Of a stretch of 64,000 nt of DNA, positions 1-64,000 are shown in pieces (the stretch's first letter is position 1; the number at the start of each line of letters is the position of its first letter). The notes beneath the pieces are model-generated. The model saw nothing but the letters and a program-made list of their open reading frames with translations. It made no database searches and was not told the origin of the DNA. The position numbers and the translations under genes are program-made. The stretch lies in the NCBI GenBank assembly GCA_022794255.1, contig JAAWEL010000024.1, forward strand, positions 62,001 through 126,000, written 5' to 3'. Origin of the DNA: Lachnospiraceae bacterium. GTDB taxonomy: Bacteria; Bacillota; Clostridia; Lachnospirales; Lachnospiraceae.

Positions 1-1103
1 ACCCCATTGCCAGGTCCCTGAGGTACCTGTACCCAGCCATTTTCAAACACAACCCCGTCATAGATCAAATCAAGGCGGAAAGGATGGGAGGACTGGTCAT
101 ATTCCAGCATTGGCTCTTGAGGCTTCATGGACAGAGGCGCCGAGGGCAGTGTTGCAATAAACTGAAGCGATGCTGCTAAACCGATTCCCGAGCCCCAGAC
201 ATGAGGAATCAGCATCACATTCCAGGCCTGGGTCAGGGCAGCAATCTTTTTACATTCCGTATAGCCTCCGCTGGAACAAAGATCCGGCTGGTAAATATCC
301 AAAGCACCTGCCTTTAACCATTCTTTATACGCAATTTTCCCAAATATATTCTCCCCTGCAGCAATATAGGAAGGAGTAAGGTTTCTCAGTGACTGATAGC
401 CGCCGATGTCCTCGGGAGCCAGAAGCTCCTCAAAAAATTCCAGCTTCACGTCCGCAAGCTCCATCACAATCCGCCTTGCCACTGATGCATTGTAGGCACA
501 GTTAAAATCCGCCATCAAAAGCGTGTCCTCCCCCACTGCCTGGCGAAGTGCCCGGATATACCGAATATCCTCCCTGGCCCCAAATCCGGTTTTCAGCTTC
601 ATTCCCTGAAATCCTTTTTCCAGATATCCCATGGCCTCCTTTATGGCATCCTCCGGATAAACCCCATTCTCTTTTCGGTAAAAGCCGGTGGCATAGGCTT
701 TTACCTTGTCCCGGAATTTCCCTCCGATTAAGTTGCTGACCGGCTGGTTTACTTCCTTTCCCATGGCATCCCACAAAGCGATATCCACACCGCTCAGTGC
801 ATTTACCGCCGCCCCCTGCTGCCCAAATGGCCTTGAGCGGTTATAAAGCTCCTCCCACAAAACCTCCACATCAAAGGCAGACCGTCCGATCATCAAAGGC
901 CTGAAGCAATTCTCAATAAATGCCTGGGCCACCTGGGGAGGCTGCTGCCCATGGCAGAGACACTCTCCAAAACCATGAATCCCGTTATCGCAGATCACCT
1001 CCACGATCACAGAACTTCTGCATGTTACCCAACCTTGAGAAAAACAAAATTTTTCTTCAAGAGGCGCCTGGATGACATGTACCTTCACATCCTTAATTTT
1101 CAT
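1..1103 (-). CDS. Enolase-superfamily sugar-acid dehydratase/racemase, C-terminus cut by window edge
   Basis: About 367 residues are visible; the gene runs off the left edge. It belongs to the mandelate racemase/muconate lactonizing branch of the enolase superfamily, whose members abstract a proton alpha to a carboxylate in a TIM barrel with Mg2+. In the barrel I see a K-L-K motif after MKLKTG, a metal-ligand strand ADFN, a second acidic ligand in FFEE, a third in AAGE, and a late His in IPHVWGS. The start at 1103 follows AAGGAG with good spacing. It lies 62 bases downstream of a GntR/FCD regulator gene and shares an operator-like motif with it, which suggests an inducible hexonate or sugar-acid substrate. 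The exact substrate cannot be read from the sequence. Confidence 0.85.
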   Translation of the reverse strand, partial: MKIKDVKVHVIQAPLEEKFCFSQGWVTCRSSVIVEVICDNGIHGFGECLCHGQQPPQVAQAFIENCFRPLMIGRSAFDVEVLWEELYNRSRPFGQQGAAVNALSGVDIALWDAMGKEVNQPVSNLIGGKFRDKVKAYATGFYRKENGVYPEDAIKEAMGYLEKGFQGMKLKTGFGAREDIRYIRALRQAVGEDTLLMADFNCAYNASVARRIVMELADVKLEFFEELLAPEDIGGYQSLRNLTPSYIAAGENIFGKIAYKEWLKAGALDIYQPDLCSSGGYTECKKIAALTQAWNVMLIPHVWGSGIGLAASLQFIATLPSAPLSMKPQEPMLEYDQSSHPFRLDLIYDGVVFENGWVQVPQGPGNG

Positions 1104-1123
1104 TGATAACTCCTTTCTTCTTA

Positions 1124-1133
1124 TATGATATCA
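1124..1133. promoter_or_regulatory. Putative GntR operator before the dehydratase gene
   Basis: The ten bases TATGATATCA here are identical to ten of the twelve in the palindrome over the regulator's own promoter at 1917-1928. The site sits about 20 bases upstream of the dehydratase start, between the two genes, so the regulator could control both its own transcription and the dehydratase gene. Confidence 0.5.
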
Positions 1134-1165
1134 GATATCTTATAACTTTGAAAAACACTACGGAT

Positions 1166-1840
1166 TTAGCTTAAAATCCGCATATGCACATTGTCCGATG
1201 TGGCTTTCATATGGCGCTTTACCGCTGTCATTGCCTCCTCTCCCTTTCCAGCACGAATCGCCTCGAAAATTGCCCGGTGATATCCATATTGCCGTTCAAT
1301 GCAAAAATCCTCCTGTGATGATACAATCACCACATCCCGCAAAAGGGGCTCAAAGGATTTCATTATGGAATACAGCAAAGGATTACCTGAAGCTTTTGCC
1401 ATAATCAGGTGAAAATTCAGATCATTGGTGTAGTAAGACTCATCCATTACAAGAGCTGTCTCCATATGCTCTAAATATCCTTCCATCTGGGCCAGATCCT
1501 CTGCCAAAGCCCGCTCCGCCGCCAGGCGGGCCGCTTCCACCTCAATAATATTCCGAACCTCAATCAGATCCAGCACGGAGCTTTCCCCCCGGCTGATCAC
1601 ATCAGACAGAGAGCGGGTCAGCACCTTTACGCTGTTATCCACCACCACAATCCCCTTACCGTGCATCCTTTTTACAAACCCCCGCACCTCCAAGGACCGG
1701 ACGGCCTCCCGCACTGTGGCCCGGCTCACATCAAACTTCACACACAGATCCCCTTCACTTGGAAGATAACGGCTCTCGTCATACTCTTTATTCAGAATCA
1801 TCTCCTCAATGCCTAACTGTACCTTCTCCACCAGTTTCAT
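1166..1840 (-). CDS. GntR-family transcriptional regulator, FadR/FCD type
   Basis: This is a 224-residue DNA-binding repressor or activator. The N-terminal winged helix (residues about 1-70) shows the family pattern YLPSEGDLCVKFDVSRATVREA. The C-terminal all-helical FCD ligand domain has the acidic/His features expected of a metal-dependent effector pocket (EVRNIIEVEAARLAAERA, later NDLNFHLIMAKASGN). FCD regulators typically bind sugar acids or other carboxylates, which fits the adjacent dehydratase. An upstream in-frame ATG at 1891 would add 17 residues, but 1840 is preferred because AAGGAG lies eight bases before it. Its promoter overlaps a perfect palindrome, suggesting autoregulation. Confidence 0.9.
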   Translation of the reverse strand: MKLVEKVQLGIEEMILNKEYDESRYLPSEGDLCVKFDVSRATVREAVRSLEVRGFVKRMHGKGIVVVDNSVKVLTRSLSDVISRGESSVLDLIEVRNIIEVEAARLAAERALAEDLAQMEGYLEHMETALVMDESYYTNDLNFHLIMAKASGNPLLYSIMKSFEPLLRDVVIVSSQEDFCIERQYGYHRAIFEAIRAGKGEEAMTAVKRHMKATSDNVHMRILS

Positions 1841-1916
1841 TCTGTTTTCTCCTTCCAGCACATCGCTGCACCTGTGTGCCGACATGTTCACTTACACTCA
1901 TATCGTACACTAGTTG

Positions 1917-1928
1917 TATGATATCATA
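1917..1928. promoter_or_regulatory. Palindromic operator TATGATATCATA of the GntR regulator
   Basis: This is a perfect 12-bp palindrome that overlaps the -10 box of the regulator's promoter, as expected for an autoregulatory site. The same core recurs at 1124-1133. Confidence 0.55.
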
Positions 1929-1946
1929 TTTGTCTATTTCAATCAA
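1918..1946 (-). promoter_or_regulatory. Sigma-A promoter of the GntR regulator
   Basis: On the minus strand, TTGATT (1941-1946) is separated by 17 bases from TATCAT (1918-1923). The -10 lies inside the palindromic operator. Confidence 0.55.
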
Positions 1947-2067
1947 GTATAGCCTTTCATCTCATGTATTTTTCGTCTCAATTAACTATTTTTTCTGTTT
2001 TTCCGAGATTTTTATCTTAAATTTTTGTCAAATTCTTCTGAAATTCACCTACCGGTTGTACGATTTT

Positions 2068-2091
2068 AAGGGGGCGCTTATGCACCCCCCT
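2068..2091 (-). terminator. Possible weak terminator downstream of the MATE gene
   Basis: A GC-rich hairpin of about eight pairs with a TTAT/ATAA loop lies 70 bases after the MATE stop codon. On the minus strand it is followed by TTAAAAT rather than a clean T run, so termination would be weak. Confidence 0.35.
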
Positions 2092-2161
2092 CTCCTCTCA
2101 TAAGTTCACCAGGACACTCCGAGTCACAAAAGCCAGAATCTCCAAAACTACTGCCGTAGCT

Positions 2162-3529
2162 TCATCTTCCCCTCCTGATTTTCAGCTGACTAAAGAACAG
2201 ATAATAAACGGCAAACAAAATTGTTGTGATTACCCAGGTCAAAGGGTAGCTGAACATAATCATATAAATGTCCCTGCGAAGAGGCACTGCCACCAAAACC
2301 CACATTACCCGAAGAAAGCATACGCCTCCGCAGCAAAGCATCATAGGGATCCAGCAGTCCCCCACTCCCCGCAGAGCGCCGGAAAGAATCTCGATGGACA
2401 CATAGGTCACATACACCGGAGAAAGATACCGCATCATGGAAACCCCGATGGCAATCACGCTTTTATCTGAGGTGAACAGCTCAAACCCGTAAATCCCCCA
2501 GTTATAAATCACTACTGACATAATCAGGGAAGAGACAATCGTCATCACCATACAGGTGCGAACCCCGCTTCTCACCCGCTCCATTCTGCCCGCTCCAAAA
2601 TTCTGCCCCACAAAGGTGGTAGCCGATATTCCGAAAGCACTGACGATCATCCAGAACATACTGTCAATCTTGCTGTAGGCAGCCCAGGCTGCCACTGAAT
2701 CGGTTCCCAGGGAATTGATGGCCGCCTGAATAATGACATTGGAAATCCCATACATCACCGACTGAAGCCCTGAGGGAAAGCCTATCCGGATCATACGCTT
2801 TAACATACGGCCATCCATCCGCACCTGGCTCCATAATAACTGATGCATATCCTTTGTCCGCATCAGGGCAACAATCACCATTCCGGCACTCATGGCCTGA
2901 CATAGAATGGTTGCCAAAGCCGCTCCCAGCACTCCCAGATCCAGAACCACCACCAAAACCATATCCAGCACAATATTGATGAGACAGCTGCTGATCAGAA
3001 AATACAGTGGCCGCTTCGAATCCCCCACAGCCCGCAGGATCGCAGCCCCGGAATTGTAGACCAGATTTCCCACAATCCCTGCAAAATAAACCCGGAGATA
3101 GAGAACAGACATATCCATCACCTCTTCGGGGGTTCCCATGGCGCTCAGCATCCAAGGTGTCAAAACAATTCCCACAACTGTCATAAAAAGCCCGGTAAGA
3201 ATGCTAAATGCCACAAAGGTGTGAACGGAATATCCCACCATATCTGCTCTTTTTGCACCATAATACTGAGACACCAAAACAGCAGCTCCGGAGGAAAGCC
3301 CCACAAAAAATCCCACCACCATCTGAGTCAGCATCCCGGTAGAGCCTGCCACTGCTGACAACGCCTCTTTTCCCACAAAACGGCCTACAATCATAGCATC
3401 CGCCGCATTGTAAAGCTGCTGGAAAAAGGTTCCGAACAAAATCGGGAAAAAGAACAACAAAACCTGCTTCCAGATCACGCCTTCTGTAATCCCGTTTTTA
3501 TGCTCTGCCAACTGACGTTCCATAGCCAC
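2162..3529 (-). CDS. MATE-family multidrug/cation antiporter
   Basis: This 455-residue integral membrane protein has the length and twelve-helix pattern of MATE exporters, which use Na+ or H+ gradients to expel drugs or metabolites. The first helix region reads FFPILFGTFFQQLYNAADAM, the classic MATE start, and the pseudo-repeat begins near RMIRIGFPSGLQS. The first codon at 3529 is GTG. The ATG two codons later (3523) is an equally reasonable start, with AGAGAGG nearby. It has no obvious functional partner next to it, and the substrate is unknown. Confidence 0.92.
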   Translation of the reverse strand: MAMERQLAEHKNGITEGVIWKQVLLFFFPILFGTFFQQLYNAADAMIVGRFVGKEALSAVAGSTGMLTQMVVGFFVGLSSGAAVLVSQYYGAKRADMVGYSVHTFVAFSILTGLFMTVVGIVLTPWMLSAMGTPEEVMDMSVLYLRVYFAGIVGNLVYNSGAAILRAVGDSKRPLYFLISSCLINIVLDMVLVVVLDLGVLGAALATILCQAMSAGMVIVALMRTKDMHQLLWSQVRMDGRMLKRMIRIGFPSGLQSVMYGISNVIIQAAINSLGTDSVAAWAAYSKIDSMFWMIVSAFGISATTFVGQNFGAGRMERVRSGVRTCMVMTIVSSLIMSVVIYNWGIYGFELFTSDKSVIAIGVSMMRYLSPVYVTYVSIEILSGALRGVGDCWIPMMLCCGGVCFLRVMWVLVAVPLRRDIYMIMFSYPLTWVITTILFAVYYLFFSQLKIRRGR

Positions 3530-3574
3530 AAGACCTCTCTTTTGTCCAGTTTATATTTTGTTGTCACAACTTAT

Positions 3575-4900
3575 CTATTTTCTTTTCCACTTCCCAAACA
3601 AGGTTTTCTTATAGCGCCCAAGAGCCTCCTTTGCTCCCCCGATTCCCTTGTCTGCCGCCTGCTGATAACAGGTGACAGCCATGGGAACATTCTCCGGAAC
3701 ACCCACACCCCCATCATACATATCTCCCAAAAACTTCCAGGCCATGCCATTGTTCTCGTGGGCTGCTTCCTCCAAAAGCCGTTTCCCCCGGATCGTGTCC
3801 ACCCCGGTTCCCTTGCCGTAAAGACAGCAGTAGCCTAACAGTTCCTTGGGATAATTGGCTTTCTTCCATATCAGCTGGTTTATCAGTTGGACTGCCTTCT
3901 CATAATTCTGCTCTGCGCCCCGGCCCCAGAAATAACACTGGGCAAGAAAGGATTTGCTGGTGGGATGTCCCCCCTGATCTGCCCGCTCAAACCAGGAAAA
4001 TGCCTCATGGTAATCCTTTTCGCAGCCCCAGCCATTATAATAGCAGCGCCCCACATTGTAAGCGCCGTACTCGCCTCCCATCTCTGCCGCCATCTTAAAA
4101 TATCTCAGCGCTTCTGCATCATCCTCCTTGATTCCTCTGTTTCCGTACAGATAAGTAAGCCCCATCTCTACAATGCAGACAACAACTTTGTCCCGGACTC
4201 CCTTCTCACACCACCGCACTGCATCCGGATAGCGTTTTCGCTCCAGATAATCGAGAATCATGGAGTGATAATAATCCCGCATATCCACCTTGCCATCCAT
4301 GGTCTCCGCCCATAAAAGAGCTTGCTCCCCATTCTTCTCCACCCCGTTTACGCCGCCCCGCACACTGTTAAAAGCATTCCGAAAGGCCGGGATACAACCC
4401 TGGTCTGCCGAACGGCGAAACCACTTTAAGGCCTCAGCCCCATTCTGCTTTTCATATTTGGAAAATTCCTCTCTGGACGGCTTCTGGAAATTGAGAAGCA
4501 TATCCCCCCAGAAATAGAAAAGACCAATGGCATACTGAGCCATAGGCTCCCCGGCCTCTGCCATGGAAAGCACTTCATGAAAAGCATCCTCCAGGGTACC
4601 TGTCATGGCCTGGGCCACATCCCCTTTAAGAATGTCCATTCGGTCTGCACCCAGCACGCACAGAGCGCTGCCTCGTGCTATCCCCTCCTTGGAAAGCTGC
4701 TTTGCCTTCTTGTCGTTTTCCTTTACATTTCCATCTCCCCAGCCATAACACCTGGCAAGAAAATAAAAGGCATGCGGCTCCCCGGCAGCAACTGCCTGTT
4801 CCAAAAGCCGCACCCCGTTGGCGTATCTTACCGGATCCTCCGCCTGAAAATAGAGCAGACGAAGACCTTCTCTCAATGTGTCTGAATAGTATCTTTCCAT
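3575..4900 (-). CDS. Sel1/TPR-repeat protein
   Basis: This 441-residue protein is built from Sel1-like repeats, short helical pairs that act as protein-protein scaffolds. Repeat cores are visible as MAQYAIGLFYFWG, EALKWFRRSADQG, EALRYFKMAAEMGG, GAYNVGRCYYNGWG, SFLAQCYFWGRGA and MYDGGVGV, spread over roughly residues 45-430. No signal peptide or membrane segment is visible, so it is probably cytosolic. AGGAGAGG precedes the ATG, and a good promoter with a roughly 50-base leader lies at 4957-4985. The partner is unknown. Confidence 0.85.
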   Translation of the reverse strand: MERYYSDTLREGLRLLYFQAEDPVRYANGVRLLEQAVAAGEPHAFYFLARCYGWGDGNVKENDKKAKQLSKEGIARGSALCVLGADRMDILKGDVAQAMTGTLEDAFHEVLSMAEAGEPMAQYAIGLFYFWGDMLLNFQKPSREEFSKYEKQNGAEALKWFRRSADQGCIPAFRNAFNSVRGGVNGVEKNGEQALLWAETMDGKVDMRDYYHSMILDYLERKRYPDAVRWCEKGVRDKVVVCIVEMGLTYLYGNRGIKEDDAEALRYFKMAAEMGGEYGAYNVGRCYYNGWGCEKDYHEAFSWFERADQGGHPTSKSFLAQCYFWGRGAEQNYEKAVQLINQLIWKKANYPKELLGYCCLYGKGTGVDTIRGKRLLEEAAHENNGMAWKFLGDMYDGGVGVPENVPMAVTCYQQAADKGIGGAKEALGRYKKTLFGKWKRK

Positions 4901-4956
4901 AGCATATATCCTCTCCTGATCAATTCCAATGCCCGCAGCATTTGATTATAGAAATC

Positions 4957-4985
4957 ATGCTAACACAACCTTCCGTCTATGTCAA
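4957..4985 (-). promoter_or_regulatory. Sigma-A promoter of the Sel1-repeat gene
   Basis: On the minus strand, TTGACA (4980-4985) is 17 bases from TAGCAT (4957-4962). Confidence 0.65.
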
Positions 4986-5016
4986 CGGAAAGTGAACAGG
5001 AATCCTGCTGTCAATT

Positions 5017-5883
5017 CTACTGCCCATCCATGCCCTTAAATCCTTCTCCAAATACCTCCGTGGTTTCCGTCACCATAATAAACGCATTGGGATCTGCAGC
5101 ATAGATAATCCGCTTCAATTTATAAAATTCATGCTTGCGGATACTGCAAAGAAGCACCTTCACATCCGCCCCGCTGTAGGCGCCTTTTGCATCCATCACC
5201 GTTGCGCTGCGCTCTAGCTCCACCAAAATCCCTTCCATAATGTTCTCTGGATACCTAGTCACAATCGTCACCATACTCCCGATATCGTTTCCGTAAATAA
5301 TCGCATCCATCACCCGGGTCTGGGCAAACAGACTGATCAATCCGAAAAGTCCTGCCTCCACATTCTCAAACACAAAGATTGACAGCAGCAAAATAACCCC
5401 ATCCACCATCAAAAGCGCCTTTCCAATGGAAATATGGGGTTTCTTCTTCTGGAAAATATACCCCAGAATGTCGGTTCCACCAGTAGTTGAGCCAGTCATA
5501 AAAATACAGGCCATGCCAATTCCCACTAAAATTCCCCCAAACAGGCTGCTCATCAGCCGGTCGCCTCCATAGACTGGAAAAAAAGGTGTAATCCCAAAGT
5601 CCAGTATCACTGAACACACGCCACAAGCAATGCCTGTGGTAATCACAAACCGTTTGCTGAGCATAAACCATGCTAAAACCAGCAAGGGAATATTGAGAAA
5701 AATCGTCAGGATTCCCACCGGAAGTCCGCTCAAATAATTGATAATTAATGCCAGACCCACCGCACCTCCCGGCGCAATGTTGGCCGGCATCACAAAGCAA
5801 TGCGTCCCAATTCCATATATGACAGACCCCAATACCAGAAAAAAACTATACTTCATCTGCTGCGTCCGGTTATTTTGATTCAT
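5017..5883 (-). CDS. YitT-family membrane protein (DUF161 + DUF2179)
   Basis: This 288-residue protein starts at the ATG at 5883, directly behind AGGAGG; an in-frame ATG at 5910 would add nine residues and has no better ribosome site. The N-terminal two thirds is a five- to six-helix membrane domain with the family signature PANIAPGGAVGLALIINYL and a glycine-rich GSTTGGTDILG. The C-terminal cytosolic DUF2179 domain (from about residue 215) contains KGAYSGADVKVLLCSIRKHE and a terminal DPNAFIMVTETTEVFGEGF. YitT proteins are widespread in Firmicutes; their transport role is unproven. Confidence 0.92.
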   Translation of the reverse strand: MNQNNRTQQMKYSFFLVLGSVIYGIGTHCFVMPANIAPGGAVGLALIINYLSGLPVGILTIFLNIPLLVLAWFMLSKRFVITTGIACGVCSVILDFGITPFFPVYGGDRLMSSLFGGILVGIGMACIFMTGSTTGGTDILGYIFQKKKPHISIGKALLMVDGVILLLSIFVFENVEAGLFGLISLFAQTRVMDAIIYGNDIGSMVTIVTRYPENIMEGILVELERSATVMDAKGAYSGADVKVLLCSIRKHEFYKLKRIIYAADPNAFIMVTETTEVFGEGFKGMDGQ

Positions 5884-5906
5884 CCTTTCCTCCTCTTTGT
5901 TTACCC

Positions 5907-6017
5907 TCACTCCCTTTTGGTCTCACGAAACTGTTCCGGATTCAAAAGCAGACGGCTGATGGTTCCGGCCAGAATCTTGGCACCATAGATTTCTTCGACT
6001 GGTGTGTCATATATCAT
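5907..6017 (-). CDS. Possible 36-residue small ORF in the yitT leader
   Basis: A reading frame of 36 codons begins with MIYDTPVEEIYGAKILAG and ends with ETKRE just before the yitT ribosome site. Its composition looks protein-like. However, there is no Shine-Dalgarno sequence before the ATG, and that ATG overlaps the -10 box of the promoter at 6013-6041, so a transcript starting there would not contain it. It may be a remnant, a leaderless product of another promoter, or chance. I do not recognise it. Confidence 0.2.
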   Translation of the reverse strand: MIYDTPVEEIYGAKILAGTISRLLLNPEQFRETKRE

Positions 6018-6041
6018 AAGGGCGCTGGTTCAATCTGTCAA
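6013..6041 (-). promoter_or_regulatory. Sigma-A promoter of the yitT-like gene
   Basis: On the minus strand, TTGACA (6036-6041) is 17 bases from TATGAT (6013-6018). The predicted leader is about 120 bases long. Confidence 0.65.
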
Positions 6042-6062
6042 GTATCCTGTTTTAAACGCAAA

Positions 6063-6108
6063 AGCGCCACAGACCAGCCCCGGATCTCTCCCGGCAGTCT
6101 GTGGCGCT
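6063..6108. terminator. Strong hairpin terminator after the ZIP transporter gene
   Basis: AGCGCCACAGAC (6063-6074) and its exact complement (6097-6108) form a 12-bp stem. It is followed on the minus strand by TTTTGCGTTT and on the plus strand by a T-rich stretch. It lies between the ZIP gene and the next promoter. Confidence 0.75.
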
Positions 6109-6181
6109 CTCCTTTGTTTTTTCCTCTTCGTTATTTTTCCCCTACCTGTCCCTGCAGCCGATTTTCTCCTGATCTCCAATG

Positions 6182-6985
6182 CTATCCCAGCATCACATCC
6201 AAAAGCATCATCACCGCAAATCCCGTGACGATCCCCATGGTCGCAAAATATGGCTGATCACTTTGATTCCTCTGGCATTCCGGAATCAGCTCATGAACTG
6301 CCACCAGAATCATGGCCCCTGCTGCAAAAGAAAGGGCAAACGGCAAAATTGCTTCCACATAAACCACCAAAATCGCTCCGATCACTCCGGCAATCGGCTC
6401 CACAATCCCGGATGCCTGCCCCAAAAAGAAGCTTTTTTTCCTGGAAAAGCCCTCTCTCCTTAAGGGAATCGACACGGCCGCTCCCTCTGGAAAATTCTGC
6501 AGCCCGATACCAATGGCGATGCTCACAGCCCCCATCAGGCTCTCCATCATATGGCTTTCTCTTGGCAGAGCCCCGAAGGCCACCCCCACCGCCAGTCCTT
6601 CCGGTATATTGTGCAAAGTAATGGAAAGCACAAGCATAATAATCCGGTTCAGACGGTCATTTGCCTTCCCGCTTCCGGAATTCATTCTCCCCTGGGCGTA
6701 GGTGACAATTTTATCTGACCCCCACATAAAAACAGCGCCGGACATAAAGCCGGCAGTTGCAACCACATAAGCCGGCAGGCTGGATATCTCCTCTGCCCGC
6801 TCAATCGCCGGCTGTAGCAAAGACCAAAAGCTTGCCGCAATCATGACCCCCGAGGCAAATCCCAGCATCAAATTTAAGGCTTTGGGATTGGGAGAACGGA
6901 AAAACACGACCGTTGCTGCCCCTAAGGCGGTCACTGCCCAGGTCCCCATTGTTGCAAGCAATGCCATCAATACGATATTGTTCAT
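6182..6985 (-). CDS. ZIP-family divalent metal transporter
   Basis: This 267-residue, roughly eight-helix protein is of the ZupT/GufA type, which imports Zn2+, Fe2+ or Mn2+. Both diagnostic metal-binding helices are present: HNIPEGLAVGVAFG in the middle and LQNFPEGAAVSIPL shortly after, with a conserved late HELIPE. GGAGG precedes the ATG at 6985. It appears monocistronic, with a strong terminator behind it. Metal specificity cannot be read from the sequence. Confidence 0.92.
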   Translation of the reverse strand: MNNIVLMALLATMGTWAVTALGAATVVFFRSPNPKALNLMLGFASGVMIAASFWSLLQPAIERAEEISSLPAYVVATAGFMSGAVFMWGSDKIVTYAQGRMNSGSGKANDRLNRIIMLVLSITLHNIPEGLAVGVAFGALPRESHMMESLMGAVSIAIGIGLQNFPEGAAVSIPLRREGFSRKKSFFLGQASGIVEPIAGVIGAILVVYVEAILPFALSFAAGAMILVAVHELIPECQRNQSDQPYFATMGIVTGFAVMMLLDVMLG

Positions 6986-7083
6986 GGTACACCTCCCTGT
7001 ATCCAGTATATCGGTTTACAGGAAGATGGGTGATTAAAACAGAATGGAAAAATCAATCATCTTCTGAATTTTTTACCTTTCCA

Positions 7084-7368
7084 TCAAAATACTCCGTTCA
7101 TAGTCCGTTTCCCTCTTTTTCTTAAAACAACAATATCCCCGTCAATGACGAGGATATTTTCAATGCTGGTATGTAAAATTCTGCTTAAAATCAGGAAATT
7201 ATCCAGATTAGGAAGAGACTTTCCAGACAGCCACTTGTAAATTGCCTGCGGGTTATCAAATCCCATCGCAGTCTGAACATCCCTCACACAATAGCCCTTT
7301 TCCTTCATCAACTGCCTCATTCTTTTTCCGGTTGCTTCCTGCTGAATTGACAAATATACTGGTTTCAT
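7084..7368 (-). CDS. Small XRE-type helix-turn-helix protein
   Basis: This 94-residue protein is an almost complete single HTH domain of the Cro/C1 class. The recognition segment reads CVRDVQTAMGFDNPQAIYKW, followed by LSGKSLPNLDNFLILSRIL and IENILV. A short basic tail (VLRKRGKRTMNG) follows. AAGGAG precedes the start. It probably binds DNA as a dimer. It is not adjacent to a toxin or phage gene, so nothing in the context tells its target. Confidence 0.85.
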   Translation of the reverse strand: MKPVYLSIQQEATGKRMRQLMKEKGYCVRDVQTAMGFDNPQAIYKWLSGKSLPNLDNFLILSRILHTSIENILVIDGDIVVLRKRGKRTMNGVF

Positions 7369-7760
7369 GGCACATTCTCCTTCTATTTATCTTCGCTCCC
7401 GTAACACGAAAATAAGTATACGCTATCTATCCAGAAAATACCATAACATTTTTCTTACAATCTCCTTCACCGAATCTAAAACTCTCACCTTTATTTTTCG
7501 GCTTGTCCACCTGCCCTTAAAAGGCGGCCTGTAACCATACTTCCGCCGCCCTGCGCAATCGCAGATAAGTTTTTGACACTTTAAACAAGAAATTATATTT
7601 GCCCTTTTACGCTACACTGAACATTGAATAATAAATATAGAAATAACCTTCAACGAAAAACGCAAACCATGCACAATTTCCCTAACAATTTCTTTAATGA
7701 TCTCCTTAATGATTTCCTTAAATAGTCATAATTTTTAGTTTAAAGTCCCTGGAATGGATA
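7369..7760. other. Intergenic region, 392 bases, AT-rich
   Basis: No gene or RNA could be supported. A TATACT box near 7430 may be the -10 of the HTH gene. Around 7685-7725 there is a short imperfect direct repeat with a TTAATGAT-like core. Read on the minus strand it gives a KEII-type heptad pattern but has no start codon. Confidence 0.5.
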
Positions 7761-8276
7761 TCACATTAGAATTTCCATTGTTTCTGTATTATTCAGAACA
7801 TCCAGCGCTGTCTGCGCCCTTGCCAGCTCATCCGTTACGGACGCATAATCCGCTTCTGCTGCTTTTATGTCATAATTGACATACCAGTAGTCAATAATAT
7901 TTCCCGAATAACTGAGAGAACTTTTCTCCCTCACCCTCTGTTTCGGAAGTCTGTTTTTCATATAAGCCAGCTTCTTCTTTTTAGCGGTCAGCTGGGGGAT
8001 ATATACCAGAAGCTGATCAATCGTCATATCAAAACCGGGAACCACATGTTCCAGATTAAAGCAATTAAGTGCATGCTTGACGATACGGATTTTCCGGTTT
8101 AATTCGTCCAATTCTCTTTGTGTATCCAGATAATTATATTCTGGTCTTACGGACTCCGGATCCTCGCCCATAGCAGCTAAAAAAGTGCTTGTATTCCCTT
8201 CCTTCATCAATAAAGCATCCCGGTCATCATTCAGTCTCCGAAGCAGCTTGTTGGCTTCTGACGATGTATATCTCAC
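7761..8276 (-). CDS. Unrecognised 171-residue coiled-coil-like protein
   Basis: I do not recognise this protein with confidence. It is largely helical and charged. An N-terminal helix (SSEANKLLRRLNDDRDALLM) is followed by a helix with DTQRELDELNRKIRIVKHAL, a middle segment GFDMTIDQLLVYIPQLTAKK, and a C-terminal helix after a basic KNRLPKQRVREK stretch. The layout of two coiled helices around a T-x-D-Q/E-L segment resembles DIP1984/septicolysin-type small proteins, but that is only a weak similarity. There is no signal peptide or membrane helix. It lies 117 bases downstream of purD and could be cotranscribed or independent. Confidence 0.7.
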   Translation of the reverse strand: MRYTSSEANKLLRRLNDDRDALLMKEGNTSTFLAAMGEDPESVRPEYNYLDTQRELDELNRKIRIVKHALNCFNLEHVVPGFDMTIDQLLVYIPQLTAKKKKLAYMKNRLPKQRVREKSSLSYSGNIIDYWYVNYDIKAAEADYASVTDELARAQTALDVLNNTETMEILM

Positions 8277-8393
8277 AAGTTCTTCCCTCCTTCTATCACA
8301 TCTCCTGTCATATCCCCATTATATCCTTTCCATACAGCTTTGTCATTCAACCAGAAGTTTAATATCCTCTTTTTCTATCATCTCTTCCAGAGC

Positions 8394-9668
8394 CTATGCC
8401 TCTTCAATCGCCTTCCCGATATCATGTCTCATATACTTGTTGTCAAATTCCACCCACTCTGCAGCCTGATAAGCTCCGGCCCGGGCTTCCTTTAAATCCC
8501 TGCCCACTGCCGTCACGCCCAGCACCCGTCCTCCATTTGTGACAGTCCTGCCTTCCTCATCAAATTTGCTTCCTGCGTGGAACACATAATACCCCTTTGC
8601 ATTCTCAAACCTTTCCAGCCCGGAAATCACATATCCTTTCTCATAATGTTCCGGATAGCCCTCGGATGCCAGCACCACGCATACTGCCGCATTGTCCTCA
8701 AATTCCAGCTGAACCTGGTCCAGGGTCCCGTCAATACAGGCTTCAAAGACCTCCACAAGATCATTTTTCATCCGGGGCAGCACCACCTGGGTCTCCGGAT
8801 CTCCAAACCGAGCATTGTATTCCAGAACCCTTGGCCCCTTCTCTGTCAGCATCAAGCCAAAGAAAATGATTCCCTTAAACTCCCGGCCCTCTTCCCTCAT
8901 GGCATCCACCGTGGGCTGATAGATATGCTCCCGGCAAAAGGCATCGATCTCCTCGGTATAGAAGGGACTGGGAGAAAAGGTTCCCATACCGCCGGTATTT
9001 AAGCCCTGATCCCCGTCCTTGGCCCGCTTGTGATCCTGGGCAGACGTCATAATCTGAATATTCTTTCCGTCCACAAAAGAGAGCACCGATACCTCCCGGC
9101 CGGTCATAAATTCCTCTGCCACAATCCGGTTTCCCGCAGATCCGAACTGCTTGTCCAGCATCAGGGTTCGCACCCCTTCCCTGGCTTCCTTAAGAGTATT
9201 GCAGATCAGCACACCCTTCCCCAGAGCCAGACCGTCTGCCTTAAGAACAATGGGCATATCTGCTGTTTCCAGATAAGTAAGAGCCGCCTCCGGGGAGTCG
9301 AAGGTCTCATAGGCGGCTGTGGGGATCCCGTATTTCTTCATCAGGTCCTTGGAAAATGCCTTGGAGCCTTCCAGGATAGCCGCATCTTTTCTGGGACCAA
9401 AGGCCCGAAGCCCTGCTGCCTCGAAAGCATCCACTGCCCCGGCCGCCAGGGGATCATCCGGAGCCACAATCGTCAAGTCAATCTCCTTCTCCTTTGCAAA
9501 GGCCGTAAGCTTTTCAAAATCCATCACACCAATATTCACACACTCCGCCACCCGGGCAATGCCGGCATTTCCCGGGGCACAGTAAAGCTTTTCCACCTTA
9601 GGGCTTTGGGCCACCTTCCATGCGATTGCATGCTCCCGGCCACCGCCGCCTACAATCAAAACCTTCAT
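8394..9668 (-). CDS. purD: Phosphoribosylamine-glycine ligase
   Basis: This 424-residue enzyme joins glycine to phosphoribosylamine with ATP to make GAR in purine synthesis. The N-terminal Rossmann part begins MKVLIVGGGGREHAIAWK. The ATP-grasp core follows with IVLKADGLALGKGV, and the metal-binding RVLEYNARFGDPETQVVLPR is intact. The length is normal for PurD. It is the last gene of purE-purM-purN-purD; purC, purF, purH and purL are not in the window. Confidence 0.97.
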   Translation of the reverse strand: MKVLIVGGGGREHAIAWKVAQSPKVEKLYCAPGNAGIARVAECVNIGVMDFEKLTAFAKEKEIDLTIVAPDDPLAAGAVDAFEAAGLRAFGPRKDAAILEGSKAFSKDLMKKYGIPTAAYETFDSPEAALTYLETADMPIVLKADGLALGKGVLICNTLKEAREGVRTLMLDKQFGSAGNRIVAEEFMTGREVSVLSFVDGKNIQIMTSAQDHKRAKDGDQGLNTGGMGTFSPSPFYTEEIDAFCREHIYQPTVDAMREEGREFKGIIFFGLMLTEKGPRVLEYNARFGDPETQVVLPRMKNDLVEVFEACIDGTLDQVQLEFEDNAAVCVVLASEGYPEHYEKGYVISGLERFENAKGYYVFHAGSKFDEEGRTVTNGGRVLGVTAVGRDLKEARAGAYQAAEWVEFDNKYMRHDIGKAIEEA

Positions 9669-9697
9669 CCTGTTTTCCTCCTTATCTTCCCCTCTGT

Positions 9698-10291
9698 CTA
9701 TAGCCTCCCATTTGCGATCTCATCAATCGCTTTGGGCAAAATCACCCATTCGGCCTCCTCCATCACCCGCCGCTGCAGGCTTTTTGGCGTATCCCCGGCC
9801 TTCACCTCCACTGCTTTTTGCAAAAGGATCGGCCCTGTATCCATGCCAATATCCACATAATGCACGGTGGCCCCTGTCACCTTCACCCCTCTGGCCAGAG
9901 CCGCCTCATGCACCTTCAGCCCATAATAGCCCACACCACAGAAGGACGGGATCAGGGACGGATGAACATTGATGATCCGCCGCTCATATTTTCGGACCAT
10001 CTCCTCCGGAATCTTCACAAGGAACCCGGCCAGCACAATCAGATCCAGGTCATAGAAATCCACCTTTTGAAGAAATGCCTGCTCAAAGGCAGTCCGGTCA
10101 GAAAAATCCTTAGGCGACAGGCTCACAGCCTCAATCCCATGTTTTTTTGCCCGCTCAAGGGCGTAAGCGCCCGGATTGTTGCTGATCACCACCCGGATGT
10201 TTGCTCCTGTGATCTTTCCTGCATCCAGGGCATCTAAAATCGCCTGCAGATTGGTGCCTCCTCCGGAGACCATCACTCCCACACTCAGCAT
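9698..10291 (-). CDS. purN: Phosphoribosylglycinamide formyltransferase
   Basis: This 197-residue enzyme transfers the formyl group of 10-formyl-tetrahydrofolate to GAR. MVSGGGTNLQAILDAL forms the phosphate-binding start. The catalytic Asn and His lie in INVHPSLIPSF, and the catalytic Asp in YVDIGMDTGPILLQ, where the usual acidic loop residues are slightly altered. It overlaps the end of purM by 7 bases, implying translational coupling. Confidence 0.96.
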   Translation of the reverse strand: MLSVGVMVSGGGTNLQAILDALDAGKITGANIRVVISNNPGAYALERAKKHGIEAVSLSPKDFSDRTAFEQAFLQKVDFYDLDLIVLAGFLVKIPEEMVRKYERRIINVHPSLIPSFCGVGYYGLKVHEAALARGVKVTGATVHYVDIGMDTGPILLQKAVEVKAGDTPKSLQRRVMEEAEWVILPKAIDEIANGRL

Positions 10292-11316
10292 AAGTCCACT
10301 CCCTTTTCTCCTGCCTTTACAGAGCCCACCACATAGGGAGTGTCGCCTGCTGCCCGGATGGCATCCATGGCTTTGTCCACCTCAGCCGGATCCACAGCCA
10401 CAATCATGCCTAACCCCATATTGAAAGTATTGTACATCATTTCTTCTTTAATATCACCCTTTGCTGCCAGCAGCTTAAAAATCGCCGGCACCGGATAACT
10501 GTCCTTTTCGATCACTGCGCGGATCCCTTCCTTTAACATACGGGGTACATTCTCATAAAATCCGCCGCCGGTAATATGGCTGCATGCCTTTACCGTCACC
10601 CCTGCCTTTTTCAGACTCTTTAATGCTTTTACATAAATTCTCGTAGGCGCCAGCAAAGCCTCTCCCAAAGTCTTTCCCAGCTCCTCATAAGTAGTATGAA
10701 GCCCTTCCCTTGTCAGCTCCTTCTCAAATACCTTCCGCACCAGGGAAAAACCATTACTGTGTACCCCGGTGGAAGCCATGCCGATCAGAATATCCCCTGC
10801 CTTCAAATTTTCACCGGTAATCATATCCTTCCTGTCACAGACCCCCACAGCAAAACCGGCCAGATCATAGTCCTCCTCCGGCATCAGTCCCGGATGCTCC
10901 GCGGTCTCCCCGCCGATTAAAGCTGCTTCCGACTGGATGCACCCCTCTGCCACACCCTTAACAATATCCGCAATTTTGTTTGGATAATTCTTCCCGCAGG
11001 CAATGTAGTCTAAGAAAAACAACGGCTCTCCACCCGCACAGGCTATATCATTGACACACATAGCCACAGCGTCAATGCCAATGGTGTCATGCTTGTCCAT
11101 AATGATAGCCAGTTTTACTTTGGTTCCGCAGCCGTCTGTCCCTGACAGCAGCACCGGCTCCTCCATCTCCTTGATCCTTGATAGAGAAAACGCTCCGGAA
11201 AATCCCCCCAGGCCTCCCAGCACTTCCTCCCGCATGGTCTTTTTTACATGCTCCTTCATCAGCTCCACGGACTTATAGCCCGCCTCAATATCCACTCCGG
11301 CTTTTTTGTAATCCAT
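10285..11316 (-). CDS. purM: Phosphoribosylformylglycinamidine cyclo-ligase (AIR synthetase)
   Basis: This 343-residue enzyme closes FGAM to aminoimidazole ribonucleotide using ATP. Visible family motifs are the glycine-rich SGTDGCGTKVKLA, the metal/ATP region AMCVNDIACAGGEPLFFLDY, GGETAEHPG, and the conserved HITGGGFYENVPRML. The length is normal. It follows purE by about 40 bases and overlaps purN. Confidence 0.97.
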   Translation of the reverse strand: MDYKKAGVDIEAGYKSVELMKEHVKKTMREEVLGGLGGFSGAFSLSRIKEMEEPVLLSGTDGCGTKVKLAIIMDKHDTIGIDAVAMCVNDIACAGGEPLFFLDYIACGKNYPNKIADIVKGVAEGCIQSEAALIGGETAEHPGLMPEEDYDLAGFAVGVCDRKDMITGENLKAGDILIGMASTGVHSNGFSLVRKVFEKELTREGLHTTYEELGKTLGEALLAPTRIYVKALKSLKKAGVTVKACSHITGGGFYENVPRMLKEGIRAVIEKDSYPVPAIFKLLAAKGDIKEEMMYNTFNMGLGMIVAVDPAEVDKAMDAIRAAGDTPYVVGSVKAGEKGVDLC

Positions 11317-11356
11317 GATCTTCCTCCCTGTTGTTCATGCCTGTCTCTGACAAGGC

Positions 11357-11869
11357 TTACATCTGTGCCAAGTATTCTTTATATCCAATGCTTCCTAACT
11401 TCTCGGCCTTTTTTGCCACATCTTTGCTCAGAGACTTGGCATATTCCTTTACCTTTCCCAGCAGTTCCTTATCAGACATGGCAAGCATTTTTGCCGCCAA
11501 AATCCCTGCATTGGCCCCACCGTTGATCGCCACAGTGGCCACAGGAATCCCGCTGGGCATCTGAACAATGGAATAGAGAGAATCCACGCCCCCAAGATCC
11601 GAGGTTTTCATGGGGATTCCAATCACTGGCATAGGGAAAATCGCCGCACACATTCCCGGCAGATGAGCAGCCTTACCGGCTCCGGCAATGATTATCTGAA
11701 TCCCTTTCCCTTCCGCTGCTTTGGCCCACTCAAAGAAAATATCCGGCTGCCGGTGAGCAGAAATAATCGTCATCTCGTACTCAATCCCAAACTTATCCAA
11801 AATCTCCGCCGCCTTAGCCATCACCGGCATATCCGAATCACTGCCCATCACAATACCAACCTTAACCAT
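11357..11869 (-). CDS. purE: N5-carboxyaminoimidazole ribonucleotide mutase
   Basis: This 170-residue enzyme interconverts N5-CAIR and CAIR in purine synthesis. The class I signatures are GIVMGSDSDMPVM at the start, ISAHRQPD for the catalytic His loop, and AGAGKAAHLPGM. The start at 11869 is chosen because AGGAG lies seven bases upstream and it gives the normal length; the frame is open further upstream to 11959 without any ribosome site. As first gene of the pur string it probably marks the operon start. No purine riboswitch or clear PurR box was found upstream. Confidence 0.96.
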   Translation of the reverse strand: MVKVGIVMGSDSDMPVMAKAAEILDKFGIEYEMTIISAHRQPDIFFEWAKAAEGKGIQIIIAGAGKAAHLPGMCAAIFPMPVIGIPMKTSDLGGVDSLYSIVQMPSGIPVATVAINGGANAGILAAKMLAMSDKELLGKVKEYAKSLSKDVAKKAEKLGSIGYKEYLAQM

Positions 11870-12099
11870 TACATTTCTCCTTTCTGCGTTTCCCTTTCGC
11901 TTCACAGTCTGTAGCTTTGGTTTCCAAAGTCTTTTCTGATTCCCCGCAATTTTTATCACAAAAAAACGGTTCCAGCAGACTCTTCTTATAAATAATACTT
12001 ATAAATATCCATAATTCATAAAGAACAACTTATGAAATATCATACAATGTTTTCTTTCTGCCGTCAATGCTCTTATATCGCCTGAGACACTGCATTTTT

Positions 12100-13182
12100 C
12101 TAGTCCTGAAAAAAACAATCCCTTGTATCCATATATTTATGAAGATTGCTTCTGCACACAATGGTGGAAGCCACATATTCACTGGATTTTGCAGGCTCCT
12201 CCCTGCGAATCAGATAATCCATCAGCCTCTTTACCCCCACCTCTGCCTGTTTTCGCGGATTTTTGTCAATTATAAACTGAATCACACCTTTTTCCATATA
12301 CGCAGCGCTTTCCGGGTAAAGGTCACTTCCAATAATCCTCACCTTTCCTCCAAGGCCGCAGGCATCTGCTGCCCTGGCAATCGCCAGACTGTGGCGGGCG
12401 CTTACAGAATACATCCCCCGGATACTGGCATCGTTTTTCAACACATCCAGCACTCTTTCATACATCACATCGTTCGTTTCCATTCCACCGATCTTGATGA
12501 TTCTGTGCCTTCCCCCATGATTTTTTATAAAGCTTTCAAAGCCTTGAGCGTTCCTTAAATTGGAGAACAGACAAACATCCCCTGCACATAAAAGAATACT
12601 GCTCTCACTCGGTATCTGCATGGTCAAAAGCTCTGCAGCCATCTGTCCGTCCAGCCAGTGCTCAGACTGAACACTGCACAGACATTCCAAATTCTCCTGG
12701 CCTTCACTGACTAACACCACTGCTACCTCATTGGCAATCAGCTTTTTCACTGTCAAAATGTCCTTTTCCAAAAGCTTTCCGCCGCTGATCACCCCATGAA
12801 TCTCTCCCTGATACTGGCGCATCAGTGTTTTTAAATTATTGGAAAAGCTGTTTATCTCATCATTATAATAGGGAGCCTCAATAATTTCCATATTGTAGGT
12901 GGTCAGTTCCCTGTAAAAATTCCTGTATCCATTCCACAACTCCCCATAAAAAAAACGGTTCTCCTGGGTCGGCCCTGGAAATGCCACCACGATCCGAAGA
13001 GGCTTTTTCTTCAGGGAAGACGCCACAATATTGGGCTCATACCCCATCTCCCGGGCAATTCGGATAATCTTTTTCCGGACTGCATCACTGACCCCTTTTT
13101 TTCCATTAAGCGCCCTGTGAACCGTTCCATTGGAAACCTGCGCCGCCAGCGCCACATCATGAATCGTAATTCTCTTTCCCAT
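12100..13182 (-). CDS. LacI-family transcriptional regulator
   Basis: This 360-residue regulator has the LacI HTH at residues 1-50 (ITIHDVALAAQVSNGTVHRAL, then a hinge helix near YEPNIVASSLKKK). A periplasmic-binding-protein-like core follows (VVAFPGPTQENRF to the end). It is the gene immediately after the enolase/SDR/TIM-barrel operon on the same strand. That operon carries two AAAACGTTTT operators of the LacI type, so it is the likely repressor. The effector is probably the operon's sugar or sugar-acid substrate. Confidence 0.92.
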   Translation of the reverse strand: MGKRITIHDVALAAQVSNGTVHRALNGKKGVSDAVRKKIIRIAREMGYEPNIVASSLKKKPLRIVVAFPGPTQENRFFYGELWNGYRNFYRELTTYNMEIIEAPYYNDEINSFSNNLKTLMRQYQGEIHGVISGGKLLEKDILTVKKLIANEVAVVLVSEGQENLECLCSVQSEHWLDGQMAAELLTMQIPSESSILLCAGDVCLFSNLRNAQGFESFIKNHGGRHRIIKIGGMETNDVMYERVLDVLKNDASIRGMYSVSARHSLAIARAADACGLGGKVRIIGSDLYPESAAYMEKGVIQFIIDKNPRKQAEVGVKRLMDYLIRREEPAKSSEYVASTIVCRSNLHKYMDTRDCFFQD

Positions 13183-13398
13183 CTGAATGATTCTCCAATC
13201 AGATCCCTTTATTTAATCTTAATTTGATTCCCTTGTCCACTAAGGGTATTTTATATAATACAGCATACAGCAGGCAGGTACATTTTGTCAATCTGTAGAC
13301 AGCTCGCAGCCACGGTATGCGCAGCCTTTAAAAAGGGGGAGGGATGGCTGCCCGGATAAGGAAATAAAAACAGACGGAAAAACCGGCGTTTAAACCAT

Positions 13399-13434
13399 AA
13401 AAGCCCGGAGGTATTTTCTTCCTCCAGGCTTTTT
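13399..13434. terminator. Terminator of the enolase/SDR/TIM-barrel operon
   Basis: AAAAGCC-GGAGG pairs with CCTCC-GGCTTTT around a short loop, 20 bases after the last gene of the operon. T-rich sequence lies on both sides, so it may act in both directions. Confidence 0.7.
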
Positions 13435-13454
13435 ATTTTTACAATATTAAACCA

Positions 13455-14267
13455 TCAAAGCCTTCTTAAGGCTTCTATCCATCTTCCGGATTCATTCCTG
13501 ACAATAGCAAGGCTCGGCTCATTTAAACATTCAAAGGAAAGATAATTCTGATAATTTCTCTTTTTCAGCTCTTTCACAATACTGAAAAAATCCGTATGTC
13601 CATATCCTGGAAACATCCGGTTGGAATCTGCTAAATGGACATGGCGAAGCTTGTCTCCCATACAGTCAATGGCTTCTTTATACTGTGCATCCTCTATATT
13701 GGCATGAAACAAATCCCATAAAACGCCTCCGCAGGCCGGATTCCCCATATCCTTTTCTAAAAAATCCACAACGGATAAGGCGCTGTTAAACAAAGTGGTC
13801 TCATACCGGTTGATTGCCTCCAGCAAAATCGTTACCCCTTTTTGTTCTGCATAATCAAAAACCGTATCCAGATTTTCAGCCAGTCTTTTCTTTTCTTCCT
13901 GCTCCTTTCCCGGTGTCCCCAGTCCCCGCAAAAGCCCCAGAGTAACTTTGCTTCCTAAAATAACTGCCGCATCAATGTGCTGTTGCATCCGCTTCTGGGC
14001 CTTCTTTAAGGCATCCCCTTCATGGAGAAGGGAGATATCCTCCAATGCCCGGGCCTGTCCCGTGGAAATGGTAGAACAGCCCAACTCTCTTTTGTCTAAT
14101 TCCTTTTTCACCTCTTTAACATCCACATTTTCATAATTGGAGATGCACAACTCTGCCCCGTCAAAGCCGCTTTCTGCCAGCCAGTCAAGGCCTTCTGTAT
14201 ATTCCTCCGGCTGAAAGGGGGAAAAGATTGTACTATATTGAAGCGTTATGGTTCCACTAAATTTCAT
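13455..14267 (-). CDS. Sugar phosphate isomerase/epimerase-like TIM barrel (AP-endonuclease 2 fold)
   Basis: This 270-residue TIM-barrel protein has xylose-isomerase/IolE-like features: WLAESGFDGAELCISNYEN early, VTILLEAINRYE in the middle with a catalytic-type Glu, GVLWDLFHANIED and RHVHLADSNR for metal-binding His/Asp, and YLSFECLNEP near the end. Relatives isomerise or epimerise keto-sugars and sugar acids. It is the third gene of the LacI-regulated operon, 17 bases after the SDR. The exact reaction is unknown. Confidence 0.88.
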   Translation of the reverse strand: MKFSGTITLQYSTIFSPFQPEEYTEGLDWLAESGFDGAELCISNYENVDVKEVKKELDKRELGCSTISTGQARALEDISLLHEGDALKKAQKRMQQHIDAAVILGSKVTLGLLRGLGTPGKEQEEKKRLAENLDTVFDYAEQKGVTILLEAINRYETTLFNSALSVVDFLEKDMGNPACGGVLWDLFHANIEDAQYKEAIDCMGDKLRHVHLADSNRMFPGYGHTDFFSIVKELKKRNYQNYLSFECLNEPSLAIVRNESGRWIEALRRL

Positions 14268-14284
14268 TTTAAGATTTCCTCCTT

Positions 14285-15058
14285 TTAAAATCCATGAGAT
14301 AATGCACCGCCGTCCACAGCAAAATCCTGACCGGTCAGATAGGTGGATGCCTGGCTAAGCAAAAACAACATCATATATCCTATTTCCTGAGGACGGGCAA
14401 AACGATCCAGCATCATCTTTTTGAGAGCCGCTTCCTTCCTGTGGGGATTTTCCCGAAACATCTCCTCATTCATCCTGGTCAGGCACCATCCCGGAGCTAC
14501 ACTGTTTACGAGAATGTTATCGTTTTTCCATTCCTCTGCCAATCCCCTTGTCAGTCCCAACACACCTGACTTTGTAATACAGTAGGGAACCACCCCGTTA
14601 AATCCCATATAAGCCCCCATAGAAGAAATATTGAGGATTCTTCCTGTATATCGGGATTTTTTTAAGTAAGGGTAACACATCCGGCAAAGCTCAAACATTG
14701 TTTCCAGATTCAGATTCTGGATCTTCTGGTACATGTCTGTGGGAAATTCCTGAGCCAGGCATTTATATGTCATTCCTGCATTATTGATGAGAAAATCCAG
14801 CTGCCCCTCCTTATCTGCAATCTGCCGGACCGCCTTTTTCGTCTCCTTCCGATCCATCAGATTAACAAAAATATCCTCCATATATCCGTCAATCTCCTCA
14901 TCCCCGCTCCGCTCTGCCTGATCCAGGTTGTAAATCCTTGCCCCTGCATCCGTTAAAACCTTTGCAATCCCCATTCCGATTCCCCTGGAAGCGCCGGTGA
15001 CAATCCCCACATGGCCTTCCAAGTTAAATAGCTGGTTTACATACGCCCGGCTGTCCAT
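14285..15058 (-). CDS. SDR-family NAD(P)-dependent oxidoreductase
   Basis: This 257-residue classical short-chain dehydrogenase has the cofactor motif GIVTGASRGIGMG (residues about 17-30), NNAGMTYK, a catalytic Ser in NISSMGAYMG, and the YxxxK pair in PYCITKSGV. The carboxyl end has VNSVAPGWCLTRMN. It probably oxidises a hydroxy group of a sugar or sugar acid, between the enolase-type dehydratase upstream and the TIM-barrel isomerase downstream. It begins two bases after the dehydratase gene ends. Confidence 0.93.
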   Translation of the reverse strand: MDSRAYVNQLFNLEGHVGIVTGASRGIGMGIAKVLTDAGARIYNLDQAERSGDEEIDGYMEDIFVNLMDRKETKKAVRQIADKEGQLDFLINNAGMTYKCLAQEFPTDMYQKIQNLNLETMFELCRMCYPYLKKSRYTGRILNISSMGAYMGFNGVVPYCITKSGVLGLTRGLAEEWKNDNILVNSVAPGWCLTRMNEEMFRENPHRKEAALKKMMLDRFARPQEIGYMMLFLLSQASTYLTGQDFAVDGGALSHGF

Positions 15059-15060
15059 TT

Positions 15061-16146
15061 TTATTTCACCTCCTTAAGACAATCCTCCTTAAACCGAAAT
15101 CCCCATCCCTCCCCTTCCCTGGGGTAGGCAAATCCCGATTCAATCCTCATGGTATTGTCTATGATCCCGTCTATCCAGTCAAAAGATTCTGCCCCGTAAG
15201 GAGACCGGATGGTACAAAGAAGAGGCACGTCATAATCTTTATAATAATGGGGAAGCACCGGCAGGTGGTATGCCTCAGCCAGGGCAGCTGAATTTTTCCA
15301 CCCCTCCACCCCGCCTAGCCGCACAAGGTCCGGCTGCCACAGATCCAGGGCATTTCGACTAATCAAAGCCTTTAATGCTTCACAGTCATATTCTCTTTCT
15401 CCCATGGCAAGGGCAATCCCACACTGACTGCGCAGCAGCTCATACCCGGCAAAATCCGTGTGGCTCACCGGCTCCTCAAACCAGTGTATCCCGATATTTT
15501 TTGCCTGGCGGGAGAGATTTAAGGCCGATACCACATCCATCCCCTGATTGGCATCCATCATGATGCTGACATTTTCTCCCAAAGCCTCCCTGCACTTTCT
15601 AAGACGATCCAGATCTCTCTCAATACTTCCGCTTCCCACCTTGATCTTCACAGCCGAAAAGCCTCGTCTTTTATAATCCACCACTTCCTCCACCAGCTCC
15701 TCATCTGAGTAGGAAATCCACCCTCCGCTTCCATACACCGGAATCTTTGTTTTGTTTGCCCCCAGAAGCTTCCACACCGGCATATGGCAAGTCCTCCCCC
15801 AGGCATCCCACATAGCAATATTCAAGGCCGCCGCTCCACACTGGTTGAGACCAATATTTCCAAAGTACTCTGCCTCCTTATCCCACGCTTCCTTCACCCG
15901 AACCGTTTCATATACAGAAAAATCGCCTGCTTTCACAAAATCACACATATCCCTCAGCACACCTTCTATGGCATGAGGCGAGTAGTGAAAAGACAAAAGA
16001 TACCCTTGCCCCCGGATCCCTTCCTCCGTCACCACCTCCACAATATAAAATGCAATTTTGCTGATAGTATGGGTGGAATCTGCAATCGGCTTACTGATCT
16101 TTGATATGGCTTTATAAAATCTTACATCTTTGATTTTCTGATTCAT
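15061..16146 (-). CDS. Enolase-superfamily dehydratase/racemase, first gene of catabolic operon
   Basis: This 361-residue mandelate racemase/muconate lactonizing-type enzyme shows VKIKVGSG (KxK base), IMMDANQG, WFEEP and MGERE as the three metal-ligand strands, and PHYYK near the seventh strand. It is a different paralogue from the one at the left edge. AGGAGG precedes the start. It leads a three-gene operon with an SDR and a TIM-barrel isomerase under a consensus promoter and LacI-type operators, pointing to an inducible sugar-acid pathway. Confidence 0.92.
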   Translation of the reverse strand: MNQKIKDVRFYKAISKISKPIADSTHTISKIAFYIVEVVTEEGIRGQGYLLSFHYSPHAIEGVLRDMCDFVKAGDFSVYETVRVKEAWDKEAEYFGNIGLNQCGAAALNIAMWDAWGRTCHMPVWKLLGANKTKIPVYGSGGWISYSDEELVEEVVDYKRRGFSAVKIKVGSGSIERDLDRLRKCREALGENVSIMMDANQGMDVVSALNLSRQAKNIGIHWFEEPVSHTDFAGYELLRSQCGIALAMGEREYDCEALKALISRNALDLWQPDLVRLGGVEGWKNSAALAEAYHLPVLPHYYKDYDVPLLCTIRSPYGAESFDWIDGIIDNTMRIESGFAYPREGEGWGFRFKEDCLKEVK

Positions 16147-16186
16147 CCTATTTGTTTCCTCCTGCTAAGCCCTGTATTTTAATACT

Positions 16187-16196
16187 AAAACGTTTT
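16187..16196. promoter_or_regulatory. Proximal LacI-type operator
   Basis: The perfect palindrome AAAACGTTTT lies just downstream of the -10 box, where a bound LacI-family repressor would block initiation. Confidence 0.65.
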
Positions 16197-16210
16197 CTTT
16201 ATTTACGCCA

Positions 16211-16240
16211 ATCATAGCGAATTTCCAGAACAGATGTCAA
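16211..16240 (-). promoter_or_regulatory. Sigma-A promoter of the enolase/SDR/TIM-barrel operon
   Basis: On the minus strand, a consensus TTGACA (16235-16240) is 18 bases from TATGAT (16211-16216). Confidence 0.8.
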
Positions 16241-16325
16241 TATATTTTTCATATTTTTTTACTATTCATGAATATAAACAGTTTTTTATCTTTTTTATTA
16301 GTATATATTTTCTTCCTGATTAAAA

Positions 16326-16335
16326 AAAACGTTTT
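16326..16335. promoter_or_regulatory. Distal LacI-type operator
   Basis: A second copy of AAAACGTTTT, also followed by CT, lies 139 bp centre-to-centre from the first. That arrangement would allow repression by looping. The rest of 16147-16444 is AT-rich leader and upstream sequence without a gene. Confidence 0.55.
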
Positions 16336-16444
16336 CTCAAAAAAACCGGAATACGAGTAAAACTGTTTTCTTATAAGCAAAGCAGGAGAGGTCGGTTATG
16401 GTTTCTGATGGAGTTATATAAGCGAACAAAATCCCCTGTATCTC

Positions 16445-19400
16445 TTACCGGATCTGCTCCAAAATAAACGGATCCTTTATCTTCTTATCCTCCGCAAGCA
16501 GCACGATTTTGGACATAATCTCCGCCGTCTTTGGATCTTCATCCACAAAGGGCAAAAACAGTCTGCCCCTCTTTTGACTGTGAACCGGCAAAATATGAAT
16601 CATAGCACCACCCTCCTGATGCACCACCCCGCTGCCCAAATGGACATTGTAGGTAGCTCGGCTTCCCTTAATCAGGGCGTGGCTTTCACCCAGCTCCACA
16701 TTCTGAATCCCAAACAAGGGCAAATTAAACTCCACAATAGCCCGGCGCATCTCTATGGTGGAATGGCTGGTCTCCGGATCCACCCCGCCGGCATGAGCCA
16801 CGCTCACCGCCAAGTCCACATCCCGCATGACCTCACTGTAGATAAGCTCCGGCACCTCCTCAATGGTCAAAGCCCTAAAGGTCTTTCTGTCAGAAAATTC
16901 CACCCATTCCAGAGTAGGCGCTTCCACATCGCTGGGTGAAAACCAGTCTGCAATGGCGTAAATCCGGGCAATAATATTTTCCTTATAGTAGATCTTTTGC
17001 AGTCCCTCCTCATAGTCGGCCACCCAGCGCCGCCCCCGAAGGCAGGCTACTGTCTTTTTGGGCTGAATCTGATTTCCCGCAAACATCCGGGAATACTTCT
17101 GTCCCAGCTCCTCGGGGAGCTTTACATACAGTTCTCTGAACACCTGCTTAAAGCTCTGGCGGATCCCACGGTCAAAAAGGGCTTTTTGGTATTGGTGCCA
17201 CAAACCGGCCTGATAGAAGTCAAAGGGATGGGCAATCCGAAGTTCCCCCTTCTCCAAAATACAAAAACTTTGTCCATCCCAGGCTATCAAACTCAGCAAA
17301 TCCTTTTCCTGCCGCAAAAATCCCATGTGTTCTCCCTGCACATACACCAGGGGCTCTAGGATCGGGCGCACCACCGGATTTTTCAAAAGCTCCATAATCT
17401 CAGAAACCTGGAAACTGGTTCCTCCCTCCATGGCCTCCTCCATCATGACCCTGGTTCTGGAATACTGGTCTTTAAGCTTCTTATGAGCCTCCTTTACCTC
17501 TAAAACATAAGGATTCTTTCCCAGACGGGACGGAACGGATTTCAGCATTTTTCCGTCCTTCCTGCACAAGATAACACTCTTTTTGTCCTCTCCCACAGAG
17601 AGACAGATCTCCACATCTTCTACCTTTTTATACTCCATCATGGAACCAAAGGATTCTGCCAGACGAGACTCCATATTTAAGGTCAGCCGGGTCACATCCC
17701 CATACCCGGCCCGAACGCTTAGGTTTACCAGTGCCATCTGAACCGCTTTTGCCTCGCTGGCACGCCTTTGCGCCCCAAACTGCCGGCTCTCCTTGAGAAA
17801 CTTCTGGATAAACTGGTACCGCTCCAGCATATCCTGCTCTTTATCCTCCCGGAAAGGAACCAGCCCATAGCTCATCAGCAGATCCTTATTACGCTTCTCC
17901 TCGATCTCCTTTCTCAGCTGTTCTGTAGTTGCATTGCCCACAGCCGCATCTGCGTACTTCCTTGCCCTGGAATGTTTCTGCCCATCTGATATATACTTGG
18001 CCCCGTTATAGAGTAATCCAAAATTTTTTTCTCCCAAAAGCCCGTAGGCCTCCTCAAACCAGGTGACATCAAAAGCCCCGTCTTGCAGCTCCTCCGGGGT
18101 AAGAGGCGTATATTTGGCTATGATGGCTGTTTTCTGATCATCAAACCGCTCATTCATATGGGCCATAAAATAATAACAGCCGCTCTTTAGTCCCGCCCAG
18201 CCCAGATAATCCTGAATCACATCAATCCACTGAGGCGCATACATGGCCACCTCCACCAGCCTGGCTTCTCTGATGCGGGTATTGAAAAGAGCCTTTCTCA
18301 GATCCTCCCCGCTCTCTTTCTCTGCCGGATAGGAAGCTTTCAAAAATCCACTCAAAACCTCCCTTTTTGACCGGTCATTGCTGCCATAATACCAGGAGTA
18401 ATATGCCTCCCGCCCCAGGGTGTCCTTTCCCAGAGCCATAAGGATCCGGATCAGGTAAGGGATTCCCCGAATATAGGTCAGACCCCGCACGTCCCAGGAA
18501 AACTCTGTCTCCCCCTCTCCTCTGCGCAGCTCCGTGTCCACCATAACCGGCACAATCCGGTCATACATTTCCCGGATAAGCCTTCCCTGCCAGGTGCATT
18601 CCCCAAAAAAGGCTTCTCCCTCCTTATAGATCCGATTGGTCATCTCCCGGCCGAAAAATCCGTCCAGGATCCGCCGGTTCTGGGGCTTGACTGCCTCGCC
18701 CTTTTTGACCTCGCACAGCACCTTCAGACAATCCTCTCTGGCAAAATACTCCATGACCGCCTTATAGAGAATATTCTCTGACACCAGCCCCATGTGGTAT
18801 GCCTTCAAAAACCACCAAGGCACGATCGGCGTCATGGAACCGCCCGGGTTCCCCCCATTTCCAGAAGGTATAAAACGCCGCCTTTTTCTGTCCTCCTGAC
18901 ATTTCACCTCAAATTTCCAGGCTGCCTGAAAGACCCGGGTAAACGTCTCCTCTGTGTCCCAAAACTTAAGTCCGTCAAAATACCGGGAAAACAGCGGCAT
19001 ACTGCTGATCCATGCAGTGGATTCACTGACCCGTCCATTCCACCCGGTATAGGGCCATCGGATCGTCTTATTTTCTCTGTTAATCACCCGTGTCATGGCA
19101 GAAACCACCCAAATCCCGGTTTCCAGCAATGCCTTTTTGTCTAAAAACTGATAATTGTATACCTGGCACACCTTCCCTACCTGATCCCGGTATTCCAGAC
19201 TAACAGTTCCCGGCTTTAAAGGCATACAGCCAAAGACCTCCTGGTAAAACATCCGGGAAGCCTCATAAGCCCCGTCCCCTCTGGGGTACAAAAGACTCTG
19301 CATCTCCACAAAAATCCGGTAATCCCCGATCTCCTCTTCATAGAATTTCTCAAACACCTCCGGCAAAGGATAATGGTTCAACACAAACCGATCCTCATAA

Positions 19401-21661
19401 GGAATATTCCAGATCTCCCCCATTCCTTTTACCATCTTATATTCATTGCCCAAAAGAGTGGTCTCCCCGTTATGAGCCAGATACTCATAATCCTTATACT
19501 GCTTGATCAGCTGATCCAGCTTTTTTAGCTTTTTTTCCGCCTCTTTTTGAGGAATCGGCATACATGCCTTTAATATCCCATCCGGTTCATATGTCTCCTT
19601 GGTCACTGCTGCCAAAAACTCCTCAAAGGCAGCAGGATCATAGATCCCATACCCCTCCTTCTCCTCTGCCTTGTTTCCATGATCGTCAAGAATTTCCTGA
19701 ATCAGAAGCTTCTCCTTATCCGTGGGATTCTCCACCAATACAGCCATGCCTTTTACACTTTCATAAAGCTCCCGGCGCTTCTCATCCTTCAAAAGCCGCA
19801 AAATCATGTCCAGCCCGGCACTGCGCTTTTCCTCCCTCTTGTCCGTCAAAAGCCGTTTTATACAGCCCTTCATGGGCTCATCTTTCTGTCCCATTAAAAG
19901 CTCAATCAAAGTCCCCCTCAGGCTGCTCCGCTTAAACCGCAGCATATCCTCCACCAGCTGGTATTCCCTCTCCAAAAGCCCCATCTGTTTTACGATCTGA
20001 ACAGCCTTTGCTGAGGTTCTCGTATCTGCGTTCCCCATATACCCGATCACTAACTCCCTCTGCTTTGGACCGGATGGCTCATACAAAAGCAGATTCACCA
20101 GCTGGCTTCTGTCACAGCTTGCCAATGCCTCCCCCAAAAGCCCAGCAACATAAGTCATTTTCTCTGGATCCTGCAGCTCAAAGGCCAAAAATGCCAGCTG
20201 ACTTACCACCCCGGACAAAGTCAGCTCCACCTTATGCCAGGGAAAAATACAAGGATCATAAACCAGCCCCTTTTTGGGAATCCGGCCGTAAAATTCCAAA
20301 AAACAGGTATAGAGCACCTCAGCCTCCTGCCGGCTTTCAAAAAACTGATCAATGGGCAGAACCTTTGGCTTTTTTACCTCCCGGGAATATGCATAACCAT
20401 TCCCCTCAAAAACTTCCTGAATCTGCCTGAAAAGAGGCTCCAAAAAGGCAGGCATAAACGCTGCCACTAACTCCATATCTTCCGGCTGTTCCAGCAAAAC
20501 CTTTTTAGCCACCCGAACCCGAATCCTCTCATCGTGAAGATTTCCATTGTAAAAAGACGCTGTCAGCTTCTGATTTTTCGTGCCATGATCCACCAGTTCC
20601 TCCATGGCGCATACGGCATCCTCCACCTCATAAAATCCCATAGCCCACAAAGCTGCACTGATAGCCACCGAATCATTGGTATCTAACAGTCTTTTGCAGA
20701 CCTTTCTGTCCCTCAAACACTGCCCCATAAGCGTCAGCAGCTTCCCGTTCACCCGATCCACGCTGTTCTCATCAAAGATCCCGATCCATGTGGATATGGC
20801 CCGCTTCACAGAAGAATACCGGATCAGATCATGCTCCTCAATCACCTGGAAAAGCTTTAAAAAAGCCTCGGGGGTTCCCTCATCCATGGCCTCACAGATC
20901 ACCTGGCGCAGTCCCTCCTGCAGCCTTGCCGCCAAAAGCAGCCTGCACAAAAGTTCCTTAAGCTCCTCATTATCTGACCGCACAATCCCTAAAATCATCT
21001 CCCGGTCCAGATAAGCCGTATTGCTCTCGCTTAAAATCAGCTCCCGTAAAGCCCCGATCACCGCCTGATTGCCCCGGTCAATCTCTGCCGCATAAAGATA
21101 ACTAAATCCTGGATTAAAATGCCAGTCATTGCGTACATAATCTAACATCTCCTCATCCAGTCGCCTCAGAATATAATCTTCCAGCCGCTCCCCACAATAA
21201 AACAGCTTTTCATAGGTCATCAAAACAGAAAATACCTGGTAGATAGAAGGTCCATATCCCTTCGTGCGCACAGTCCTCCTGCTCCACCCCAAAGAAAAAG
21301 GAAAACGGTTCAACTTGTCAATTATGTAAAGAAAAGAGGCTTGATAAGCCCGGGGCACAAATCCATCCAGAAAATCCCGGCGGGACTTTAATTCCGGCTT
21401 AAGCACATTCATAACCGCTTTCCGAACTCCGGATGTCCCATTTTCCTCTGCTCCTATAAACCACTGAGATGGCCTTTTATTCTTATCCTCATAAAATTGC
21501 CTGGTAATCCCCAAAAGGATCTGACTTCCCGCAAGCTTGCCGTCCTTCAGCAAAAAAGCCAGCTCCCTGTCCTTTCCCTTTAGGTGTTGAATCCTTTTCT
21601 CCAAAGCCTCATTCCGCTTCTTTGTAATCTCCATCCGCGTATTCCAGTTAAAATCTCCCAT
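16445..21661 (-). CDS. Giant DUF4132-type protein (1738 residues)
   Basis: This is the longest gene in the window. Most of it (about residues 100-700) is helical and HEAT-like, with many LL/E-rich repeats. The C-terminal 250 residues carry the conserved block ending RDVDLAVSVAHAGGVDPETS, then GSRATYNVHLGSGVV and LPFVDEDPKTAEIMSKI. These match what I know of DUF4132 proteins (the E. coli MolR C-terminal domain), often joined to a DUF5724 region. No membrane segment or signal peptide is visible. The function of the family is unknown; it is often found near AAA/vWA genes, none of which are adjacent here. Its start lies one base after the stop of the 147-residue gene, indicating coupling. Confidence 0.8.
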   Translation of the reverse strand: MGDFNWNTRMEITKKRNEALEKRIQHLKGKDRELAFLLKDGKLAGSQILLGITRQFYEDKNKRPSQWFIGAEENGTSGVRKAVMNVLKPELKSRRDFLDGFVPRAYQASFLYIIDKLNRFPFSLGWSRRTVRTKGYGPSIYQVFSVLMTYEKLFYCGERLEDYILRRLDEEMLDYVRNDWHFNPGFSYLYAAEIDRGNQAVIGALRELILSESNTAYLDREMILGIVRSDNEELKELLCRLLLAARLQEGLRQVICEAMDEGTPEAFLKLFQVIEEHDLIRYSSVKRAISTWIGIFDENSVDRVNGKLLTLMGQCLRDRKVCKRLLDTNDSVAISAALWAMGFYEVEDAVCAMEELVDHGTKNQKLTASFYNGNLHDERIRVRVAKKVLLEQPEDMELVAAFMPAFLEPLFRQIQEVFEGNGYAYSREVKKPKVLPIDQFFESRQEAEVLYTCFLEFYGRIPKKGLVYDPCIFPWHKVELTLSGVVSQLAFLAFELQDPEKMTYVAGLLGEALASCDRSQLVNLLLYEPSGPKQRELVIGYMGNADTRTSAKAVQIVKQMGLLEREYQLVEDMLRFKRSSLRGTLIELLMGQKDEPMKGCIKRLLTDKREEKRSAGLDMILRLLKDEKRRELYESVKGMAVLVENPTDKEKLLIQEILDDHGNKAEEKEGYGIYDPAAFEEFLAAVTKETYEPDGILKACMPIPQKEAEKKLKKLDQLIKQYKDYEYLAHNGETTLLGNEYKMVKGMGEIWNIPYEDRFVLNHYPLPEVFEKFYEEEIGDYRIFVEMQSLLYPRGDGAYEASRMFYQEVFGCMPLKPGTVSLEYRDQVGKVCQVYNYQFLDKKALLETGIWVVSAMTRVINRENKTIRWPYTGWNGRVSESTAWISSMPLFSRYFDGLKFWDTEETFTRVFQAAWKFEVKCQEDRKRRRFIPSGNGGNPGGSMTPIVPWWFLKAYHMGLVSENILYKAVMEYFAREDCLKVLCEVKKGEAVKPQNRRILDGFFGREMTNRIYKEGEAFFGECTWQGRLIREMYDRIVPVMVDTELRRGEGETEFSWDVRGLTYIRGIPYLIRILMALGKDTLGREAYYSWYYGSNDRSKREVLSGFLKASYPAEKESGEDLRKALFNTRIREARLVEVAMYAPQWIDVIQDYLGWAGLKSGCYYFMAHMNERFDDQKTAIIAKYTPLTPEELQDGAFDVTWFEEAYGLLGEKNFGLLYNGAKYISDGQKHSRARKYADAAVGNATTEQLRKEIEEKRNKDLLMSYGLVPFREDKEQDMLERYQFIQKFLKESRQFGAQRRASEAKAVQMALVNLSVRAGYGDVTRLTLNMESRLAESFGSMMEYKKVEDVEICLSVGEDKKSVILCRKDGKMLKSVPSRLGKNPYVLEVKEAHKKLKDQYSRTRVMMEEAMEGGTSFQVSEIMELLKNPVVRPILEPLVYVQGEHMGFLRQEKDLLSLIAWDGQSFCILEKGELRIAHPFDFYQAGLWHQYQKALFDRGIRQSFKQVFRELYVKLPEELGQKYSRMFAGNQIQPKKTVACLRGRRWVADYEEGLQKIYYKENIIARIYAIADWFSPSDVEAPTLEWVEFSDRKTFRALTIEEVPELIYSEVMRDVDLAVSVAHAGGVDPETSHSTIEMRRAIVEFNLPLFGIQNVELGESHALIKGSRATYNVHLGSGVVHQEGGAMIHILPVHSQKRGRLFLPFVDEDPKTAEIMSKIVLLAEDKKIKDPFILEQIR

Positions 21662-21662
21662 C

Positions 21663-22106
21663 TCACCACATCCTTCCTGCCAGCATTGTCAGCCTGACAA
21701 ACGTAAAAACACGCTCCTCCGTCACCTGCAAAGGCTCATCCAGCGCCTCCAAAGGCCGGCCATCCATAAAAATCCTGTAGATCCCATCCTCAAAGCACTG
21801 AATTGCATTCTGCTGCGCCTCCTTTTCATCCGCTTCCCGCTCTCCATAGCTCTCCCCAAATCCGATCTTCCCGCTCTGGGACTGTTCCTCGATCTCCCCC
21901 CTTGTCATACACCTTAAAAGCCCCGAATGTTCCCCAAACTCCTCCCGGGATTTAAAGAGTCTCTGATTATACTCCCTCACCTGAGAATCCACTACCAGCA
22001 CAATCAGCTCCCTCACAGACTTCGGACATCCGTCAATCAAACAGACTTTCTCCTCCACTGAATTTCTCCGCTTCCCTACCCGCTTCACATTTACCCGAAT
22101 CCTCAT
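21663..22106 (-). CDS. Unrecognised 147-residue partner of the DUF4132 gene
   Basis: I do not recognise this small protein. It opens with a basic MRIRVNVKRVGKRR stretch, has a hydrophobic strand RELIVLVVDSQV, an acidic middle and a C-terminal YRIFMDGRPLEALDEPLQV segment that looks like a small beta domain. There is no signal peptide. It is separated from the giant DUF4132 gene by one base, so the two are almost certainly cotranslated and may form a complex. GAGAGAGG precedes its start. Confidence 0.75.
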   Translation of the reverse strand: MRIRVNVKRVGKRRNSVEEKVCLIDGCPKSVRELIVLVVDSQVREYNQRLFKSREEFGEHSGLLRCMTRGEIEEQSQSGKIGFGESYGEREADEKEAQQNAIQCFEDGIYRIFMDGRPLEALDEPLQVTEERVFTFVRLTMLAGRMW

Positions 22107-22144
22107 TTTTTACACCTCTCTCTCGACACATCGCGTACTCCGTT

Positions 22145-22210
22145 AAAGTGTCAGAAAATGGGGCAGGGTCCTGCAAATTTGCAGGACCCTGCCCCATTTT
22201 CTGACACTTT
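22145..22210. repeat. Perfect 66-bp palindrome, REP/MITE-like
   Basis: Each half (33 bases from AAAGTGTCAG to the central AAATTT) is the exact reverse complement of the other, with no mismatch and no loop. It contains a GGGGCAGGGTCC block typical of dispersed intergenic palindromes linked to REP-associated Y1 transposases. It lies between ilvE and the 147-residue gene, so it may also stop transcription. No second copy was seen in this window. Confidence 0.8.
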
Positions 22211-22255
22211 GGATCTAGCTTCTGCTAACTCCCCAAAAGCTGAGCCCCCAAATTT

Positions 22256-23281
22256 TTACACGATCTTCCGAATCCACCCCTTTGGAGCCTCCACCGTCCC
22301 CATCTGGATCCCGGTCAATGTATCATAAAGCTTTTTTGTAATCTCTCCCATCTCATCCATACCGCTTGCAAAGCAGATCTCTTTCCCATGATCCACAACC
22401 TTGCCCACCGGAGAGATCACTGCCGCAGTTCCACACAATCCACACTCAGCAAATTCCGAAAGCTCCGAAAGCTTCACCGGCCTCTGAGTCACCTTCAGTC
22501 CCAGATAATGCTCCGCCACATACACAAGAGATCTTCTGGTAATGGACGGCAAAATCGAATTAGACTGAGGAGTCACCACCTCATGATCTCTGGTGACAAA
22601 AAGGAAATTGGCTCCCCCAGTCTCCTCCACAAAACTGCGGGTAGCAGAATCCGGAAACAGATTCTCATCATAACCTGCCTCATGAGCCAGAACCGAGGCA
22701 TGAAGACTCATAGCATAGTTAAGCCCTGCCTTTATGTGACCGCTCCCGTGAGGCGCCGCCCGGTCGAAATCACTGACGCAGAGAGTCAGCGGCTTTACCC
22801 CTCCCTTAAAATACGGTCCCACTGGTGTGCCAAACAGACGGAACTGGTATTCATCCGAGGGCTTCACCCCAATCACCGGACCGGAGGCAAACATATAGGG
22901 ACGCAGATACAAGGTAGCGCCACTGCCATAAGGCGGCACCCAGGCAGCATTGGCTTGCACCACCTGATCCACTGCCTCTAAAAATCTTTCCTTGGGGAAG
23001 GGAGGCATCTCCAGCCATGCCGCAGAATCCATCATCCGCTCCGCATTTAAGTCCGGACGGAAAGTGACAATGCTCCCATCCTCCGTAGTGTAAGCCTTTA
23101 GTCCCTCAAAGCACTCCTGGCAATACTGCAAAATACCCGCACACTCATTTAAAACCACAGTGGCATCCTCTGTCAACTCTCCCGGGCCCCATTTCCCATC
23201 CTTATAGTCCGCCACATAGCGTTTGTCCGTTGTCATGTAGCTAAAGCCGATATTACTCCAATCCAGATTTTTCTTTTCCAT
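22256..23281 (-). CDS. ilvE: Branched-chain amino acid aminotransferase
   Basis: This 341-residue fold-type IV PLP enzyme interconverts Leu/Ile/Val with their 2-oxo acids using glutamate. It is of the BCAT II size and style. Visible motifs are YCQECFEGLKAY, RPYMFASGPVIGVKP, GSGHIKAGLNYAMS (the PLP lysine region) and EETGGANFLFV, plus LSELSEFAECGLCGTAAVISPVG, quoted as two adjoining pieces. GGAGG precedes the start. It has its own promoter and appears monocistronic. Confidence 0.96.
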   Translation of the reverse strand: MEKKNLDWSNIGFSYMTTDKRYVADYKDGKWGPGELTEDATVVLNECAGILQYCQECFEGLKAYTTEDGSIVTFRPDLNAERMMDSAAWLEMPPFPKERFLEAVDQVVQANAAWVPPYGSGATLYLRPYMFASGPVIGVKPSDEYQFRLFGTPVGPYFKGGVKPLTLCVSDFDRAAPHGSGHIKAGLNYAMSLHASVLAHEAGYDENLFPDSATRSFVEETGGANFLFVTRDHEVVTPQSNSILPSITRRSLVYVAEHYLGLKVTQRPVKLSELSEFAECGLCGTAAVISPVGKVVDHGKEICFASGMDEMGEITKKLYDTLTGIQMGTVEAPKGWIRKIV

Positions 23282-23359
23282 AAACCTTCCTCCGTTCCGG
23301 TGTCTCCATCCGTATTTTACAAAGAATCTTCGTAAAGAAATCCCCTGATATTGGAAATT

Positions 23360-23388
23360 ATTATAATCTCATTGACTGATAAAATCAA
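23360..23388 (-). promoter_or_regulatory. Sigma-A promoter of ilvE
   Basis: On the minus strand, TTGATT (23383-23388) is 17 bases from TATAAT (23360-23365). No T-box or other riboswitch is evident in the roughly 70-base leader. Confidence 0.7.
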
Positions 23389-23506
23389 TAACCCTTTTCT
23401 CATTTTCCATACGATTCCTGCATATCTGTCATAATTTTAGTTTATGGAACACAGCTCTCCCATAACTGTCTGTTAATCTTATTCTCTTCTGCCGTCCCCT
23501 CTCATC

Positions 23507-23968
23507 CTACCGGAGCTTTTCTTTATAATCCCGCTCCACCTCCCGCCTCTGATCCTTTTTGGCAATATCTGCCCGTTTGTCATAAAGCTTCTTCCCCCGG
23601 GCCAGCCCGATTTCCACCTTCACTAAGCTTCCCTTAAAATACACCTGCAGCGGCACCAGTGTCAGCCCTTTCTCCCGTATCTTTCCCTCCAGCTTATTGA
23701 TTTCCGAGCGATGCATCAAAAGCTTTTTTGGCCGCAATGGGTCCTTGTTAAAGATATTCCCCTTCTCATAGGGATTCACATGCATGCCAAACACATAAAC
23801 CTGCCCCTTTTCAATCCGGACAAAGGCCTCCTTGATGCTGCACTTCCCTGCCCGGATGGATTTGACCTCTGTGCCGAACAGCTCAATCCCACACTCGAAT
23901 TTTTCATCAATAAAATAATCATGGTAAGCCTTTTTATTGTTAGCCACCAGCTTTATACTGTCCTTCAA
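23507..23968 (-). CDS. smpB: SsrA-binding protein
   Basis: This 153-residue protein brings tmRNA to stalled ribosomes for trans-translation. It has the typical beginning [21 protein letters not shown], the tmRNA-binding core [20 protein letters not shown], and a basic C-terminal helix [19 protein letters not shown]. It follows rnr by 45 bases, the classic secG-rnr-smpB order of Firmicutes. The tmRNA gene itself is not in the window. Confidence 0.97.
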
Positions 23969-24013
23969 TTCTCCTTAAAGCCTCCCGTCTTTTTTGTCAG
24001 CAATCTTTCTGCT

Positions 24014-26176
24014 TCATTCCTGATCTTCCGTCTTTTCTGACAGCACAAAATCAATAGTCCTGTTCAGCCGGTTGGTCCCGGACACAGCTACTTTCACCTT
24101 CTGTCCTAATCGGTAAACCTTCCCGCTTATCTCCCCCCGAAGCTCCATCTGCTCCTCATCAAACACATAGTACTCTCCCTGCAAATCATTGACAGATACC
24201 ATCCCCTCTACCGTGTTGGGAAGCTCCACATAAAAACCCCGGTTAGTCACGCCGGAGATCACACCGTCAAACACTTCTCCCACCCGTTTCTCCATATATT
24301 CGCACTTTTTCAGCTTCACAGTCTCCCGCTCCGCCTCCTCAGCCCGCCGTTCCATAGCAGAACTTTGAACTGCCACCCCCAGCATAATCTTATGATAATG
24401 GGCAAGCCGCTCCTCTGTCAAGCCACCGCAAAGATTTTCCTTGATAATTCGGTGAATCTGCAAATCCGGATACCGGCGGATCGGGGATGTAAAATGCGTG
24501 TAATATCTGGCAGCCAACCCAAAATGCCCGGTACATACCGGCATATATTTTGCCTGTTTCATAGAGCGCAGGGTCAGACGGCTGATCAACGCTTCCTCCT
24601 CCCTTCCCTCAATCTTATCGAGAAGCTTCTGCAGCTCCCCCGGATGGATCTCCCCGTTCTGAAAATGGATGGAATAGCCAAAATTATTGATAAACATGGC
24701 CAGACGCTTCATCTTCTCCGGATCCGGATTGTCGTGGGTTCGATACAAAAAAGGCAGATCCTGCCAGAAATAATCTTCCGCCACCGTCTCATTGGCCATC
24801 AGCATAAAATCCTCAATGATCTTTGTGGCTGCATTCCGGTCATAGGGCTTGACCTCCAGCACCTTCCCCCTCTTATCAAGCACCACCTTTGTCTCCGGAA
24901 AGTCAAAATCAATGGAACCTCTATCCCGCCGTCTGTCCCGCAGAATGTCCGCCAGCTCCTTCATAAGATCAAACATTTCCACAAAATCCCGGTACTCCTC
25001 CATAAGAGCCGGATCCCGGTCCGTGATAATCCCGTTTACTGCTGTGTAGGTCATCCTTTTGTCCACATGGATCACTGTCTCGGCAATCTCATGACCTAAT
25101 ACCCGTCCATGCCGGTCAATGTCCATAATACAGCTTAAAGCCAGCCGGTTGGTGCCTGCATTTAAGGAACAGATTCCATTAGAGAGCTTATGAGGCAGCA
25201 TGGGAATCACCCGGTCCACCAGATATACGCTGGTTCCTCTCCTTAAGGCCTCCTCGTCAAGAGCGCTCCCCTCCGTCACATAGTTAGTCACATCTGCTAT
25301 ATGCACTCCCAGCCTGTAGCCAAAATCCTCTCTGCTAAGGGTGATGGCATCATCCAGATCCTTGGCATCCTCCCCATCTATGGTCACGGTCTGCCATTCC
25401 CGCAGATCCTTTCGTCCCGCCCACTCTTCTTTTGTCACCTCATCCGGCATCTGTTCCACCTGCCCCATAACCACATCGGGAAATCCCTCTGGCAGATCAT
25501 ACGCCCGCACCAGAGACAGAATATCCACTCCCGGATCATTGACATGGCCAAGAATCTCTGTAATCATACCTTCCGGGCTTTTGCCTCCTTCCCGCTCCAT
25601 ACCTTTTTTCTCTGTGCCATAGCTTGTGATCTCCACCACTACCTTATGGCCGGTCACAGCCCCCATATCCTGCCCCTGGGGAATGAAAATATCCTGGCCC
25701 AGCTTCCGGTTATCCGGCACCACAAAACCATAGGTCTTATTTTTTTGATAATAGCCCACCACTGTCCGGTTAGCCCGCTCAAGCACCCGCTCCACAGCGC
25801 CCTCTGCCCGCTTTCCGGTTATCTCTGCCTCAATGCTTACCAAAACCCGGTCCCCGTCCATAGCACCTCTTATCTTGTCTGCAGGGATAAACACATCCTG
25901 CGTCCTTCCCTCTGCTGTGACAAAGCCAAAGCCCTTTGCATTGCCGGAAAATATCCCCGTCAGCCGGGAGATCTCGGGCCTGCCGTACTTGCCCTTCTTT
26001 GACAGGGAAACCTTCCCCTCTGCCACCAGAATATCCATCAGCTCTTGAAGCTCCTCCCGCTTATTTTTGGGAACCTCAAGCAATATAGCCAGCTCCTTCA
26101 ACTTCATCGGAACATACGCCGGGTCTTCAATCACTGACAGTAAATGTCTCTTTCTCTCCCTCATCCGATCTTCCAT
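24014..26176 (-). CDS. rnr: Ribonuclease R
   Basis: This roughly 720-residue 3'-5' exoribonuclease degrades structured RNA and cooperates with trans-translation. In order it has an N-terminal winged-helix region, cold-shock domains (GNAKGFGFVTAEG and YGFVVPDN), the RNB catalytic domain with DGEDAKDLDDAITLSRE and HIADVTNYV, and a C-terminal S1 domain (VGEVFDGVISGVTNRGFYV). The start at 26176 follows AAGGAG; the frame is open upstream to 26248 but without a ribosome site, and that stretch overlaps the secG terminator. Confidence 0.96.
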   Translation of the reverse strand: MEDRMRERKRHLLSVIEDPAYVPMKLKELAILLEVPKNKREELQELMDILVAEGKVSLSKKGKYGRPEISRLTGIFSGNAKGFGFVTAEGRTQDVFIPADKIRGAMDGDRVLVSIEAEITGKRAEGAVERVLERANRTVVGYYQKNKTYGFVVPDNRKLGQDIFIPQGQDMGAVTGHKVVVEITSYGTEKKGMEREGGKSPEGMITEILGHVNDPGVDILSLVRAYDLPEGFPDVVMGQVEQMPDEVTKEEWAGRKDLREWQTVTIDGEDAKDLDDAITLSREDFGYRLGVHIADVTNYVTEGSALDEEALRRGTSVYLVDRVIPMLPHKLSNGICSLNAGTNRLALSCIMDIDRHGRVLGHEIAETVIHVDKRMTYTAVNGIITDRDPALMEEYRDFVEMFDLMKELADILRDRRRDRGSIDFDFPETKVVLDKRGKVLEVKPYDRNAATKIIEDFMLMANETVAEDYFWQDLPFLYRTHDNPDPEKMKRLAMFINNFGYSIHFQNGEIHPGELQKLLDKIEGREEEALISRLTLRSMKQAKYMPVCTGHFGLAARYYTHFTSPIRRYPDLQIHRIIKENLCGGLTEERLAHYHKIMLGVAVQSSAMERRAEEAERETVKLKKCEYMEKRVGEVFDGVISGVTNRGFYVELPNTVEGMVSVNDLQGEYYVFDEEQMELRGEISGKVYRLGQKVKVAVSGTNRLNRTIDFVLSEKTEDQE

Positions 26177-26242
26177 TCTGCCACTCCTTTCTCTTGCCTT
26201 TCCAAATCCTTCCCCGCTGCATCTGGTTCCTGAAACAGAAAA

Positions 26243-26268
26243 AAGCACCCTTTCATCAAGAGTGCTTA
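26243..26268 (-). terminator. Terminator between secG and rnr
   Basis: On the minus strand, AAGCACTCT pairs with AGGGTGCTT (one wobble) and is followed by TTTTTTC. It would reduce read-through from secG into rnr. Confidence 0.8.
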
Positions 26269-26271
26269 ATC

Positions 26272-26499
26272 TTACAGTATATTCAGGACAACTGCCAACA
26301 CCATAAATAAAACCGCAGCTGCTTTCGTAAACTTTTCCAGAGTTCCTTCCATGGAACGCCCTTTATTCTTGCCCCAATACGTATCAGCCATCCCGCTGAT
26401 GGAGCCAAGACCTGCAGACTTTCCTTCCTGAAGTAAGATAATCACAATCAATGCCAGGCAAATCAGCACAAAAATCACAGACAAAATCACTTTCAGCAT
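26272..26499 (-). CDS. secG: Preprotein translocase subunit SecG
   Basis: This 75-residue two-helix membrane protein is the accessory subunit of SecYEG. The first helix is LKVILSVIFVLICLALIVII, followed by the family signature LLQEGKSAGLGSISG and a second helix near the C-terminus (AAAVLFMVLAVVLNIL). AGGAGG lies nine bases before the ATG at 26499. Another ATG at 26505 is possible but only three bases from the ribosome site. It has its own promoter and terminator. Confidence 0.95.
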   Translation of the reverse strand: MLKVILSVIFVLICLALIVIILLQEGKSAGLGSISGMADTYWGKNKGRSMEGTLEKFTKAAAVLFMVLAVVLNIL

Positions 26500-26531
26500 A
26501 TCCATGCACCTCCTAATAGTCAAACATAGCT

Positions 26532-26560
26532 AGTTTAGCATAAATTTCTGGAAATGACAA
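26532..26560 (-). promoter_or_regulatory. Sigma-A promoter of secG
   Basis: On the minus strand, TTGTCA (26555-26560) is 17 bases from TAAACT (26532-26537). Confidence 0.65.
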
Positions 26561-26648
26561 GCAGTTTTTACCGTTTCGCCAGCAGTTCTTTATCCGAAGT
26601 TTATATCTGCAGCCATACCCTCCATGGACAAGGAGACCGATTTTCCTG

Positions 26649-27299
26649 TTACTGAACCCAGACACCCTCGCTGTTTATGGTATATCCGTCCGGTGTTGTG
26701 GTGTCAGTCAGCATATAGCCGTCTGCTCCCATATAGTACCACAAACCAGAATCCGGAGACTGATACCACTGATCCTTCAGATAAGAACCATCTGTATATT
26801 GAATCCACCAGCCCTTGCTGTCATTTGCCCAGGTTCCCTTATCAGAAGCTCCGCTTCCGGTTGCAGTGCCGGCTGTCTGGCCTTTAACAATCCGCAGATT
26901 CCAGAAGGTCGATGTATAATTCTCTTCATCTCCGATCTCCACAACCACCAATTCGCTTCCGTCTGCAAAATCTGACACATTATATCGCTTTTCATTCTCA
27001 AACGGGAACTCATTGATCTTATCCGGCCACCACATCCGGATGTTATCGATATAGCTTTCATGAACCGGATTGATTCTCATAATGGTTGCACCAGAATCGT
27101 CCGTCACATAAATCTGTGTATTTTCCGAAATCAAAATAGTATCATAATAGCCATAATCACAGTAATTGATGCTCTCTCCCATACCCATATCATCTGGCTC
27201 CGTATACAATAAGGGATCCGCAAAAGCCGCCATAGCGCCCCCGATGCTCAGACATAACGCCAGCCCCATACACAATAAAGTCTTTACATTTTTCCTCAT
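26649..27299 (-). CDS. Secreted protein with C-terminal choline-binding-like repeats
   Basis: This 216-residue protein has a clear signal peptide (MRKNVKTLLCMGLALCLSIG followed by GAMAAFA) with an AFA-D cleavage-like site. Residues about 30-145 form an unrecognised beta-rich domain (SENTQIYVTDDSG, VSDFADGSELVVVEIG). The C-terminal 60 residues hold aromatic repeats of the wall-binding type: GWWIQYTDGSYLKDQWY, GLWYYMGADGYML and a final GYTINSEGVWVQ. It is likely attached non-covalently to the cell surface. It has its own promoter. Confidence 0.85.
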   Translation of the reverse strand: MRKNVKTLLCMGLALCLSIGGAMAAFADPLLYTEPDDMGMGESINYCDYGYYDTILISENTQIYVTDDSGATIMRINPVHESYIDNIRMWWPDKINEFPFENEKRYNVSDFADGSELVVVEIGDEENYTSTFWNLRIVKGQTAGTATGSGASDKGTWANDSKGWWIQYTDGSYLKDQWYQSPDSGLWYYMGADGYMLTDTTTPDGYTINSEGVWVQ

Positions 27300-27341
27300 T
27301 TTCTTTTGCCTCCTGCAAATTTTTAGAAAATTTATAGCCTT

Positions 27342-27370
27342 ATTCTAGCATATAATTCCTGGTATTACAA
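27342..27370 (-). promoter_or_regulatory. Sigma-A promoter of the 216-residue secreted protein gene
   Basis: On the minus strand, TTGTAA (27365-27370) is 17 bases from TAGAAT (27342-27347). Confidence 0.6.
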
Positions 27371-27392
27371 GCTTTTCCATGACCTAAAAGCA

Positions 27393-27866
27393 TCAGAACT
27401 GCCCCATCAGATTTACCATTTCAATGGCTGACAAGGCACAGTCATACCCCTTATTTCCCGCCTTGCTGCCGGCACGGGCAATGGCCTGCTCAATATTCTC
27501 TGTGGTAATCACCCCAAACAATACCGGAATCCCGGTTGCCAGCCCCACCTGTGCGATTCCCTTAGACACCTCACTGCACACATAGTCATAGTGGCTGGTA
27601 TCCCCCCGGATCACTGCGCCCACACAGATCACCGCATCATACTTTCCTGACCTTGCAAGCCGCGATGCTGCCACCGGAATTTCAAATGCACCTGGCACCC
27701 AGACTGCCGTAATGTTTTCCTCCTGAACCCCGTGCCGCACCAGACCGTCCACAGCTCCGCCTAAAAGCTTGTTGACAATGATCTCATTAAACCGGGATGC
27801 CACGATTGCCACCTTCATCCCCTCCGGCGCTACTACCTTACCTTCTAAAATCTGAATCTGTCTCAT
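27393..27866 (-). CDS. ribH: 6,7-dimethyl-8-ribityllumazine synthase
   Basis: This 157-residue enzyme condenses ribitylaminouracil with dihydroxybutanone phosphate to give lumazine, assembling as a 60-mer or pentamer. Visible motifs are [44 protein letters not shown] with the catalytic His, and [19 protein letters not shown]. The start at 27866 follows GGAGG; the frame is open to 27905 without a ribosome site. It is the last gene of the ribD-ribE-ribBA-ribH operon. Confidence 0.97.
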
Positions 27867-27955
27867 TTTGATATCCTCCCGTTTATTTTTATTTTTTAAT
27901 CGCATTTTCTTTCATTCCTGTCTGTAAAAGCCGTCCGCTCTCTTTACCCCTTCTT

Positions 27956-29167
27956 TTACACCCGGATCTTGTGAAAAATATGCCCCATTTTCACCTGCTT
28001 TGTCCGCATATAAAATTCATCAAAGGGCTGGGGCTCAATCTCAATAGGCACCCGCTCCCGAATCTCCAAACCAAAATCTCCGATTCCATACACCTTATCC
28101 GGATTGTTGGTCAGAAGCCGCAAAGACCGCACTCCTAAGTCTGAAAGAATCTGTACGCCGATCCAGTACTCCCTCAGATCCGGAGCAAAACCCAGCTTCA
28201 CATTGGCCTCCACCGTATCATATCCCTGCTCCTGCAGCTCATAGGCTTTCAGCTTATTGATAAGACCGATTCCCCGTCCCTCCTGGCGCATGTACAGCAG
28301 GATCCCCCTGCCTTCCTCCTCAATCTGCTTCATGGCTGTCTGTAGCTGCTTGCCGCAGTCACAGCGCATGGAACCAAAGGTATCCCCGGTAAGACATTCG
28401 GAATGAACCCGGCAAAGCACATTTTCCCCGTCTCCTATATCTCCCTTGACAAGAGCCACATGGTGCTCCCCGGAAATGTCATTCACATAGCCGTAAATCT
28501 GAAAATGACCATACTGGGTAGGCATATCTGCACAAGCCTCCCGCACCACATGCTTTTCGTGGATCCGGCAATAATCCTGCAGATCCCTGATGGTGATAAA
28601 CTTCAGCCCGTGTTTCTCTGCCAGCTTCCACAGATTTCCTGTGCGCATCATGGTTCCGTCCTCTTCCATGATCTCGCAGCAGATTCCACACTCTTTCAGT
28701 CCGGCCAGACGGCACAGATCCACCGTTGCCTCTGTGTGACCGTTTCTCACCAGCACGCCACCCCGTCTGGCTGTCAGAGGAAACACATGGCCCGGCCGGC
28801 GGAAATCCTCTGGTTTGGTCCCCTCGTCCACACATTTCATCATGGTGTAGGACCTTTCTGCCGCCGATATTCCTGTGGTGGTATCCACATGGTCAATGGA
28901 TACGGTAAAGGCTGTATGGTGATTATCTGTATTCTCGGCCACCATAGGCGGCAGCCCCAACTTAGCCGCAAAGCGGTGGCTCATGGGCGTACATATCAGC
29001 CCCTTGGCGTGACATGCCATAAAATTGATATTTTCCCTGGTGGCAAACTCTGCCGCACAGATCATATCTCCCTCATTTTCCCGGTCCGGATCATCCGTAA
29101 CCAAAATAATCCTTCCTGCCCGCAGCTCTGACAAAGCTTCCTCAATCGTGTTGTACTGAAAACCCAT
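27956..29167 (-). CDS. ribBA: Bifunctional DHBP synthase / GTP cyclohydrolase II
   Basis: This 403-residue fusion supplies both riboflavin precursors. The N-terminal half (1-200) is 3,4-dihydroxy-2-butanone 4-phosphate synthase with [12 protein letters not shown] and [14 protein letters not shown]. The C-terminal half is GTP cyclohydrolase II with the zinc-binding [27 protein letters not shown] and [16 protein letters not shown]. Key residues of both domains are intact. It lies between ribE and ribH, under FMN riboswitch control. Confidence 0.97.
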
Positions 29168-29277
29168 CGTTCTTTGCTCCTCTCTTTTTGACGGCCGAAT
29201 CGTTTCTTTCTGTCCTGTTTTCTGATCTTTTCTCCCCGGCAGATTTAGCTCTTATTCAGGCGTTTCCCAAACGGTTT

Positions 29278-29970
29278 TCAAATGCCATACTCCTTTAAAA
29301 ATTCCATGGTAATTCCCCTGCATTTCTCTTCCGGTTTTCTGATACTTGCCTTCCCACAAATTCCTTCCCCTTCTTTGCGTCCGGAAAGGCTTAAAAGCTT
29401 TTCCACATATTTTCCCACAAGATCATTTTCCAGGTTTACCAAATCTCCCGGCTTTCTCATAAGAAGCGTTGTCTCCTCCCCTGTATGGGGAATCACAGAC
29501 ACTTGAAACCATCCCTCCCCCACAGCTGCCACAGTCAGGCTGATTCCGTCCATGCATATGGAACCCTTCTCCACGATCAGCCCCATGATCTTTTGATCTG
29601 CCTCCACGGTGAGCCAGACAGCATTTTCCTCTCTTCGGAAGCAGCGGATCTTCCCGGTGCCATCAATGTGGCCTGACACCATATGTCCTCCAAAACGTCC
29701 CATAGCCGCCATGGCTCTCTCTAAATTCACCAGATCCCCCGCTTTTTTCTTACCCAGGCTGCTTCTGCGGATCGTCTCTGCCATCACATCCGCTGTGAAT
29801 CCATCTGGCTGAATGGAAACCACGGTGAGACAGATCCCGTTTACTGCAATACTGTCTCCCGTCCTGGTTCCCTCCAAAACTTTTTTTGCCCCTACGGAAA
29901 TCCTGCCCGAGCAGCCTGAAAGGTCAATCTTTTGAATTATCCCCAGCTCCTCAACAATCCCTGTAAACAT
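29278..29970 (-). CDS. ribE: Riboflavin synthase, alpha subunit
   Basis: This 230-residue enzyme dismutates two lumazines to riboflavin. Its two internal lumazine-binding repeats are clear: MFTGIVEELG with VNGICLTV in the first half, and GKIRCFRREE with CMDGISLTV in the second. It is about 15 residues longer than most relatives at the C-terminus (KEGEGICGKASIRKPEEK). It sits second in the rib operon. Confidence 0.96.
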   Translation of the reverse strand: MFTGIVEELGIIQKIDLSGCSGRISVGAKKVLEGTRTGDSIAVNGICLTVVSIQPDGFTADVMAETIRRSSLGKKKAGDLVNLERAMAAMGRFGGHMVSGHIDGTGKIRCFRREENAVWLTVEADQKIMGLIVEKGSICMDGISLTVAAVGEGWFQVSVIPHTGEETTLLMRKPGDLVNLENDLVGKYVEKLLSLSGRKEGEGICGKASIRKPEEKCRGITMEFLKEYGI

Positions 29971-30045
29971 TCTTTGATCTCCCTTCTAAATCCATTTTAA
30001 TACACGTTTACCCTGAACCAGCTTACACCTGCAAACAGAAATCCT

Positions 30046-31152
30046 TTATTCGTTTTTAATCTGGTATTCCAACAGCAGATCCTCCCCAATCCTGGACACT
30101 CCTTCCAGAGAGAACCATTCTGCCTGATCTGGCAGCGCCACTCCTGTCCCTGTCACCGGAGTCTTTGCCTGCTCCCCGCCAAAAATCTTCGGGGCCACAA
30201 ATGCTTTCAGGGAATGTACAATTCCTGCCCTTAAAGCACTCTCATTCATCTGTCCTCCCCCTTCCAGAAGAATGCTGTCAATTCCCTGTTCACCTAAAAT
30301 CCTCATCAACTCTTTTAAGTTCACCCGGCCCTCTTTGTCCGGCACCAAAATCACATGGACCCCCAAAGACCTAAGACGTTCCACATCCCGGCTGTCTCCA
30401 ACTGCGTGCGCCACAATCGTCTTATATTCCCCGGCCGTTTTGCATATTTTACTGTCTGAGGGAATCCGCAGCCTGCTGTCGCAGATAATCCGCACCGGAT
30501 TTTTCCATTTCCTGCCGCTCTCTAACCGTACATTCAGCATTGGATCATCTGCCAAAACGGTTCCGATTCCTGCCATAATTCCTGTATATTCATGGCGCAG
30601 TTTTTGCACCCGCCTGCGGGCCTCCTCCCCGGTAATCCATTTGGACGCCCCGGTCCGGGTGGCGATTTTCCCGTCAAGAGTCATGGCATATTTCATCACC
30701 ACATAAGGCGTTTTGGTTGTTATATAGTGGAAAAATACGGGATTCAGCCGGTCACACTCCGCTCTCATAAAATCCTCTTCCACCACCACTCCTGCCTTTT
30801 GCAGAATTGCCGCCCCCTTTCCTGCCACCTTCGGATTCGGATCCTTCGATCCGATTACCACCCGGCTGATCCCCTGTTCCAGAATCGCATCTGTGCAAGG
30901 CGGCGTTTTTCCATAGTGACAGCAAGGCTCTAAAGTCACATACAGCACAGCCCCCCGGGCAGGCTCTGTCAGAGCTGCAATCGCATTGCGCTCTGCATGG
31001 AGCTCTCCATACCGGGCATGAAACCCCTCGCCGATCACTCTTCCATCCTTTACAATCACTGCTCCCACCATCGGATTCGGATTCGTCCATCCCCTCCCCA
31101 ATCCGGCCAGTTCAATGGCCCGCTCCATAAATCTGCGCTCTGCCTTGTCCAT
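30046..31152 (-). CDS. ribD: Bifunctional pyrimidine deaminase / reductase RibD
   Basis: This 368-residue enzyme performs the deamination and side-chain reduction steps of riboflavin synthesis. The N-terminal deaminase has the zinc site HAERNAIAAL and PCCHYGKTPPCTDAIL. The C-terminal NADPH reductase has MTLDGKIATRTGASKWITG and LLEGGGQMNESAL. The start at 31152 follows AAGGAGAGG; the frame is open upstream to 31227, but that would run into the terminator. It is the first gene after the FMN riboswitch. Confidence 0.97.
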   Translation of the reverse strand: MDKAERRFMERAIELAGLGRGWTNPNPMVGAVIVKDGRVIGEGFHARYGELHAERNAIAALTEPARGAVLYVTLEPCCHYGKTPPCTDAILEQGISRVVIGSKDPNPKVAGKGAAILQKAGVVVEEDFMRAECDRLNPVFFHYITTKTPYVVMKYAMTLDGKIATRTGASKWITGEEARRRVQKLRHEYTGIMAGIGTVLADDPMLNVRLESGRKWKNPVRIICDSRLRIPSDSKICKTAGEYKTIVAHAVGDSRDVERLRSLGVHVILVPDKEGRVNLKELMRILGEQGIDSILLEGGGQMNESALRAGIVHSLKAFVAPKIFGGEQAKTPVTGTGVALPDQAEWFSLEGVSRIGEDLLLEYQIKNE

Positions 31153-31200
31153 CCCCTTCCTCTCCTTTGTCCTGTATTTTGTCTGACTCATTGCAGAATC

Positions 31201-31234
31201 AAAAAAATACCCTGCAAAATTCTCCACAGGGTAT
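31201..31234 (-). terminator. Second terminator between FMN riboswitch and ribD
   Basis: On the minus strand, ATACCCTG pairs with CAGGGTAT (31207-31214 with 31227-31234) and is followed by seven T. It is a complete intrinsic terminator about 70 bases after the first, directly before ribD. Confidence 0.75.
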
Positions 31235-31303
31235 CGACCATTCTCTCCAAATCTTCCTTACCAACGGCCTTAAAAAGGGCGGCTTTGCAATAGCCCCCAC
31301 AAT

Positions 31304-31339
31304 CAAAAAGCTCTGAAACAAAAATCTCGTTTCAGAGCA
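31304..31339 (-). terminator. FMN riboswitch expression-platform terminator
   Basis: GCTCTGAAAC and GTTTCAGAGC form a perfect 10-bp stem followed on the minus strand by TTTTTG, about 70 bases after the aptamer. Premature termination here when FMN is bound is the usual mode of control. Confidence 0.8.
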
Positions 31340-31408
31340 TCTGTGACCAGGCAAATCAAACAGGCTAACAAGCCATCTGCTGCATTGGCGGAAACATCCG
31401 TACCAGTC

Positions 31409-31515
31409 ATCTTCTCCCATCCAGACTTTAACTGTCGGCTCCGGAATCTCACCAGATCAGCCTTACGGCTCGCGGGCTATACCGCCGGTAGGGATTTTCA
31501 CCCTGCCCTGAAGAT
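31409..31515 (-). ncRNA. FMN riboswitch aptamer (RFN element)
   Basis: Read on the minus strand, the RFN consensus is present: closing stem ATCTTC/GAAGAT at the ends, AGGGCAGGGTGAAAATCCC, ACCGGCGGTATAGCCCGCGAG, GGTGAGATTCCGGAGCCGAC and AAAGTCTGGATGGGAGAAGA. It binds FMN and switches off the ribD-ribE-ribBA-ribH operon downstream. Confidence 0.97.
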
Positions 31516-31536
31516 TTATTCTCGATTATGATGTTT

Positions 31537-31565
31537 ATTATAATGCGGTTTTTCAAAAAAATCAA
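31537..31565 (-). promoter_or_regulatory. Sigma-A promoter of the rib operon
   Basis: On the minus strand, TTGATT (31560-31565) is 17 bases from TATAAT (31537-31542), placing the transcript start about 15 bases before the aptamer. Confidence 0.8.
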
Positions 31566-31616
31566 GCAGTTTTTTGGGGTTCTTGCACAAACTCTCCCCT
31601 GCCGAGTTATTTTTCT

Positions 31617-31838
31617 TTACTTAAACATGCCCTTTAAAGCATCAGCAGCTTTGGATACTCCATCTATAGTCACCTTAGCCTTTACCCCATCGATGAGCTT
31701 CATTACAATATCATCTGGCAGATCGATGCCGATTACTTTCTCTATAACCTTTACCGGCTCCTTTTCAAACTGCTCTCTGATATTCGGATTCTTTGAAATT
31801 TCCTCTACAATTTTGTTAATCTGTCCTTTCATATCCAT
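31617..31838 (-). CDS. Small 73-residue protein resembling a RiPP leader (NHLP/Nif11-like)
   Basis: This is a short, probably helical, soluble protein. The middle (EQFEKEPVKVIEKVIGIDLP followed by DDIVMKLIDGVKAKV) resembles the leader peptides derived from nitrile hydratase (NHLP), in which a helix is followed by a G-I-x-L-P turn. The tail is SKAADALKGMFK, with no Cys or core-like segment and no double-Gly cleavage site. No modification enzyme or transporter is near, so it is more likely a stand-alone small protein than a natural-product precursor. GGAGG precedes the start. Confidence 0.7.
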   Translation of the reverse strand: MDMKGQINKIVEEISKNPNIREQFEKEPVKVIEKVIGIDLPDDIVMKLIDGVKAKVTIDGVSKAADALKGMFK

Positions 31839-32010
31839 TCTTTATTCCTCCAGTGAAATTTTTTCAATTCCTTACTTTACCATACTTATGAAATCTTATC
31901 CAGCTCTTCTTTGAATTTCTTTTAAAAGCAAAATTTTCAGATAAACCTTTTTTGCCTGTCCCTTGTACTGCTCTTATGTAAATGTTACACTTAATTTGTC
32001 ATAAAAAATA

Positions 32011-32043
32011 AAAACCTGCCGGAATCTTGCCGGCAGGTTTTTT
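32011..32043. terminator. Terminator after the 310-residue secreted protein gene
   Basis: AAAACCTGCCGG pairs with CCGGCAGGTTTT around a short loop; on the minus strand it continues into TATTTTTT. It separates the secreted protein gene from the small 73-residue gene and may work in both directions. Confidence 0.85.
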
Positions 32044-32123
32044 AGCAATTTTTAGTTTCCAAAGCACATCCCTTTCAGCGCCAAACCGCATCCAAGGCAA
32101 AGTCCCTTCCCCTGTGACAGGGA

Positions 32124-33056
32124 TCAATCATAATCGTAATAATCATCCTCGTCCTCGTAGTCGTCATCCTCGTCTTCTTCATATTCATAATTCTTATCAA
32201 TCTCATAATACCCATAGTCATTTAAATCCCCATAAGCCTGATAATAATTATAGATAACCTGGCGGATGTACTCATCGATTTCCTCCTGGGGTACATTAAA
32301 CGCTCCCAATTCCCGGTTGACGCTCTTTTTCCAGTCCTCTCTTCTCCTGTTGATTCTGGAGGAGCTTGTAACCCCTTTTAGCTTCTTTTTATACTTTACG
32401 AAAAGTTCATCTTTTTTGCGGGCAATCACCTCACCGGCCTGCTCCTGAAGCATGGCCTTTCCTTCCTCGAAAAACTCCGGCGGCAGGAAATCCTGGAAGG
32501 AAGATCCTCCCTCCCCTTTGCTGATCTGCCTGGTGGTGTTGTTTGCAAATTTGATTCTTCCCTCGTCATCATAGGAAAAAATATTCCCATGTTCATCCTC
32601 TTTGTGTTGGTTTCTTACAACTACCCCATTGCTATCTGCCTCATAGGCCAGACCGTCAACGCCAAAATATCCTGTCATCATTACCCCGTTGGCATCCATA
32701 TAATACCGGTTATTGCCCAGCTTTAACCAGGAGATATGCATAGCTCCGCCAGATGCAGGATCTAAATAATACCATTTTCCATCCACCTGCCTCCATCCAT
32801 AGACCTGGGCTCCGCTGCCTGTATCGTAATAATACCACTTTCCTTCCCGGCTCTGCCAGCCCGTCAGCATGTAGCCTTCTGCGTTAAAGACATAATTCAC
32901 TCCGTCAATGGCAATAACCTGGTCTCTGGCATAGCTTCCGCTGTCGTTCTTGTACCAATATCCCTTATCGTCCTGCCCCCATTCTGCATAGGCCGAAAAT
33001 GCACAGGAAAATGACAAAATCATAGCAGCAGTAAAAATCATCTCGTTCTTTCTCAT
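32124..33056 (-). CDS. Secreted wall-binding-repeat protein with acidic tail
   Basis: This 310-residue protein has a signal peptide (MRKNEMIFTAAMILSFSCAF then SAYAE). Residues about 25-155 are five to six aromatic repeats of the choline/glucan-binding type (GYWYKNDSGSYARDQV, GWQSREGKWYYYDTGSG, GWRQVDGKWYYLDPASGG). A basic, helical region follows (about 185-270), and the last 25 residues are almost only Asp, Glu and Tyr. It lies directly after the kinase/FHA block on the same strand and shares repeat style with the protein at 51321-52298 beyond the other end. The role of the acidic tail is unknown; Ca2+ or polycation binding is possible. Confidence 0.87.
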   Translation of the reverse strand: MRKNEMIFTAAMILSFSCAFSAYAEWGQDDKGYWYKNDSGSYARDQVIAIDGVNYVFNAEGYMLTGWQSREGKWYYYDTGSGAQVYGWRQVDGKWYYLDPASGGAMHISWLKLGNNRYYMDANGVMMTGYFGVDGLAYEADSNGVVVRNQHKEDEHGNIFSYDDEGRIKFANNTTRQISKGEGGSSFQDFLPPEFFEEGKAMLQEQAGEVIARKKDELFVKYKKKLKGVTSSSRINRRREDWKKSVNRELGAFNVPQEEIDEYIRQVIYNYYQAYGDLNDYGYYEIDKNYEYEEDEDDDYEDEDDYYDYD

Positions 33057-33077
33057 GGTTATAATCCTCCTTTATTT

Positions 33078-33120
33078 TTTCTGCTTTTCTCCCACAGCCT
33101 ATCCGGGCGAAAAGCAGAAA
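33078..33120. repeat. Intercistronic inverted repeat before the secreted protein gene
   Basis: TTTCTGCTTTTC (33078-33089) and its exact complement (33109-33120) enclose 19 bases, between the last kinase gene and the ribosome site of the next gene. On the minus strand it is followed by A-rich sequence rather than T, so it is not a standard terminator there. It may stabilise or process the mRNA. Confidence 0.6.
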
Positions 33121-33139
33121 TGTTCTACTCTTTCCTGGT

Positions 33140-35347
33140 TTACCAGTTAATGTCCGGCATTGTCTCACCTGCCGGGGGCGCAGTCTCCGGCGGCGCTGTT
33201 TGAGGCGGAGCGGTCGCCGGAGGCGCAGTCTCTGGGGGTGCGGTGGTCGCCGGGGGCGCCGTAGGCTCTGGCGGCGGGGCAGCGGTTGTGGGGGGCGCGG
33301 TCTCCTTTGCCTTCGACTGGGTCTGTGCGGCTGGCTGAGTCTGTCTGGCTGCCTTTGTCTGCTTGGCCGGATCCTTTCCTTTACTGATCACCAGATTTAC
33401 CGAGTCACCCTTTTTAACCTCTGCATCCTGGGCTACACTCTGGGAAATCACCTTTCCATTTGGTACGGAATCACTGTAATCTTCTGTGACTTTTCCCACC
33501 TTCAGTCCAAGACTCTCAATCTCTCCTCTTGCTTCCTCCAGGGACATCAGCTGAACGTTTTTCATGTAAATCTTTTCTGCACCGGCACTGATCCGGACCG
33601 TGACATAAGAGCCCTTATTCGCCTTTTCTCCTGCCTTTGGCGTATGTCCCAAAATCGTTCCCTTTGGCTCATCGCTGGCTTCCTCGATCCAGTTGACCAA
33701 AAAGCCCGCTTCCTCAAGAACCCTTCCTGCTTCCTCACGCTCCATTCCATCCAGCTTGGGAACCTCAATCTGAACCGATTCATCCTCCAGCTGATTCTCC
33801 TCATTTACGCAGATCGTAAGGACGATTTCTTTATCTAAAACCACATTGTCTCCCTGCTCCTCGCTGATTTTCAAAACAGAGTTGTAAACCCCTTCCTCCT
33901 GGCTTTCCTCCAGTCGGATATTGGTAAAACCAGCTTCCTCAAGAATCTTTTCTGCCTCCTCCTTCTGAAGGCCCTTGACCGAGGGGATTACTCCCTTTTC
34001 CTCCCCTTTACTGATCAGCACTACCAGGGTGGTGTCCTTTTCCACCAAAGTGTTTTCTTTTATTTCCTGATACGATATCCGGTTCGCTGGAATTTCCTTG
34101 GAATACACCATCTTATCCCTGGACATTCCCAGCGTCTGACTGGCTAAAAGAGTCTCCGCCTCATCTGCATCCTGGTTGACCACATTGGGAACCCTTGTCA
34201 TGTTTTCCTCCACATGCATATCATCCGATCCCAAATGAAACTGAATTATCCCGGTAATCATCAGTCCGGCCACCACGGCCACTGCGGCCACAATGATTCC
34301 GGCCAACGCCAGAAACCACCGGGGAACTGCCCCCACATCCCTCTTATCCTTAGTGACAGAACGCTCTTTTACCTCTGCAGCCAGAAGCTCTTTGGAAAAT
34401 TCCTCCATAGTCTGAGTCCGGTCCTGAATCTTTACATTCAAGGCATTCATCAGGGCGGTCTCCATGGGCTTTGAGAGCTTTATTCCCAATTTGGACGGCT
34501 TTTTCACCTCGTCTTTTACGCTCCGTTCCATGGCATCCTCCAAAGTGATGCCTGTCAGCATTTTATAAAGGGTGGCAGCAAGGGCGTAGACGTCCGTCCA
34601 GGTCCCCTGATCTCCCCTGCTCCGGTACTGCTCTTCTGGGGCATAACCAGGCTTTATAATTACAGAAAGACTTTTGCTGTGCTTGGTCGTGGCATAGCGG
34701 GCCGCACCAAAATCCAAAAGCTTTACCTGCAGATTATCCGGTTCTTCCGGATTTAAAACATAAATGTTGTCCGGAGCAATATCCCTGTGGAGAATCCCGG
34801 TCTTATGTACTGCCTCCATGGCAGGCGTAATCTGGAGAATCACCTGTAATGCCTGATCCACTGACATCTTTCCATGCTCTGCCAGATACTCCTTCAGCGA
34901 CATTCCCTCCAAAAACTCCATCACAATGTAGGAGGTTCCATTGGCCTCAAAACAGTCGTAGATCTGAACAATGCCAGGCACAGACTCAAACTTTGCCAGC
35001 CGCTTTGCCTCGTCTAATGTCTTAATCAGCCCTTCCTTAAACTGCTCCTCTCTGTCGCCGGAATAGACCGTGACCTTCTGCTGCGTTGGCATCCGGGTGG
35101 CAAACTCACTGGGAAGGTATTCCTTTATAGCCACCTTTCGTTCCATCAGATAATCCCATCCCACATAGGTCACACCAAAGCCGCCGAAGCCCAGCACCTT
35201 TCCCACGATATACCGCTGTAAAAGCACCGAACCAGGCGGGATGTGATAGGATTGCTTTGCCGGTGTATCAAACGCATATCCGCAATGAGGACATATGTCG
35301 AACTTGTCGTCATACCTCTTCATGCATCCCATACATAATCTTTCCAT
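33140..35347 (-). CDS. Ser/Thr protein kinase with N-terminal zinc ribbon and PASTA repeats
   Basis: This is a 735-residue Hanks-type membrane kinase. A zinc ribbon uses C5/C8 and C19/C22. The kinase domain (about 45-325) is intact: G-loop GFGGFG, K75 in VAIKEY, HRDIAPDN with D189, DFG at 212 and GYAPEEQY. A single membrane helix (343-370) leads to four extracellular PASTA-like repeats (about 385-660), then a Pro/Thr-rich tail. PASTA domains bind muropeptides or lipid II in related PrkC/PknB kinases. It is the last gene of the kinase/FHA block and a close paralogue of the gene at 36181-38802. Confidence 0.93.
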   Translation of the reverse strand: MERLCMGCMKRYDDKFDICPHCGYAFDTPAKQSYHIPPGSVLLQRYIVGKVLGFGGFGVTYVGWDYLMERKVAIKEYLPSEFATRMPTQQKVTVYSGDREEQFKEGLIKTLDEAKRLAKFESVPGIVQIYDCFEANGTSYIVMEFLEGMSLKEYLAEHGKMSVDQALQVILQITPAMEAVHKTGILHRDIAPDNIYVLNPEEPDNLQVKLLDFGAARYATTKHSKSLSVIIKPGYAPEEQYRSRGDQGTWTDVYALAATLYKMLTGITLEDAMERSVKDEVKKPSKLGIKLSKPMETALMNALNVKIQDRTQTMEEFSKELLAAEVKERSVTKDKRDVGAVPRWFLALAGIIVAAVAVVAGLMITGIIQFHLGSDDMHVEENMTRVPNVVNQDADEAETLLASQTLGMSRDKMVYSKEIPANRISYQEIKENTLVEKDTTLVVLISKGEEKGVIPSVKGLQKEEAEKILEEAGFTNIRLEESQEEGVYNSVLKISEEQGDNVVLDKEIVLTICVNEENQLEDESVQIEVPKLDGMEREEAGRVLEEAGFLVNWIEEASDEPKGTILGHTPKAGEKANKGSYVTVRISAGAEKIYMKNVQLMSLEEARGEIESLGLKVGKVTEDYSDSVPNGKVISQSVAQDAEVKKGDSVNLVISKGKDPAKQTKAARQTQPAAQTQSKAKETAPPTTAAPPPEPTAPPATTAPPETAPPATAPPQTAPPETAPPAGETMPDINW

Positions 35348-35359
35348 TTTGCCCCTCTG

Positions 35360-36124
35360 CTACTTTTCTTCTGATTTCGTATTCTCTTTCTCTGCCTCTT
35401 CCAGATCCTCCCAGGCAAACTGTTCGTTGCAGCATGGTATGATCATCAAGTTGACCTTTCCTAAGGAGATTACATCATTCGGCTTTAAAACAAGATTGTC
35501 TAAAACCACATTGTCATTTACGTAAAACAGTTCTCTGGAATCCCCTGGCTGGGCGATAAAAACCCGGCCCCTGGGTTCATAGATAATGACTGCATGGCGC
35601 TCCCTGGACACGGACTTTTCCCCTTCCAGGCACACATCCATCTGGGAGCTGCGTCCGATAAAATTCCTTCCGCTTTTCAGGCAAAAGCTCTGTCCAAAAT
35701 ATTCTCCCGCCGTGCAGACCAGCCATCCCACCACCGGTTCTATTTTGATCTTTTGGCTGATTTTCTGGCTGTAATAGCTGACCGTCATGTTGTTGTCATC
35801 CTCTGCCAGGCCGGCCCCCTCCAAATCTTCAAACCCCTCCATCATTCCCTGAATACCGGCAGAAGCCCCAAGATTCAGTTCCGGCGGCGCCTGGTGAACG
35901 CTTTTTTGTGTAACCGGCTCATGGTCCGTGGAATACTGAGCAATCGTCACCGACTCCTCCATCCCGCTTCCGGCGCCAAGGGCAACGGTTTTTTCCTCCG
36001 AACCGCCGACAGGCAGGGAGATTGTGACGGAATCCGTAGATGGCGCCTGGGAACCGCAATGGGGACAGGATGCATATTTATCCCCATCATAAAAGTGTCC
36101 GTTGCTGCATTTCATTAAATTCAT
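35360..36124 (-). CDS. FHA-domain protein with N-terminal zinc ribbon
   Basis: This 254-residue protein is probably cytosolic. The N-terminus (KCSNGHFYD...CPHCG) is a zinc ribbon. A flexible Ser/Thr/acidic segment (about 28-125) contains several threonines followed by hydrophobics that could be kinase targets. The FHA domain (about 140-240) shows GRNFIGRSSQMDVCL, SRERHAVI and FYVNDNVVLDN, the pThr-binding loops. It ends with CCNEQF. It is a paralogue of the protein at 49661-50272, lies between two PASTA kinases and is likely their substrate or adaptor. Confidence 0.9.
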   Translation of the reverse strand: MNLMKCSNGHFYDGDKYASCPHCGSQAPSTDSVTISLPVGGSEEKTVALGAGSGMEESVTIAQYSTDHEPVTQKSVHQAPPELNLGASAGIQGMMEGFEDLEGAGLAEDDNNMTVSYYSQKISQKIKIEPVVGWLVCTAGEYFGQSFCLKSGRNFIGRSSQMDVCLEGEKSVSRERHAVIIYEPRGRVFIAQPGDSRELFYVNDNVVLDNLVLKPNDVISLGKVNLMIIPCCNEQFAWEDLEEAEKENTKSEEK

Positions 36125-36180
36125 ACCAAATCCCTCCTATTATTAAACACTTCCTAACTCATAACCAGACAAATACCAGA

Positions 36181-38802
36181 TCAAAAACCAGCGCCCTTGC
36201 TGACAGTCAGATTAACACTGCTTCCTCTTTTTACTTCTTTTCTTGGGGCAATGCTTTGAGAAATCACACATCCTTCCTCCACGGTGTCGCTGTATACATA
36301 ACTTACCGAACCCAGCTTCAATTCGTTTCTCTCCAGAGAACCGATTGCATCCTCCAAAGTCATTCCAGCCAAATTTTTCATTTTCACATTCTGGGACACG
36401 GTTCTCTTTCCCGAGGCGCTCACCACATTGGAGCTGTTTGAATCCTCCGGCTGGGCGTCTGGGTTTGTCTGAGCTGCTTGTGTCTGGGCTGCTGTTTCTG
36501 CCTGAACCACTGCGGCAGTCTGAGGAACTGCCTCCGACTGCATGGCCGCCTGGGCAGATGCCTCGGCTTGCCTTCTGGCTTCCTCTGCCGCAGCTGCCTC
36601 TGCCTGCCTTCTGGCCTCCTCTGCCGCAGCTGCCTCCGACTGCCTTCTGGCCTCCTCTGCCGCAGCTGCCTCCGACTGCCTTCTGGCCTCCTCTGCTGCA
36701 GCTGCCTCTGCCTGCCTTCTGGCCTCCTCTGCCTCTGCTGCAAACGCCTCCGACTGCCCCTTTTCCGATCCTGCCTTAGCTTCCTCCGATTCCCTCCTGG
36801 CTTTTTCCTGCGCTTCCTTTTCCGGGTCCTTCCCTTTGCTGACCATCAAAGCTATAGCGGTTCCCTTCGGCACCTCCCGATTGGCTTCTATGGACTGAGA
36901 AATCACCTTTCCTGCAGGTATGGTGTCATGGTACTTCCTGCTGATATTTCCCATTATAAGCCCCTGGCCTTCGATTGTCCTTGTTGCCTCTGCCTCTGTC
37001 ATAAGAGAGACATTTTCCACATAAACCTTTTCTGGTCCTCTGCTGATGTATAAAGTAACATAAATTCCTTTATTGCAGGTTTCTCCCTGCCCCGGATTCT
37101 GTCGAATCACAATCCCTTCCGGCCGTTCGCTAAATTCCTCCACCACATTGATCAAAAAATCCTTTTCTTCCAGAAGAAGTCTGGCCTCCTCTTTTGTCTT
37201 TCCCACCAGGTATGGCACCTGGATACTCTGAGAGCTGTTCCCCTCCCGGTTTTCCTCATTGATACAGACCGTAAGGACAATCTTCTTACTTAAGGACACC
37301 TGGGCCCCCTGTTCCTCACTGATATCCAAAACAGAATCATAGGCTCCCTGTTCCTGGCTTTCCTCTATCTGGACATTGAAAAATCCCATTTTCTCTAAAA
37401 GCTTTTGTGCTTCTTCTCTGGAAAGCCCTTTCACAAAGGGAAGGACTGCCATCTCCTCTCCCTTGCTGATCCAGACTACCAGAGAAGAATATTTTTCCAC
37501 CGGCGTGTTCTCCTTGATCTCCTGATAGCACACCATGTTCTCCGGAATTTCACTGGAATAGACCGCCTTGTCCCGAACCATCTCAATTCCCTGTCTGCGC
37601 AGAACCATCTCCGCCTGCTCCACCTCTTTGTTGATCACATTGGGAACCCGAACCATGTTCCGGTCCAGATGGCTCTCCCCCGAATCCATCCGGAAATGAA
37701 TCACTCCGGTTATCATAAGGAGAATGGTGGCCAGGGCAATTGCCACTCCTGTCCCCCCTAAGACAAAAAGCCACTTGGGAAGCTTTATCGGATCTCCTGG
37801 GGTCTTTGTCACCGTCCGCTCCTCCACCTCCCCCTCTGTCAGCTCCTCCATAAATTCCCTCATAGACTGAGTACGGTCCTGGGCCTTTACGTTCATGGCG
37901 TTCATCAAAGCCGTCTCCGTTGCCTTTGGTATATCAACCTTTAGCTTTGAAGGCCTTTTCACCTTGTCCTCAGATCCCCGCTCCATGGCATCCTCTGGTG
38001 TGATCCCTGTAAGCATTTTATAGAAAGTGGCTGCCAGGGCATACACATCAGACCAGGGGCCCTGTTCCCCATGGCTGCTGTACTGCTCCTCGGGAGCATA
38101 ACCCTGCTTGATAATTACTGACAAGCTTTTGCTGTGCTTGGTCGTGGCATAGCGGGCCGCACCAAAATCCAAAAGCTTTACCTGAAGCCGGCTTGGTTCA
38201 TCAGGATTGAGCACATAAACATTGTCTGGTGCAATGTCCCGGTGGAGAATTCCCAGACGATGCACCGCCTCCATGGCTGAGGCAATCTGCAAAACCACTG
38301 GCATTGCATATTCCAGAGGCATCTCTCCGTGCTGGTCCAGATATTGTTTTAAAGTCATCCCCTCCAAATACTCCATCACAAGGTAGGAGGTTCCGTTGGC
38401 CTCAAAGCAATCATAGATCTGGACAATGCCGGGAACCGAATCGAACCGGGCCAGACGCTTGGCCTCATTCATCATCTTTTCCATTCCCTCCCGAAAGCCC
38501 TTCTCCCGGTCTCCTGAGTAGACTGTAACCTTCTCCTGCATTGGCATCCGGGTGGCAAACTCGCTGGGAAGATACTCCTTGATGGCCACCTTCCGCGCCA
38601 TTATGTAATCCCAACCGATATAGGTAACTCCAAAGCCTCCAAACCCCAGCACTTTTCCCACAATATACCGGTTGTTCAGGATCGTGCCCGGTACGATATG
38701 AAAACCCTGCTCCGGTGGGGAGTTAAACACATACCCACAATGAGGGCATAAATCAAACTGGTCATCATATTCCCTCATACATCCCATACATAGTCTTTTC
38801 AT
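36181..38802 (-). CDS. Ser/Thr kinase with zinc ribbon, PASTA repeats and Ala/Glu/Arg tandem repeat
   Basis: This 873-residue membrane kinase starts at the ATG at 38802; a GTG one codon earlier is possible, with AGGAG close by. Order: zinc ribbon (CMGC...CPHC), active kinase domain with GFGGFG, VAIKEY, HRDIAPDN, DFG and GYAPEEQY, a membrane helix near 350-375, and four PASTA-like repeats. Then comes an extracellular charged helix made of five AEEARRQ-type units, and a fifth PASTA at the C-terminus (KMKNLAGMTLEDAIGSLE). The DNA of the charged region is a 36-bp tandem repeat at 36569-36748. It belongs to the same paralogue group as its neighbours at 33140 and 38843. Confidence 0.93.
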   Translation of the reverse strand: MKRLCMGCMREYDDQFDLCPHCGYVFNSPPEQGFHIVPGTILNNRYIVGKVLGFGGFGVTYIGWDYIMARKVAIKEYLPSEFATRMPMQEKVTVYSGDREKGFREGMEKMMNEAKRLARFDSVPGIVQIYDCFEANGTSYLVMEYLEGMTLKQYLDQHGEMPLEYAMPVVLQIASAMEAVHRLGILHRDIAPDNVYVLNPDEPSRLQVKLLDFGAARYATTKHSKSLSVIIKQGYAPEEQYSSHGEQGPWSDVYALAATFYKMLTGITPEDAMERGSEDKVKRPSKLKVDIPKATETALMNAMNVKAQDRTQSMREFMEELTEGEVEERTVTKTPGDPIKLPKWLFVLGGTGVAIALATILLMITGVIHFRMDSGESHLDRNMVRVPNVINKEVEQAEMVLRRQGIEMVRDKAVYSSEIPENMVCYQEIKENTPVEKYSSLVVWISKGEEMAVLPFVKGLSREEAQKLLEKMGFFNVQIEESQEQGAYDSVLDISEEQGAQVSLSKKIVLTVCINEENREGNSSQSIQVPYLVGKTKEEARLLLEEKDFLINVVEEFSERPEGIVIRQNPGQGETCNKGIYVTLYISRGPEKVYVENVSLMTEAEATRTIEGQGLIMGNISRKYHDTIPAGKVISQSIEANREVPKGTAIALMVSKGKDPEKEAQEKARRESEEAKAGSEKGQSEAFAAEAEEARRQAEAAAAEEARRQSEAAAAEEARRQSEAAAAEEARRQAEAAAAEEARRQAEASAQAAMQSEAVPQTAAVVQAETAAQTQAAQTNPDAQPEDSNSSNVVSASGKRTVSQNVKMKNLAGMTLEDAIGSLERNELKLGSVSYVYSDTVEEGCVISQSIAPRKEVKRGSSVNLTVSKGAGF
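36569..36748. repeat. Tandem repeat of five 36-bp units inside a kinase gene
   Basis: Copies begin at 36569, 36605, 36641, 36677 and 36713, each starting TGCCTTCTGGC. They encode 12-residue EAAAAEEARRQ-type units in the extracellular part of the kinase. Copy number may vary between strains. Confidence 0.85.
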
Positions 38803-38842
38803 CACACGCTCCTTTTGGTCCTTCTGCCATCGGTCCCTGCCG

Positions 38843-41167
38843 TTACGGCTGGGAAGGCGGCGTGTTTATCTGCGCATCGTTATTTTCCAAATTGGGATTG
38901 GCAGAATCAATCGGTATGAAAGTAGTTTCCTCCGCTGGCGGCGTCTCTGATGGCCCTTGTGTCTGGGCAGGCACTGTCTCTGCCCCTGCCTTTCCCGGAT
39001 TCTTTTCCCCGGAAGGACCAGATGTTTCCCCGGTTCCCCCTCCGATTTCGATAACAGTTGTTTTATCCCCGTCCGAAGCCCGACTTGACTCTTCATTCCT
39101 GGTTTCCTTCACAGTCTCCGCCTCTGTTTCCGTCTGGCTTATCTCCTCTTTCGTCTCTGGCGGTGCGGTAGGAGTTGGCGGCGTTTTTATTGCTGGTTGT
39201 GTAGCTGCTGGCTGTGTTGTTTTCTTTGGCTTGTCCTTCTTCTCTGCCTGCTGCTGTGTTGCCGGATTTTTCCCCTTGCTGACTGCCAGATCAATGGAAT
39301 CACCCTTTTTAAGCTCCGCATCCTGTTTGATACTCTGGGAAATCACCTTTCCAGGAGCAATGGAATCGCTGTATTCCTCCGTCACCCTGCCGATCTGACC
39401 GCCTAACCCTTCAATCTCCCTGCGGGCCTCCTCAAAACTCATCAGCTGTACATTTTTCATGTAAATTTTTGCCGGACCTGTACACACATAGATGGTGATG
39501 TATTCGCCTTTGCCTAACTTCTCCCCTGCTGCCGGCTCCTGCTTAAGGATAGTCCCTCTTGGCTTATCGCTGGCTTCTTCTGCCCAATTGGCCAGAAATC
39601 CTGCACTCTCAAGGGCTTTTTGTGCATCAGCCCTTTCCATCCCCGTCAGATCCGGTACATCCTGCTGATCTGGTTTATCCTCTGTCTGTTCTTTTTGATT
39701 CACACAGACTGTAAGGACGATTTCCTTGTTCAGTGCAACATTTTCTCCCTGTTTTTCACTAATCCCCTGGACAGAATTATAGACACCTTCCTCTTTGCTT
39801 TCTGCCACCCGGATGCTATTAAATCCGGCTTCTTTTAAAAGCTTCTCTGCCTCTTCCCTTTGAAGTCCCTCTACGGAGGGAATCACCCCCTTTTCCTCCC
39901 CCTTGCTGATCCAGACAACAATCTCTGTCCCTCGCTCTACCATAGTATTTTCTTTGATTTCCTGATAGGAAATGATATCTGGATCAACGTCTTTGGAATA
40001 TACCATCTGATCTCTGGACATTTCCAGACCAGAGTTTTTTAAAAGTGCCTCTCCCTCGTTGGCCTCTCTGCCAACCACATTGGGAACCCGAACCATATTT
40101 TTCTCCACCTGATTGCTGTCCGAGCCGATATGAGGCCGGATAACGCCGGTAAACAAAAGGAGAGCCGCCACGGCAACCCCGGCAAGACCGATCCCGGCCA
40201 TTAGATACAGCCACTGGGGCACGGAAAGAGAATCCTTCGCATCCCTTCTCTTGGAGCGGTTTTGATGAAAATTGTCCACAGCCCGCTCATCTAACCGCCC
40301 TCCCAGCTCATCCCGAAACCGGTAAAGACTTTTGGTCTCATGAGACAAGGCATGCTTTAAAGCGGTTACAGTCTCCTTATCCAGAGACACCTTTTCCCGA
40401 AGCAGATCCATCTCCAGATTATCCCCGTCTTCAATCCCCTTCCCCGTCACCATCTGGCAGAAAAGCCTGGCAAGGCCATAGACATCCGTCTCTGGCCCGG
40501 CCTTTCCATAATTGACCACTCCCGGTTCCCCGCTGATATAACGCCAGGCCCCGAAATCCTTGAGTATCAGACTCCCGTCCCTGGCTACCCAGAAAGTATC
40601 AAGGTCAATCATCCCGTGGCAAACCCCGATCCGGTGTACCTTATCCATTGCCTGGACTGCCATCCTTAAAAGGGCAAGGGCCTGCTCCTCCTCCAGCTTT
40701 TCCTGTTCAATCAGATCTCGTAAGGTCCGCTCCTCCCGGTAATCCATTACCCCATAGGCAGTCTGATTTTCCCCAAAGCAGCTGTGATACGTAATAATGT
40801 CTCTCTCTTTATACAGCCGGATCAGCTCCCGGCTCTGGATGTTAAACAGCTCTAATCCCTTAAGGAAGATATCCTTTTTTGAATCGTAGATGCTTAAATC
40901 AGGCTTTGCCGAGCGGGTAGCACAATATCGGGGAAAATATTCCTGAATCAGCACTCTCCGGTCAAACAAAGCATCCCATCCGATATAGAGGATATCATTG
41001 TCCCGGGTCTTTTTTACAGTCCCTACAATATACCTTCCCTGAAGGATTGTGCCTGGCCGCAGGCACATCTCCCCATTCATGGTTACTCCTTCTGCATATC
41101 CACAGCAGGGACAGGTATCTCCAAACTTCTCCTGGTATTCACTCATGCAATTCAGACAACGCCTCAT
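38843..41167 (-). CDS. PASTA-repeat pseudokinase with zinc ribbon
   Basis: This 774-residue membrane protein is homologous to the flanking PASTA kinases but appears catalytically dead. The N-terminal ribbon is CLNC...CPCCG. In the kinase-like domain the glycine loop is replaced by KKTRDND, the VAIK lysine by Gln (Q75, VLIQEYF), the catalytic HRD by HGM (184-186) and the following Asn by Thr (191); only DFG (204-206) remains. The membrane helix (LYLMAGIGLAGVAVAALLLF) and four PASTA-like repeats are well kept, and a Thr/Pro/Glu-rich tail follows. It overlaps the upstream kinase by four bases (ATGA). A regulatory or scaffold role is likely. Confidence 0.9.
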   Translation of the reverse strand: MRRCLNCMSEYQEKFGDTCPCCGYAEGVTMNGEMCLRPGTILQGRYIVGTVKKTRDNDILYIGWDALFDRRVLIQEYFPRYCATRSAKPDLSIYDSKKDIFLKGLELFNIQSRELIRLYKERDIITYHSCFGENQTAYGVMDYREERTLRDLIEQEKLEEEQALALLRMAVQAMDKVHRIGVCHGMIDLDTFWVARDGSLILKDFGAWRYISGEPGVVNYGKAGPETDVYGLARLFCQMVTGKGIEDGDNLEMDLLREKVSLDKETVTALKHALSHETKSLYRFRDELGGRLDERAVDNFHQNRSKRRDAKDSLSVPQWLYLMAGIGLAGVAVAALLLFTGVIRPHIGSDSNQVEKNMVRVPNVVGREANEGEALLKNSGLEMSRDQMVYSKDVDPDIISYQEIKENTMVERGTEIVVWISKGEEKGVIPSVEGLQREEAEKLLKEAGFNSIRVAESKEEGVYNSVQGISEKQGENVALNKEIVLTVCVNQKEQTEDKPDQQDVPDLTGMERADAQKALESAGFLANWAEEASDKPRGTILKQEPAAGEKLGKGEYITIYVCTGPAKIYMKNVQLMSFEEARREIEGLGGQIGRVTEEYSDSIAPGKVISQSIKQDAELKKGDSIDLAVSKGKNPATQQQAEKKDKPKKTTQPAATQPAIKTPPTPTAPPETKEEISQTETEAETVKETRNEESSRASDGDKTTVIEIGGGTGETSGPSGEKNPGKAGAETVPAQTQGPSETPPAEETTFIPIDSANPNLENNDAQINTPPSQP

Positions 41168-43311
41168 GATCCGGATTCCTCTCCATATTCCATTTCCAAA
41201 TAATCTAAGCCCCTGAAAACTCCTCTGAACTCGTCATTGCTTTCCACATAGGTTTTGAGCATATTTTTATTCATGGACAGTCCGTTTCCGCACTGCAGAT
41301 TAAATACATCCTGGGCGGTCTCACTCATCAGATAATATACCAGACTGTCCGCAGCAGTTTTCTGCTCTCCATAAAGCTCCCCGTTTATACTCCACAGATG
41401 GGTAAACTGACCTTTTATCCGTTCCCCGTCCCTTCCGTTTTTCTGCATTTCCTCCATCACCACGATCTGGTAAATACCTCCTAAGCTGGCCCGGACCGCC
41501 TCATAATCATCGGTGTTTCCCAGATAATAGGCCTTTTCCCTCCGCAAAAACGGCTCATACCCCTTCTCTTTATCCGATTCCTTTACAGAGAATTCCTCTG
41601 TGCCCTCCGGTACATGAAAAGCCTTCTGATACATGGCAAGATTCTCCCTGCTGACACAGTAGCTAAGCTTTCCGTCTTTATCGGTCAGCTCTTTTAAATC
41701 CGTCATTTTCTGGCGGGCTTTCCATTCCTCACCATTCACCATATTGGTATTCACATAGAGAACCGGTGCCCGAAAGGATATGGGAATCTGTTTTCTTTCT
41801 TCCATAAAATAATTCTGAAAAGCCTTGTCCTTCATAAAATAATAACTGTCCGGATCCAGGGTGTCATAGGTGGTATCCAGGGTGCCTAAGCGGCTCCAGA
41901 TTTTAGTGTCCGCAGCTGTGATCTTGCTGGTCTCAAAAACACTGGAAAGGACTGGAGACGGGACATTTAAGGCCGCCACATAGTGATCCAAAGCCTCACA
42001 CTTTTCCCTTGTCACAGACACCTTCTCAAACCGGCTCTCATATTCTGCTAGCATTCTTGAAAGCATATCGTCCGAAGCTTCCAGATCGATCTGTTTTTCC
42101 TCCCCGTCCTGGTTTCCCAACTGCCCGGCTGTCCGGATCTGCTCCTCCTTAAAACCATTTACATCCGGCATCTGTACGGTGATCTGTGCCTCCACCCGGT
42201 AAAGGGCATTCTGCTTCTGTACATACACCTGACGGCAGGCAAAGGCTGCACCCAAAAGCACCAGGCAGATTCCAGCCACGCTGATTCCCCGGATCACCTT
42301 TCTCCTCTTCAGCTCCGAATCCACACTTAAAACCTTGGCCTTTTGCTGAACCGCTTCCCGAAACTGGTCCACATTCTGAAACCGCAGCTCCTGATTTAAG
42401 GCCATGGCCCTGAGAATACTGTCATTTAAATAGGAGGGAAGCTCTGGAACAAGCTCCACCGGCGGCTGTAAATGATCTTCCACCATTCGGTTCACCGATT
42501 CCTCTGGCATTTTTCCGGTAATCGAGCGGTAAAATACCGCTCCCACCGCATAGATATCGGTCCAGGGTCCCTGTTTGCTGCGGCTTCGATACTGCTCCGG
42601 CGGGGCGTACCCTGGCTTTAAAATAATGGACAAGGTCTTTTCCTCTTCCCCTGTGGAAAATCTGGCCGCACCAAAATCAATCAGCTTGACCTTGTAGTTA
42701 TTGGAGCCTGGCTCCACAGGCACCATAAAAATGTTATCCGGGCTTACATCCCGGTGAATGATCTTCACCTTGTGGATTTCCTTTAAGGCATCCAGAACAG
42801 ACAATACCACAGACACTGCCGTATTCACATCCACCCGCCCCTTGCAGGCTGCGATATACTGCTTGTAGGACATTCCCTCCAAAAATTCCATGGCAATATA
42901 GGCCGTGTTGTTTTCTTCAAAAAATTCATATACATTGACAATATTGGGGTGAGTATTAAAGCGGGCCATGTTTCTGGCCTCTGCCAAAAAACGTTCCTTT
43001 CCATTTCGAAACTCATCGGCCCGGTTTCCGGAATAAATAATCACCTCTTTTTGTCCTGGAACACGATTTACTATACCATTGGGATAAAATTCCTTGATGG
43101 CAACTTTTTTATCAAGGGTGGTATCCCAGGCCCGGTAGGTGATACCAAAGCCGCCAAAGCCTACCGTAGTTCCCACAAGATACCTTCCCCGAAGTACAGT
43201 CCCCGGGGTAAGATGATAGGCCTCCTTGGGAGGAGTTCCCGGTATAAAGCCACAATGGGGGCATACTCCATATACCTCATCAAATGTTTTCATACAATTT
43301 AGGCAAAGCAT
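41164..43311 (-). CDS. Ser/Thr kinase fused to solute-binding-protein-like outer domain
   Basis: This 715-residue protein has a zinc ribbon (C3/C6, C17/C20), an active kinase domain (GFGGFG at 51-56, K73, HRDVSPDN with D188, DFG at 212, GYAPPEQY) and one membrane helix (about 340-358). The outside region (375-715) has no PASTA repeat. It resembles an ABC sugar-binding protein: ISFRAPVLYVNTNMVNGEEW is like the usual PVLYYNKD core, and YYLMSETAQDVFNLQCGNGL followed by MNKN is like the family's C-terminal lobe. This suggests sensing of a small ligand. It overlaps the PP2C gene by 13 bases and the pseudokinase gene by four. Confidence 0.87.
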   Translation of the reverse strand: MLCLNCMKTFDEVYGVCPHCGFIPGTPPKEAYHLTPGTVLRGRYLVGTTVGFGGFGITYRAWDTTLDKKVAIKEFYPNGIVNRVPGQKEVIIYSGNRADEFRNGKERFLAEARNMARFNTHPNIVNVYEFFEENNTAYIAMEFLEGMSYKQYIAACKGRVDVNTAVSVVLSVLDALKEIHKVKIIHRDVSPDNIFMVPVEPGSNNYKVKLIDFGAARFSTGEEEKTLSIILKPGYAPPEQYRSRSKQGPWTDIYAVGAVFYRSITGKMPEESVNRMVEDHLQPPVELVPELPSYLNDSILRAMALNQELRFQNVDQFREAVQQKAKVLSVDSELKRRKVIRGISVAGICLVLLGAAFACRQVYVQKQNALYRVEAQITVQMPDVNGFKEEQIRTAGQLGNQDGEEKQIDLEASDDMLSRMLAEYESRFEKVSVTREKCEALDHYVAALNVPSPVLSSVFETSKITAADTKIWSRLGTLDTTYDTLDPDSYYFMKDKAFQNYFMEERKQIPISFRAPVLYVNTNMVNGEEWKARQKMTDLKELTDKDGKLSYCVSRENLAMYQKAFHVPEGTEEFSVKESDKEKGYEPFLRREKAYYLGNTDDYEAVRASLGGIYQIVVMEEMQKNGRDGERIKGQFTHLWSINGELYGEQKTAADSLVYYLMSETAQDVFNLQCGNGLSMNKNMLKTYVESNDEFRGVFRGLDYLEMEYGEESGS

Positions 43312-44120
43312 TTCCCGTCTCCTCCCTGACCTCCCAAATATTTCATCAGCACAACCGTTGTATTATCCTGGCCTCTGACCCCATAACGAAGGGCCATTGC
43401 CGTTGTCCGGTCAGCTGCAATGTACATGTCCAGATCATTGTCCCGTACCATAGCACAGATCTGACTCTCGTTTAAACTCTTATAAACCCCGTCACTGCAA
43501 AGCATGATAATATCCCCCGGCTGCAGAAGAATCGGCATGGGATTTCCGTCAATCAGAGTCAAGTTCTCAATCCCGATATAGCTGATCAGTGCTTCCGCCT
43601 GAGCCGTCTTTTCCTCCCTGTCGTAGACGGCCTGGGTAATTCTCCCGCTTTCCAGCTGGTTTTTCAGCGTCAGCCGGTAATTGTGTTCCCGGTTGACCGA
43701 CTGAAGCTTATTTCCATGGATGATATAGATTTTACTGTCTCCCACAGAGACCCAGTACATCTGATTCTCCCGAAAGTAAGCAGCCACCAGCGTTGTTCCT
43801 GCCTTTAGCGGCTTTCCCTTTTTATCCTTTAAAGACAGCACCGTCTGATTCATCCGCCTTGCCTCTTCCCTCAGAAATTCAGGCACATTCTCAAGCCCTT
43901 TCCTTATGTGGAAATCCTGAATCATCCGCTGTACAGCCGCCTTGCTGGCTTTCTCACCGCCCTCTAAACCTCCCATCCCATCACACACAATGGACAAAAC
44001 CTCCTGGGCGCCCGTATAAAAATATGCAAAATCCTGCTGATAACTCCTGGTTCCTAATATACTGCTGGCCCCGATCTCATACCAGGGATTTTCCCTTACA
44101 CGTTCTTCAACGATATTCAT
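43299..44120 (-). CDS. PP2C-family Ser/Thr protein phosphatase
   Basis: This 273-residue metal-dependent phosphatase has SYQQDFAYF (first metal Asp), VCDGMGGLEGGEKAS, VSVGDSKIYII, MLCSDGVYKSL and GQDNTTVVLMK, so the two-metal centre is complete. There is no membrane segment. Its C-terminal segment GGQGGDGKCFA is encoded in the overlap with the kinase gene downstream, and its start overlaps the kinase-FHA gene by 14 bases. It probably reverses phosphorylation by the neighbouring kinases. Confidence 0.93.
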   Translation of the reverse strand: MNIVEERVRENPWYEIGASSILGTRSYQQDFAYFYTGAQEVLSIVCDGMGGLEGGEKASKAAVQRMIQDFHIRKGLENVPEFLREEARRMNQTVLSLKDKKGKPLKAGTTLVAAYFRENQMYWVSVGDSKIYIIHGNKLQSVNREHNYRLTLKNQLESGRITQAVYDREEKTAQAEALISYIGIENLTLIDGNPMPILLQPGDIIMLCSDGVYKSLNESQICAMVRDNDLDMYIAADRTTAMALRYGVRGQDNTTVVLMKYLGGQGGDGKCFA

Positions 44121-45558
44121 ACTTTACTCCTAACTCTATAATACAGGATGAGCCGGACAGGGAAAATTTTGCCGGAGGCTTTACCTGATAATCCACATCC
44201 CGCTGCAAACGCTTCCCTTTAAAGAAAACACCATTGACCGACAGATCCCGGATACTGAACTTTTTCAGATCTGCCAGATAGGTAATCTTACAATGTACCC
44301 GGCTTATATCCTCTGGATATTGCACTCTCAAATGAGCCTCTGTCATGGATCTTCCGAAGGTCATGGTCTGGTTGGGGGGAAGCACCCAGTTCTTTCCAGC
44401 CTCCACTCCGTTTAGCACCGCCACATAGGGAAACTCTGCCACCACCTTTTTCCGGTTTCCCACCAAAACCTTGGCAGGATTTTCTGGTTTACCTGCAACA
44501 GGCTTTGGTACTGGTCTTGGAACAGGCTTTGGTACCGGCTTTGGAACAGGCTTTGGTGCTGGTTGGGATACCAATGACTTTGCAGACGCAATCTCCCCGA
44601 TAAAGACCTGCATGGACGGCGTGCGCTGACGCACATTCAAAACAAGTGCATGATCCACCGCATCAGAAATTTTCTCCGGCACTCCTAAGTTCATCTGTTT
44701 TAAGGGCACATAGTCTTTTCCGGCCAGCCGATCCGGCGCCGGAGGAACATGGATTCCGGTCAATGCATAATAATAGGTGCTTGCCAGAGAATACACATCC
44801 GTAAAGCTTCCCTGAACCATCTCGGATGAAAATTGCTCCGGAGGGGCAAATTTCGGCTTTAAAACCACAGACAGGCCCTTTTTCATCCCTGTCTCTGTCC
44901 TTTTGGCACTTCCAAAATCAATCAGCTTTACTTTTCCATCCCTGGTGATGTAGATATTTTCAGGACTGATATCGCGATGGATAATCTTTGTCTTTGTGTG
45001 AATCACATCCATGGACACAGCCACCTGAAGAATCACATCCGTGATCTGGTTTACGGGAATCCGTTGTTTTGACGCCTTCACAATCTGACGCAAATCTGCC
45101 CCGTTTAAATATTCCATCACAAAATAGGCCGTATTATTTTCCTGGAAGGTATCGGTTATGTCCACAACGGATGGAATCTGCTCTAATCGGCTTAAGATCT
45201 GAGACTCCTCCAAAAAACGGGCAAGCCCGGCCATGTAAGGGCCATCACTTTCCTGTGAGGTCAGCTCTAACCGGCAACTATCCGGCTCTCGTATACAAAG
45301 GCCATTGGGGGCATATTCTTTAACCGCACAGGTTATGTTTTTTTTCGTATCAAAAACCTTATAGGTAATGCCAAATCCGCCTTCTCCCAAAACTCTGCCT
45401 ATATAGTACCTCTGTTTAAGCATGGTTCCAGCTGCTAAGCTTCTCTTGCCATATTTTTCACCGTAGGCAGATTTATAGCCGCAACGGGAACAGCTCCCGT
45501 TCTGATACCCTGATTCAAAGCAATTCGGACAAAGCTCCAGCTTCACTTTTTTCACCAC
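44107..45558 (-). CDS. Cytosolic Ser/Thr kinase with zinc ribbon and C-terminal FHA domain
   Basis: This 483-residue protein has a zinc ribbon C10/C13 and C23/C26. The kinase domain (about 52-325) has GEGGFG, K80, HRDISPEN with D196, DFG at 215 and FAPPEQF. A Pro/Lys/Val linker of repeated PKPV units (333-356) leads to the FHA domain (about 378-480, with FGRSMTEAH, SRVHCKI and VNGVFF). There is no membrane helix, so it is probably the cytosolic member of the kinase set. The start is GTG at 45558, with a weak ribosome site but a seven-base overlap with the vWA-FHA gene, implying coupled translation. Confidence 0.92.
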   Translation of the reverse strand: MVKKVKLELCPNCFESGYQNGSCSRCGYKSAYGEKYGKRSLAAGTMLKQRYYIGRVLGEGGFGITYKVFDTKKNITCAVKEYAPNGLCIREPDSCRLELTSQESDGPYMAGLARFLEESQILSRLEQIPSVVDITDTFQENNTAYFVMEYLNGADLRQIVKASKQRIPVNQITDVILQVAVSMDVIHTKTKIIHRDISPENIYITRDGKVKLIDFGSAKRTETGMKKGLSVVLKPKFAPPEQFSSEMVQGSFTDVYSLASTYYYALTGIHVPPAPDRLAGKDYVPLKQMNLGVPEKISDAVDHALVLNVRQRTPSMQVFIGEIASAKSLVSQPAPKPVPKPVPKPVPRPVPKPVAGKPENPAKVLVGNRKKVVAEFPYVAVLNGVEAGKNWVLPPNQTMTFGRSMTEAHLRVQYPEDISRVHCKITYLADLKKFSIRDLSVNGVFFKGKRLQRDVDYQVKPPAKFSLSGSSCIIELGVKYEYR

Positions 45559-47300
45559 CTGATTGTTATTTTCATCGATCCGGCCTCAATCACAGAGCCC
45601 GGCTCCAGTCTCCTCTTTTCATGTACCCGTATTCCATTTACAGAAGTCCCATTGGTGGAATTTAGATCCGAAATATAGACAATCCCATCCTTTTGCTCCA
45701 GGCAGAAATGCTGCCGGGACAGCTCCAAATCCTCCACCTGCACATCGCATATGGAGCTGCGGCCCACAATCAGGCTGCTCCCCAACTCCCAGGCCGTTTT
45801 CTGCACCTTCATGCCACTTTTTGACAGCCATACCTCCAGCCGTTTTTTTGCAGTAAATGGCACGGTTATATGCTGTTGGAATCCCCCTTCTTCCTTCATG
45901 GAAATGCCCGTGCCTGATGCCTCCGGTGAGGGGCTCTCCCCTCCATCCGGACTGGTTTTCCTGCTTTTGACAACCAGAAAAACAATCAGTCCCACCACGG
46001 CTGCAAATATCAGAAAAAGTACCCCCGTATAGTCCTCCTGCCTGTCCACAGGCTCCGGCTTTTCTGGATCTGGCTCCTCTACAATGTCAGTAACCGTAAG
46101 TCGGATAGGATTGGCCAAAGGGTTCTTTTCCATAGAATAATCCACAATATTTGTGGTATGAAGCTCATAAGTCCCGTTCTTTATCGTCTCTGCCAAGGAA
46201 AGAGTGACAGACATTTTCTCTTTTCCCTCGCAGGAAATCCCTGTCACTGCCACTGGATGTCCATCAAGAGTCAACTGATAGTTTGCCCCTGTCTCCGCGC
46301 CCTGTAAGGGCTCATCAAACAGTAAAAGGAGCTGCTGCTTTCCAGAAACTTGAATGTTCAAAAGCCGGGGCGGTTTTTCATCCGGAATCCAATGATTATT
46401 CATCACTGGCCTGGAAAGGACTGTTCCGTCCTCCAATTTTAAACTGAACACATCCTCCTGGTTGGAGACCACATTGGAATCCGCATAAAACTCCATCCAC
46501 AGATCCTCTGCCAGGCTGCCTGCCAAATCACTTAAAATCCTGCTGCCCTCCTCCGGGCCAAAGGTCCGAATCTGGCCACCGGAGGTTCTGGCAAACTCTC
46601 CAAAATTATTGATATTTTCTGTTGCTGTGTTTTTTATGCAGAATGCATAGACCGGAATGCCTTTCTCTCTCAGGGTATTCTGAGCCTCCTGAGCCATCTT
46701 CTTTCCAATAGAAATATCCTTTCCATCAGAGATCACTACCACCACCCTTCTTCTTAAGCTCTCCCGGGACTGCTCCGCCAGGGCTGCCACCTGATCAATT
46801 CCCTCAAAAAGAAGCGTTTTCTGATCCTTGTTTCGGATCCCTTCCAAAGCAGCTTTTATGTCCTCTGTGGTCTGGCTCCCATCTGCCGCCAGTATCACCT
46901 CTTCCCCAAAGGTACACAAGACCAACCTGTCCTTTTCCCCTAATTCCTCCTGCAGCTTCAAAATCCCCTCTTTGATGGTCTTAAAATAAGAATTGGGGAT
47001 GGACCCGGATATGTCTAACAAAACATAATAACCGATCCCCTCTCCGCTCTCACCAAAAGATCCTGTATGTTTAAGCTCAAGCTTTTCCTGGGAAAGGTAA
47101 GCTTCCCGGATACTCTCCTCCGAAATACCGCTTCCACAGACAAATATCTCCGGCATATTGGCATATACCTGTTCCAGCCTCTTCTCCTGCCCGTCCAGCA
47201 CAAAAGCCGGCTTTTCCTCTGCTCCCTGCACTGGCATGGCCCCGATACAGAAAGCAGCAAGCAAAGCAGCAAACCTTAAACATCTTCCTCTCTTTCCCAT
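45552..47300 (-). CDS. Transmembrane vWA-FHA protein
   Basis: This 582-residue protein starts at the ATG at 47300 behind GGAGG (the frame is open to 47318). A signal peptide (FAALLAAFCIGAMPVQGA) leads to an extracellular vWA domain with an intact MIDAS motif, LLDISGSI, and later VVVISDGKDIS. An Ig-like/CARDB-like region follows, then a membrane helix (VLFLIFAAVVGLIVFLVV). A cytosolic FHA domain at the C-terminus has LIVGRSSICDVQV, SRQHFCLEQ and DLNSTNGTSVNG. It thus joins an outside metal-dependent adhesion domain to an inside pThr reader. It overlaps the neighbouring FHA gene by 25 bases. Confidence 0.92.
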   Translation of the reverse strand: MGKRGRCLRFAALLAAFCIGAMPVQGAEEKPAFVLDGQEKRLEQVYANMPEIFVCGSGISEESIREAYLSQEKLELKHTGSFGESGEGIGYYVLLDISGSIPNSYFKTIKEGILKLQEELGEKDRLVLCTFGEEVILAADGSQTTEDIKAALEGIRNKDQKTLLFEGIDQVAALAEQSRESLRRRVVVVISDGKDISIGKKMAQEAQNTLREKGIPVYAFCIKNTATENINNFGEFARTSGGQIRTFGPEEGSRILSDLAGSLAEDLWMEFYADSNVVSNQEDVFSLKLEDGTVLSRPVMNNHWIPDEKPPRLLNIQVSGKQQLLLLFDEPLQGAETGANYQLTLDGHPVAVTGISCEGKEKMSVTLSLAETIKNGTYELHTTNIVDYSMEKNPLANPIRLTVTDIVEEPDPEKPEPVDRQEDYTGVLFLIFAAVVGLIVFLVVKSRKTSPDGGESPSPEASGTGISMKEEGGFQQHITVPFTAKKRLEVWLSKSGMKVQKTAWELGSSLIVGRSSICDVQVEDLELSRQHFCLEQKDGIVYISDLNSTNGTSVNGIRVHEKRRLEPGSVIEAGSMKITIRW

Positions 47301-47923
47301 ACTCTGTCCTCCCCACAAAATGGGATGAACACAAAGGCGCTCTCCCCCATTTTGATCTCATCTCCTGCATTCAGAATCTCACTTTTTGTCAAAAGCTTGT
47401 TATTATAATAGGTCAGGGCATTGGAGGAAGGAACTACCGAAAAACAACGTCCTCTCTCATCATATACCACTGAACAATGATTTTTCCTGGTTATTGACAA
47501 ATCATCCATTACCTGAACATCCATCCCGGCATCTCTCCCGATCCGGTTGAATCCATGATGGAGTCTGTAATCTCTTCCCTTTTCCGTGCCGCTGATACAA
47601 ACCAGCCAGCCTGTCACATAGTCATTTCCCTTTGCCCCGGAGTAATATCCAACGGTTTTCTGATCCTCCTCCCCATCGATTGGAAGCTTGGCTTCAAGGG
47701 CAATGGTCCTGTCCTCCTCAAGCTCTGGTATGGGCTTCTTATCCCGGGAAAGGGCCACGGTCTTATCCCGGTCCATCCATCCAAAAAATCCTTTTTGTTT
47801 TTTTCCTTCCCCGTCTTTTGCCGGGGCATCCTTTAAGACCCCAACCGAAATCCCGCAATGGGGACAGGAAGAAAATCTCTGATTGTCATAGTAATGTCCC
47901 TGGGGGCACCGAACCACCGGCAT
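47276..47923 (-). CDS. FHA-domain protein with zinc ribbon
   Basis: This 215-residue cytosolic protein begins RCPQGHYYD...SCPHCG, a zinc ribbon. The middle contains three DRTIAL/DKTVAL-type threonine motifs (near residues 53, 71 and 88), which look like phosphorylation sites. The FHA domain (about 103-200) has FNRIGRDAGMDVQV and ITRKNHCSVV, with Thr in place of the usual conserved Ser before the Arg, and a final FIPFCGED. GGAGGAG precedes the start. It lies between a PP2C gene and the vWA-FHA gene and is probably a kinase substrate or adaptor. Confidence 0.9.
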   Translation of the reverse strand: MPVVRCPQGHYYDNQRFSSCPHCGISVGVLKDAPAKDGEGKKQKGFFGWMDRDKTVALSRDKKPIPELEEDRTIALEAKLPIDGEEDQKTVGYYSGAKGNDYVTGWLVCISGTEKGRDYRLHHGFNRIGRDAGMDVQVMDDLSITRKNHCSVVYDERGRCFSVVPSSNALTYYNNKLLTKSEILNAGDEIKMGESAFVFIPFCGEDRVWEREEDV

Positions 47924-47935
47924 ATTTTACTCCTC

Positions 47936-48661
47936 CTAATCCAGCCAGACCGCAATGGCAGAATAGTTGTCCATATTTTTACCCCGCCCGTTCTTCCGGA
48001 CGATTTCTTCCATTTTTTCCAACCAGTCTCTTGGTGTTTTCGCCCGCTTAAGGCAATGTATCATCTTTTTTTCATCAATCAGCTCCCAAAATCCATCAGA
48101 GCAAAGCAAAAACTCCTGTTTTCCCTGCCTGGACTCTGCCTCTTCTACCTGATATCTGGGGCTGTCCCAGTCCACCCCCAGAACCCGAAGAAGGCGGTTT
48201 CTGTCCGGATGGTTCCGAATCTGGGATTCCTTCAGCTGCCTTGCAGCCACTAAAAGCTGGGGAACGCTGTGATCCAAGGTCCTCCATGCCAGCTTGCCGT
48301 TTTGAAAATAATAGAGGCGGCTGTCACCAATATAACCCCACTGAATCTGTTTTTCCCCCACATGAAGAACCACCAATGTGGTTTTCATATCCTGTGCCTG
48401 AAAATCTGCTTTCTGATTTTCCAGTATTCTTCTCTGCGCTTCCTGAAAAGAAGCCTCCAACACCTGATTGCCGGCTCCCTCTACGGCAAATATCTCAACC
48501 GTTGCTTCCACAGCCAGCCGGGAAGCCTCCTCTCCCTTTCCATGACCTCCCAGACCATCTGCCAGTACAAAGCAATAGTCCTGGTCCTTTTGGTACATAC
48601 CAATATTGTCCTCATTATTGTCTCTGTCACCTACATTGCTGAGCAAGTGATACGAAATCAT
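47936..48661 (-). CDS. PP2C-family Ser/Thr phosphatase, second copy
   Basis: This 241-residue phosphatase is of the PrpC/Stp type: SNVGDRDNNEDNIGMY, LADGLGGHGKGEEAS, WGYIGDSRLYYF, LLCSDGFWELI and MDNYSAIAVW. All metal-ligand Asp residues are present. It is only distantly similar to the PP2C at 43299-44120, so it is not a recent duplicate. A 12-bp inverted repeat lies just upstream of its ribosome site. Confidence 0.93.
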   Translation of the reverse strand: MISYHLLSNVGDRDNNEDNIGMYQKDQDYCFVLADGLGGHGKGEEASRLAVEATVEIFAVEGAGNQVLEASFQEAQRRILENQKADFQAQDMKTTLVVLHVGEKQIQWGYIGDSRLYYFQNGKLAWRTLDHSVPQLLVAARQLKESQIRNHPDRNRLLRVLGVDWDSPRYQVEEAESRQGKQEFLLCSDGFWELIDEKKMIHCLKRAKTPRDWLEKMEEIVRKNGRGKNMDNYSAIAVWLD

Positions 48662-48679
48662 AAAAGAAGCCTCCCTTCA

Positions 48680-48711
48680 ACTGCCAGAAAGCTTCCTCCC
48701 TTTCTGGCAGT
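48680..48711. repeat. Intercistronic inverted repeat before the second PP2C gene
   Basis: ACTGCCAGAAAG (48680-48691) and CTTTCTGGCAGT (48700-48711) form a perfect 12-bp stem with an 8-base loop. On the minus strand no T run follows; the ribosome site AAGGGAGG begins a few bases later. It could stabilise the mRNA end, be an RNase site, or cause partial termination. Confidence 0.6.
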
Positions 48712-48732
48712 CTAATGCCTGTTTTTGTCTCT

Positions 48733-49617
48733 TTAATTCAACCGAAAACCATTTTTCCTGCTGCTTCCCAGATAAATCACTGTACCCCGGGCCAGCTGCT
48801 TGGGCTGCCCGCTTTCTAAACGGGTTCCATTTTCCAGATAAGTCCCATTGCTGGAATAATCTGTCACCACATACTGATTGGCTCTCCCGTCAAAACGCAC
48901 GGAGCAATGCTTCCGGCTCACATCGGTTGCCAGCTGATCAAATACAATATTGGCATCCTGAGGAGAACGTCCGAATACCAGCTCTGAACCATCCGTTAAG
49001 TCAAAACTTGCATCTGCATAGGTACCCACAATTCCCACGATTACCCCTGAGTTGGTGGGCATTCCCTTCTTGCCGTCAGGGCTGCTCGAAGCTGTCTCCA
49101 CATATTTTCCATAGCGGACAGAATTGGAAAATGCAATCAGCATGGCAAAAGTCAGAGAAACCAGGCCAAAGGTGGGGATAATATTTAACCATGCAGTATT
49201 GGGATTGAACCCAAACGCCTCATAAAACTTTTGGTAATATAAAAAGGTAAACACCATATTGGCGATAATATAAATACAGACAAGTACAGAAACAATCGCC
49301 ATTTTGCCAGTCAGCTTATAAAGCAAGAAGGAGACAAGTCCCACGGTTCCCACGGTGATTGTGCTGGTTCCGAAAAAGAATACATACCACCAGGGACATT
49401 TTGCAATCTTCATCTGATAAAGCTGACGTCCAATGGGAATAAACGGCATAAAATCACTGTTTAGTTTTGCCTTCCGGCCTGTACACATCAGCGCATAGCC
49501 ATGGACAAAGTAGGGAACCACCAAAAACAGAAGGCTTAAGAGAAAGAACAAAATACTCATACTCTGTATCGCCCTTGCAAAATCCTCTAACATACTCTCA
49601 TATCCAAAATAATCCAT
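48733..49617 (-). CDS. Polytopic membrane protein with C-terminal FHA domain
   Basis: This 294-residue protein has four to five membrane helices in its first 165 residues (MSILFFLLSLLFLVVPYFV, TVGLVSFLLYKLTG, VLVCIYIIANMVFTFLYY, LVSLTFAMLIAFSN). A motif around DFMPFIPIGRQLYQMKIAK resembles DUF5684-type membrane proteins. The cytosolic FHA domain (about 195-294) has ELVFGRSPQDANIVF, SRKHCSVRF and DYSSNGTYLENG. It may anchor phosphorylated partners at the membrane. It is the second gene of the block. Confidence 0.88.
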   Translation of the reverse strand: MDYFGYESMLEDFARAIQSMSILFFLLSLLFLVVPYFVHGYALMCTGRKAKLNSDFMPFIPIGRQLYQMKIAKCPWWYVFFFGTSTITVGTVGLVSFLLYKLTGKMAIVSVLVCIYIIANMVFTFLYYQKFYEAFGFNPNTAWLNIIPTFGLVSLTFAMLIAFSNSVRYGKYVETASSSPDGKKGMPTNSGVIVGIVGTYADASFDLTDGSELVFGRSPQDANIVFDQLATDVSRKHCSVRFDGRANQYVVTDYSSNGTYLENGTRLESGQPKQLARGTVIYLGSSRKNGFRLN

Positions 49618-49660
49618 CAGTTACTCTCCTTTGTTTATTCTATTTTTTCTTTTTTGTGTT

Positions 49661-50272
49661 TCATGCCTCAGATGCCCACTGGAAATGATCATCGCAGCAG
49701 GGAACCAGCATCAGCTGTACATCGCCGATCTGTAATATGTCATTCTTTTTCAGCTCTACAGAAGAAAGCACCACATTTCCATTGACATAAAACAATTCCC
49801 TGGATTCTCCCGGCTGTGCAATAAAAATATTCTTTCGCGGTTCGTGAATAATCGTTGCATGGCGGTCGCGGGACACAGTTGCTTCCCCTGAAAGGCAAAC
49901 ATCCATGTTGACTCCCCTTCCGATAAAGTTCCTCCCGCTCTTCAAGCGAAAATCCTGTCCATAGAATTTGCCCTTGATACATACCAGCCATCCTACAATC
50001 GGGGACATTTGTGGTGTCTCCATTTTTCCGCTCTGGTAAATGCTAATGGTTTTTGAGTCATCCATGTCCAGATCGCCAATACCGTCCTCATTGGCGCCGG
50101 CTGATACATAACTTTCCAGGTCAATTGTCGCAGCAATATTACTGCTTGGGCTGACACCAGCACTGTCAAATGCAATTGTGCTGTTTTCATCCATACCGCC
50201 ACTGCAATGAGGGCAGGAGCCATATGTATCGCTGTCATAAAAATGCCCGTTGCTACATTTTGTCAGATTCAT
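49661..50272 (-). CDS. FHA-domain protein with zinc ribbon, first gene of the kinase/FHA block
   Basis: This 203-residue cytosolic protein starts at the ATG at 50272, eight bases after GGAG; the frame is open to 50338 without a ribosome site. The zinc ribbon is KCSNGHFYD...SCPHC. An acidic linker with threonines follows (NSTIAFD, DDSKTISIYQ), then an FHA domain with GRNFIGRGVNMDVCL, SRDRHATII and FYVNGNVVLS, ending CCDDHFQW. It is closely related to the protein at 35360-36124, at the other end of the block. Confidence 0.9.
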   Translation of the reverse strand: MNLTKCSNGHFYDSDTYGSCPHCSGGMDENSTIAFDSAGVSPSSNIAATIDLESYVSAGANEDGIGDLDMDDSKTISIYQSGKMETPQMSPIVGWLVCIKGKFYGQDFRLKSGRNFIGRGVNMDVCLSGEATVSRDRHATIIHEPRKNIFIAQPGESRELFYVNGNVVLSSVELKKNDILQIGDVQLMLVPCCDDHFQWASEA

Positions 50273-50374
50273 ACTCATCTCTCCTTTTTGTATTCCGCCT
50301 TGCTGCCAGGTCACTACCTGTTGTCTGTTAATCGGCAAACCAGTAATCTGTAACTCAGTAAGAACGTTGGAAAT

Positions 50375-50383
50375 ATTATAGCA
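50375..50383 (-). promoter_or_regulatory. Extended -10 promoter of the kinase/FHA block
   Basis: On the minus strand, TGCTATAAT (TATAAT at 50375-50380 with the TGn extension) lies about 100 bases before the first gene of the block. No good -35 is seen, which is usual for extended -10 promoters. It could drive a transcript of up to 17 kb. Confidence 0.6.
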
Positions 50384-50432
50384 AAACCAGTTTAGAAAAT
50401 GTTTATAATTACAAAATCAGGCCCTTTCCATA

Positions 50433-50461
50433 CAAAAATAGACAGGCTATGCCTGTCTATC
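50433..50461 (-). terminator. Terminator after the split response regulator
   Basis: ATAGACAGGC and GCCTGTCTAT form a perfect 10-bp stem with a 3-base loop, followed on the minus strand by TTTTTG. It separates the regulator from the kinase/FHA block. Confidence 0.85.
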
Positions 50462-50487
50462 AAACGATTACCGTAATTTTCCTTATT

Positions 50488-51224
50488 CTATTTCATCTCG
50501 CCTGCCAAACGGATTCCCTCCATATAGCGGAAATATCTCTCCCGCGTGTCTCCATACCGGGATTTGCTGACCGGAATCCGGTCTCCCTGTATTGTGGAAA
50601 TACAGTTTCGCTCAAGGCAGCGAATCTCCTTCATATTTACCAAATAGCTTTTATGGCACTGGACAAAGTATTCCGGAAGAAGCTCTTTGAATTTTCCCAG
50701 ACTTCCATAACAATAAAGATTTTTTGTCCTGGTACGAACCCCCACCGTATGCCCGGAACTCTCCATGTATAAAATTTCATCGAAACGAATAAGCTGCATA
50801 ACTCCCTTATTGCGGATAATCAGGCTGTCGTTTAAATCCTGCTTTCCCCCCCCCGAACAAAATATTCGATATATTTCGTCAGAATTTCCCCCTCAACCGG
50901 TTTTACAAGAAAGCCGGACCGATTGACCGGTTCCAGAAAGAGTTGCTCTACAACTTGTTGTGGATTGGCTGTCATATAAATCACCTTTATGTCAGGACTT
51001 ATTTTATAGATCTGCCGTGCTGTCTGTAAGCCATATCTCTCACAGCTATTTTTCCAATCCATACTTAGAAATACTATTTGATATCTGCCAGAACGCAAGG
51101 CCTGAATCAATTCCTGAAAGTTATCATAGCCCTCACAGACACTGGTTCCCTTCATATGGCTGATCTTTTCCACTACTTGTCTCAGTGTTAAACGGTCCTC
51201 ATCACATACTGCCACATTCATCAT
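50488..51224 (-). pseudogene. LytTR-family response regulator split by a frameshift at a run of nine G
   Basis: Two pieces together make one AlgR/LytR-type regulator. The receiver part (51224-50832) begins MMNVAVCDEDRLTLRQV and ends prematurely after YIEYFVRGG. The LytTR DNA-binding part lies in the next frame (its first ATG is at 50799, ending 50488) with QLIRFDEILYMESSGH and FVQCHKSYLVNMKEI. The break is at G9 on the coding strand (50846-50854). One more G, or two fewer, would join the frames through NDSLIIRNKGVMQLIR and give a normal 245-residue protein. The position usually holding the phospho-accepting Asp is Ser54, with an Asp two residues on. Sequencing error, phase variation and -1 slippage are all possible. 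Confidence 0.85.
50846..50854. repeat. Homopolymer run of nine G/C in the response regulator gene
   Basis: Nine C on the plus strand (nine G in the mRNA) sit exactly where the reading frame of the response regulator breaks. Such a run is prone to slippage in replication, transcription, translation and sequencing. Confidence 0.9.
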
Positions 51225-51295
51225 TTGACAATACTTTTCCTTTTCATCTTTTTCATAATCCCCTGCCGGCTCTCAAAAAACATCCGGCTCAGGCA

Positions 51296-51324
51296 ATTAT
51301 ATCCAAATATATGACATGTGTCAA
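51296..51324 (-). promoter_or_regulatory. Full-consensus sigma-A promoter of the response regulator
   Basis: On the minus strand, TTGACA (51319-51324) is 17 bases from TATAAT (51296-51301), a perfect match to consensus. The -35 lies over the stop codon of the preceding secreted protein gene. Two direct copies of CCGGCTC (51268-51274 and 51284-51290) are in the early leader. Confidence 0.85.
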
Positions 51325-52298
51325 TTGTGATCGTCTGTTATCTTCTCCACTCCAGGTCCCTGTCCCTCCTGCTCCGCTAACTTATGAGCCCGCTCTCTTG
51401 CCTCTTTTTGTTCTTCCTCTGCCTTCTTTTGGAGTCTTTCCCTGGTTTCCGCATCATCCTGAAGATGTAAAATCTCCTCCATAACCTGACAGGCCCGGAA
51501 AGAAGCCTGCAAAAGCTCCTTTTTTGTATCTCCATCTAAGTAAGCGGCAAACAGCTTCCCAAAATAAAACTGCGCGTCCCCCTGATATTTATCCGGCAGA
51601 CCTAACACAGACAAAACGGCCGGCTGTTCCTCCCATAGAATCTCCATCCGGCTGTTCCCCTCCTCATAACAGCCAGAAGCATACCCCACATACTCTCCAA
51701 AACCCTGGAGTACACTGTCCACATCCGTAAACTTCACCTTTTTATAGCGGGTATCCACACTGTGATACACATAATAGATCCCCTTATTCGTTCTGGGGGC
51801 TGAAAAATACTTTTTCTGTTTGTAAAACATCAGCTCCCACCCGTCCTCCACAAACCGGCTTATCCAGCTTCTTGGAATCTGATACATAAAATCCGAAAAT
51901 AAATCCTTATCCTCCCCGTCTGCCTTCTCCTTTCCAATAACCCGAACATCCTGTTTTGGATCATGCTGTCCGTCTTGATCATAAAATTTCATTCCCACAT
52001 ACTGATTCCACGCCATATGGCCATTGATAAAAAAATAGTAAGAAACTCCGTCAACTACAGTAATCCCTCCGCCAGTCATCCACCCCTCGCTGTTAAACCA
52101 GTACCATTCTCCGTTATAATTGAGCCAGCCTGTGTGCCGCTTCTGATCCTTGTCATAATAGGACCAATGGTAATTGTCCTGTCCATAGTACCATCCCGGC
52201 TCTCCATCCCCAGGCCCCTCCATACCAAAGCAGAAAAGAGGATCCGTAAAACACAAAAATATTGCCAGCATGATTACAAAAAGTCTGTCTTTCCCCAC
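51321..52298 (-). CDS. Secreted protein with wall-binding-like repeats and charged helical tail
   Basis: This protein has about 325 residues from the GTG at 52298, which has GGGAG six bases upstream and gives a compact signal peptide (KDRLFVIMLAIFLCFTDPLF). Longer starts at 52322 or 52370 would run back into the rnpB terminator. After the signal come aromatic repeats (GWYYGQDNYHWSYYDKDQ, GWLNYNGEWYWFNSEGWMTG, DGVSYYFFINGHMAWNQYVG). A globular domain of unknown type follows (about 115-250, DLFSDFMYQIPRSWISRFV), then a long Glu/Lys/Arg helix (ETRERLQKKAEEEQKEARER). It lies just before the regulator and kinase/FHA block. Confidence 0.85.
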   Translation of the reverse strand: MGKDRLFVIMLAIFLCFTDPLFCFGMEGPGDGEPGWYYGQDNYHWSYYDKDQKRHTGWLNYNGEWYWFNSEGWMTGGGITVVDGVSYYFFINGHMAWNQYVGMKFYDQDGQHDPKQDVRVIGKEKADGEDKDLFSDFMYQIPRSWISRFVEDGWELMFYKQKKYFSAPRTNKGIYYVYHSVDTRYKKVKFTDVDSVLQGFGEYVGYASGCYEEGNSRMEILWEEQPAVLSVLGLPDKYQGDAQFYFGKLFAAYLDGDTKKELLQASFRACQVMEEILHLQDDAETRERLQKKAEEEQKEARERAHKLAEQEGQGPGVEKITDDHN

Positions 52299-52333
52299 TG
52301 CTTTCTCTCCCTCTCCTGCCATTTTATATTTGC

Positions 52334-52362
52334 AAAAAAGAGAGGAGAACCCCTCTCTTTTT
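52334..52362 (-). terminator. Terminator of the RNase P RNA gene
   Basis: AAAAAGAGAGG pairs with CCTCTCTTTTT around a 6-base loop, followed on the minus strand by TTTTTTGC, about 25 bases after the end of the RNase P RNA. Confidence 0.85.
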
Positions 52363-52385
52363 AAGAACATTACGTTTTATAAAAT

Positions 52386-52735
52386 TCCCTGAGCAGGACG
52401 GTAAGCCGGGTTATGTCGTGGATGGCCATCTATCTAGGCCGGACGTCACCGTCCGGCTCAAGCAACCTACCCGAAAGCAGACGGGCCGCCTTATGCTTTC
52501 TGTTCGGTCTTGCTTCGGATGGGGTTTACATGTGCCCTGTCTGTTACCAGGCAGGCGGTAGTCTCTTACACTGCCCTTCCACCCTTACCGGCCAAAGCCG
52601 GCGGTACATTTCTGTTGCACTGTCCCTGGAGTCGCCTCCGCCAGACGTTATCTGGCATCCTGCCCTGTGAAGCCCGGACTTTCCTCTCCCGCCCCCTTGC
52701 GGCTGTGCGGCAGCGGCCATCTGTCCTACTCAGGT
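52386..52735 (-). ncRNA. rnpB: RNase P RNA, bacterial type A
   Basis: Read on the minus strand, this roughly 350-base RNA has the universally conserved elements: GAGGAAAGTCCGGGCTTCAC (CR-I) near the 5' end, a CCAGGGACAGTGCAACAGAA stretch, GGTAAGGGTGGAAGGG, a P12-like hairpin, and ATAGATGGCCATCCACGACA then TAACCCGGCTTAC (CR-V) near the 3' end. It is the catalytic RNA that matures tRNA 5' ends. The ends are placed from the CTGAG/CTCAG closing pairing and the promoter. Confidence 0.96.
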
Positions 52736-52741
52736 ATACTC

Positions 52742-52770
52742 ATTTTATCATCAAATAAAAATCATGTCAA
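52742..52770 (-). promoter_or_regulatory. Sigma-A promoter of rnpB
   Basis: On the minus strand, TTGACA (52765-52770) is 17 bases from TAAAAT (52742-52747), about seven bases before the predicted RNA start. Confidence 0.85.
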
Positions 52771-52782
52771 CTTACGGGTTTC

Positions 52783-53583
52783 TTACAAGTCCGGGATAAT
52801 CCCCAGCCTTTTCATGGCAAATGCAATCCCGTCCTCCTCCACGGTTTTTGTAATAAACTCTGCGTAAGGCTCCAGCTCCGAATCATGCTTTCCCATAAGA
52901 ATGGTATGTGTGGCATATTCAAACATAGACAAATCATTGGTACTGTCCCCAAACACATAGGCACTTTCCAGAGGAATCCCATAATGCTTCAGAACAAACT
53001 GGATTGCTGTGGCCTTGGAATGATCCCTTGGCACACATTCGTAAAAATCCTCTCCCCGGTCAATAACCTGTATATCTGGCTCCAGGCTTTTAAAAAAACC
53101 TTTCCTGTCGCTTTCCTCGTCTGCCATCACACAGAATTTATCATAGACATATTGGTCATTCTCCCACCCATAAGAAGCAAGTATTCCGCTGCTCTTTACC
53201 GTTCTTTTTAAGTGCTCTGCCTTCGGCATCCTGGATACATGCTTTTGCATACAGCAGCTTTCCATGCTCTCCAAAACCCCGTCCAGCCCATACGCTACAA
53301 TATCCTTTTTAATACGGTTTCCCCGTTCTAAGGGTATCTGATGATGGTACAAAATATTTCCTCCAGCCTCTATATAAGTGCCGCAGCCGCACAGACATCC
53401 ATCTGCCTCCACCATGCCGAGAATCTCCTTCGTCAGACAAAAGGTTCTTCCAGAGTTAATAAAAATCAAATGCCCTCTTTTTCTGGCCTCTTTTAATGCT
53501 TCCTTTGCACTGACAGGCACCCTGTGGGTAATCTCGCTTAAAAGGGTTCCGTCAATATCAAAAAACAGTGCCTTTCTGTCCAT
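52783..53583 (-). CDS. HAD-superfamily Cof-type phosphatase
   Basis: This 266-residue haloacid dehalogenase-like hydrolase is of the Cof/IIB class. Motif I is FFDIDGTLL with the nucleophile Asp, motif II is INSGRT, and motif IV is GDSTNDLSMFE. The cap domain lies between about residues 85 and 185. Relatives dephosphorylate sugar phosphates, pyridoxal phosphate or FMN; the substrate here cannot be told. It follows the nucleoside kinase gene by 24 bases and ends just before the rnpB promoter. Confidence 0.92.
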   Translation of the reverse strand: MDRKALFFDIDGTLLSEITHRVPVSAKEALKEARKRGHLIFINSGRTFCLTKEILGMVEADGCLCGCGTYIEAGGNILYHHQIPLERGNRIKKDIVAYGLDGVLESMESCCMQKHVSRMPKAEHLKRTVKSSGILASYGWENDQYVYDKFCVMADEESDRKGFFKSLEPDIQVIDRGEDFYECVPRDHSKATAIQFVLKHYGIPLESAYVFGDSTNDLSMFEYATHTILMGKHDSELEPYAEFITKTVEEDGIAFAMKRLGIIPDL

Positions 53584-53607
53584 TCTGTTCTTGCCTTTCT
53601 TTTGTTA

Positions 53608-55263
53608 TCACACTTTAAAGCAGCTTCCTCCGATAAACTCCCGCAGAATCGAATTTCTTGGAATATCTTCACTGCTGACTCCAAGGAAGTAATCCAAAAA
53701 CTTAAGGAGCCGTTTTGCCTCTAAATATTCCGGACTGTTTCTTGGAACACTGAACAAAAGAGGCTCTGCATACTGCTTTAAAACTGCAAATTCATACACC
53801 AGCGCTGAGTTGAACATCACATCCGCCTCCTCCTGGTAGGGGAAAATGTTTTGCTCCTCCCCCCGGCGCACAGAGGGCCACCGGCGGATCGTATCCTGAG
53901 CTGAGGCCCCCCTGGTTCTGGAGTCCCGGATCAGACGCCGGATCAGGCGCCCGTCTGTGGTTGGAATCCGGTTGTGCTCATCTACATTTAACTGAGTTAA
54001 AGCGCTGATGTAGATCTTAAATTTGTTCTCCTTGGGCAGGCTGTAGGACAATGCCTCATTCAGGCAGTGGATTCCCTCAATCACCAGAATATCCTCCGCT
54101 CCCAAAGTCAGCTTATTACCTCTGTACTCCCTTTCCCCGGTGATAAAATTGTACTCCGGCATCTCCACCGTCTTTCCCGCCAAAAGATCCTGCATATCCC
54201 GATTAAACTGCTCCACATCAATGCATTTTAAAGATTCATAATCATAATTGCCCTGTTCATCCCGGGGGCTGTTGGTCCGGTTGACAAAGTAATTATCTAC
54301 AGCAATAGGATGAGGCACCAACCCCTTGGCCCGCAGCTGAATGGACAGCCGGTGAGAAAAGGTGGTCTTTCCGGAAGAGGAGGGGCCCGCAATCATGACA
54401 AACTTTGTGTCCGGCTTCATGGCGATCTGATCTGCAATATCCCCCATCTTCTTCTCCATAAGGGCTTCCTGGATCAGGATCAAATCGTTCATCCCATCCC
54501 GGGTAATCCTCTCATTAAGGGCGCCGACATTGGACACCTGAAGCTTCCGCCCCCACTCCCCGGATTCCCGCAAAACCCGAAACAGCTTTTCCTGAGGCAC
54601 GAAGGGACGAACCTTTGTGGGATCCGATTCCGCGGGCAGAAGAAGCACCATCCCATGCTGATAGAGAACCAAATCAAAATATTTCAGATACCCGGTGTTT
54701 TGAACCATATACCCGTAATTGTAATCCTCATAACCGTCAATATTGTAGATATTGACCCGGGAAACACGCCTGAACTGGAAAAGCCTCTCCTTATCATACA
54801 TCTCATAGTGGTGAAACAGCTCTACCGCTTCATCGGTGCTGATATTCCGTTTCATCACTGGCATAGCCTTTTTCACACACTCCTGCATTCGGGCCTTCAC
54901 CTGATCAAGCAAAGTCTGATTCAAGACAAAATCCCCCTCCGGCTCCACAAACAGCCCACTGCCAATGGAAAAGTCCACCGACACCCGCTTTAACCGCTCC
55001 GGCCCCACCACATCGTGAAAAGCCTTTAAAAGCAAAAGCGTCACACTTCTGTGATAGGTCTGCATCCCCGGCTTGTCCTTTGCCGTCAGAAAACGGATCT
55101 CAGAGCCGCTGCGGGCTAACTTGTGCAGCTCCTGAAGCTTTCCATTGACCATGGCCAGCAGAATATCATTCTCAAACCGTGGCTGAAACTCCTCTGCAAT
55201 GTCCTTTAAAAGAGTTCCGATCTCATATTCCCGTCTCTCGCTCTCTACTGTAACCTGTACCAT
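53608..55263 (-). CDS. Nucleoside kinase with N-terminal TGS/threonyl-tRNA-synthetase-like region
   Basis: This 551-residue protein joins a TGS-like domain (residues 1-65) and a threonyl-tRNA-synthetase-type second domain to a uridine-kinase/phosphoribulokinase-like P-loop kinase. The Walker A is AGPSSSGKTTFSHRLSIQL near residue 295, with HPIAVDNYFVNR and DILVIEGIHCLNEAL further on. Such fusions are common in Firmicutes and are annotated as nucleoside kinases; the role of the N-terminal part is unclear. All kinase motifs are present. Confidence 0.92.
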   Translation of the reverse strand: MVQVTVESERREYEIGTLLKDIAEEFQPRFENDILLAMVNGKLQELHKLARSGSEIRFLTAKDKPGMQTYHRSVTLLLLKAFHDVVGPERLKRVSVDFSIGSGLFVEPEGDFVLNQTLLDQVKARMQECVKKAMPVMKRNISTDEAVELFHHYEMYDKERLFQFRRVSRVNIYNIDGYEDYNYGYMVQNTGYLKYFDLVLYQHGMVLLLPAESDPTKVRPFVPQEKLFRVLRESGEWGRKLQVSNVGALNERITRDGMNDLILIQEALMEKKMGDIADQIAMKPDTKFVMIAGPSSSGKTTFSHRLSIQLRAKGLVPHPIAVDNYFVNRTNSPRDEQGNYDYESLKCIDVEQFNRDMQDLLAGKTVEMPEYNFITGEREYRGNKLTLGAEDILVIEGIHCLNEALSYSLPKENKFKIYISALTQLNVDEHNRIPTTDGRLIRRLIRDSRTRGASAQDTIRRWPSVRRGEEQNIFPYQEEADVMFNSALVYEFAVLKQYAEPLLFSVPRNSPEYLEAKRLLKFLDYFLGVSSEDIPRNSILREFIGGSCFKV

Positions 55264-55314
55264 ATACTGCCTCCTCCTGGTATAATTATATGTTTTTGCT
55301 TAAAAGTTTTTCAC

Positions 55315-56112
55315 TCAGATAACCCGGGCAGGAAACGCGGTTTCCTCCACAAAAATCTCTGCAGTTCCTTCCGTGACCTGTTCAACATACCCCTTCATAA
55401 ACGGCATGAAAATATGCTCCAATCCATAGTGGCCTGCATCGATCACTGCCATCCCGCAAGCCGCCGCATCAATGCCGCTGTGATGTCCAATATCCCCCGT
55501 CACCAGTACCTGTGCTCGGTTTTTAATTCCGTGGCTAATCATACTGCCTCCTGCTCCCGGAGAAACAGCCACCCGCATCACCGGCTCCGTCACCTGTTCC
55601 GTGCCATACACCGTCACAAAGGGCAGCCCAAAGCATTCCTTCACCAATCCGGCCAGTTTTTCCACCGTCACAGCCTGCGCCAATGTACCAATTCTTCCGA
55701 TTCCCACAGGGATTCCGTCCTTCTCCCCGGTCACCTCCAACGGGCCCTCTGCTTTCAGTCCCAGCCGCTCTGCAGCCAGGTCAGCCATACATCCCGGGGC
55801 AATGTCAAAATTGGTATGCATAGCCACATAACAAATGTCTGCCTGAATAAGTTTTAAAATCCGCCGGCTGACAAAATCCTCGTCATTGACTCTTTTTAAT
55901 GCTTTAAAAATCAGCGGATGATGGGTCAGCAGAAGATCTGCCCCCATCCCAATTGCCCTCTCCACCACCTCATCCGTTGCATCCAGGGCAATCTGGATCT
56001 TTTTGATCTCCTTGTCGCTTCGCCCTGCCAAAAACCCCGGATTGTCCCATTCACAGGCATAGGATAAGGGCGCCAGCTCCTCCAGCTTTTCGATCAGTTC
56101 CCTGCATCTCAT
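55315..56112 (-). CDS. Nif3-like dinuclear-metal protein
   Basis: This 265-residue protein belongs to the NIF3/YqfO/YbgI family. The metal site is visible as LLTHHPLIF, AMHTNFDIA, TGDIGHHSG and DAGHYGLEHIF. It lacks the extra PII-like insert found in some YqfO proteins. The family forms hexameric rings and has a proposed GTP cyclohydrolase-like or iron-chaperone activity that is not settled. It overlaps trmK by four bases, the usual trmK-nif3 pairing. Confidence 0.94.
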   Translation of the reverse strand: MRCRELIEKLEELAPLSYACEWDNPGFLAGRSDKEIKKIQIALDATDEVVERAIGMGADLLLTHHPLIFKALKRVNDEDFVSRRILKLIQADICYVAMHTNFDIAPGCMADLAAERLGLKAEGPLEVTGEKDGIPVGIGRIGTLAQAVTVEKLAGLVKECFGLPFVTVYGTEQVTEPVMRVAVSPGAGGSMISHGIKNRAQVLVTGDIGHHSGIDAAACGMAVIDAGHYGLEHIFMPFMKGYVEQVTEGTAEIFVEETAFPARVI

Positions 56113-56873
56113 ATTTCAATTCTCCTTGTATTTCTGTTATCTCTGGCCAGGTGTACTGCCTCTCTCACCAGCTTTGCCTCCTGCAGCTTTCTTTCCACCT
56201 CTAAAAGACGCCTGCTTCTATTCTCCGACCCTTCCTTCTCCAGCCGTTTTTGGATTTTTTTAAGCTGAGCGATTTCTCGCTCAAGAAATCCGGTAAGAAC
56301 CAAGGAGCCACTTTGAATCAGAATCTCTCCATAGCGGTAGCAATATTCATGAGAATAGCTCATCTGTCCTGGCTGAGCCACCATGATTGTATAATATTTT
56401 CCTTCCTCCTCCACCATTGTCTCATGGCAAATGGAAAGGCCCAGTTCCTCAAGTCCATGACGAAACAATGCAAGCTCAGACTGAGGAGAGAAAATCCACC
56501 GGCTGACAAAAGGCCTTACCAGTTCCCCTTCCCTTAAAATCCGCAGCATCAGCTCTCCGCCCATACCCGATATAACCACCATATCTGCCTCCATTGGGGC
56601 AAGAGGTTTTAAACCATCTCCCAGGCGCAAATCAATCTTCTTATCCAGTCCTTTCCTCTGCACATGTTCCTTTGCTCTCTCCAGGGGACCCTCCCTAACA
56701 TCAAGAGCCAGAGCCCGGGCAGCGATCCCCCGCTCCACCAGACAGATCGGCACAAACCCGTGATCAGTCCCCACATCGGCCACACAGATATCCCTTCTGC
56801 TTCCTTTCTCTCCATCTGGCGCCCAGTCTGCAACTAGCTGAAGGATTCGTTCCAGACGTCTTGACAATCTCAC
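56109..56873 (-). CDS. trmK: tRNA (adenine(22)-N1)-methyltransferase
   Basis: This 254-residue enzyme uses S-adenosylmethionine to methylate A22 of tRNAs. The Rossmann motifs are VADVGTDHGFVPICLVERG, LALDVREGPLERAKEHV, LRLGDGLKPL and MVVISGMGGELMLRI; the C-terminal coiled coil covers about residues 195-254. The order rpoD...trmK-nif3 is normal for Firmicutes, but here a hybrid histidine kinase gene is inserted before it, overlapping by four bases. Confidence 0.95.
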   Translation of the reverse strand: MRLSRRLERILQLVADWAPDGEKGSRRDICVADVGTDHGFVPICLVERGIAARALALDVREGPLERAKEHVQRKGLDKKIDLRLGDGLKPLAPMEADMVVISGMGGELMLRILREGELVRPFVSRWIFSPQSELALFRHGLEELGLSICHETMVEEEGKYYTIMVAQPGQMSYSHEYCYRYGEILIQSGSLVLTGFLEREIAQLKKIQKRLEKEGSENRSRRLLEVERKLQEAKLVREAVHLARDNRNTRRIEI

Positions 56874-59530
56874 CTGTCTTCATCCTCTCTTTCTCCCCTG
56901 AGGCTTTTATCCAGAATATATTTTTCCAGCACTCGCTCCGCCTCCCTCATATCCACCGGCTTGGCAATATGGGCATTCATGCCGCATTCCAGACACTTCT
57001 GGATATCATCAGAAAATGCATCCGCACTCATAGCAATAATCGGAATCTCCTTGGCATCCTTCCTCTCAAGGCTTCGGATCGCCTGAGCCGCCTCATAACC
57101 TGTCATCACCGGCATACGGATATCCATCAAAATCCCATCATAGGTTCCAACAGGAGCCTTTTCAAACATCTCCAAACACAGTTTTCCATTCTCGGCCCAA
57201 TCCAGCTGCAGACCCAACTGAGACAAAAGCTCCTGGGCAATCTCCCAGTTCAGCTCATTATCCTCTGCCAAAAGAATCCTTTTGCCTGTAAAATCTGCTT
57301 CCCTGTCCTGTTTTGTGATAATCTGAGAGCCATCCTCCTTTGTAAATTGTCCCAGCCCATAATACAATGTAGATTTAAACAATGGTTTGGATATAAAACC
57401 GGATAACCCTGCTTCTCTTGCCTCCTTCTCGATTTCACCCCAGTCATATGCAGAAGTGAGAAGCAGCCGGACTCTGTCCCCGCAGATCCTTTGTATCTCC
57501 CTGGCTGTCCTTATGCCATCCATCCCCGGCAGCTTCCAGTCCATAAGAATAATGTCATAAAATTCCTCCTGCTCACTCTTCTCCTTCACAAGCTTCACTG
57601 CACTTTCCCCATCTAAAACCCATTCCGCCTGCACGCCAATGGATTCCAGTGTAGAAACTGCATTTTCACAGAGAAGAGAATCATCATCCACCACCAGCAT
57701 CTTCCAGTCAGGAAGCCTCATATCATCCTCTGAGATCACTGCCTTCTCCAGATCTAATATTACATGGAACTTACTTCCCTGCCCCGGCTCACTGTGGACT
57801 TCAATGATTCCACCCATGGCATCCACTATGTATTTTGTAATGGTCATCCCCAGGCCAGTTCCCTCTGTTTTTTGCACCCTGGTATTGTCCTCTCTTGAAA
57901 AAGAATCAAAAATCTTTTTCTGAAACTCTTCAGACATGCCGATACCATTGTCAATAACCCACAGATGAACTCTCACATAGCTTTCTCCCACAGGAGACTC
58001 TTCCTCTCCCAGAGAAAGGCTGATGCTCCCTCCCTCCGGAGTAAACTTAACCGCATTGCCCAAAAAATTAATCAAAATCTGATTCAGCCTCACACCGTCA
58101 CAGCAGACATTTTCCGCAAAAACATCATGGACATAGACTTCAAAATCCAGTCCTTTCTCCCTGGCCTGTGGTTGAATAATTGTCACAATTCCATCAATGG
58201 CCTCACTCAAAGAGACCTGCTCCGTATTCAGAGTCATTTTCCCGCTCTCGATCTTGGACATATCCAAAATATCATTGATCAGCCCCAACAGATGACGGCT
58301 GGATAAAGCAATCTTTTTCAGGCAATTTTGCACCTGCTGCCGATTGGCCATATTGGCCATAGCTATACTGGTCATACCTACAATAGCGTTCATCGGCGTC
58401 CGGATATCATGGCTCATATTAGAAAGGAACTCACTTTTGGCCTGATTGGCGTGTTCGGCCGCTCTTCTTGCCTCATCCAGCGCCTCCATCTGATGCCATG
58501 TAATCTTTAAGTATTTGGCAAACACAAGCAAAAGGGCTAAAAGAATAATGGCGCAGCCACATAAGGCGGTATAAACCCACTCACCCCCCAGCTCGGCAAT
58601 TGTCTCATCCAAAACACCGTAGGGCATAAATACCAAGAGATACCATTCAGAATAAGACAGGCTTGTACAGTACAGATGACGGCGTTCCCCATAGATAGTA
58701 AATTCACTGCTGTAATCTCTCCGGGCATCCATAGCAGACCCCAGCTCTCCTAAATATTCCTCTGGTGTCTTTCCTCCCACATCCTCATATAGAGCCCATA
58801 CTCTTTCAAAATAATTATTGTCCTCCACATCCTCGCTTCGTGTTATAAAGCTTCCGTCTCTGCGAACAATAAAATAATATTCCATAGAAGACTCTTTGTT
58901 TAAAAAAAGCGTCTCCTGAATATATTCAATAGGCAATCCGGCTACCAGGGCAATACTTTTTTCCCCATCCGCCATCGGATACACCGCAGGAACCCCTACC
59001 AGCATCAGATCCTTTCCGGTTGTGTCCTTACCCACTGCCACCTTTTTATCTCCACTGGCAAGGGAACAGAAAAAAGGCACCGGATCACTGAGACTGACCG
59101 GGTCTCCATAAATCATCTCAAATTCCCCGTTTTGAGAATAAAAAGCCAGATATTCAAATCCCCTCACCTGTGCATTATAAGCCAGCTGCTGTCGCATTTC
59201 TTTTACACTGTCAACTCTCTCCGGGGGGATCGTCTCGTTAAGAGCCGAAAGCTGCGACAGGCGTAAATCAATGGTAGTCTCAAAATGCATAGCCACCTGT
59301 TCACTCATGCCTGACATATAAATCCGTCCAATCTCACTGATCGTATCCGAGTTATGACGGTTCATATGAATCGTAAAAAATGAAAAAACAATCATGCAAA
59401 GGATCGATATGGATACCAGGCTGATAATCAAAAATCGGGTAGTCTTGTCCTGAATGCCCCGGGCTATCCCCCGGTCATAAAGACTTTTCCTCCCACCTTT
59501 ACTACCTTTTATTTTATCCTCTGTCCTCAT
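56870..59530 (-). CDS. Hybrid sensor histidine kinase with two receiver domains
   Basis: This 886-residue membrane protein has two helices (about 30-55 and 320-345) around a large extracellular, Cache-like sensor. Cytosolic parts follow in order: HisKA with the phospho-His in FLSNMSHDIRTPMNAIVGM, HATPase with NFLGNAVKFTPEGG and GTGLGMTITKYIVDAMGG, receiver 1 (LVVDDDSLL, IILMDWKLPGMDG) and receiver 2 (LLAEDNELNWEIA, ILMDIRMPVMTGYEA). Phospho-accepting Asp residues are present in both receivers, and no output domain follows. It begins 25 bases after rpoD and overlaps trmK by four bases. The signal and partner are unknown. Confidence 0.94.
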   Translation of the reverse strand: MRTEDKIKGSKGGRKSLYDRGIARGIQDKTTRFLIISLVSISILCMIVFSFFTIHMNRHNSDTISEIGRIYMSGMSEQVAMHFETTIDLRLSQLSALNETIPPERVDSVKEMRQQLAYNAQVRGFEYLAFYSQNGEFEMIYGDPVSLSDPVPFFCSLASGDKKVAVGKDTTGKDLMLVGVPAVYPMADGEKSIALVAGLPIEYIQETLFLNKESSMEYYFIVRRDGSFITRSEDVEDNNYFERVWALYEDVGGKTPEEYLGELGSAMDARRDYSSEFTIYGERRHLYCTSLSYSEWYLLVFMPYGVLDETIAELGGEWVYTALCGCAIILLALLLVFAKYLKITWHQMEALDEARRAAEHANQAKSEFLSNMSHDIRTPMNAIVGMTSIAMANMANRQQVQNCLKKIALSSRHLLGLINDILDMSKIESGKMTLNTEQVSLSEAIDGIVTIIQPQAREKGLDFEVYVHDVFAENVCCDGVRLNQILINFLGNAVKFTPEGGSISLSLGEEESPVGESYVRVHLWVIDNGIGMSEEFQKKIFDSFSREDNTRVQKTEGTGLGMTITKYIVDAMGGIIEVHSEPGQGSKFHVILDLEKAVISEDDMRLPDWKMLVVDDDSLLCENAVSTLESIGVQAEWVLDGESAVKLVKEKSEQEEFYDIILMDWKLPGMDGIRTAREIQRICGDRVRLLLTSAYDWGEIEKEAREAGLSGFISKPLFKSTLYYGLGQFTKEDGSQIITKQDREADFTGKRILLAEDNELNWEIAQELLSQLGLQLDWAENGKLCLEMFEKAPVGTYDGILMDIRMPVMTGYEAAQAIRSLERKDAKEIPIIAMSADAFSDDIQKCLECGMNAHIAKPVDMREAERVLEKYILDKSLRGEREDEDR

Positions 59531-59555
59531 TATTCCCTATCCTCCTTTGCTGTCT

Positions 59556-60671
59556 TTAGTCCAGATAATCCTTTAGTTTTTTGCTTCTGCTGGGATGACG
59601 AAGCTTTCGCAGGGCTTTCGCCTCAATCTGCCTGATCCGTTCTCTGGTCACCTGAAACTCTCTTCCTACCTCCTCAAGCGTCCTGGGACGCCCGTCATCT
59701 AAGCCAAACCGAAGCCGCAAAACCTTTTGTTCCCGATCTGTCAATGTCTTTAAAGCTTCCATAAGCTGTTCTCTGAGAAGGGTAAACGTAGCCTGATCCA
59801 CAGGCACCGCCACCTGATCATCCTGAATAAAATCTCCTAAATGGCTGTCCTCCTCCTCACCAATAGGGGTCTCCAAAGAAACTGGTTCCTGGGCAATCTT
59901 CTGTATCTCATTAACCCGCTCCGGCGGCAGATCCATCCGAACGGCAATCTCTTCCAGCGAAGGTTCCCGTCCCAGCTCTTGAACCAGCTGTCTCTGTGTA
60001 CGGATCAGCCGGTTGATCGTCTCCACCATATGCACCGGAATCCGGATGGTTCTGGCCTGATCTGCAATAGCCCGGGTAATAGCCTGACGAATCCACCAGG
60101 TAGCATAGGTACTGAACTTATATCCTTTCCGATAATCAAATTTCTCAACTGCCTTAATAAGTCCTAAGTTTCCCTCCTGAATCAGATCCAGAAGCTGCAT
60201 CCCCCGCCCCACATACCGCTTTGCAATACTTACTACCAGTCGGAGATTGGCTTCTGCCAGCTGTTTTCTGGCTTCATTATCTCCTAGCTCCATTTTCTTT
60301 GCCAGGTAAGTCTCCTCCTCCATGGAAAGAAGCGGAATCTTACCGATCTCTTTTAAATACATGCGGACCGGATCTTCCACACTTACATGATCCGGCATGG
60401 ACAGGTCAATGGCTTCCACATCGATCTCTTCCCCATCCTCCAACTCCTCCTCAATAAAAAGATCCGGCTCTATCTCCTCCTCTTCCATCCGCAGAACATC
60501 CACCTGGTTTCTGTCCAAAAAATCATAAATCCTGTCCAGCTTGTCCGGATCCAGAATCTCTCCACGAAAGAAATCCAGAATTTCCCGGTTTTCCAAAACA
60601 TTTTTCCTTTTCTTTGCAGTCTCCAACAGTAAGACCAGCTTCTCCTCCAATGTCTGTGTACGTTCTTCCAT
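59556..60671 (-). CDS. rpoD: Primary sigma factor RpoD (SigA)
   Basis: This 371-residue housekeeping sigma-70 is compact, as in Firmicutes. Region 1.2/2 includes [35 protein letters not shown] and the -10 recognition [20 protein letters not shown]. Region 3 follows, and region 4.2 with [20 protein letters not shown] binds the -35. It lies after dnaG in the dgt-dnaG-rpoD order. It should recognise the TTGACA/TATAAT promoters seen across this window. Confidence 0.98.
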
Positions 60672-60739
60672 GTCTGTCCGCCTTTCCTGTTTCGCAATGC
60701 TTTTCCAGATAACTTGTGTGCTTTTCTTTGAGACTGTTT

Positions 60740-62515
60740 TTAATCTATGGTAATAGAAAGCTTTTTTAAAGACGCCTGCTCCCGGATTATATGCTGAAGC
60801 TCATCCAGATCTGCCGCATTGCGGCTGGCATGATCCAGACTGTTTTTTTTCACTCGGTATACAATCTCTGAAAACGCCTTTTTCTGTTCCTCATTGTTCA
60901 ATGATTCCTCTAATTGGGCATGAAACAGCTTCGCCACCTCTTTGTATTGTTCTTCATCATTGATAAAATGATTCAGGATTTCTGCCGGATTCAGCTTTCC
61001 CTTTTCATATCCCTCGAAAACCATCTTTGCTGCCTGACCATAAAGAGGTTCTACAAAATCCTTCGGTCCGACTATATTTTCTATTTTTTCAAACAGCCCG
61101 GGCCTCTCAATAAGCCAGGTCAAAAGCAACCTCTGTGCCCTGCGGTTTCCATCATCCTTTTCCTTCTTTTTTCCTGCCTCCCGGCCTCTTGTTCCCTGCT
61201 GTCTGTCTGGCACGCTTTTCACAGTCCCCGGCATATTGCCCAGCCGATTGACCAAGCGCCGCAGATCTTCATAGGGAAGCATATATTCCCTGGCCACAGC
61301 CTGAATATAATTGTCCCGCTCCATTGCCTCATCAAATTCCAGAAGCTTCCTTGCAGCAGCCTGAATAAACCGGGTTTTCTGTTCCGGATCCTCCATCTGA
61401 TAATTTTGCTTCAACACATCGATCTCAAATAAAAAACTGTTGCGGGCTTTCTCCATTCTCTCCCGAAATGCATCGGTTCCCCTGTTTTTGATAAATTCGT
61501 CCGGATCCTTATAGGGCTTTAAATCCAACACCCTGGTGGAAATACCTACTTCCTTGAGAATCGGAATCGCCCGAAGGGCCGCTTTTATCCCTGCCCCGTC
61601 ACTGTCATAAGTAAGAACCACCTGATCCGTATAACGTTTTAAAAGCACCGCGTGCCTTTCGGTCAACGCCGTGCCCAAAGAGGCAACCGCATTAGTGAAG
61701 CCTGCCTGATGCATGGCAATCACATCCATATATCCCTCACAGACAAGCAAACATTTCTCCCGGCTTGTCCGTGCATAATTAAGTCCATAAAGGTTCCGGC
61801 TTTTGTCAAACACCAAGGTCTCAGGAGAATTCAAATATTTGGGTTCCCCATCTCCTAACACCCTGCCTCCAAAACCCACAACCCGGCTTCCAGCATCCAT
61901 AATGGGAAACATAACCCGATTCCAGAATTTGTCATAAGTTCCTCGCTCCTCCATTGTCACCAGGCCGCTTTCCTTTAGAATCGGATCCTGATACCCCTTG
62001 GATTTTAAATACTGGTACAAATCGCTGCTGGTTTTATTGGAATACCCCAATCCAAACCGCCGGATTGTGTCCTCAGTCAACCGCCGCTTCTTAAAATATT
62101 CGTAGCCATTTCTCCCCTGTGGCTGATGCAGCTGATAATAAAAGTAATTGGCAGCAAGCTTATTGATCTCCAAAAGCACTGACCGCTTGTCTGCCTGAAC
62201 CCGCTCTTCCCTGGAATATTCCACCTCTGGCAGCTTCACTCCTGCCCTGTCCGCCAGATATTTTAAGGCCTCCGGAAAGGTAAAGCTCTCATATTCCATC
62301 ACAAAAGTGATTGCATTGCCTCCCGCCCCACATCCAAAACAATAGTACATCTGCTTTTGAGGTGACACGGAGAAGGACGGAGATTTTTCATTGTGGAAAG
62401 GGCATAGTCCAAAATAATTACTGCCTTTCTTCTGCAGCTTCACATACCCCGAAATCACATCCACTATATCATTTTTTTCTCTTACTTCCTCAATGATCTC
62501 TTCCGGATAATACAT
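60740..62515 (-). CDS. dnaG: DNA primase
   Basis: This 591-residue primase makes RNA primers at the replication fork. The N-terminal zinc finger uses C38, H41, C59 and C62 (LCPFHNEK...YCFGCG). The TOPRIM catalytic domain has [29 protein letters not shown] and a DPDEF motif. The C-terminal helical part binds DnaB helicase. The length is normal. It is preceded by dgt and followed by rpoD, the macromolecular synthesis operon arrangement. Confidence 0.97.
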
Positions 62516-62536
62516 GAAATGCTCCTCTCCCTTTTA

Positions 62537-63544
62537 TTACACCTTCCACGCCTCCGGCACAAAAAGTTTCTCAAATTTGTAGATGGCATAGCTGTCGCTC
62601 ATGCCTGCTATGTAATCACAAACCACCCGCTCTTTTTTCTCTCCCTTTTCTTCCATCATCAGCCGATACTCCTCCGGCATCCGCTCTGCATGCTCAAGAT
62701 AGTACTGATAAAGGGAAGCAATTAGCTGCTGTGCTTTTCTCTCCTCCGCCTTGGGCACCTCATTTAAATACATATTCTCAAACAGCCAGGCCCGCAGTCC
62801 CTGCATGGCTTCCTGCATTCCCGGTGACATACGGATCTCAGGCATATCCATACTGTTCTCTATAATATCATGAATCATTGTATTCAGCCGTTCCCGCACA
62901 CTGTGACCAAGAAGATCCGTATAACTCTTTGGAATGTCCTGTTCCCTGAAAATCCTCCCCCGTATGGCATCGTCAATATCGTGATTTATGTAAGCAATCT
63001 TATCCGACAGACGCACGATACATCCCTCCAAGGTAGAAGGCCGGCCACTGGTTCTGTGGTTCAATATTCCGTCCCGCACTTCTTTTGTCAGATTCAGCCC
63101 CTTGCCATCCTTCTCTAAAATCTCTACCACCCGCACACTCTGCCGGTAGTGGGAAAAACCGTCCGGACACAACTCGTCCAAAATCCGCTCTCCGGAATGG
63201 CCAAAGGGTGTGTGGCCCAGATCATGGCCCAGAGCAATGGCTTCTGTCAGATTCTCATTCATCCGCAGGGCTCTGGCAATGGTTCTGGCAATCTGAGACA
63301 CCTCTAACGTGTGGGTCAGGCGTGTCCGGTAGTGATCGCCCTCCGGAGCTAAAAACACTTGGGTTTTGTGCTTTAAGCGGCGGAATGCCTTGCAGTGAAG
63401 AATCCGGTCCCGGTCTCTTTGGTATTCCGGACGGATGTCACACAAAGGCTCTGGTATGTCACGGCCTAAAGTATTTTTACTTAGAGAGGCGTATGGGTTT
63501 AGGTATTTCTCCTCCCAGGCCTCCTGTGCTTCTCTGATGGTCAA
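62537..63544 (-). CDS. dgt: Deoxyguanosinetriphosphate triphosphohydrolase-like HD protein
   Basis: This 335-residue HD-domain enzyme removes tripolyphosphate from dNTPs. The metal-binding residues are visible in RTRLTHTLEVSQIARTIARAL, ALGHDLGHTPFGHSGE and DKIAYINHDIDD. It is of the shorter class common in Firmicutes, often encoded just before dnaG. It is the first gene of the dgt-dnaG-rpoD transcription unit, with an extended -10 promoter about 190 bases upstream. Confidence 0.94.
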   Translation of the reverse strand: MTIREAQEAWEEKYLNPYASLSKNTLGRDIPEPLCDIRPEYQRDRDRILHCKAFRRLKHKTQVFLAPEGDHYRTRLTHTLEVSQIARTIARALRMNENLTEAIALGHDLGHTPFGHSGERILDELCPDGFSHYRQSVRVVEILEKDGKGLNLTKEVRDGILNHRTSGRPSTLEGCIVRLSDKIAYINHDIDDAIRGRIFREQDIPKSYTDLLGHSVRERLNTMIHDIIENSMDMPEIRMSPGMQEAMQGLRAWLFENMYLNEVPKAEERKAQQLIASLYQYYLEHAERMPEEYRLMMEEKGEKKERVVCDYIAGMSDSYAIYKFEKLFVPEAWKV

Positions 63545-63734
63545 TTGGGCCTACCTCCTTTGATGGGGTGTGGGACTTCGCCCTATTAAAAATATAATTT
63601 ATTTTTTCCTTCATGCGAACATGACACTTTTGCAAAAATGCTCCGGGCAACTCCGCTGTGCAATTCAAAAAACCTATGGTTTTCCTTATCACGAACTTCA
63701 GACTTTTTTCGCACAGCTTATTGCTTTCGTGTAC

Positions 63735-63743
63735 ATTATATCA
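63735..63743 (-). promoter_or_regulatory. Extended -10 promoter of the dgt-dnaG-rpoD operon
   Basis: On the minus strand, TGATATAAT (TATAAT at 63735-63740 with a TGn extension). No strong -35 lies 17 bases upstream. Confidence 0.6.
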
Positions 63744-63794
63744 CGCTTCCCCTGATTTTAGTACTAGTTTTTTCTTAATGTCTTTTCTCTTTTG

Positions 63795-63823
63795 TTTACA
63801 GTGTTATTAATTTATGGTAAAAT
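63795..63823 (+). promoter_or_regulatory. Sigma-A promoter of the darA-like gene
   Basis: TTTACA (63795-63800) is 17 bases from TAAAAT (63818-63823), about 30 bases before the predicted start codon. Confidence 0.65.
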
Positions 63824-63857
63824 GGAAATAGATTTTTTTGAGATGGAGGTGTTGCTT

Positions 63858-64000
63858 TTGAAAATTATTTATGCGATTGTTAGCTCTGACGATGGGAACC
63901 GGGTGACAGATGTTTTGAATGAGCACAGCTTTAGTGTCACAAAACTGGCAACCACCGGTGGTTTTCTGAAGAAAGGGAATGCAACCCTGATGATTGGTAC
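63858..64000 (+). CDS. darA: Cyclic-di-AMP receptor (DarA/PstA, PII-like), start only
   Basis: Only the first 47 residues are in the window, on the plus strand. They match the DarA/PstA family: KIIYAIVSSDDGNRVTDVL, then FSVTKLATTGGFLKKGNATL, the loop that holds c-di-AMP in this trimeric PII-like protein. The start is taken as TTG at 63858, eight bases after GGAGG. An in-frame ATG a few codons earlier overlaps the ribosome site and is less likely. The symbol is by family match. Confidence 0.9.
   Translation, partial: MKIIYAIVSSDDGNRVTDVLNEHSFSVTKLATTGGFLKKGNATLMIG

Follow-up and report, generated by a model that had tools for sequence, protein, structure and literature searches.

A conserved gene cluster with a probable role in threonine phosphorylation in Lachnospiraceae, found beside type VII secretion loci in some relatives

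Introduction

Type VII secretion (T7SS) loci that encode kinase, PPM, FHA and vWA proteins have already been described (Garrett et al. 2024, PMC11217815). In T7SSc, T7SSe and T7SSj, the accessory components TscD/E/F and TseD/F/J include a membrane kinase, a PPM, an FHA protein and, in T7SSc, a vWA protein (TscE, described as cytoplasmic), all encoded with an EssC-type ATPase; regulation of these systems through their phospho-parts was left as a possibility (PMC11217815). A functional analogue is the T6SS PpkA-PppA-Fha pathway, in which a kinase, a PP2C and an FHA protein gate a secretion machine (compare PMC11217815). Other close systems are the housekeeping PrpC-PrkC (Stk1/Stp1) pair of PASTA kinase and PP2C, the OdhI/GarA switch of Actinomycetota, which serves TCA-cycle control, and PknB-MviN-FhaA of Mycobacterium, with its PASTA kinase, membrane pseudokinase and FHA protein. 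The TerY-P triad consists of a vWA protein, a PP2C and a kinase. Here we describe an island of such genes in a 64,000-nucleotide stretch of Lachnospiraceae DNA (the window). An earlier note on this DNA could name no counterpart, and we found no account of this operon in the literature, but the theme has a published neighbour in the T7SS loci with kinases and phosphatases (PMC11217815).

Results

The island comprises twelve tightly packed minus-strand genes (33140-50272) that encode four kinases with intact motifs, one pseudokinase, two PP2C phosphatases and five further FHA proteins; open reading frames and domain matches confirm the earlier description of twelve adjacent same-strand kinase, PP2C, FHA and vWA genes. 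Since the gaps between them range from -43 to +71 bases, the twelve are probably co-transcribed. The clustering is far from chance, because this one stretch holds six of the seven FHA matches, five of the seven kinase matches (pseudokinase counted) and two of the three PP2C matches of the source genome, which is 87% complete. With its PASTA kinases and PP2Cs the island resembles PrpC-PrkC, and k1 and k2 match the Stk1/PrkC PASTA kinase equivalog NF033483, but at 313 and 356 bits both fall below its cut-off of 450, whereas the true PrkC locus scores 557 and 278 bits (this first NCBIfam scan, like the PADLOC scan, covered ten of the twelve island proteins, k3 and f4 being left out). That locus, rlmN-prpC-prkC-rsgA-rpe, sits on another contig of the same genome (C11), in agreement with the claim that the two are separate.

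The boundaries of the unit needed revision at both ends. A choline-binding-repeat gene that the earlier note had missed, cb2 (32124..33056, minus strand; Choline_bind_3 6.6e-15), starts 84 bases after k1, lies downstream of k1 in 11 of 16 compared islands (window counted; some contigs are cut) and is probably the thirteenth and last gene. A terminator-like hairpin of 13 pairs followed by a T-run (32010..32042, minus strand) may close the unit, and another of 11 pairs followed by a T-run (50437..50461, minus strand) lies upstream of f4, between f4 and the LytTR gene; both hairpins are consensus matches only. The response-regulator and LytTR frames (50488..51224, minus strand) are a single gene in relatives, split in the window over two frames (50832-51224 and 50488-50799), and this gene is found upstream of the island in 7 of the 16, the window among them. 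Alignment with f4 relatives makes 50272 a more likely start for f4 than 50338 or 50383.

Three of the four kinases are membrane proteins. k1 (33140..35347) joins a zinc-ribbon and a Ser/Thr kinase domain (PF00069, 5.9e-33) through a TM segment to four PASTA domains (6.4e-46) and a Pro/Thr-rich tail; its paralogue k2 (36181..38805) has the same zinc-ribbon/kinase/TM layout with five PASTA domains. The k1 of G111 is 71% identical to window k1 and 61% to k2, and a second k1-like gene is also present in genomes G434 and G430. In k4 (41164..43311; Pkinase 3.7e-35) a zinc-ribbon kinase and TM segment precede an extracellular domain (residues ~363-715) of solute-binding-protein fold, which has a profile match to a sugar-binding protein (8.1e-7), an AF2 pLDDT of 88 and solute-binding proteins as its best Foldseek matches (4.4e-11). 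The PASTA and solute-binding-like domains that the earlier note took for sensors are upheld as outer domains, and a vWA can be added to them. k5 (44107..45558) is a cytosolic zinc-ribbon kinase with a C-terminal FHA domain and no TM segment (Pkinase 1.5e-34, FHA 7e-10). The VAIK lysine, HRD and DFG are all present in k1, k2, k4 and k5, and by these intact motifs the four active kinases of the earlier note are predicted ones.

The remaining kinase-fold protein, k3 (38843..41167), is a pseudokinase, as had been proposed: a degenerate kinase domain (weak Pkinase, 4.3e-9) without glycine loop, VAIK lysine or HRD is followed by a TM segment and PASTA repeats (3.9e-45). The glycine loop, the VAIK (ATP-site) lysine and the HRD arginine are gone in all 13 distinct islands examined and the HRD aspartate in 12 of them, being retained in Enterocloster, while the partner kinases of the same islands keep lysine and aspartate (one unrelated Enterocloster kinase labelled k1 and one duplicate row were set aside). 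We infer that selection has maintained k3 as a dead kinase. The combination of PASTA kinase, membrane pseudokinase and FHA protein recalls PknB-MviN-FhaA; k3, however, is built as pseudokinase-TM-PASTA, with PASTA repeats of its own and no MurJ/MviN flippase part, and the island genes all stand in one operon.

The two PP2C phosphatases are p1 (43299..44120; PP2C_2 3.2e-14) and p2 (47936..48661; PP2C_2 1.1e-17). The v protein (45552..47318) has a hydrophobic N-terminus, an extracellular vWA domain (1.6e-15), a TM segment and a cytosolic canonical FHA domain (6.8e-17); its hydrophobic segments span residues 12-31 and 428-455, and we read the N-terminal one as a signal peptide. Whereas TscE is described as cytoplasmic, v has TM and FHA parts. 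The three TerY-P fold types do stand adjacent in the island, but the comparison drawn in the earlier note is a poor one and membership is rejected, since the vWA of v is extracellular and fused to TM-FHA. f3 (48733..49617) is a polytopic membrane protein with several hydrophobic segments and a C-terminal canonical FHA domain (2.2e-14).

The zinc-ribbon FHA proteins f1 (35360..36124; FHA 2.4e-8), f2 (47276..47923) and f4 (49661..50272, start by alignment; open frame to 50338) have GarA/OdhI as their nearest PDB structures, both by profile and by fold, with GarA the best match of f1. A Thr N-terminal to the FHA domain is invariant in 21 of 21 aligned proteins, the conserved linker Thr of f1 included. 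A Thr motif precedes the FHA domain in 58 of 73 linkers, where shuffles expect 3.6 (homologues counted here and in the other comparisons are not independent samples); in the other 15 the last 60 residues contain nothing that fits the motif as written. The set consisted of proteins labelled f1, f2 or f4 with at least 35% identity and 150-400 aa, less 4 of 77 with no recognisable ribbon or FHA start. Window f2 carries the motif in three copies, and window f1 misfits it as written at its invariant Thr. The full-length f1 model is fair only (pLDDT 74), with a disordered linker. pThr binding by f1 and f4 is doubtful because their FHA 'NGT' residues are replaced (Glu-Leu-Phe in the alignment to GarA); GR and SR are kept, leaving the full binding set (GR, SRxH, NGT) incomplete. 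Phosphorylation of the linker Thr and its binding by the FHA domain, as in OdhI/GarA, may occur in f1, f2 and f4, which differ from those proteins in their zinc-ribbon N-terminus, their Thr motif, their altered NGT region and their place in a signalling operon as opposed to TCA-cycle control. The claim that all recognisable members write, erase or read phospho-threonine is therefore not established. Neither the OdhI/GarA-like threonine motif nor the T7SS link appeared in the earlier note.

The order f4-f3-p2-f2-v-k5-p1-k4-k3-(k2)-f1-k1-cb2 recurs, complete or partial, in 15 other islands. The resulting panel of 16 was picked by its k4-k3 core; all 16 also have k5 and p1, and 15 have v, the sixteenth contig beginning inside k5. 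Nine keep the order without inversion; the other seven show inversions, caused by a further k1-like gene ahead of f1, by an f3-like gene that is additional or displaced, by the splitting of k5 or by an unrelated upstream kinase. Left out of the panel are FHA/PP2C/kinase clusters of looser make-up, present among the best 80 of 135 loci, and most of 20 family loci; contigs with two handles were counted once. A scan of genome contigs with v alone returned nothing, and one with a zinc-ribbon FHA alignment found the loci. Scattering of the genes was not seen in most relatives, although four have v on a different contig from the rest of the island. Gene content and order support the view that the island is one conserved signalling unit, apart from the prpC-prkC locus.

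Discussion

The occurrence of v follows that of T7SS in part. EssC is found in 8 of 24 genomes of the genus, all of which carry v, and in none of the 9 without a v match (Fisher p 0.009, uncorrected for kinship). In seven of the eight, v lies near EssC, at a distance of 0.6-1.0 kb in four and of 12.7-14.5 kb in three. In the latter three it belongs to an island that adjoins EssC; in the former four v alone stands next to EssC, and most of the island, without k5, is on another contig. In the eighth, G440, v and EssC are on different contigs, that of v being an 11.4-kb fragment. In the trees of both v and k4, the four split-island genomes fall within the same subclade as the genus's T7SS-adjoining islands. 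In the other subclade, an Enterocloster MAG likewise has its island beside a T7SS, and v-relatives occur together with a PP2C in other T7SS loci of the family. By protein kind, the kinase, PPM and FHA genes of the T7SSe/j accessory set are found together in the island. The link with T7SS supports T7SS as one client of the island. The positions of v and EssC, the Enterocloster island and the published T7SS loci (PMC11217815) would also fit a locus that is primarily a T7SS control module, homologous to the kinase/PPM/FHA parts of T7SSc/e/j, with the T7SS of the window genome lost or within the unassembled 13%. We consider this second reading rather unlikely. The island is kept in G398, G399, G400 and G402, all without a WXG100 match, and of the 14 island genomes, that of the window among them, 7 give a match at 1e-20 but just 5 have a convincing EssC. 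The window genome (87% complete) has no EssC match at E<=1e-100 or 1e-150 and 0 PF06013 (WXG100) matches; the EssC-search matches in it (32% over 208 residues) and in G404, which together span 30-32% over about 210-230 residues, are read as SpoIIIE-like. The island also differs from T7SSc/e/j in its five kinase-fold and six FHA-bearing proteins, its PASTA and SBP-type sensors and its pseudokinase. An obligatory T7SS part was rejected because of the 15 of 23 genomes with island or looser cluster that have no WXG100 match. Judged by gene content, T7SS cannot be the sole output, because of those genomes, because EssC had no match in 7 of the 15 genomes of the genus that carry v, and because the T7SS of G111 lies on a separate contig with its own, more distant v-relative.

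A branch of cell-wall homeostasis parallel to PrkC, with PASTA kinases as muropeptide sensors and with peptidoglycan synthesis regulated, as by PknB-MviN-FhaA, through the FHA proteins and the pseudokinase, deserves serious thought, even if we doubt it. The PASTA domains of k1-k3, the conserved pseudokinase and the choline-binding protein within the unit are consistent with it, and the MviN/FhaA mechanism is a precedent (PMC12599244). However, the genes scanned inside and next to the island include no MurJ, FtsW, PBP or other wall enzyme, k3 has no fused MurJ domain, and in some islands k3 is just 298-367 aa, which by length leaves little room for PASTA after the kinase fold. An anti-phage defence cluster, with PD-T4-6 and MADS kinases among the best PADLOC matches, is highly improbable and was rejected: k1, k2, k4 and k5 do match the PD-T4-6 and mad6 kinase models, and p1 and p2 match PDC-M21C (p2 at 5.5e-18), but every one of these kinases hits over 30 models of this sort, as expected of Ser/Thr kinases generally, and v, f1, f2 and f3 have no PADLOC match among the ten proteins scanned. 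Paralogy of k1 and k2 might suggest that duplicated kinase genes have accumulated here by chance and share no function. We regard this as barely conceivable, contradicted as it is by synteny, with core and order kept across 16 islands and genes that overlap.

On balance, we think that the locus is probably a single operon, encoding a module that senses the envelope and signals by threonine phosphorylation. T7SS would be one of its clients, and in the window genome the module would be free-standing. The outer domains would sense wall fragments, sugars or contact, and the kinases would phosphorylate one another, the k3 tail and the conserved Thr before the FHA domains of f1, f2 and f4. These three would be switches of the OdhI/GarA type, folding onto a pThr partner or recruiting one, while the canonical FHA domains that v, f3 and k5 carry would dock on phosphorylated membrane partners, k3 would act like the pseudokinase domain of MviN, and p1 and p2 would reset the system. 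The output would be the assembly state of a membrane machine. Such a module is not the phosphorelay earlier supposed, in the His-Asp sense, and the resemblance to the T6SS pathway stops at the kinase, PP2C and FHA folds, with no T6SS parts among the scanned genes. In near relatives T7SS may be one client, with v as the connecting subunit; in other relatives the client is perhaps an FHA-ABC exporter, and in the window lineage probably cell-wall or surface-protein homeostasis involving cb2. We speculate, tentatively, that the locus could encode a receptor complex dedicated to linking contact outside the cell, by way of threonine phosphorylation, to a machine for secretion or export. In it PASTA, solute-binding and vWA sensors would meet on a purpose-built pseudokinase, the state would be read by private zinc-ribbon OdhI-like switches, and v would serve as an exchangeable plug to the client of each lineage (T7SS, FHA-ABC exporter or wall homeostasis).

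The island is a self-contained natural set that co-encodes candidates for writing, erasing and reading threonine phosphorylation in bacteria, along with candidate switches and a candidate scaffold. An old question about such networks, which protein signals to which, thus becomes testable within one operon. Genomes in which v is parted from the kinases and still lies beside EssC offer a handle on the regulation of T7SSs with phospho-parts. In such split islands f1 is short, and it carries no Thr motif in the two that were read; the last gene of those two, considered as a candidate for the TM-FHA gene seen before EssC, encodes a zinc-ribbon FHA protein.

Composition of the signaling island

The island of kinase, phosphatase, FHA and vWA genes described in the earlier note is real and conserved, as judged from Pfam matches, translations and synteny in relatives, and it is mechanistically suggestive. 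Its twelve genes lie on the minus strand with intergenic distances of -43 to +71 bases. By Pfam and translations, with transmembrane (TM) segments called by hydropathy, k1 and k2 are zinc-ribbon kinases with a TM segment and PASTA repeats, k3 follows the same plan but has a degenerate kinase, k4 consists of a kinase, a TM segment and an outer domain, and k5 combines a kinase with FHA and is devoid of a TM segment. The PP2C phosphatases are p1 and p2; v carries an N-terminal hydrophobic segment followed by vWA, TM and FHA; f3 is a membrane FHA protein; and f1, f2 and f4 are zinc-ribbon FHA proteins. Together they account for 6/7 FHA, 5/7 kinase and 2/3 PP2C matches in the window genome (3.4 Mb, 87% complete). 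One of the two outside kinases is PrkC, which sits in an rlmN-prpC-prkC-rsgA-rpe block and so upholds the proposed separateness of the island from the prpC-prkC locus; the other is a 491-aa protein on contig C24. The only FHA match elsewhere is a DUF6382-FHA protein on contig C80 (L003:1474-2751), the domain plan of TseJ/TsfJ from T7SSe/f, present here though no type VII secretion system (T7SS) was found in this genome.

Conservation in relatives and extent of the unit

Genome contigs were scanned with a profile of aligned f1/f4 relatives, and the best 80 of 135 confirmed stretches were annotated. From these and further stretches, a panel of 16 islands, window included, was selected for a k4-k3 core: nine from the window's genus (the window, G434, G430, G427, G426, G436, G438, G440 and G432), two from the same family (G111 and G361), and, going by record title, one each from Ca. 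Caccovicinus, Ca. Cottocaccamicrobium, Ca. Lachnoclostridium, Enterocloster and a Lacrimispora MAG. Besides k4 and k3, which are in all 16 by selection, k5 and p1 occur in 16/16 islands, v in 15, p2 in 14, f3, f1 and k1 in 13 each, f2 in 12, and f4 and the choline-binding-repeat gene cb2 in 11 each, the absences being partly contig ends. Gene order runs without inversion in 9/16 islands. The genes do stay together in most relatives, the check that the earlier note had proposed. Inversions in the other seven arise from an additional k1-like gene ahead of f1, from an f3-like gene that is extra or has moved, from a split k5, or from an unrelated kinase lying upstream.

In some panel islands k4 and k3 are separated by an FHA-ABC exporter. 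FHA-ABC-2 membrane transporter matches lie inside sister islands at loci L050, L070, L071, L073, L074, L075, L080, L087, L092 and others, placed between k4 and k3 in L070, L071, L073 and L080; the transporter in L050, the only one scanned for this, has two FHA domains. None is among the seven FHA matches of the window genome. We take this transporter to resemble Rv1747.

The family has many clusters of a looser kind: among 20 loci taken from the best matches of 57 positive genomes (of 397), 7 have p2, f2, v, p1 and f1 together (one of the seven, G361, is also in the panel). Within the genus, 15 of 24 genomes have a v match (E 1e-20), nine with the island, two with another cluster form (G425 and G428) and four with v alone. 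G438, with 20 kinase matches, has besides its T7SS-linked island a second, partial one (L250), whose p1, k4, k3 and k1 are 63%, 65%, 43% and 69% identical to the window proteins. A smaller cluster, akin to the island yet distinct from it, recurs in other Clostridia (L112, L114, L115, L117-L120, L122, L124, L125, L129, L130 and L133), with hosts including Christensenella, Massiliimalia and Anaeromassilibacillus; it comprises FHA, one or two kinase genes and, in most cases, PP2C.

Across the 19.4-kb stretch scanned, the two longest-stemmed terminator-like hairpins follow cb2 (32124-33056), at 32042-32010, and immediately precede f4, at 50461-50437. The scan gave 28 such sites versus 19.5 in shuffles, so support for these two is confined to position and stem length. 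Because of these positions, and because cb2 lies 84 bases from k1 in the window and downstream of k1 in 11/16 panel islands (some islands end before that point), we take the unit to comprise, probably, the thirteen genes from f4 to cb2 (32124-50272). A response regulator with a LytTR domain lies upstream in 7/16 panel islands. Relatives encode it as one gene of ~240-260 aa; in the window (50488-51224) the response-regulator and LytTR halves are in different frames, reflecting either real decay or an assembly error. Upstream of it, 51321-52370 encodes another protein whose choline-binding repeats are weak and whose C-terminal part is unassigned.

Relation to type VII secretion

The T7SS ATPase EssC is found in 8/24 genomes of the genus, all eight with a v match, and in 0/9 genomes without one (Fisher p 0.009, uncorrected for kinship). 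The islands of G432, G436 and G438 lack f4 and are continuous with EssC, at a v-EssC distance of 12.7-14.5 kb. Four other genomes (G422, G423, G437 and G439) have v, without the rest of the island, 0.6-1.0 kb from EssC; a second contig in each carries p2-f2-p1-k4-k3-f-k1-cb2 plus one more small FHA gene, with neither v nor k5 on it. Since the v and k4 trees nest these four as one clade within the subclade of T7SS-adjoining islands, beside G438 (v tree) or the G438/G436/G440 group (k4 tree, support 94/90), we infer that a single ancestral unit was divided, v remaining with EssC. G440 has EssC and v on separate contigs, the latter an 11.4-kb fragment, and in Enterocloster, from the other subclade, T7SS and island adjoin. 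EssC occurs in 22/200 family genomes (E 1e-150); a v-relative followed by PP2C was seen at 3 of 20 family EssC loci, some with contig ends inside the locus, and PP2C or a kinase lies near EssC in some of the remainder.

T7SS as an obligatory partner was rejected. Of 23 genomes carrying the island or one of the looser clusters, 15 gave no match to the T7SS marker WXG100, EssC is convincing in 5 of 14 island genomes (window genome counted), G111 has island and T7SS on different contigs, and the window genome, at 87% completeness, matches neither marker. Garrett et al. 2024 describe the subtypes T7SSc-j, of which several include kinases, PPM phosphatases and FHA proteins, while T7SSc also has a vWA protein with a predicted cytoplasmic location; they suggest that T7SS may be phospho-regulated (PMC11217815). 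The T7SS side of the island is therefore a published theme. The analysis shows the anatomy of the island, its synteny, the decay of the pseudokinase, the Thr motif, the predicted folds and the association with T7SS in relatives, whereas the pairing of kinases with substrates, the signal and the client in the lineage of the window are matters that we infer. A search of open-licence literature, which leaves out most subscription journals, found no paper on the thirteen-gene unit, on the PASTA pseudokinase conserved in it or on the family of zinc-ribbon OdhI-like proteins.

Candidate functions of k3, k4 and the zinc-ribbon FHA proteins

The glycine loop, VAIK lysine and HRD arginine are absent from k3 in 13/13 distinct islands, and the HRD aspartate is gone in 12, being retained in Enterocloster. 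In the same alignment, which excludes one unrelated Enterocloster kinase labelled k1, the kinases k1, k4 and k5, incomplete sequences aside, retain both the lysine and the aspartate. The retention of a dead kinase at one place in the operon points to a scaffold role for k3. A known parallel is PknB-MviN-FhaA, where PknB phosphorylates the tail of the MviN pseudokinase domain and FhaA is recruited by that tail (PMC12599244).

The outer domain of k4 has a predicted solute-binding-protein fold: its best profile match to sugar-binding proteins is at 8.1e-7, and Foldseek of an AF2 model (pLDDT 88, pTM 0.88) returned solute-binding proteins, the best dinucleotide-binding (4.4e-11) and the second maltodextrin-binding MalE1 (8.2e-11), with TM-scores of ~0.5-0.6.

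For f1, f2 and f4, the nearest solved structures are GarA and OdhI, both by profile (best E 2.8e-7) and by fold (FHA part of the model, pLDDT 74). All 21 aligned members, from three paralogous groups, share one Thr N-terminal to the FHA domain, in an otherwise poorly conserved linker. The motif [DE]x(0-2)[KRQNSH]T[VI] occurs within the last 60 linker residues of 58/73 proteins versus 3.6 expected from shuffled linkers, most commonly as D-[DE]-x-[KR]-T-[VI]-[SG]-[IYF]-[YF], with the Thr a median of 16 residues upstream of the FHA core; in the window's f1, N-M precedes the invariant Thr and the expression is not matched at that site. Counting against an OdhI/GarA-like reading, f1 and f4 have Glu-Leu-Phe at the position of GarA Asn-Gly-Thr in the alignment to GarA, and f1 lacks the linker in the two islands read among those split between contigs. 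In Bdellovibrio DgcB, the tail is bound in a way similar to the OdhI/GarA-type switch (PMC6733907). Well beyond Clostridia, zinc-ribbon FHA genes lie beside kinase or PP2C genes in records with the titles Methylovulum, Synergistales and Crenothrix (L098, L111 and L113).
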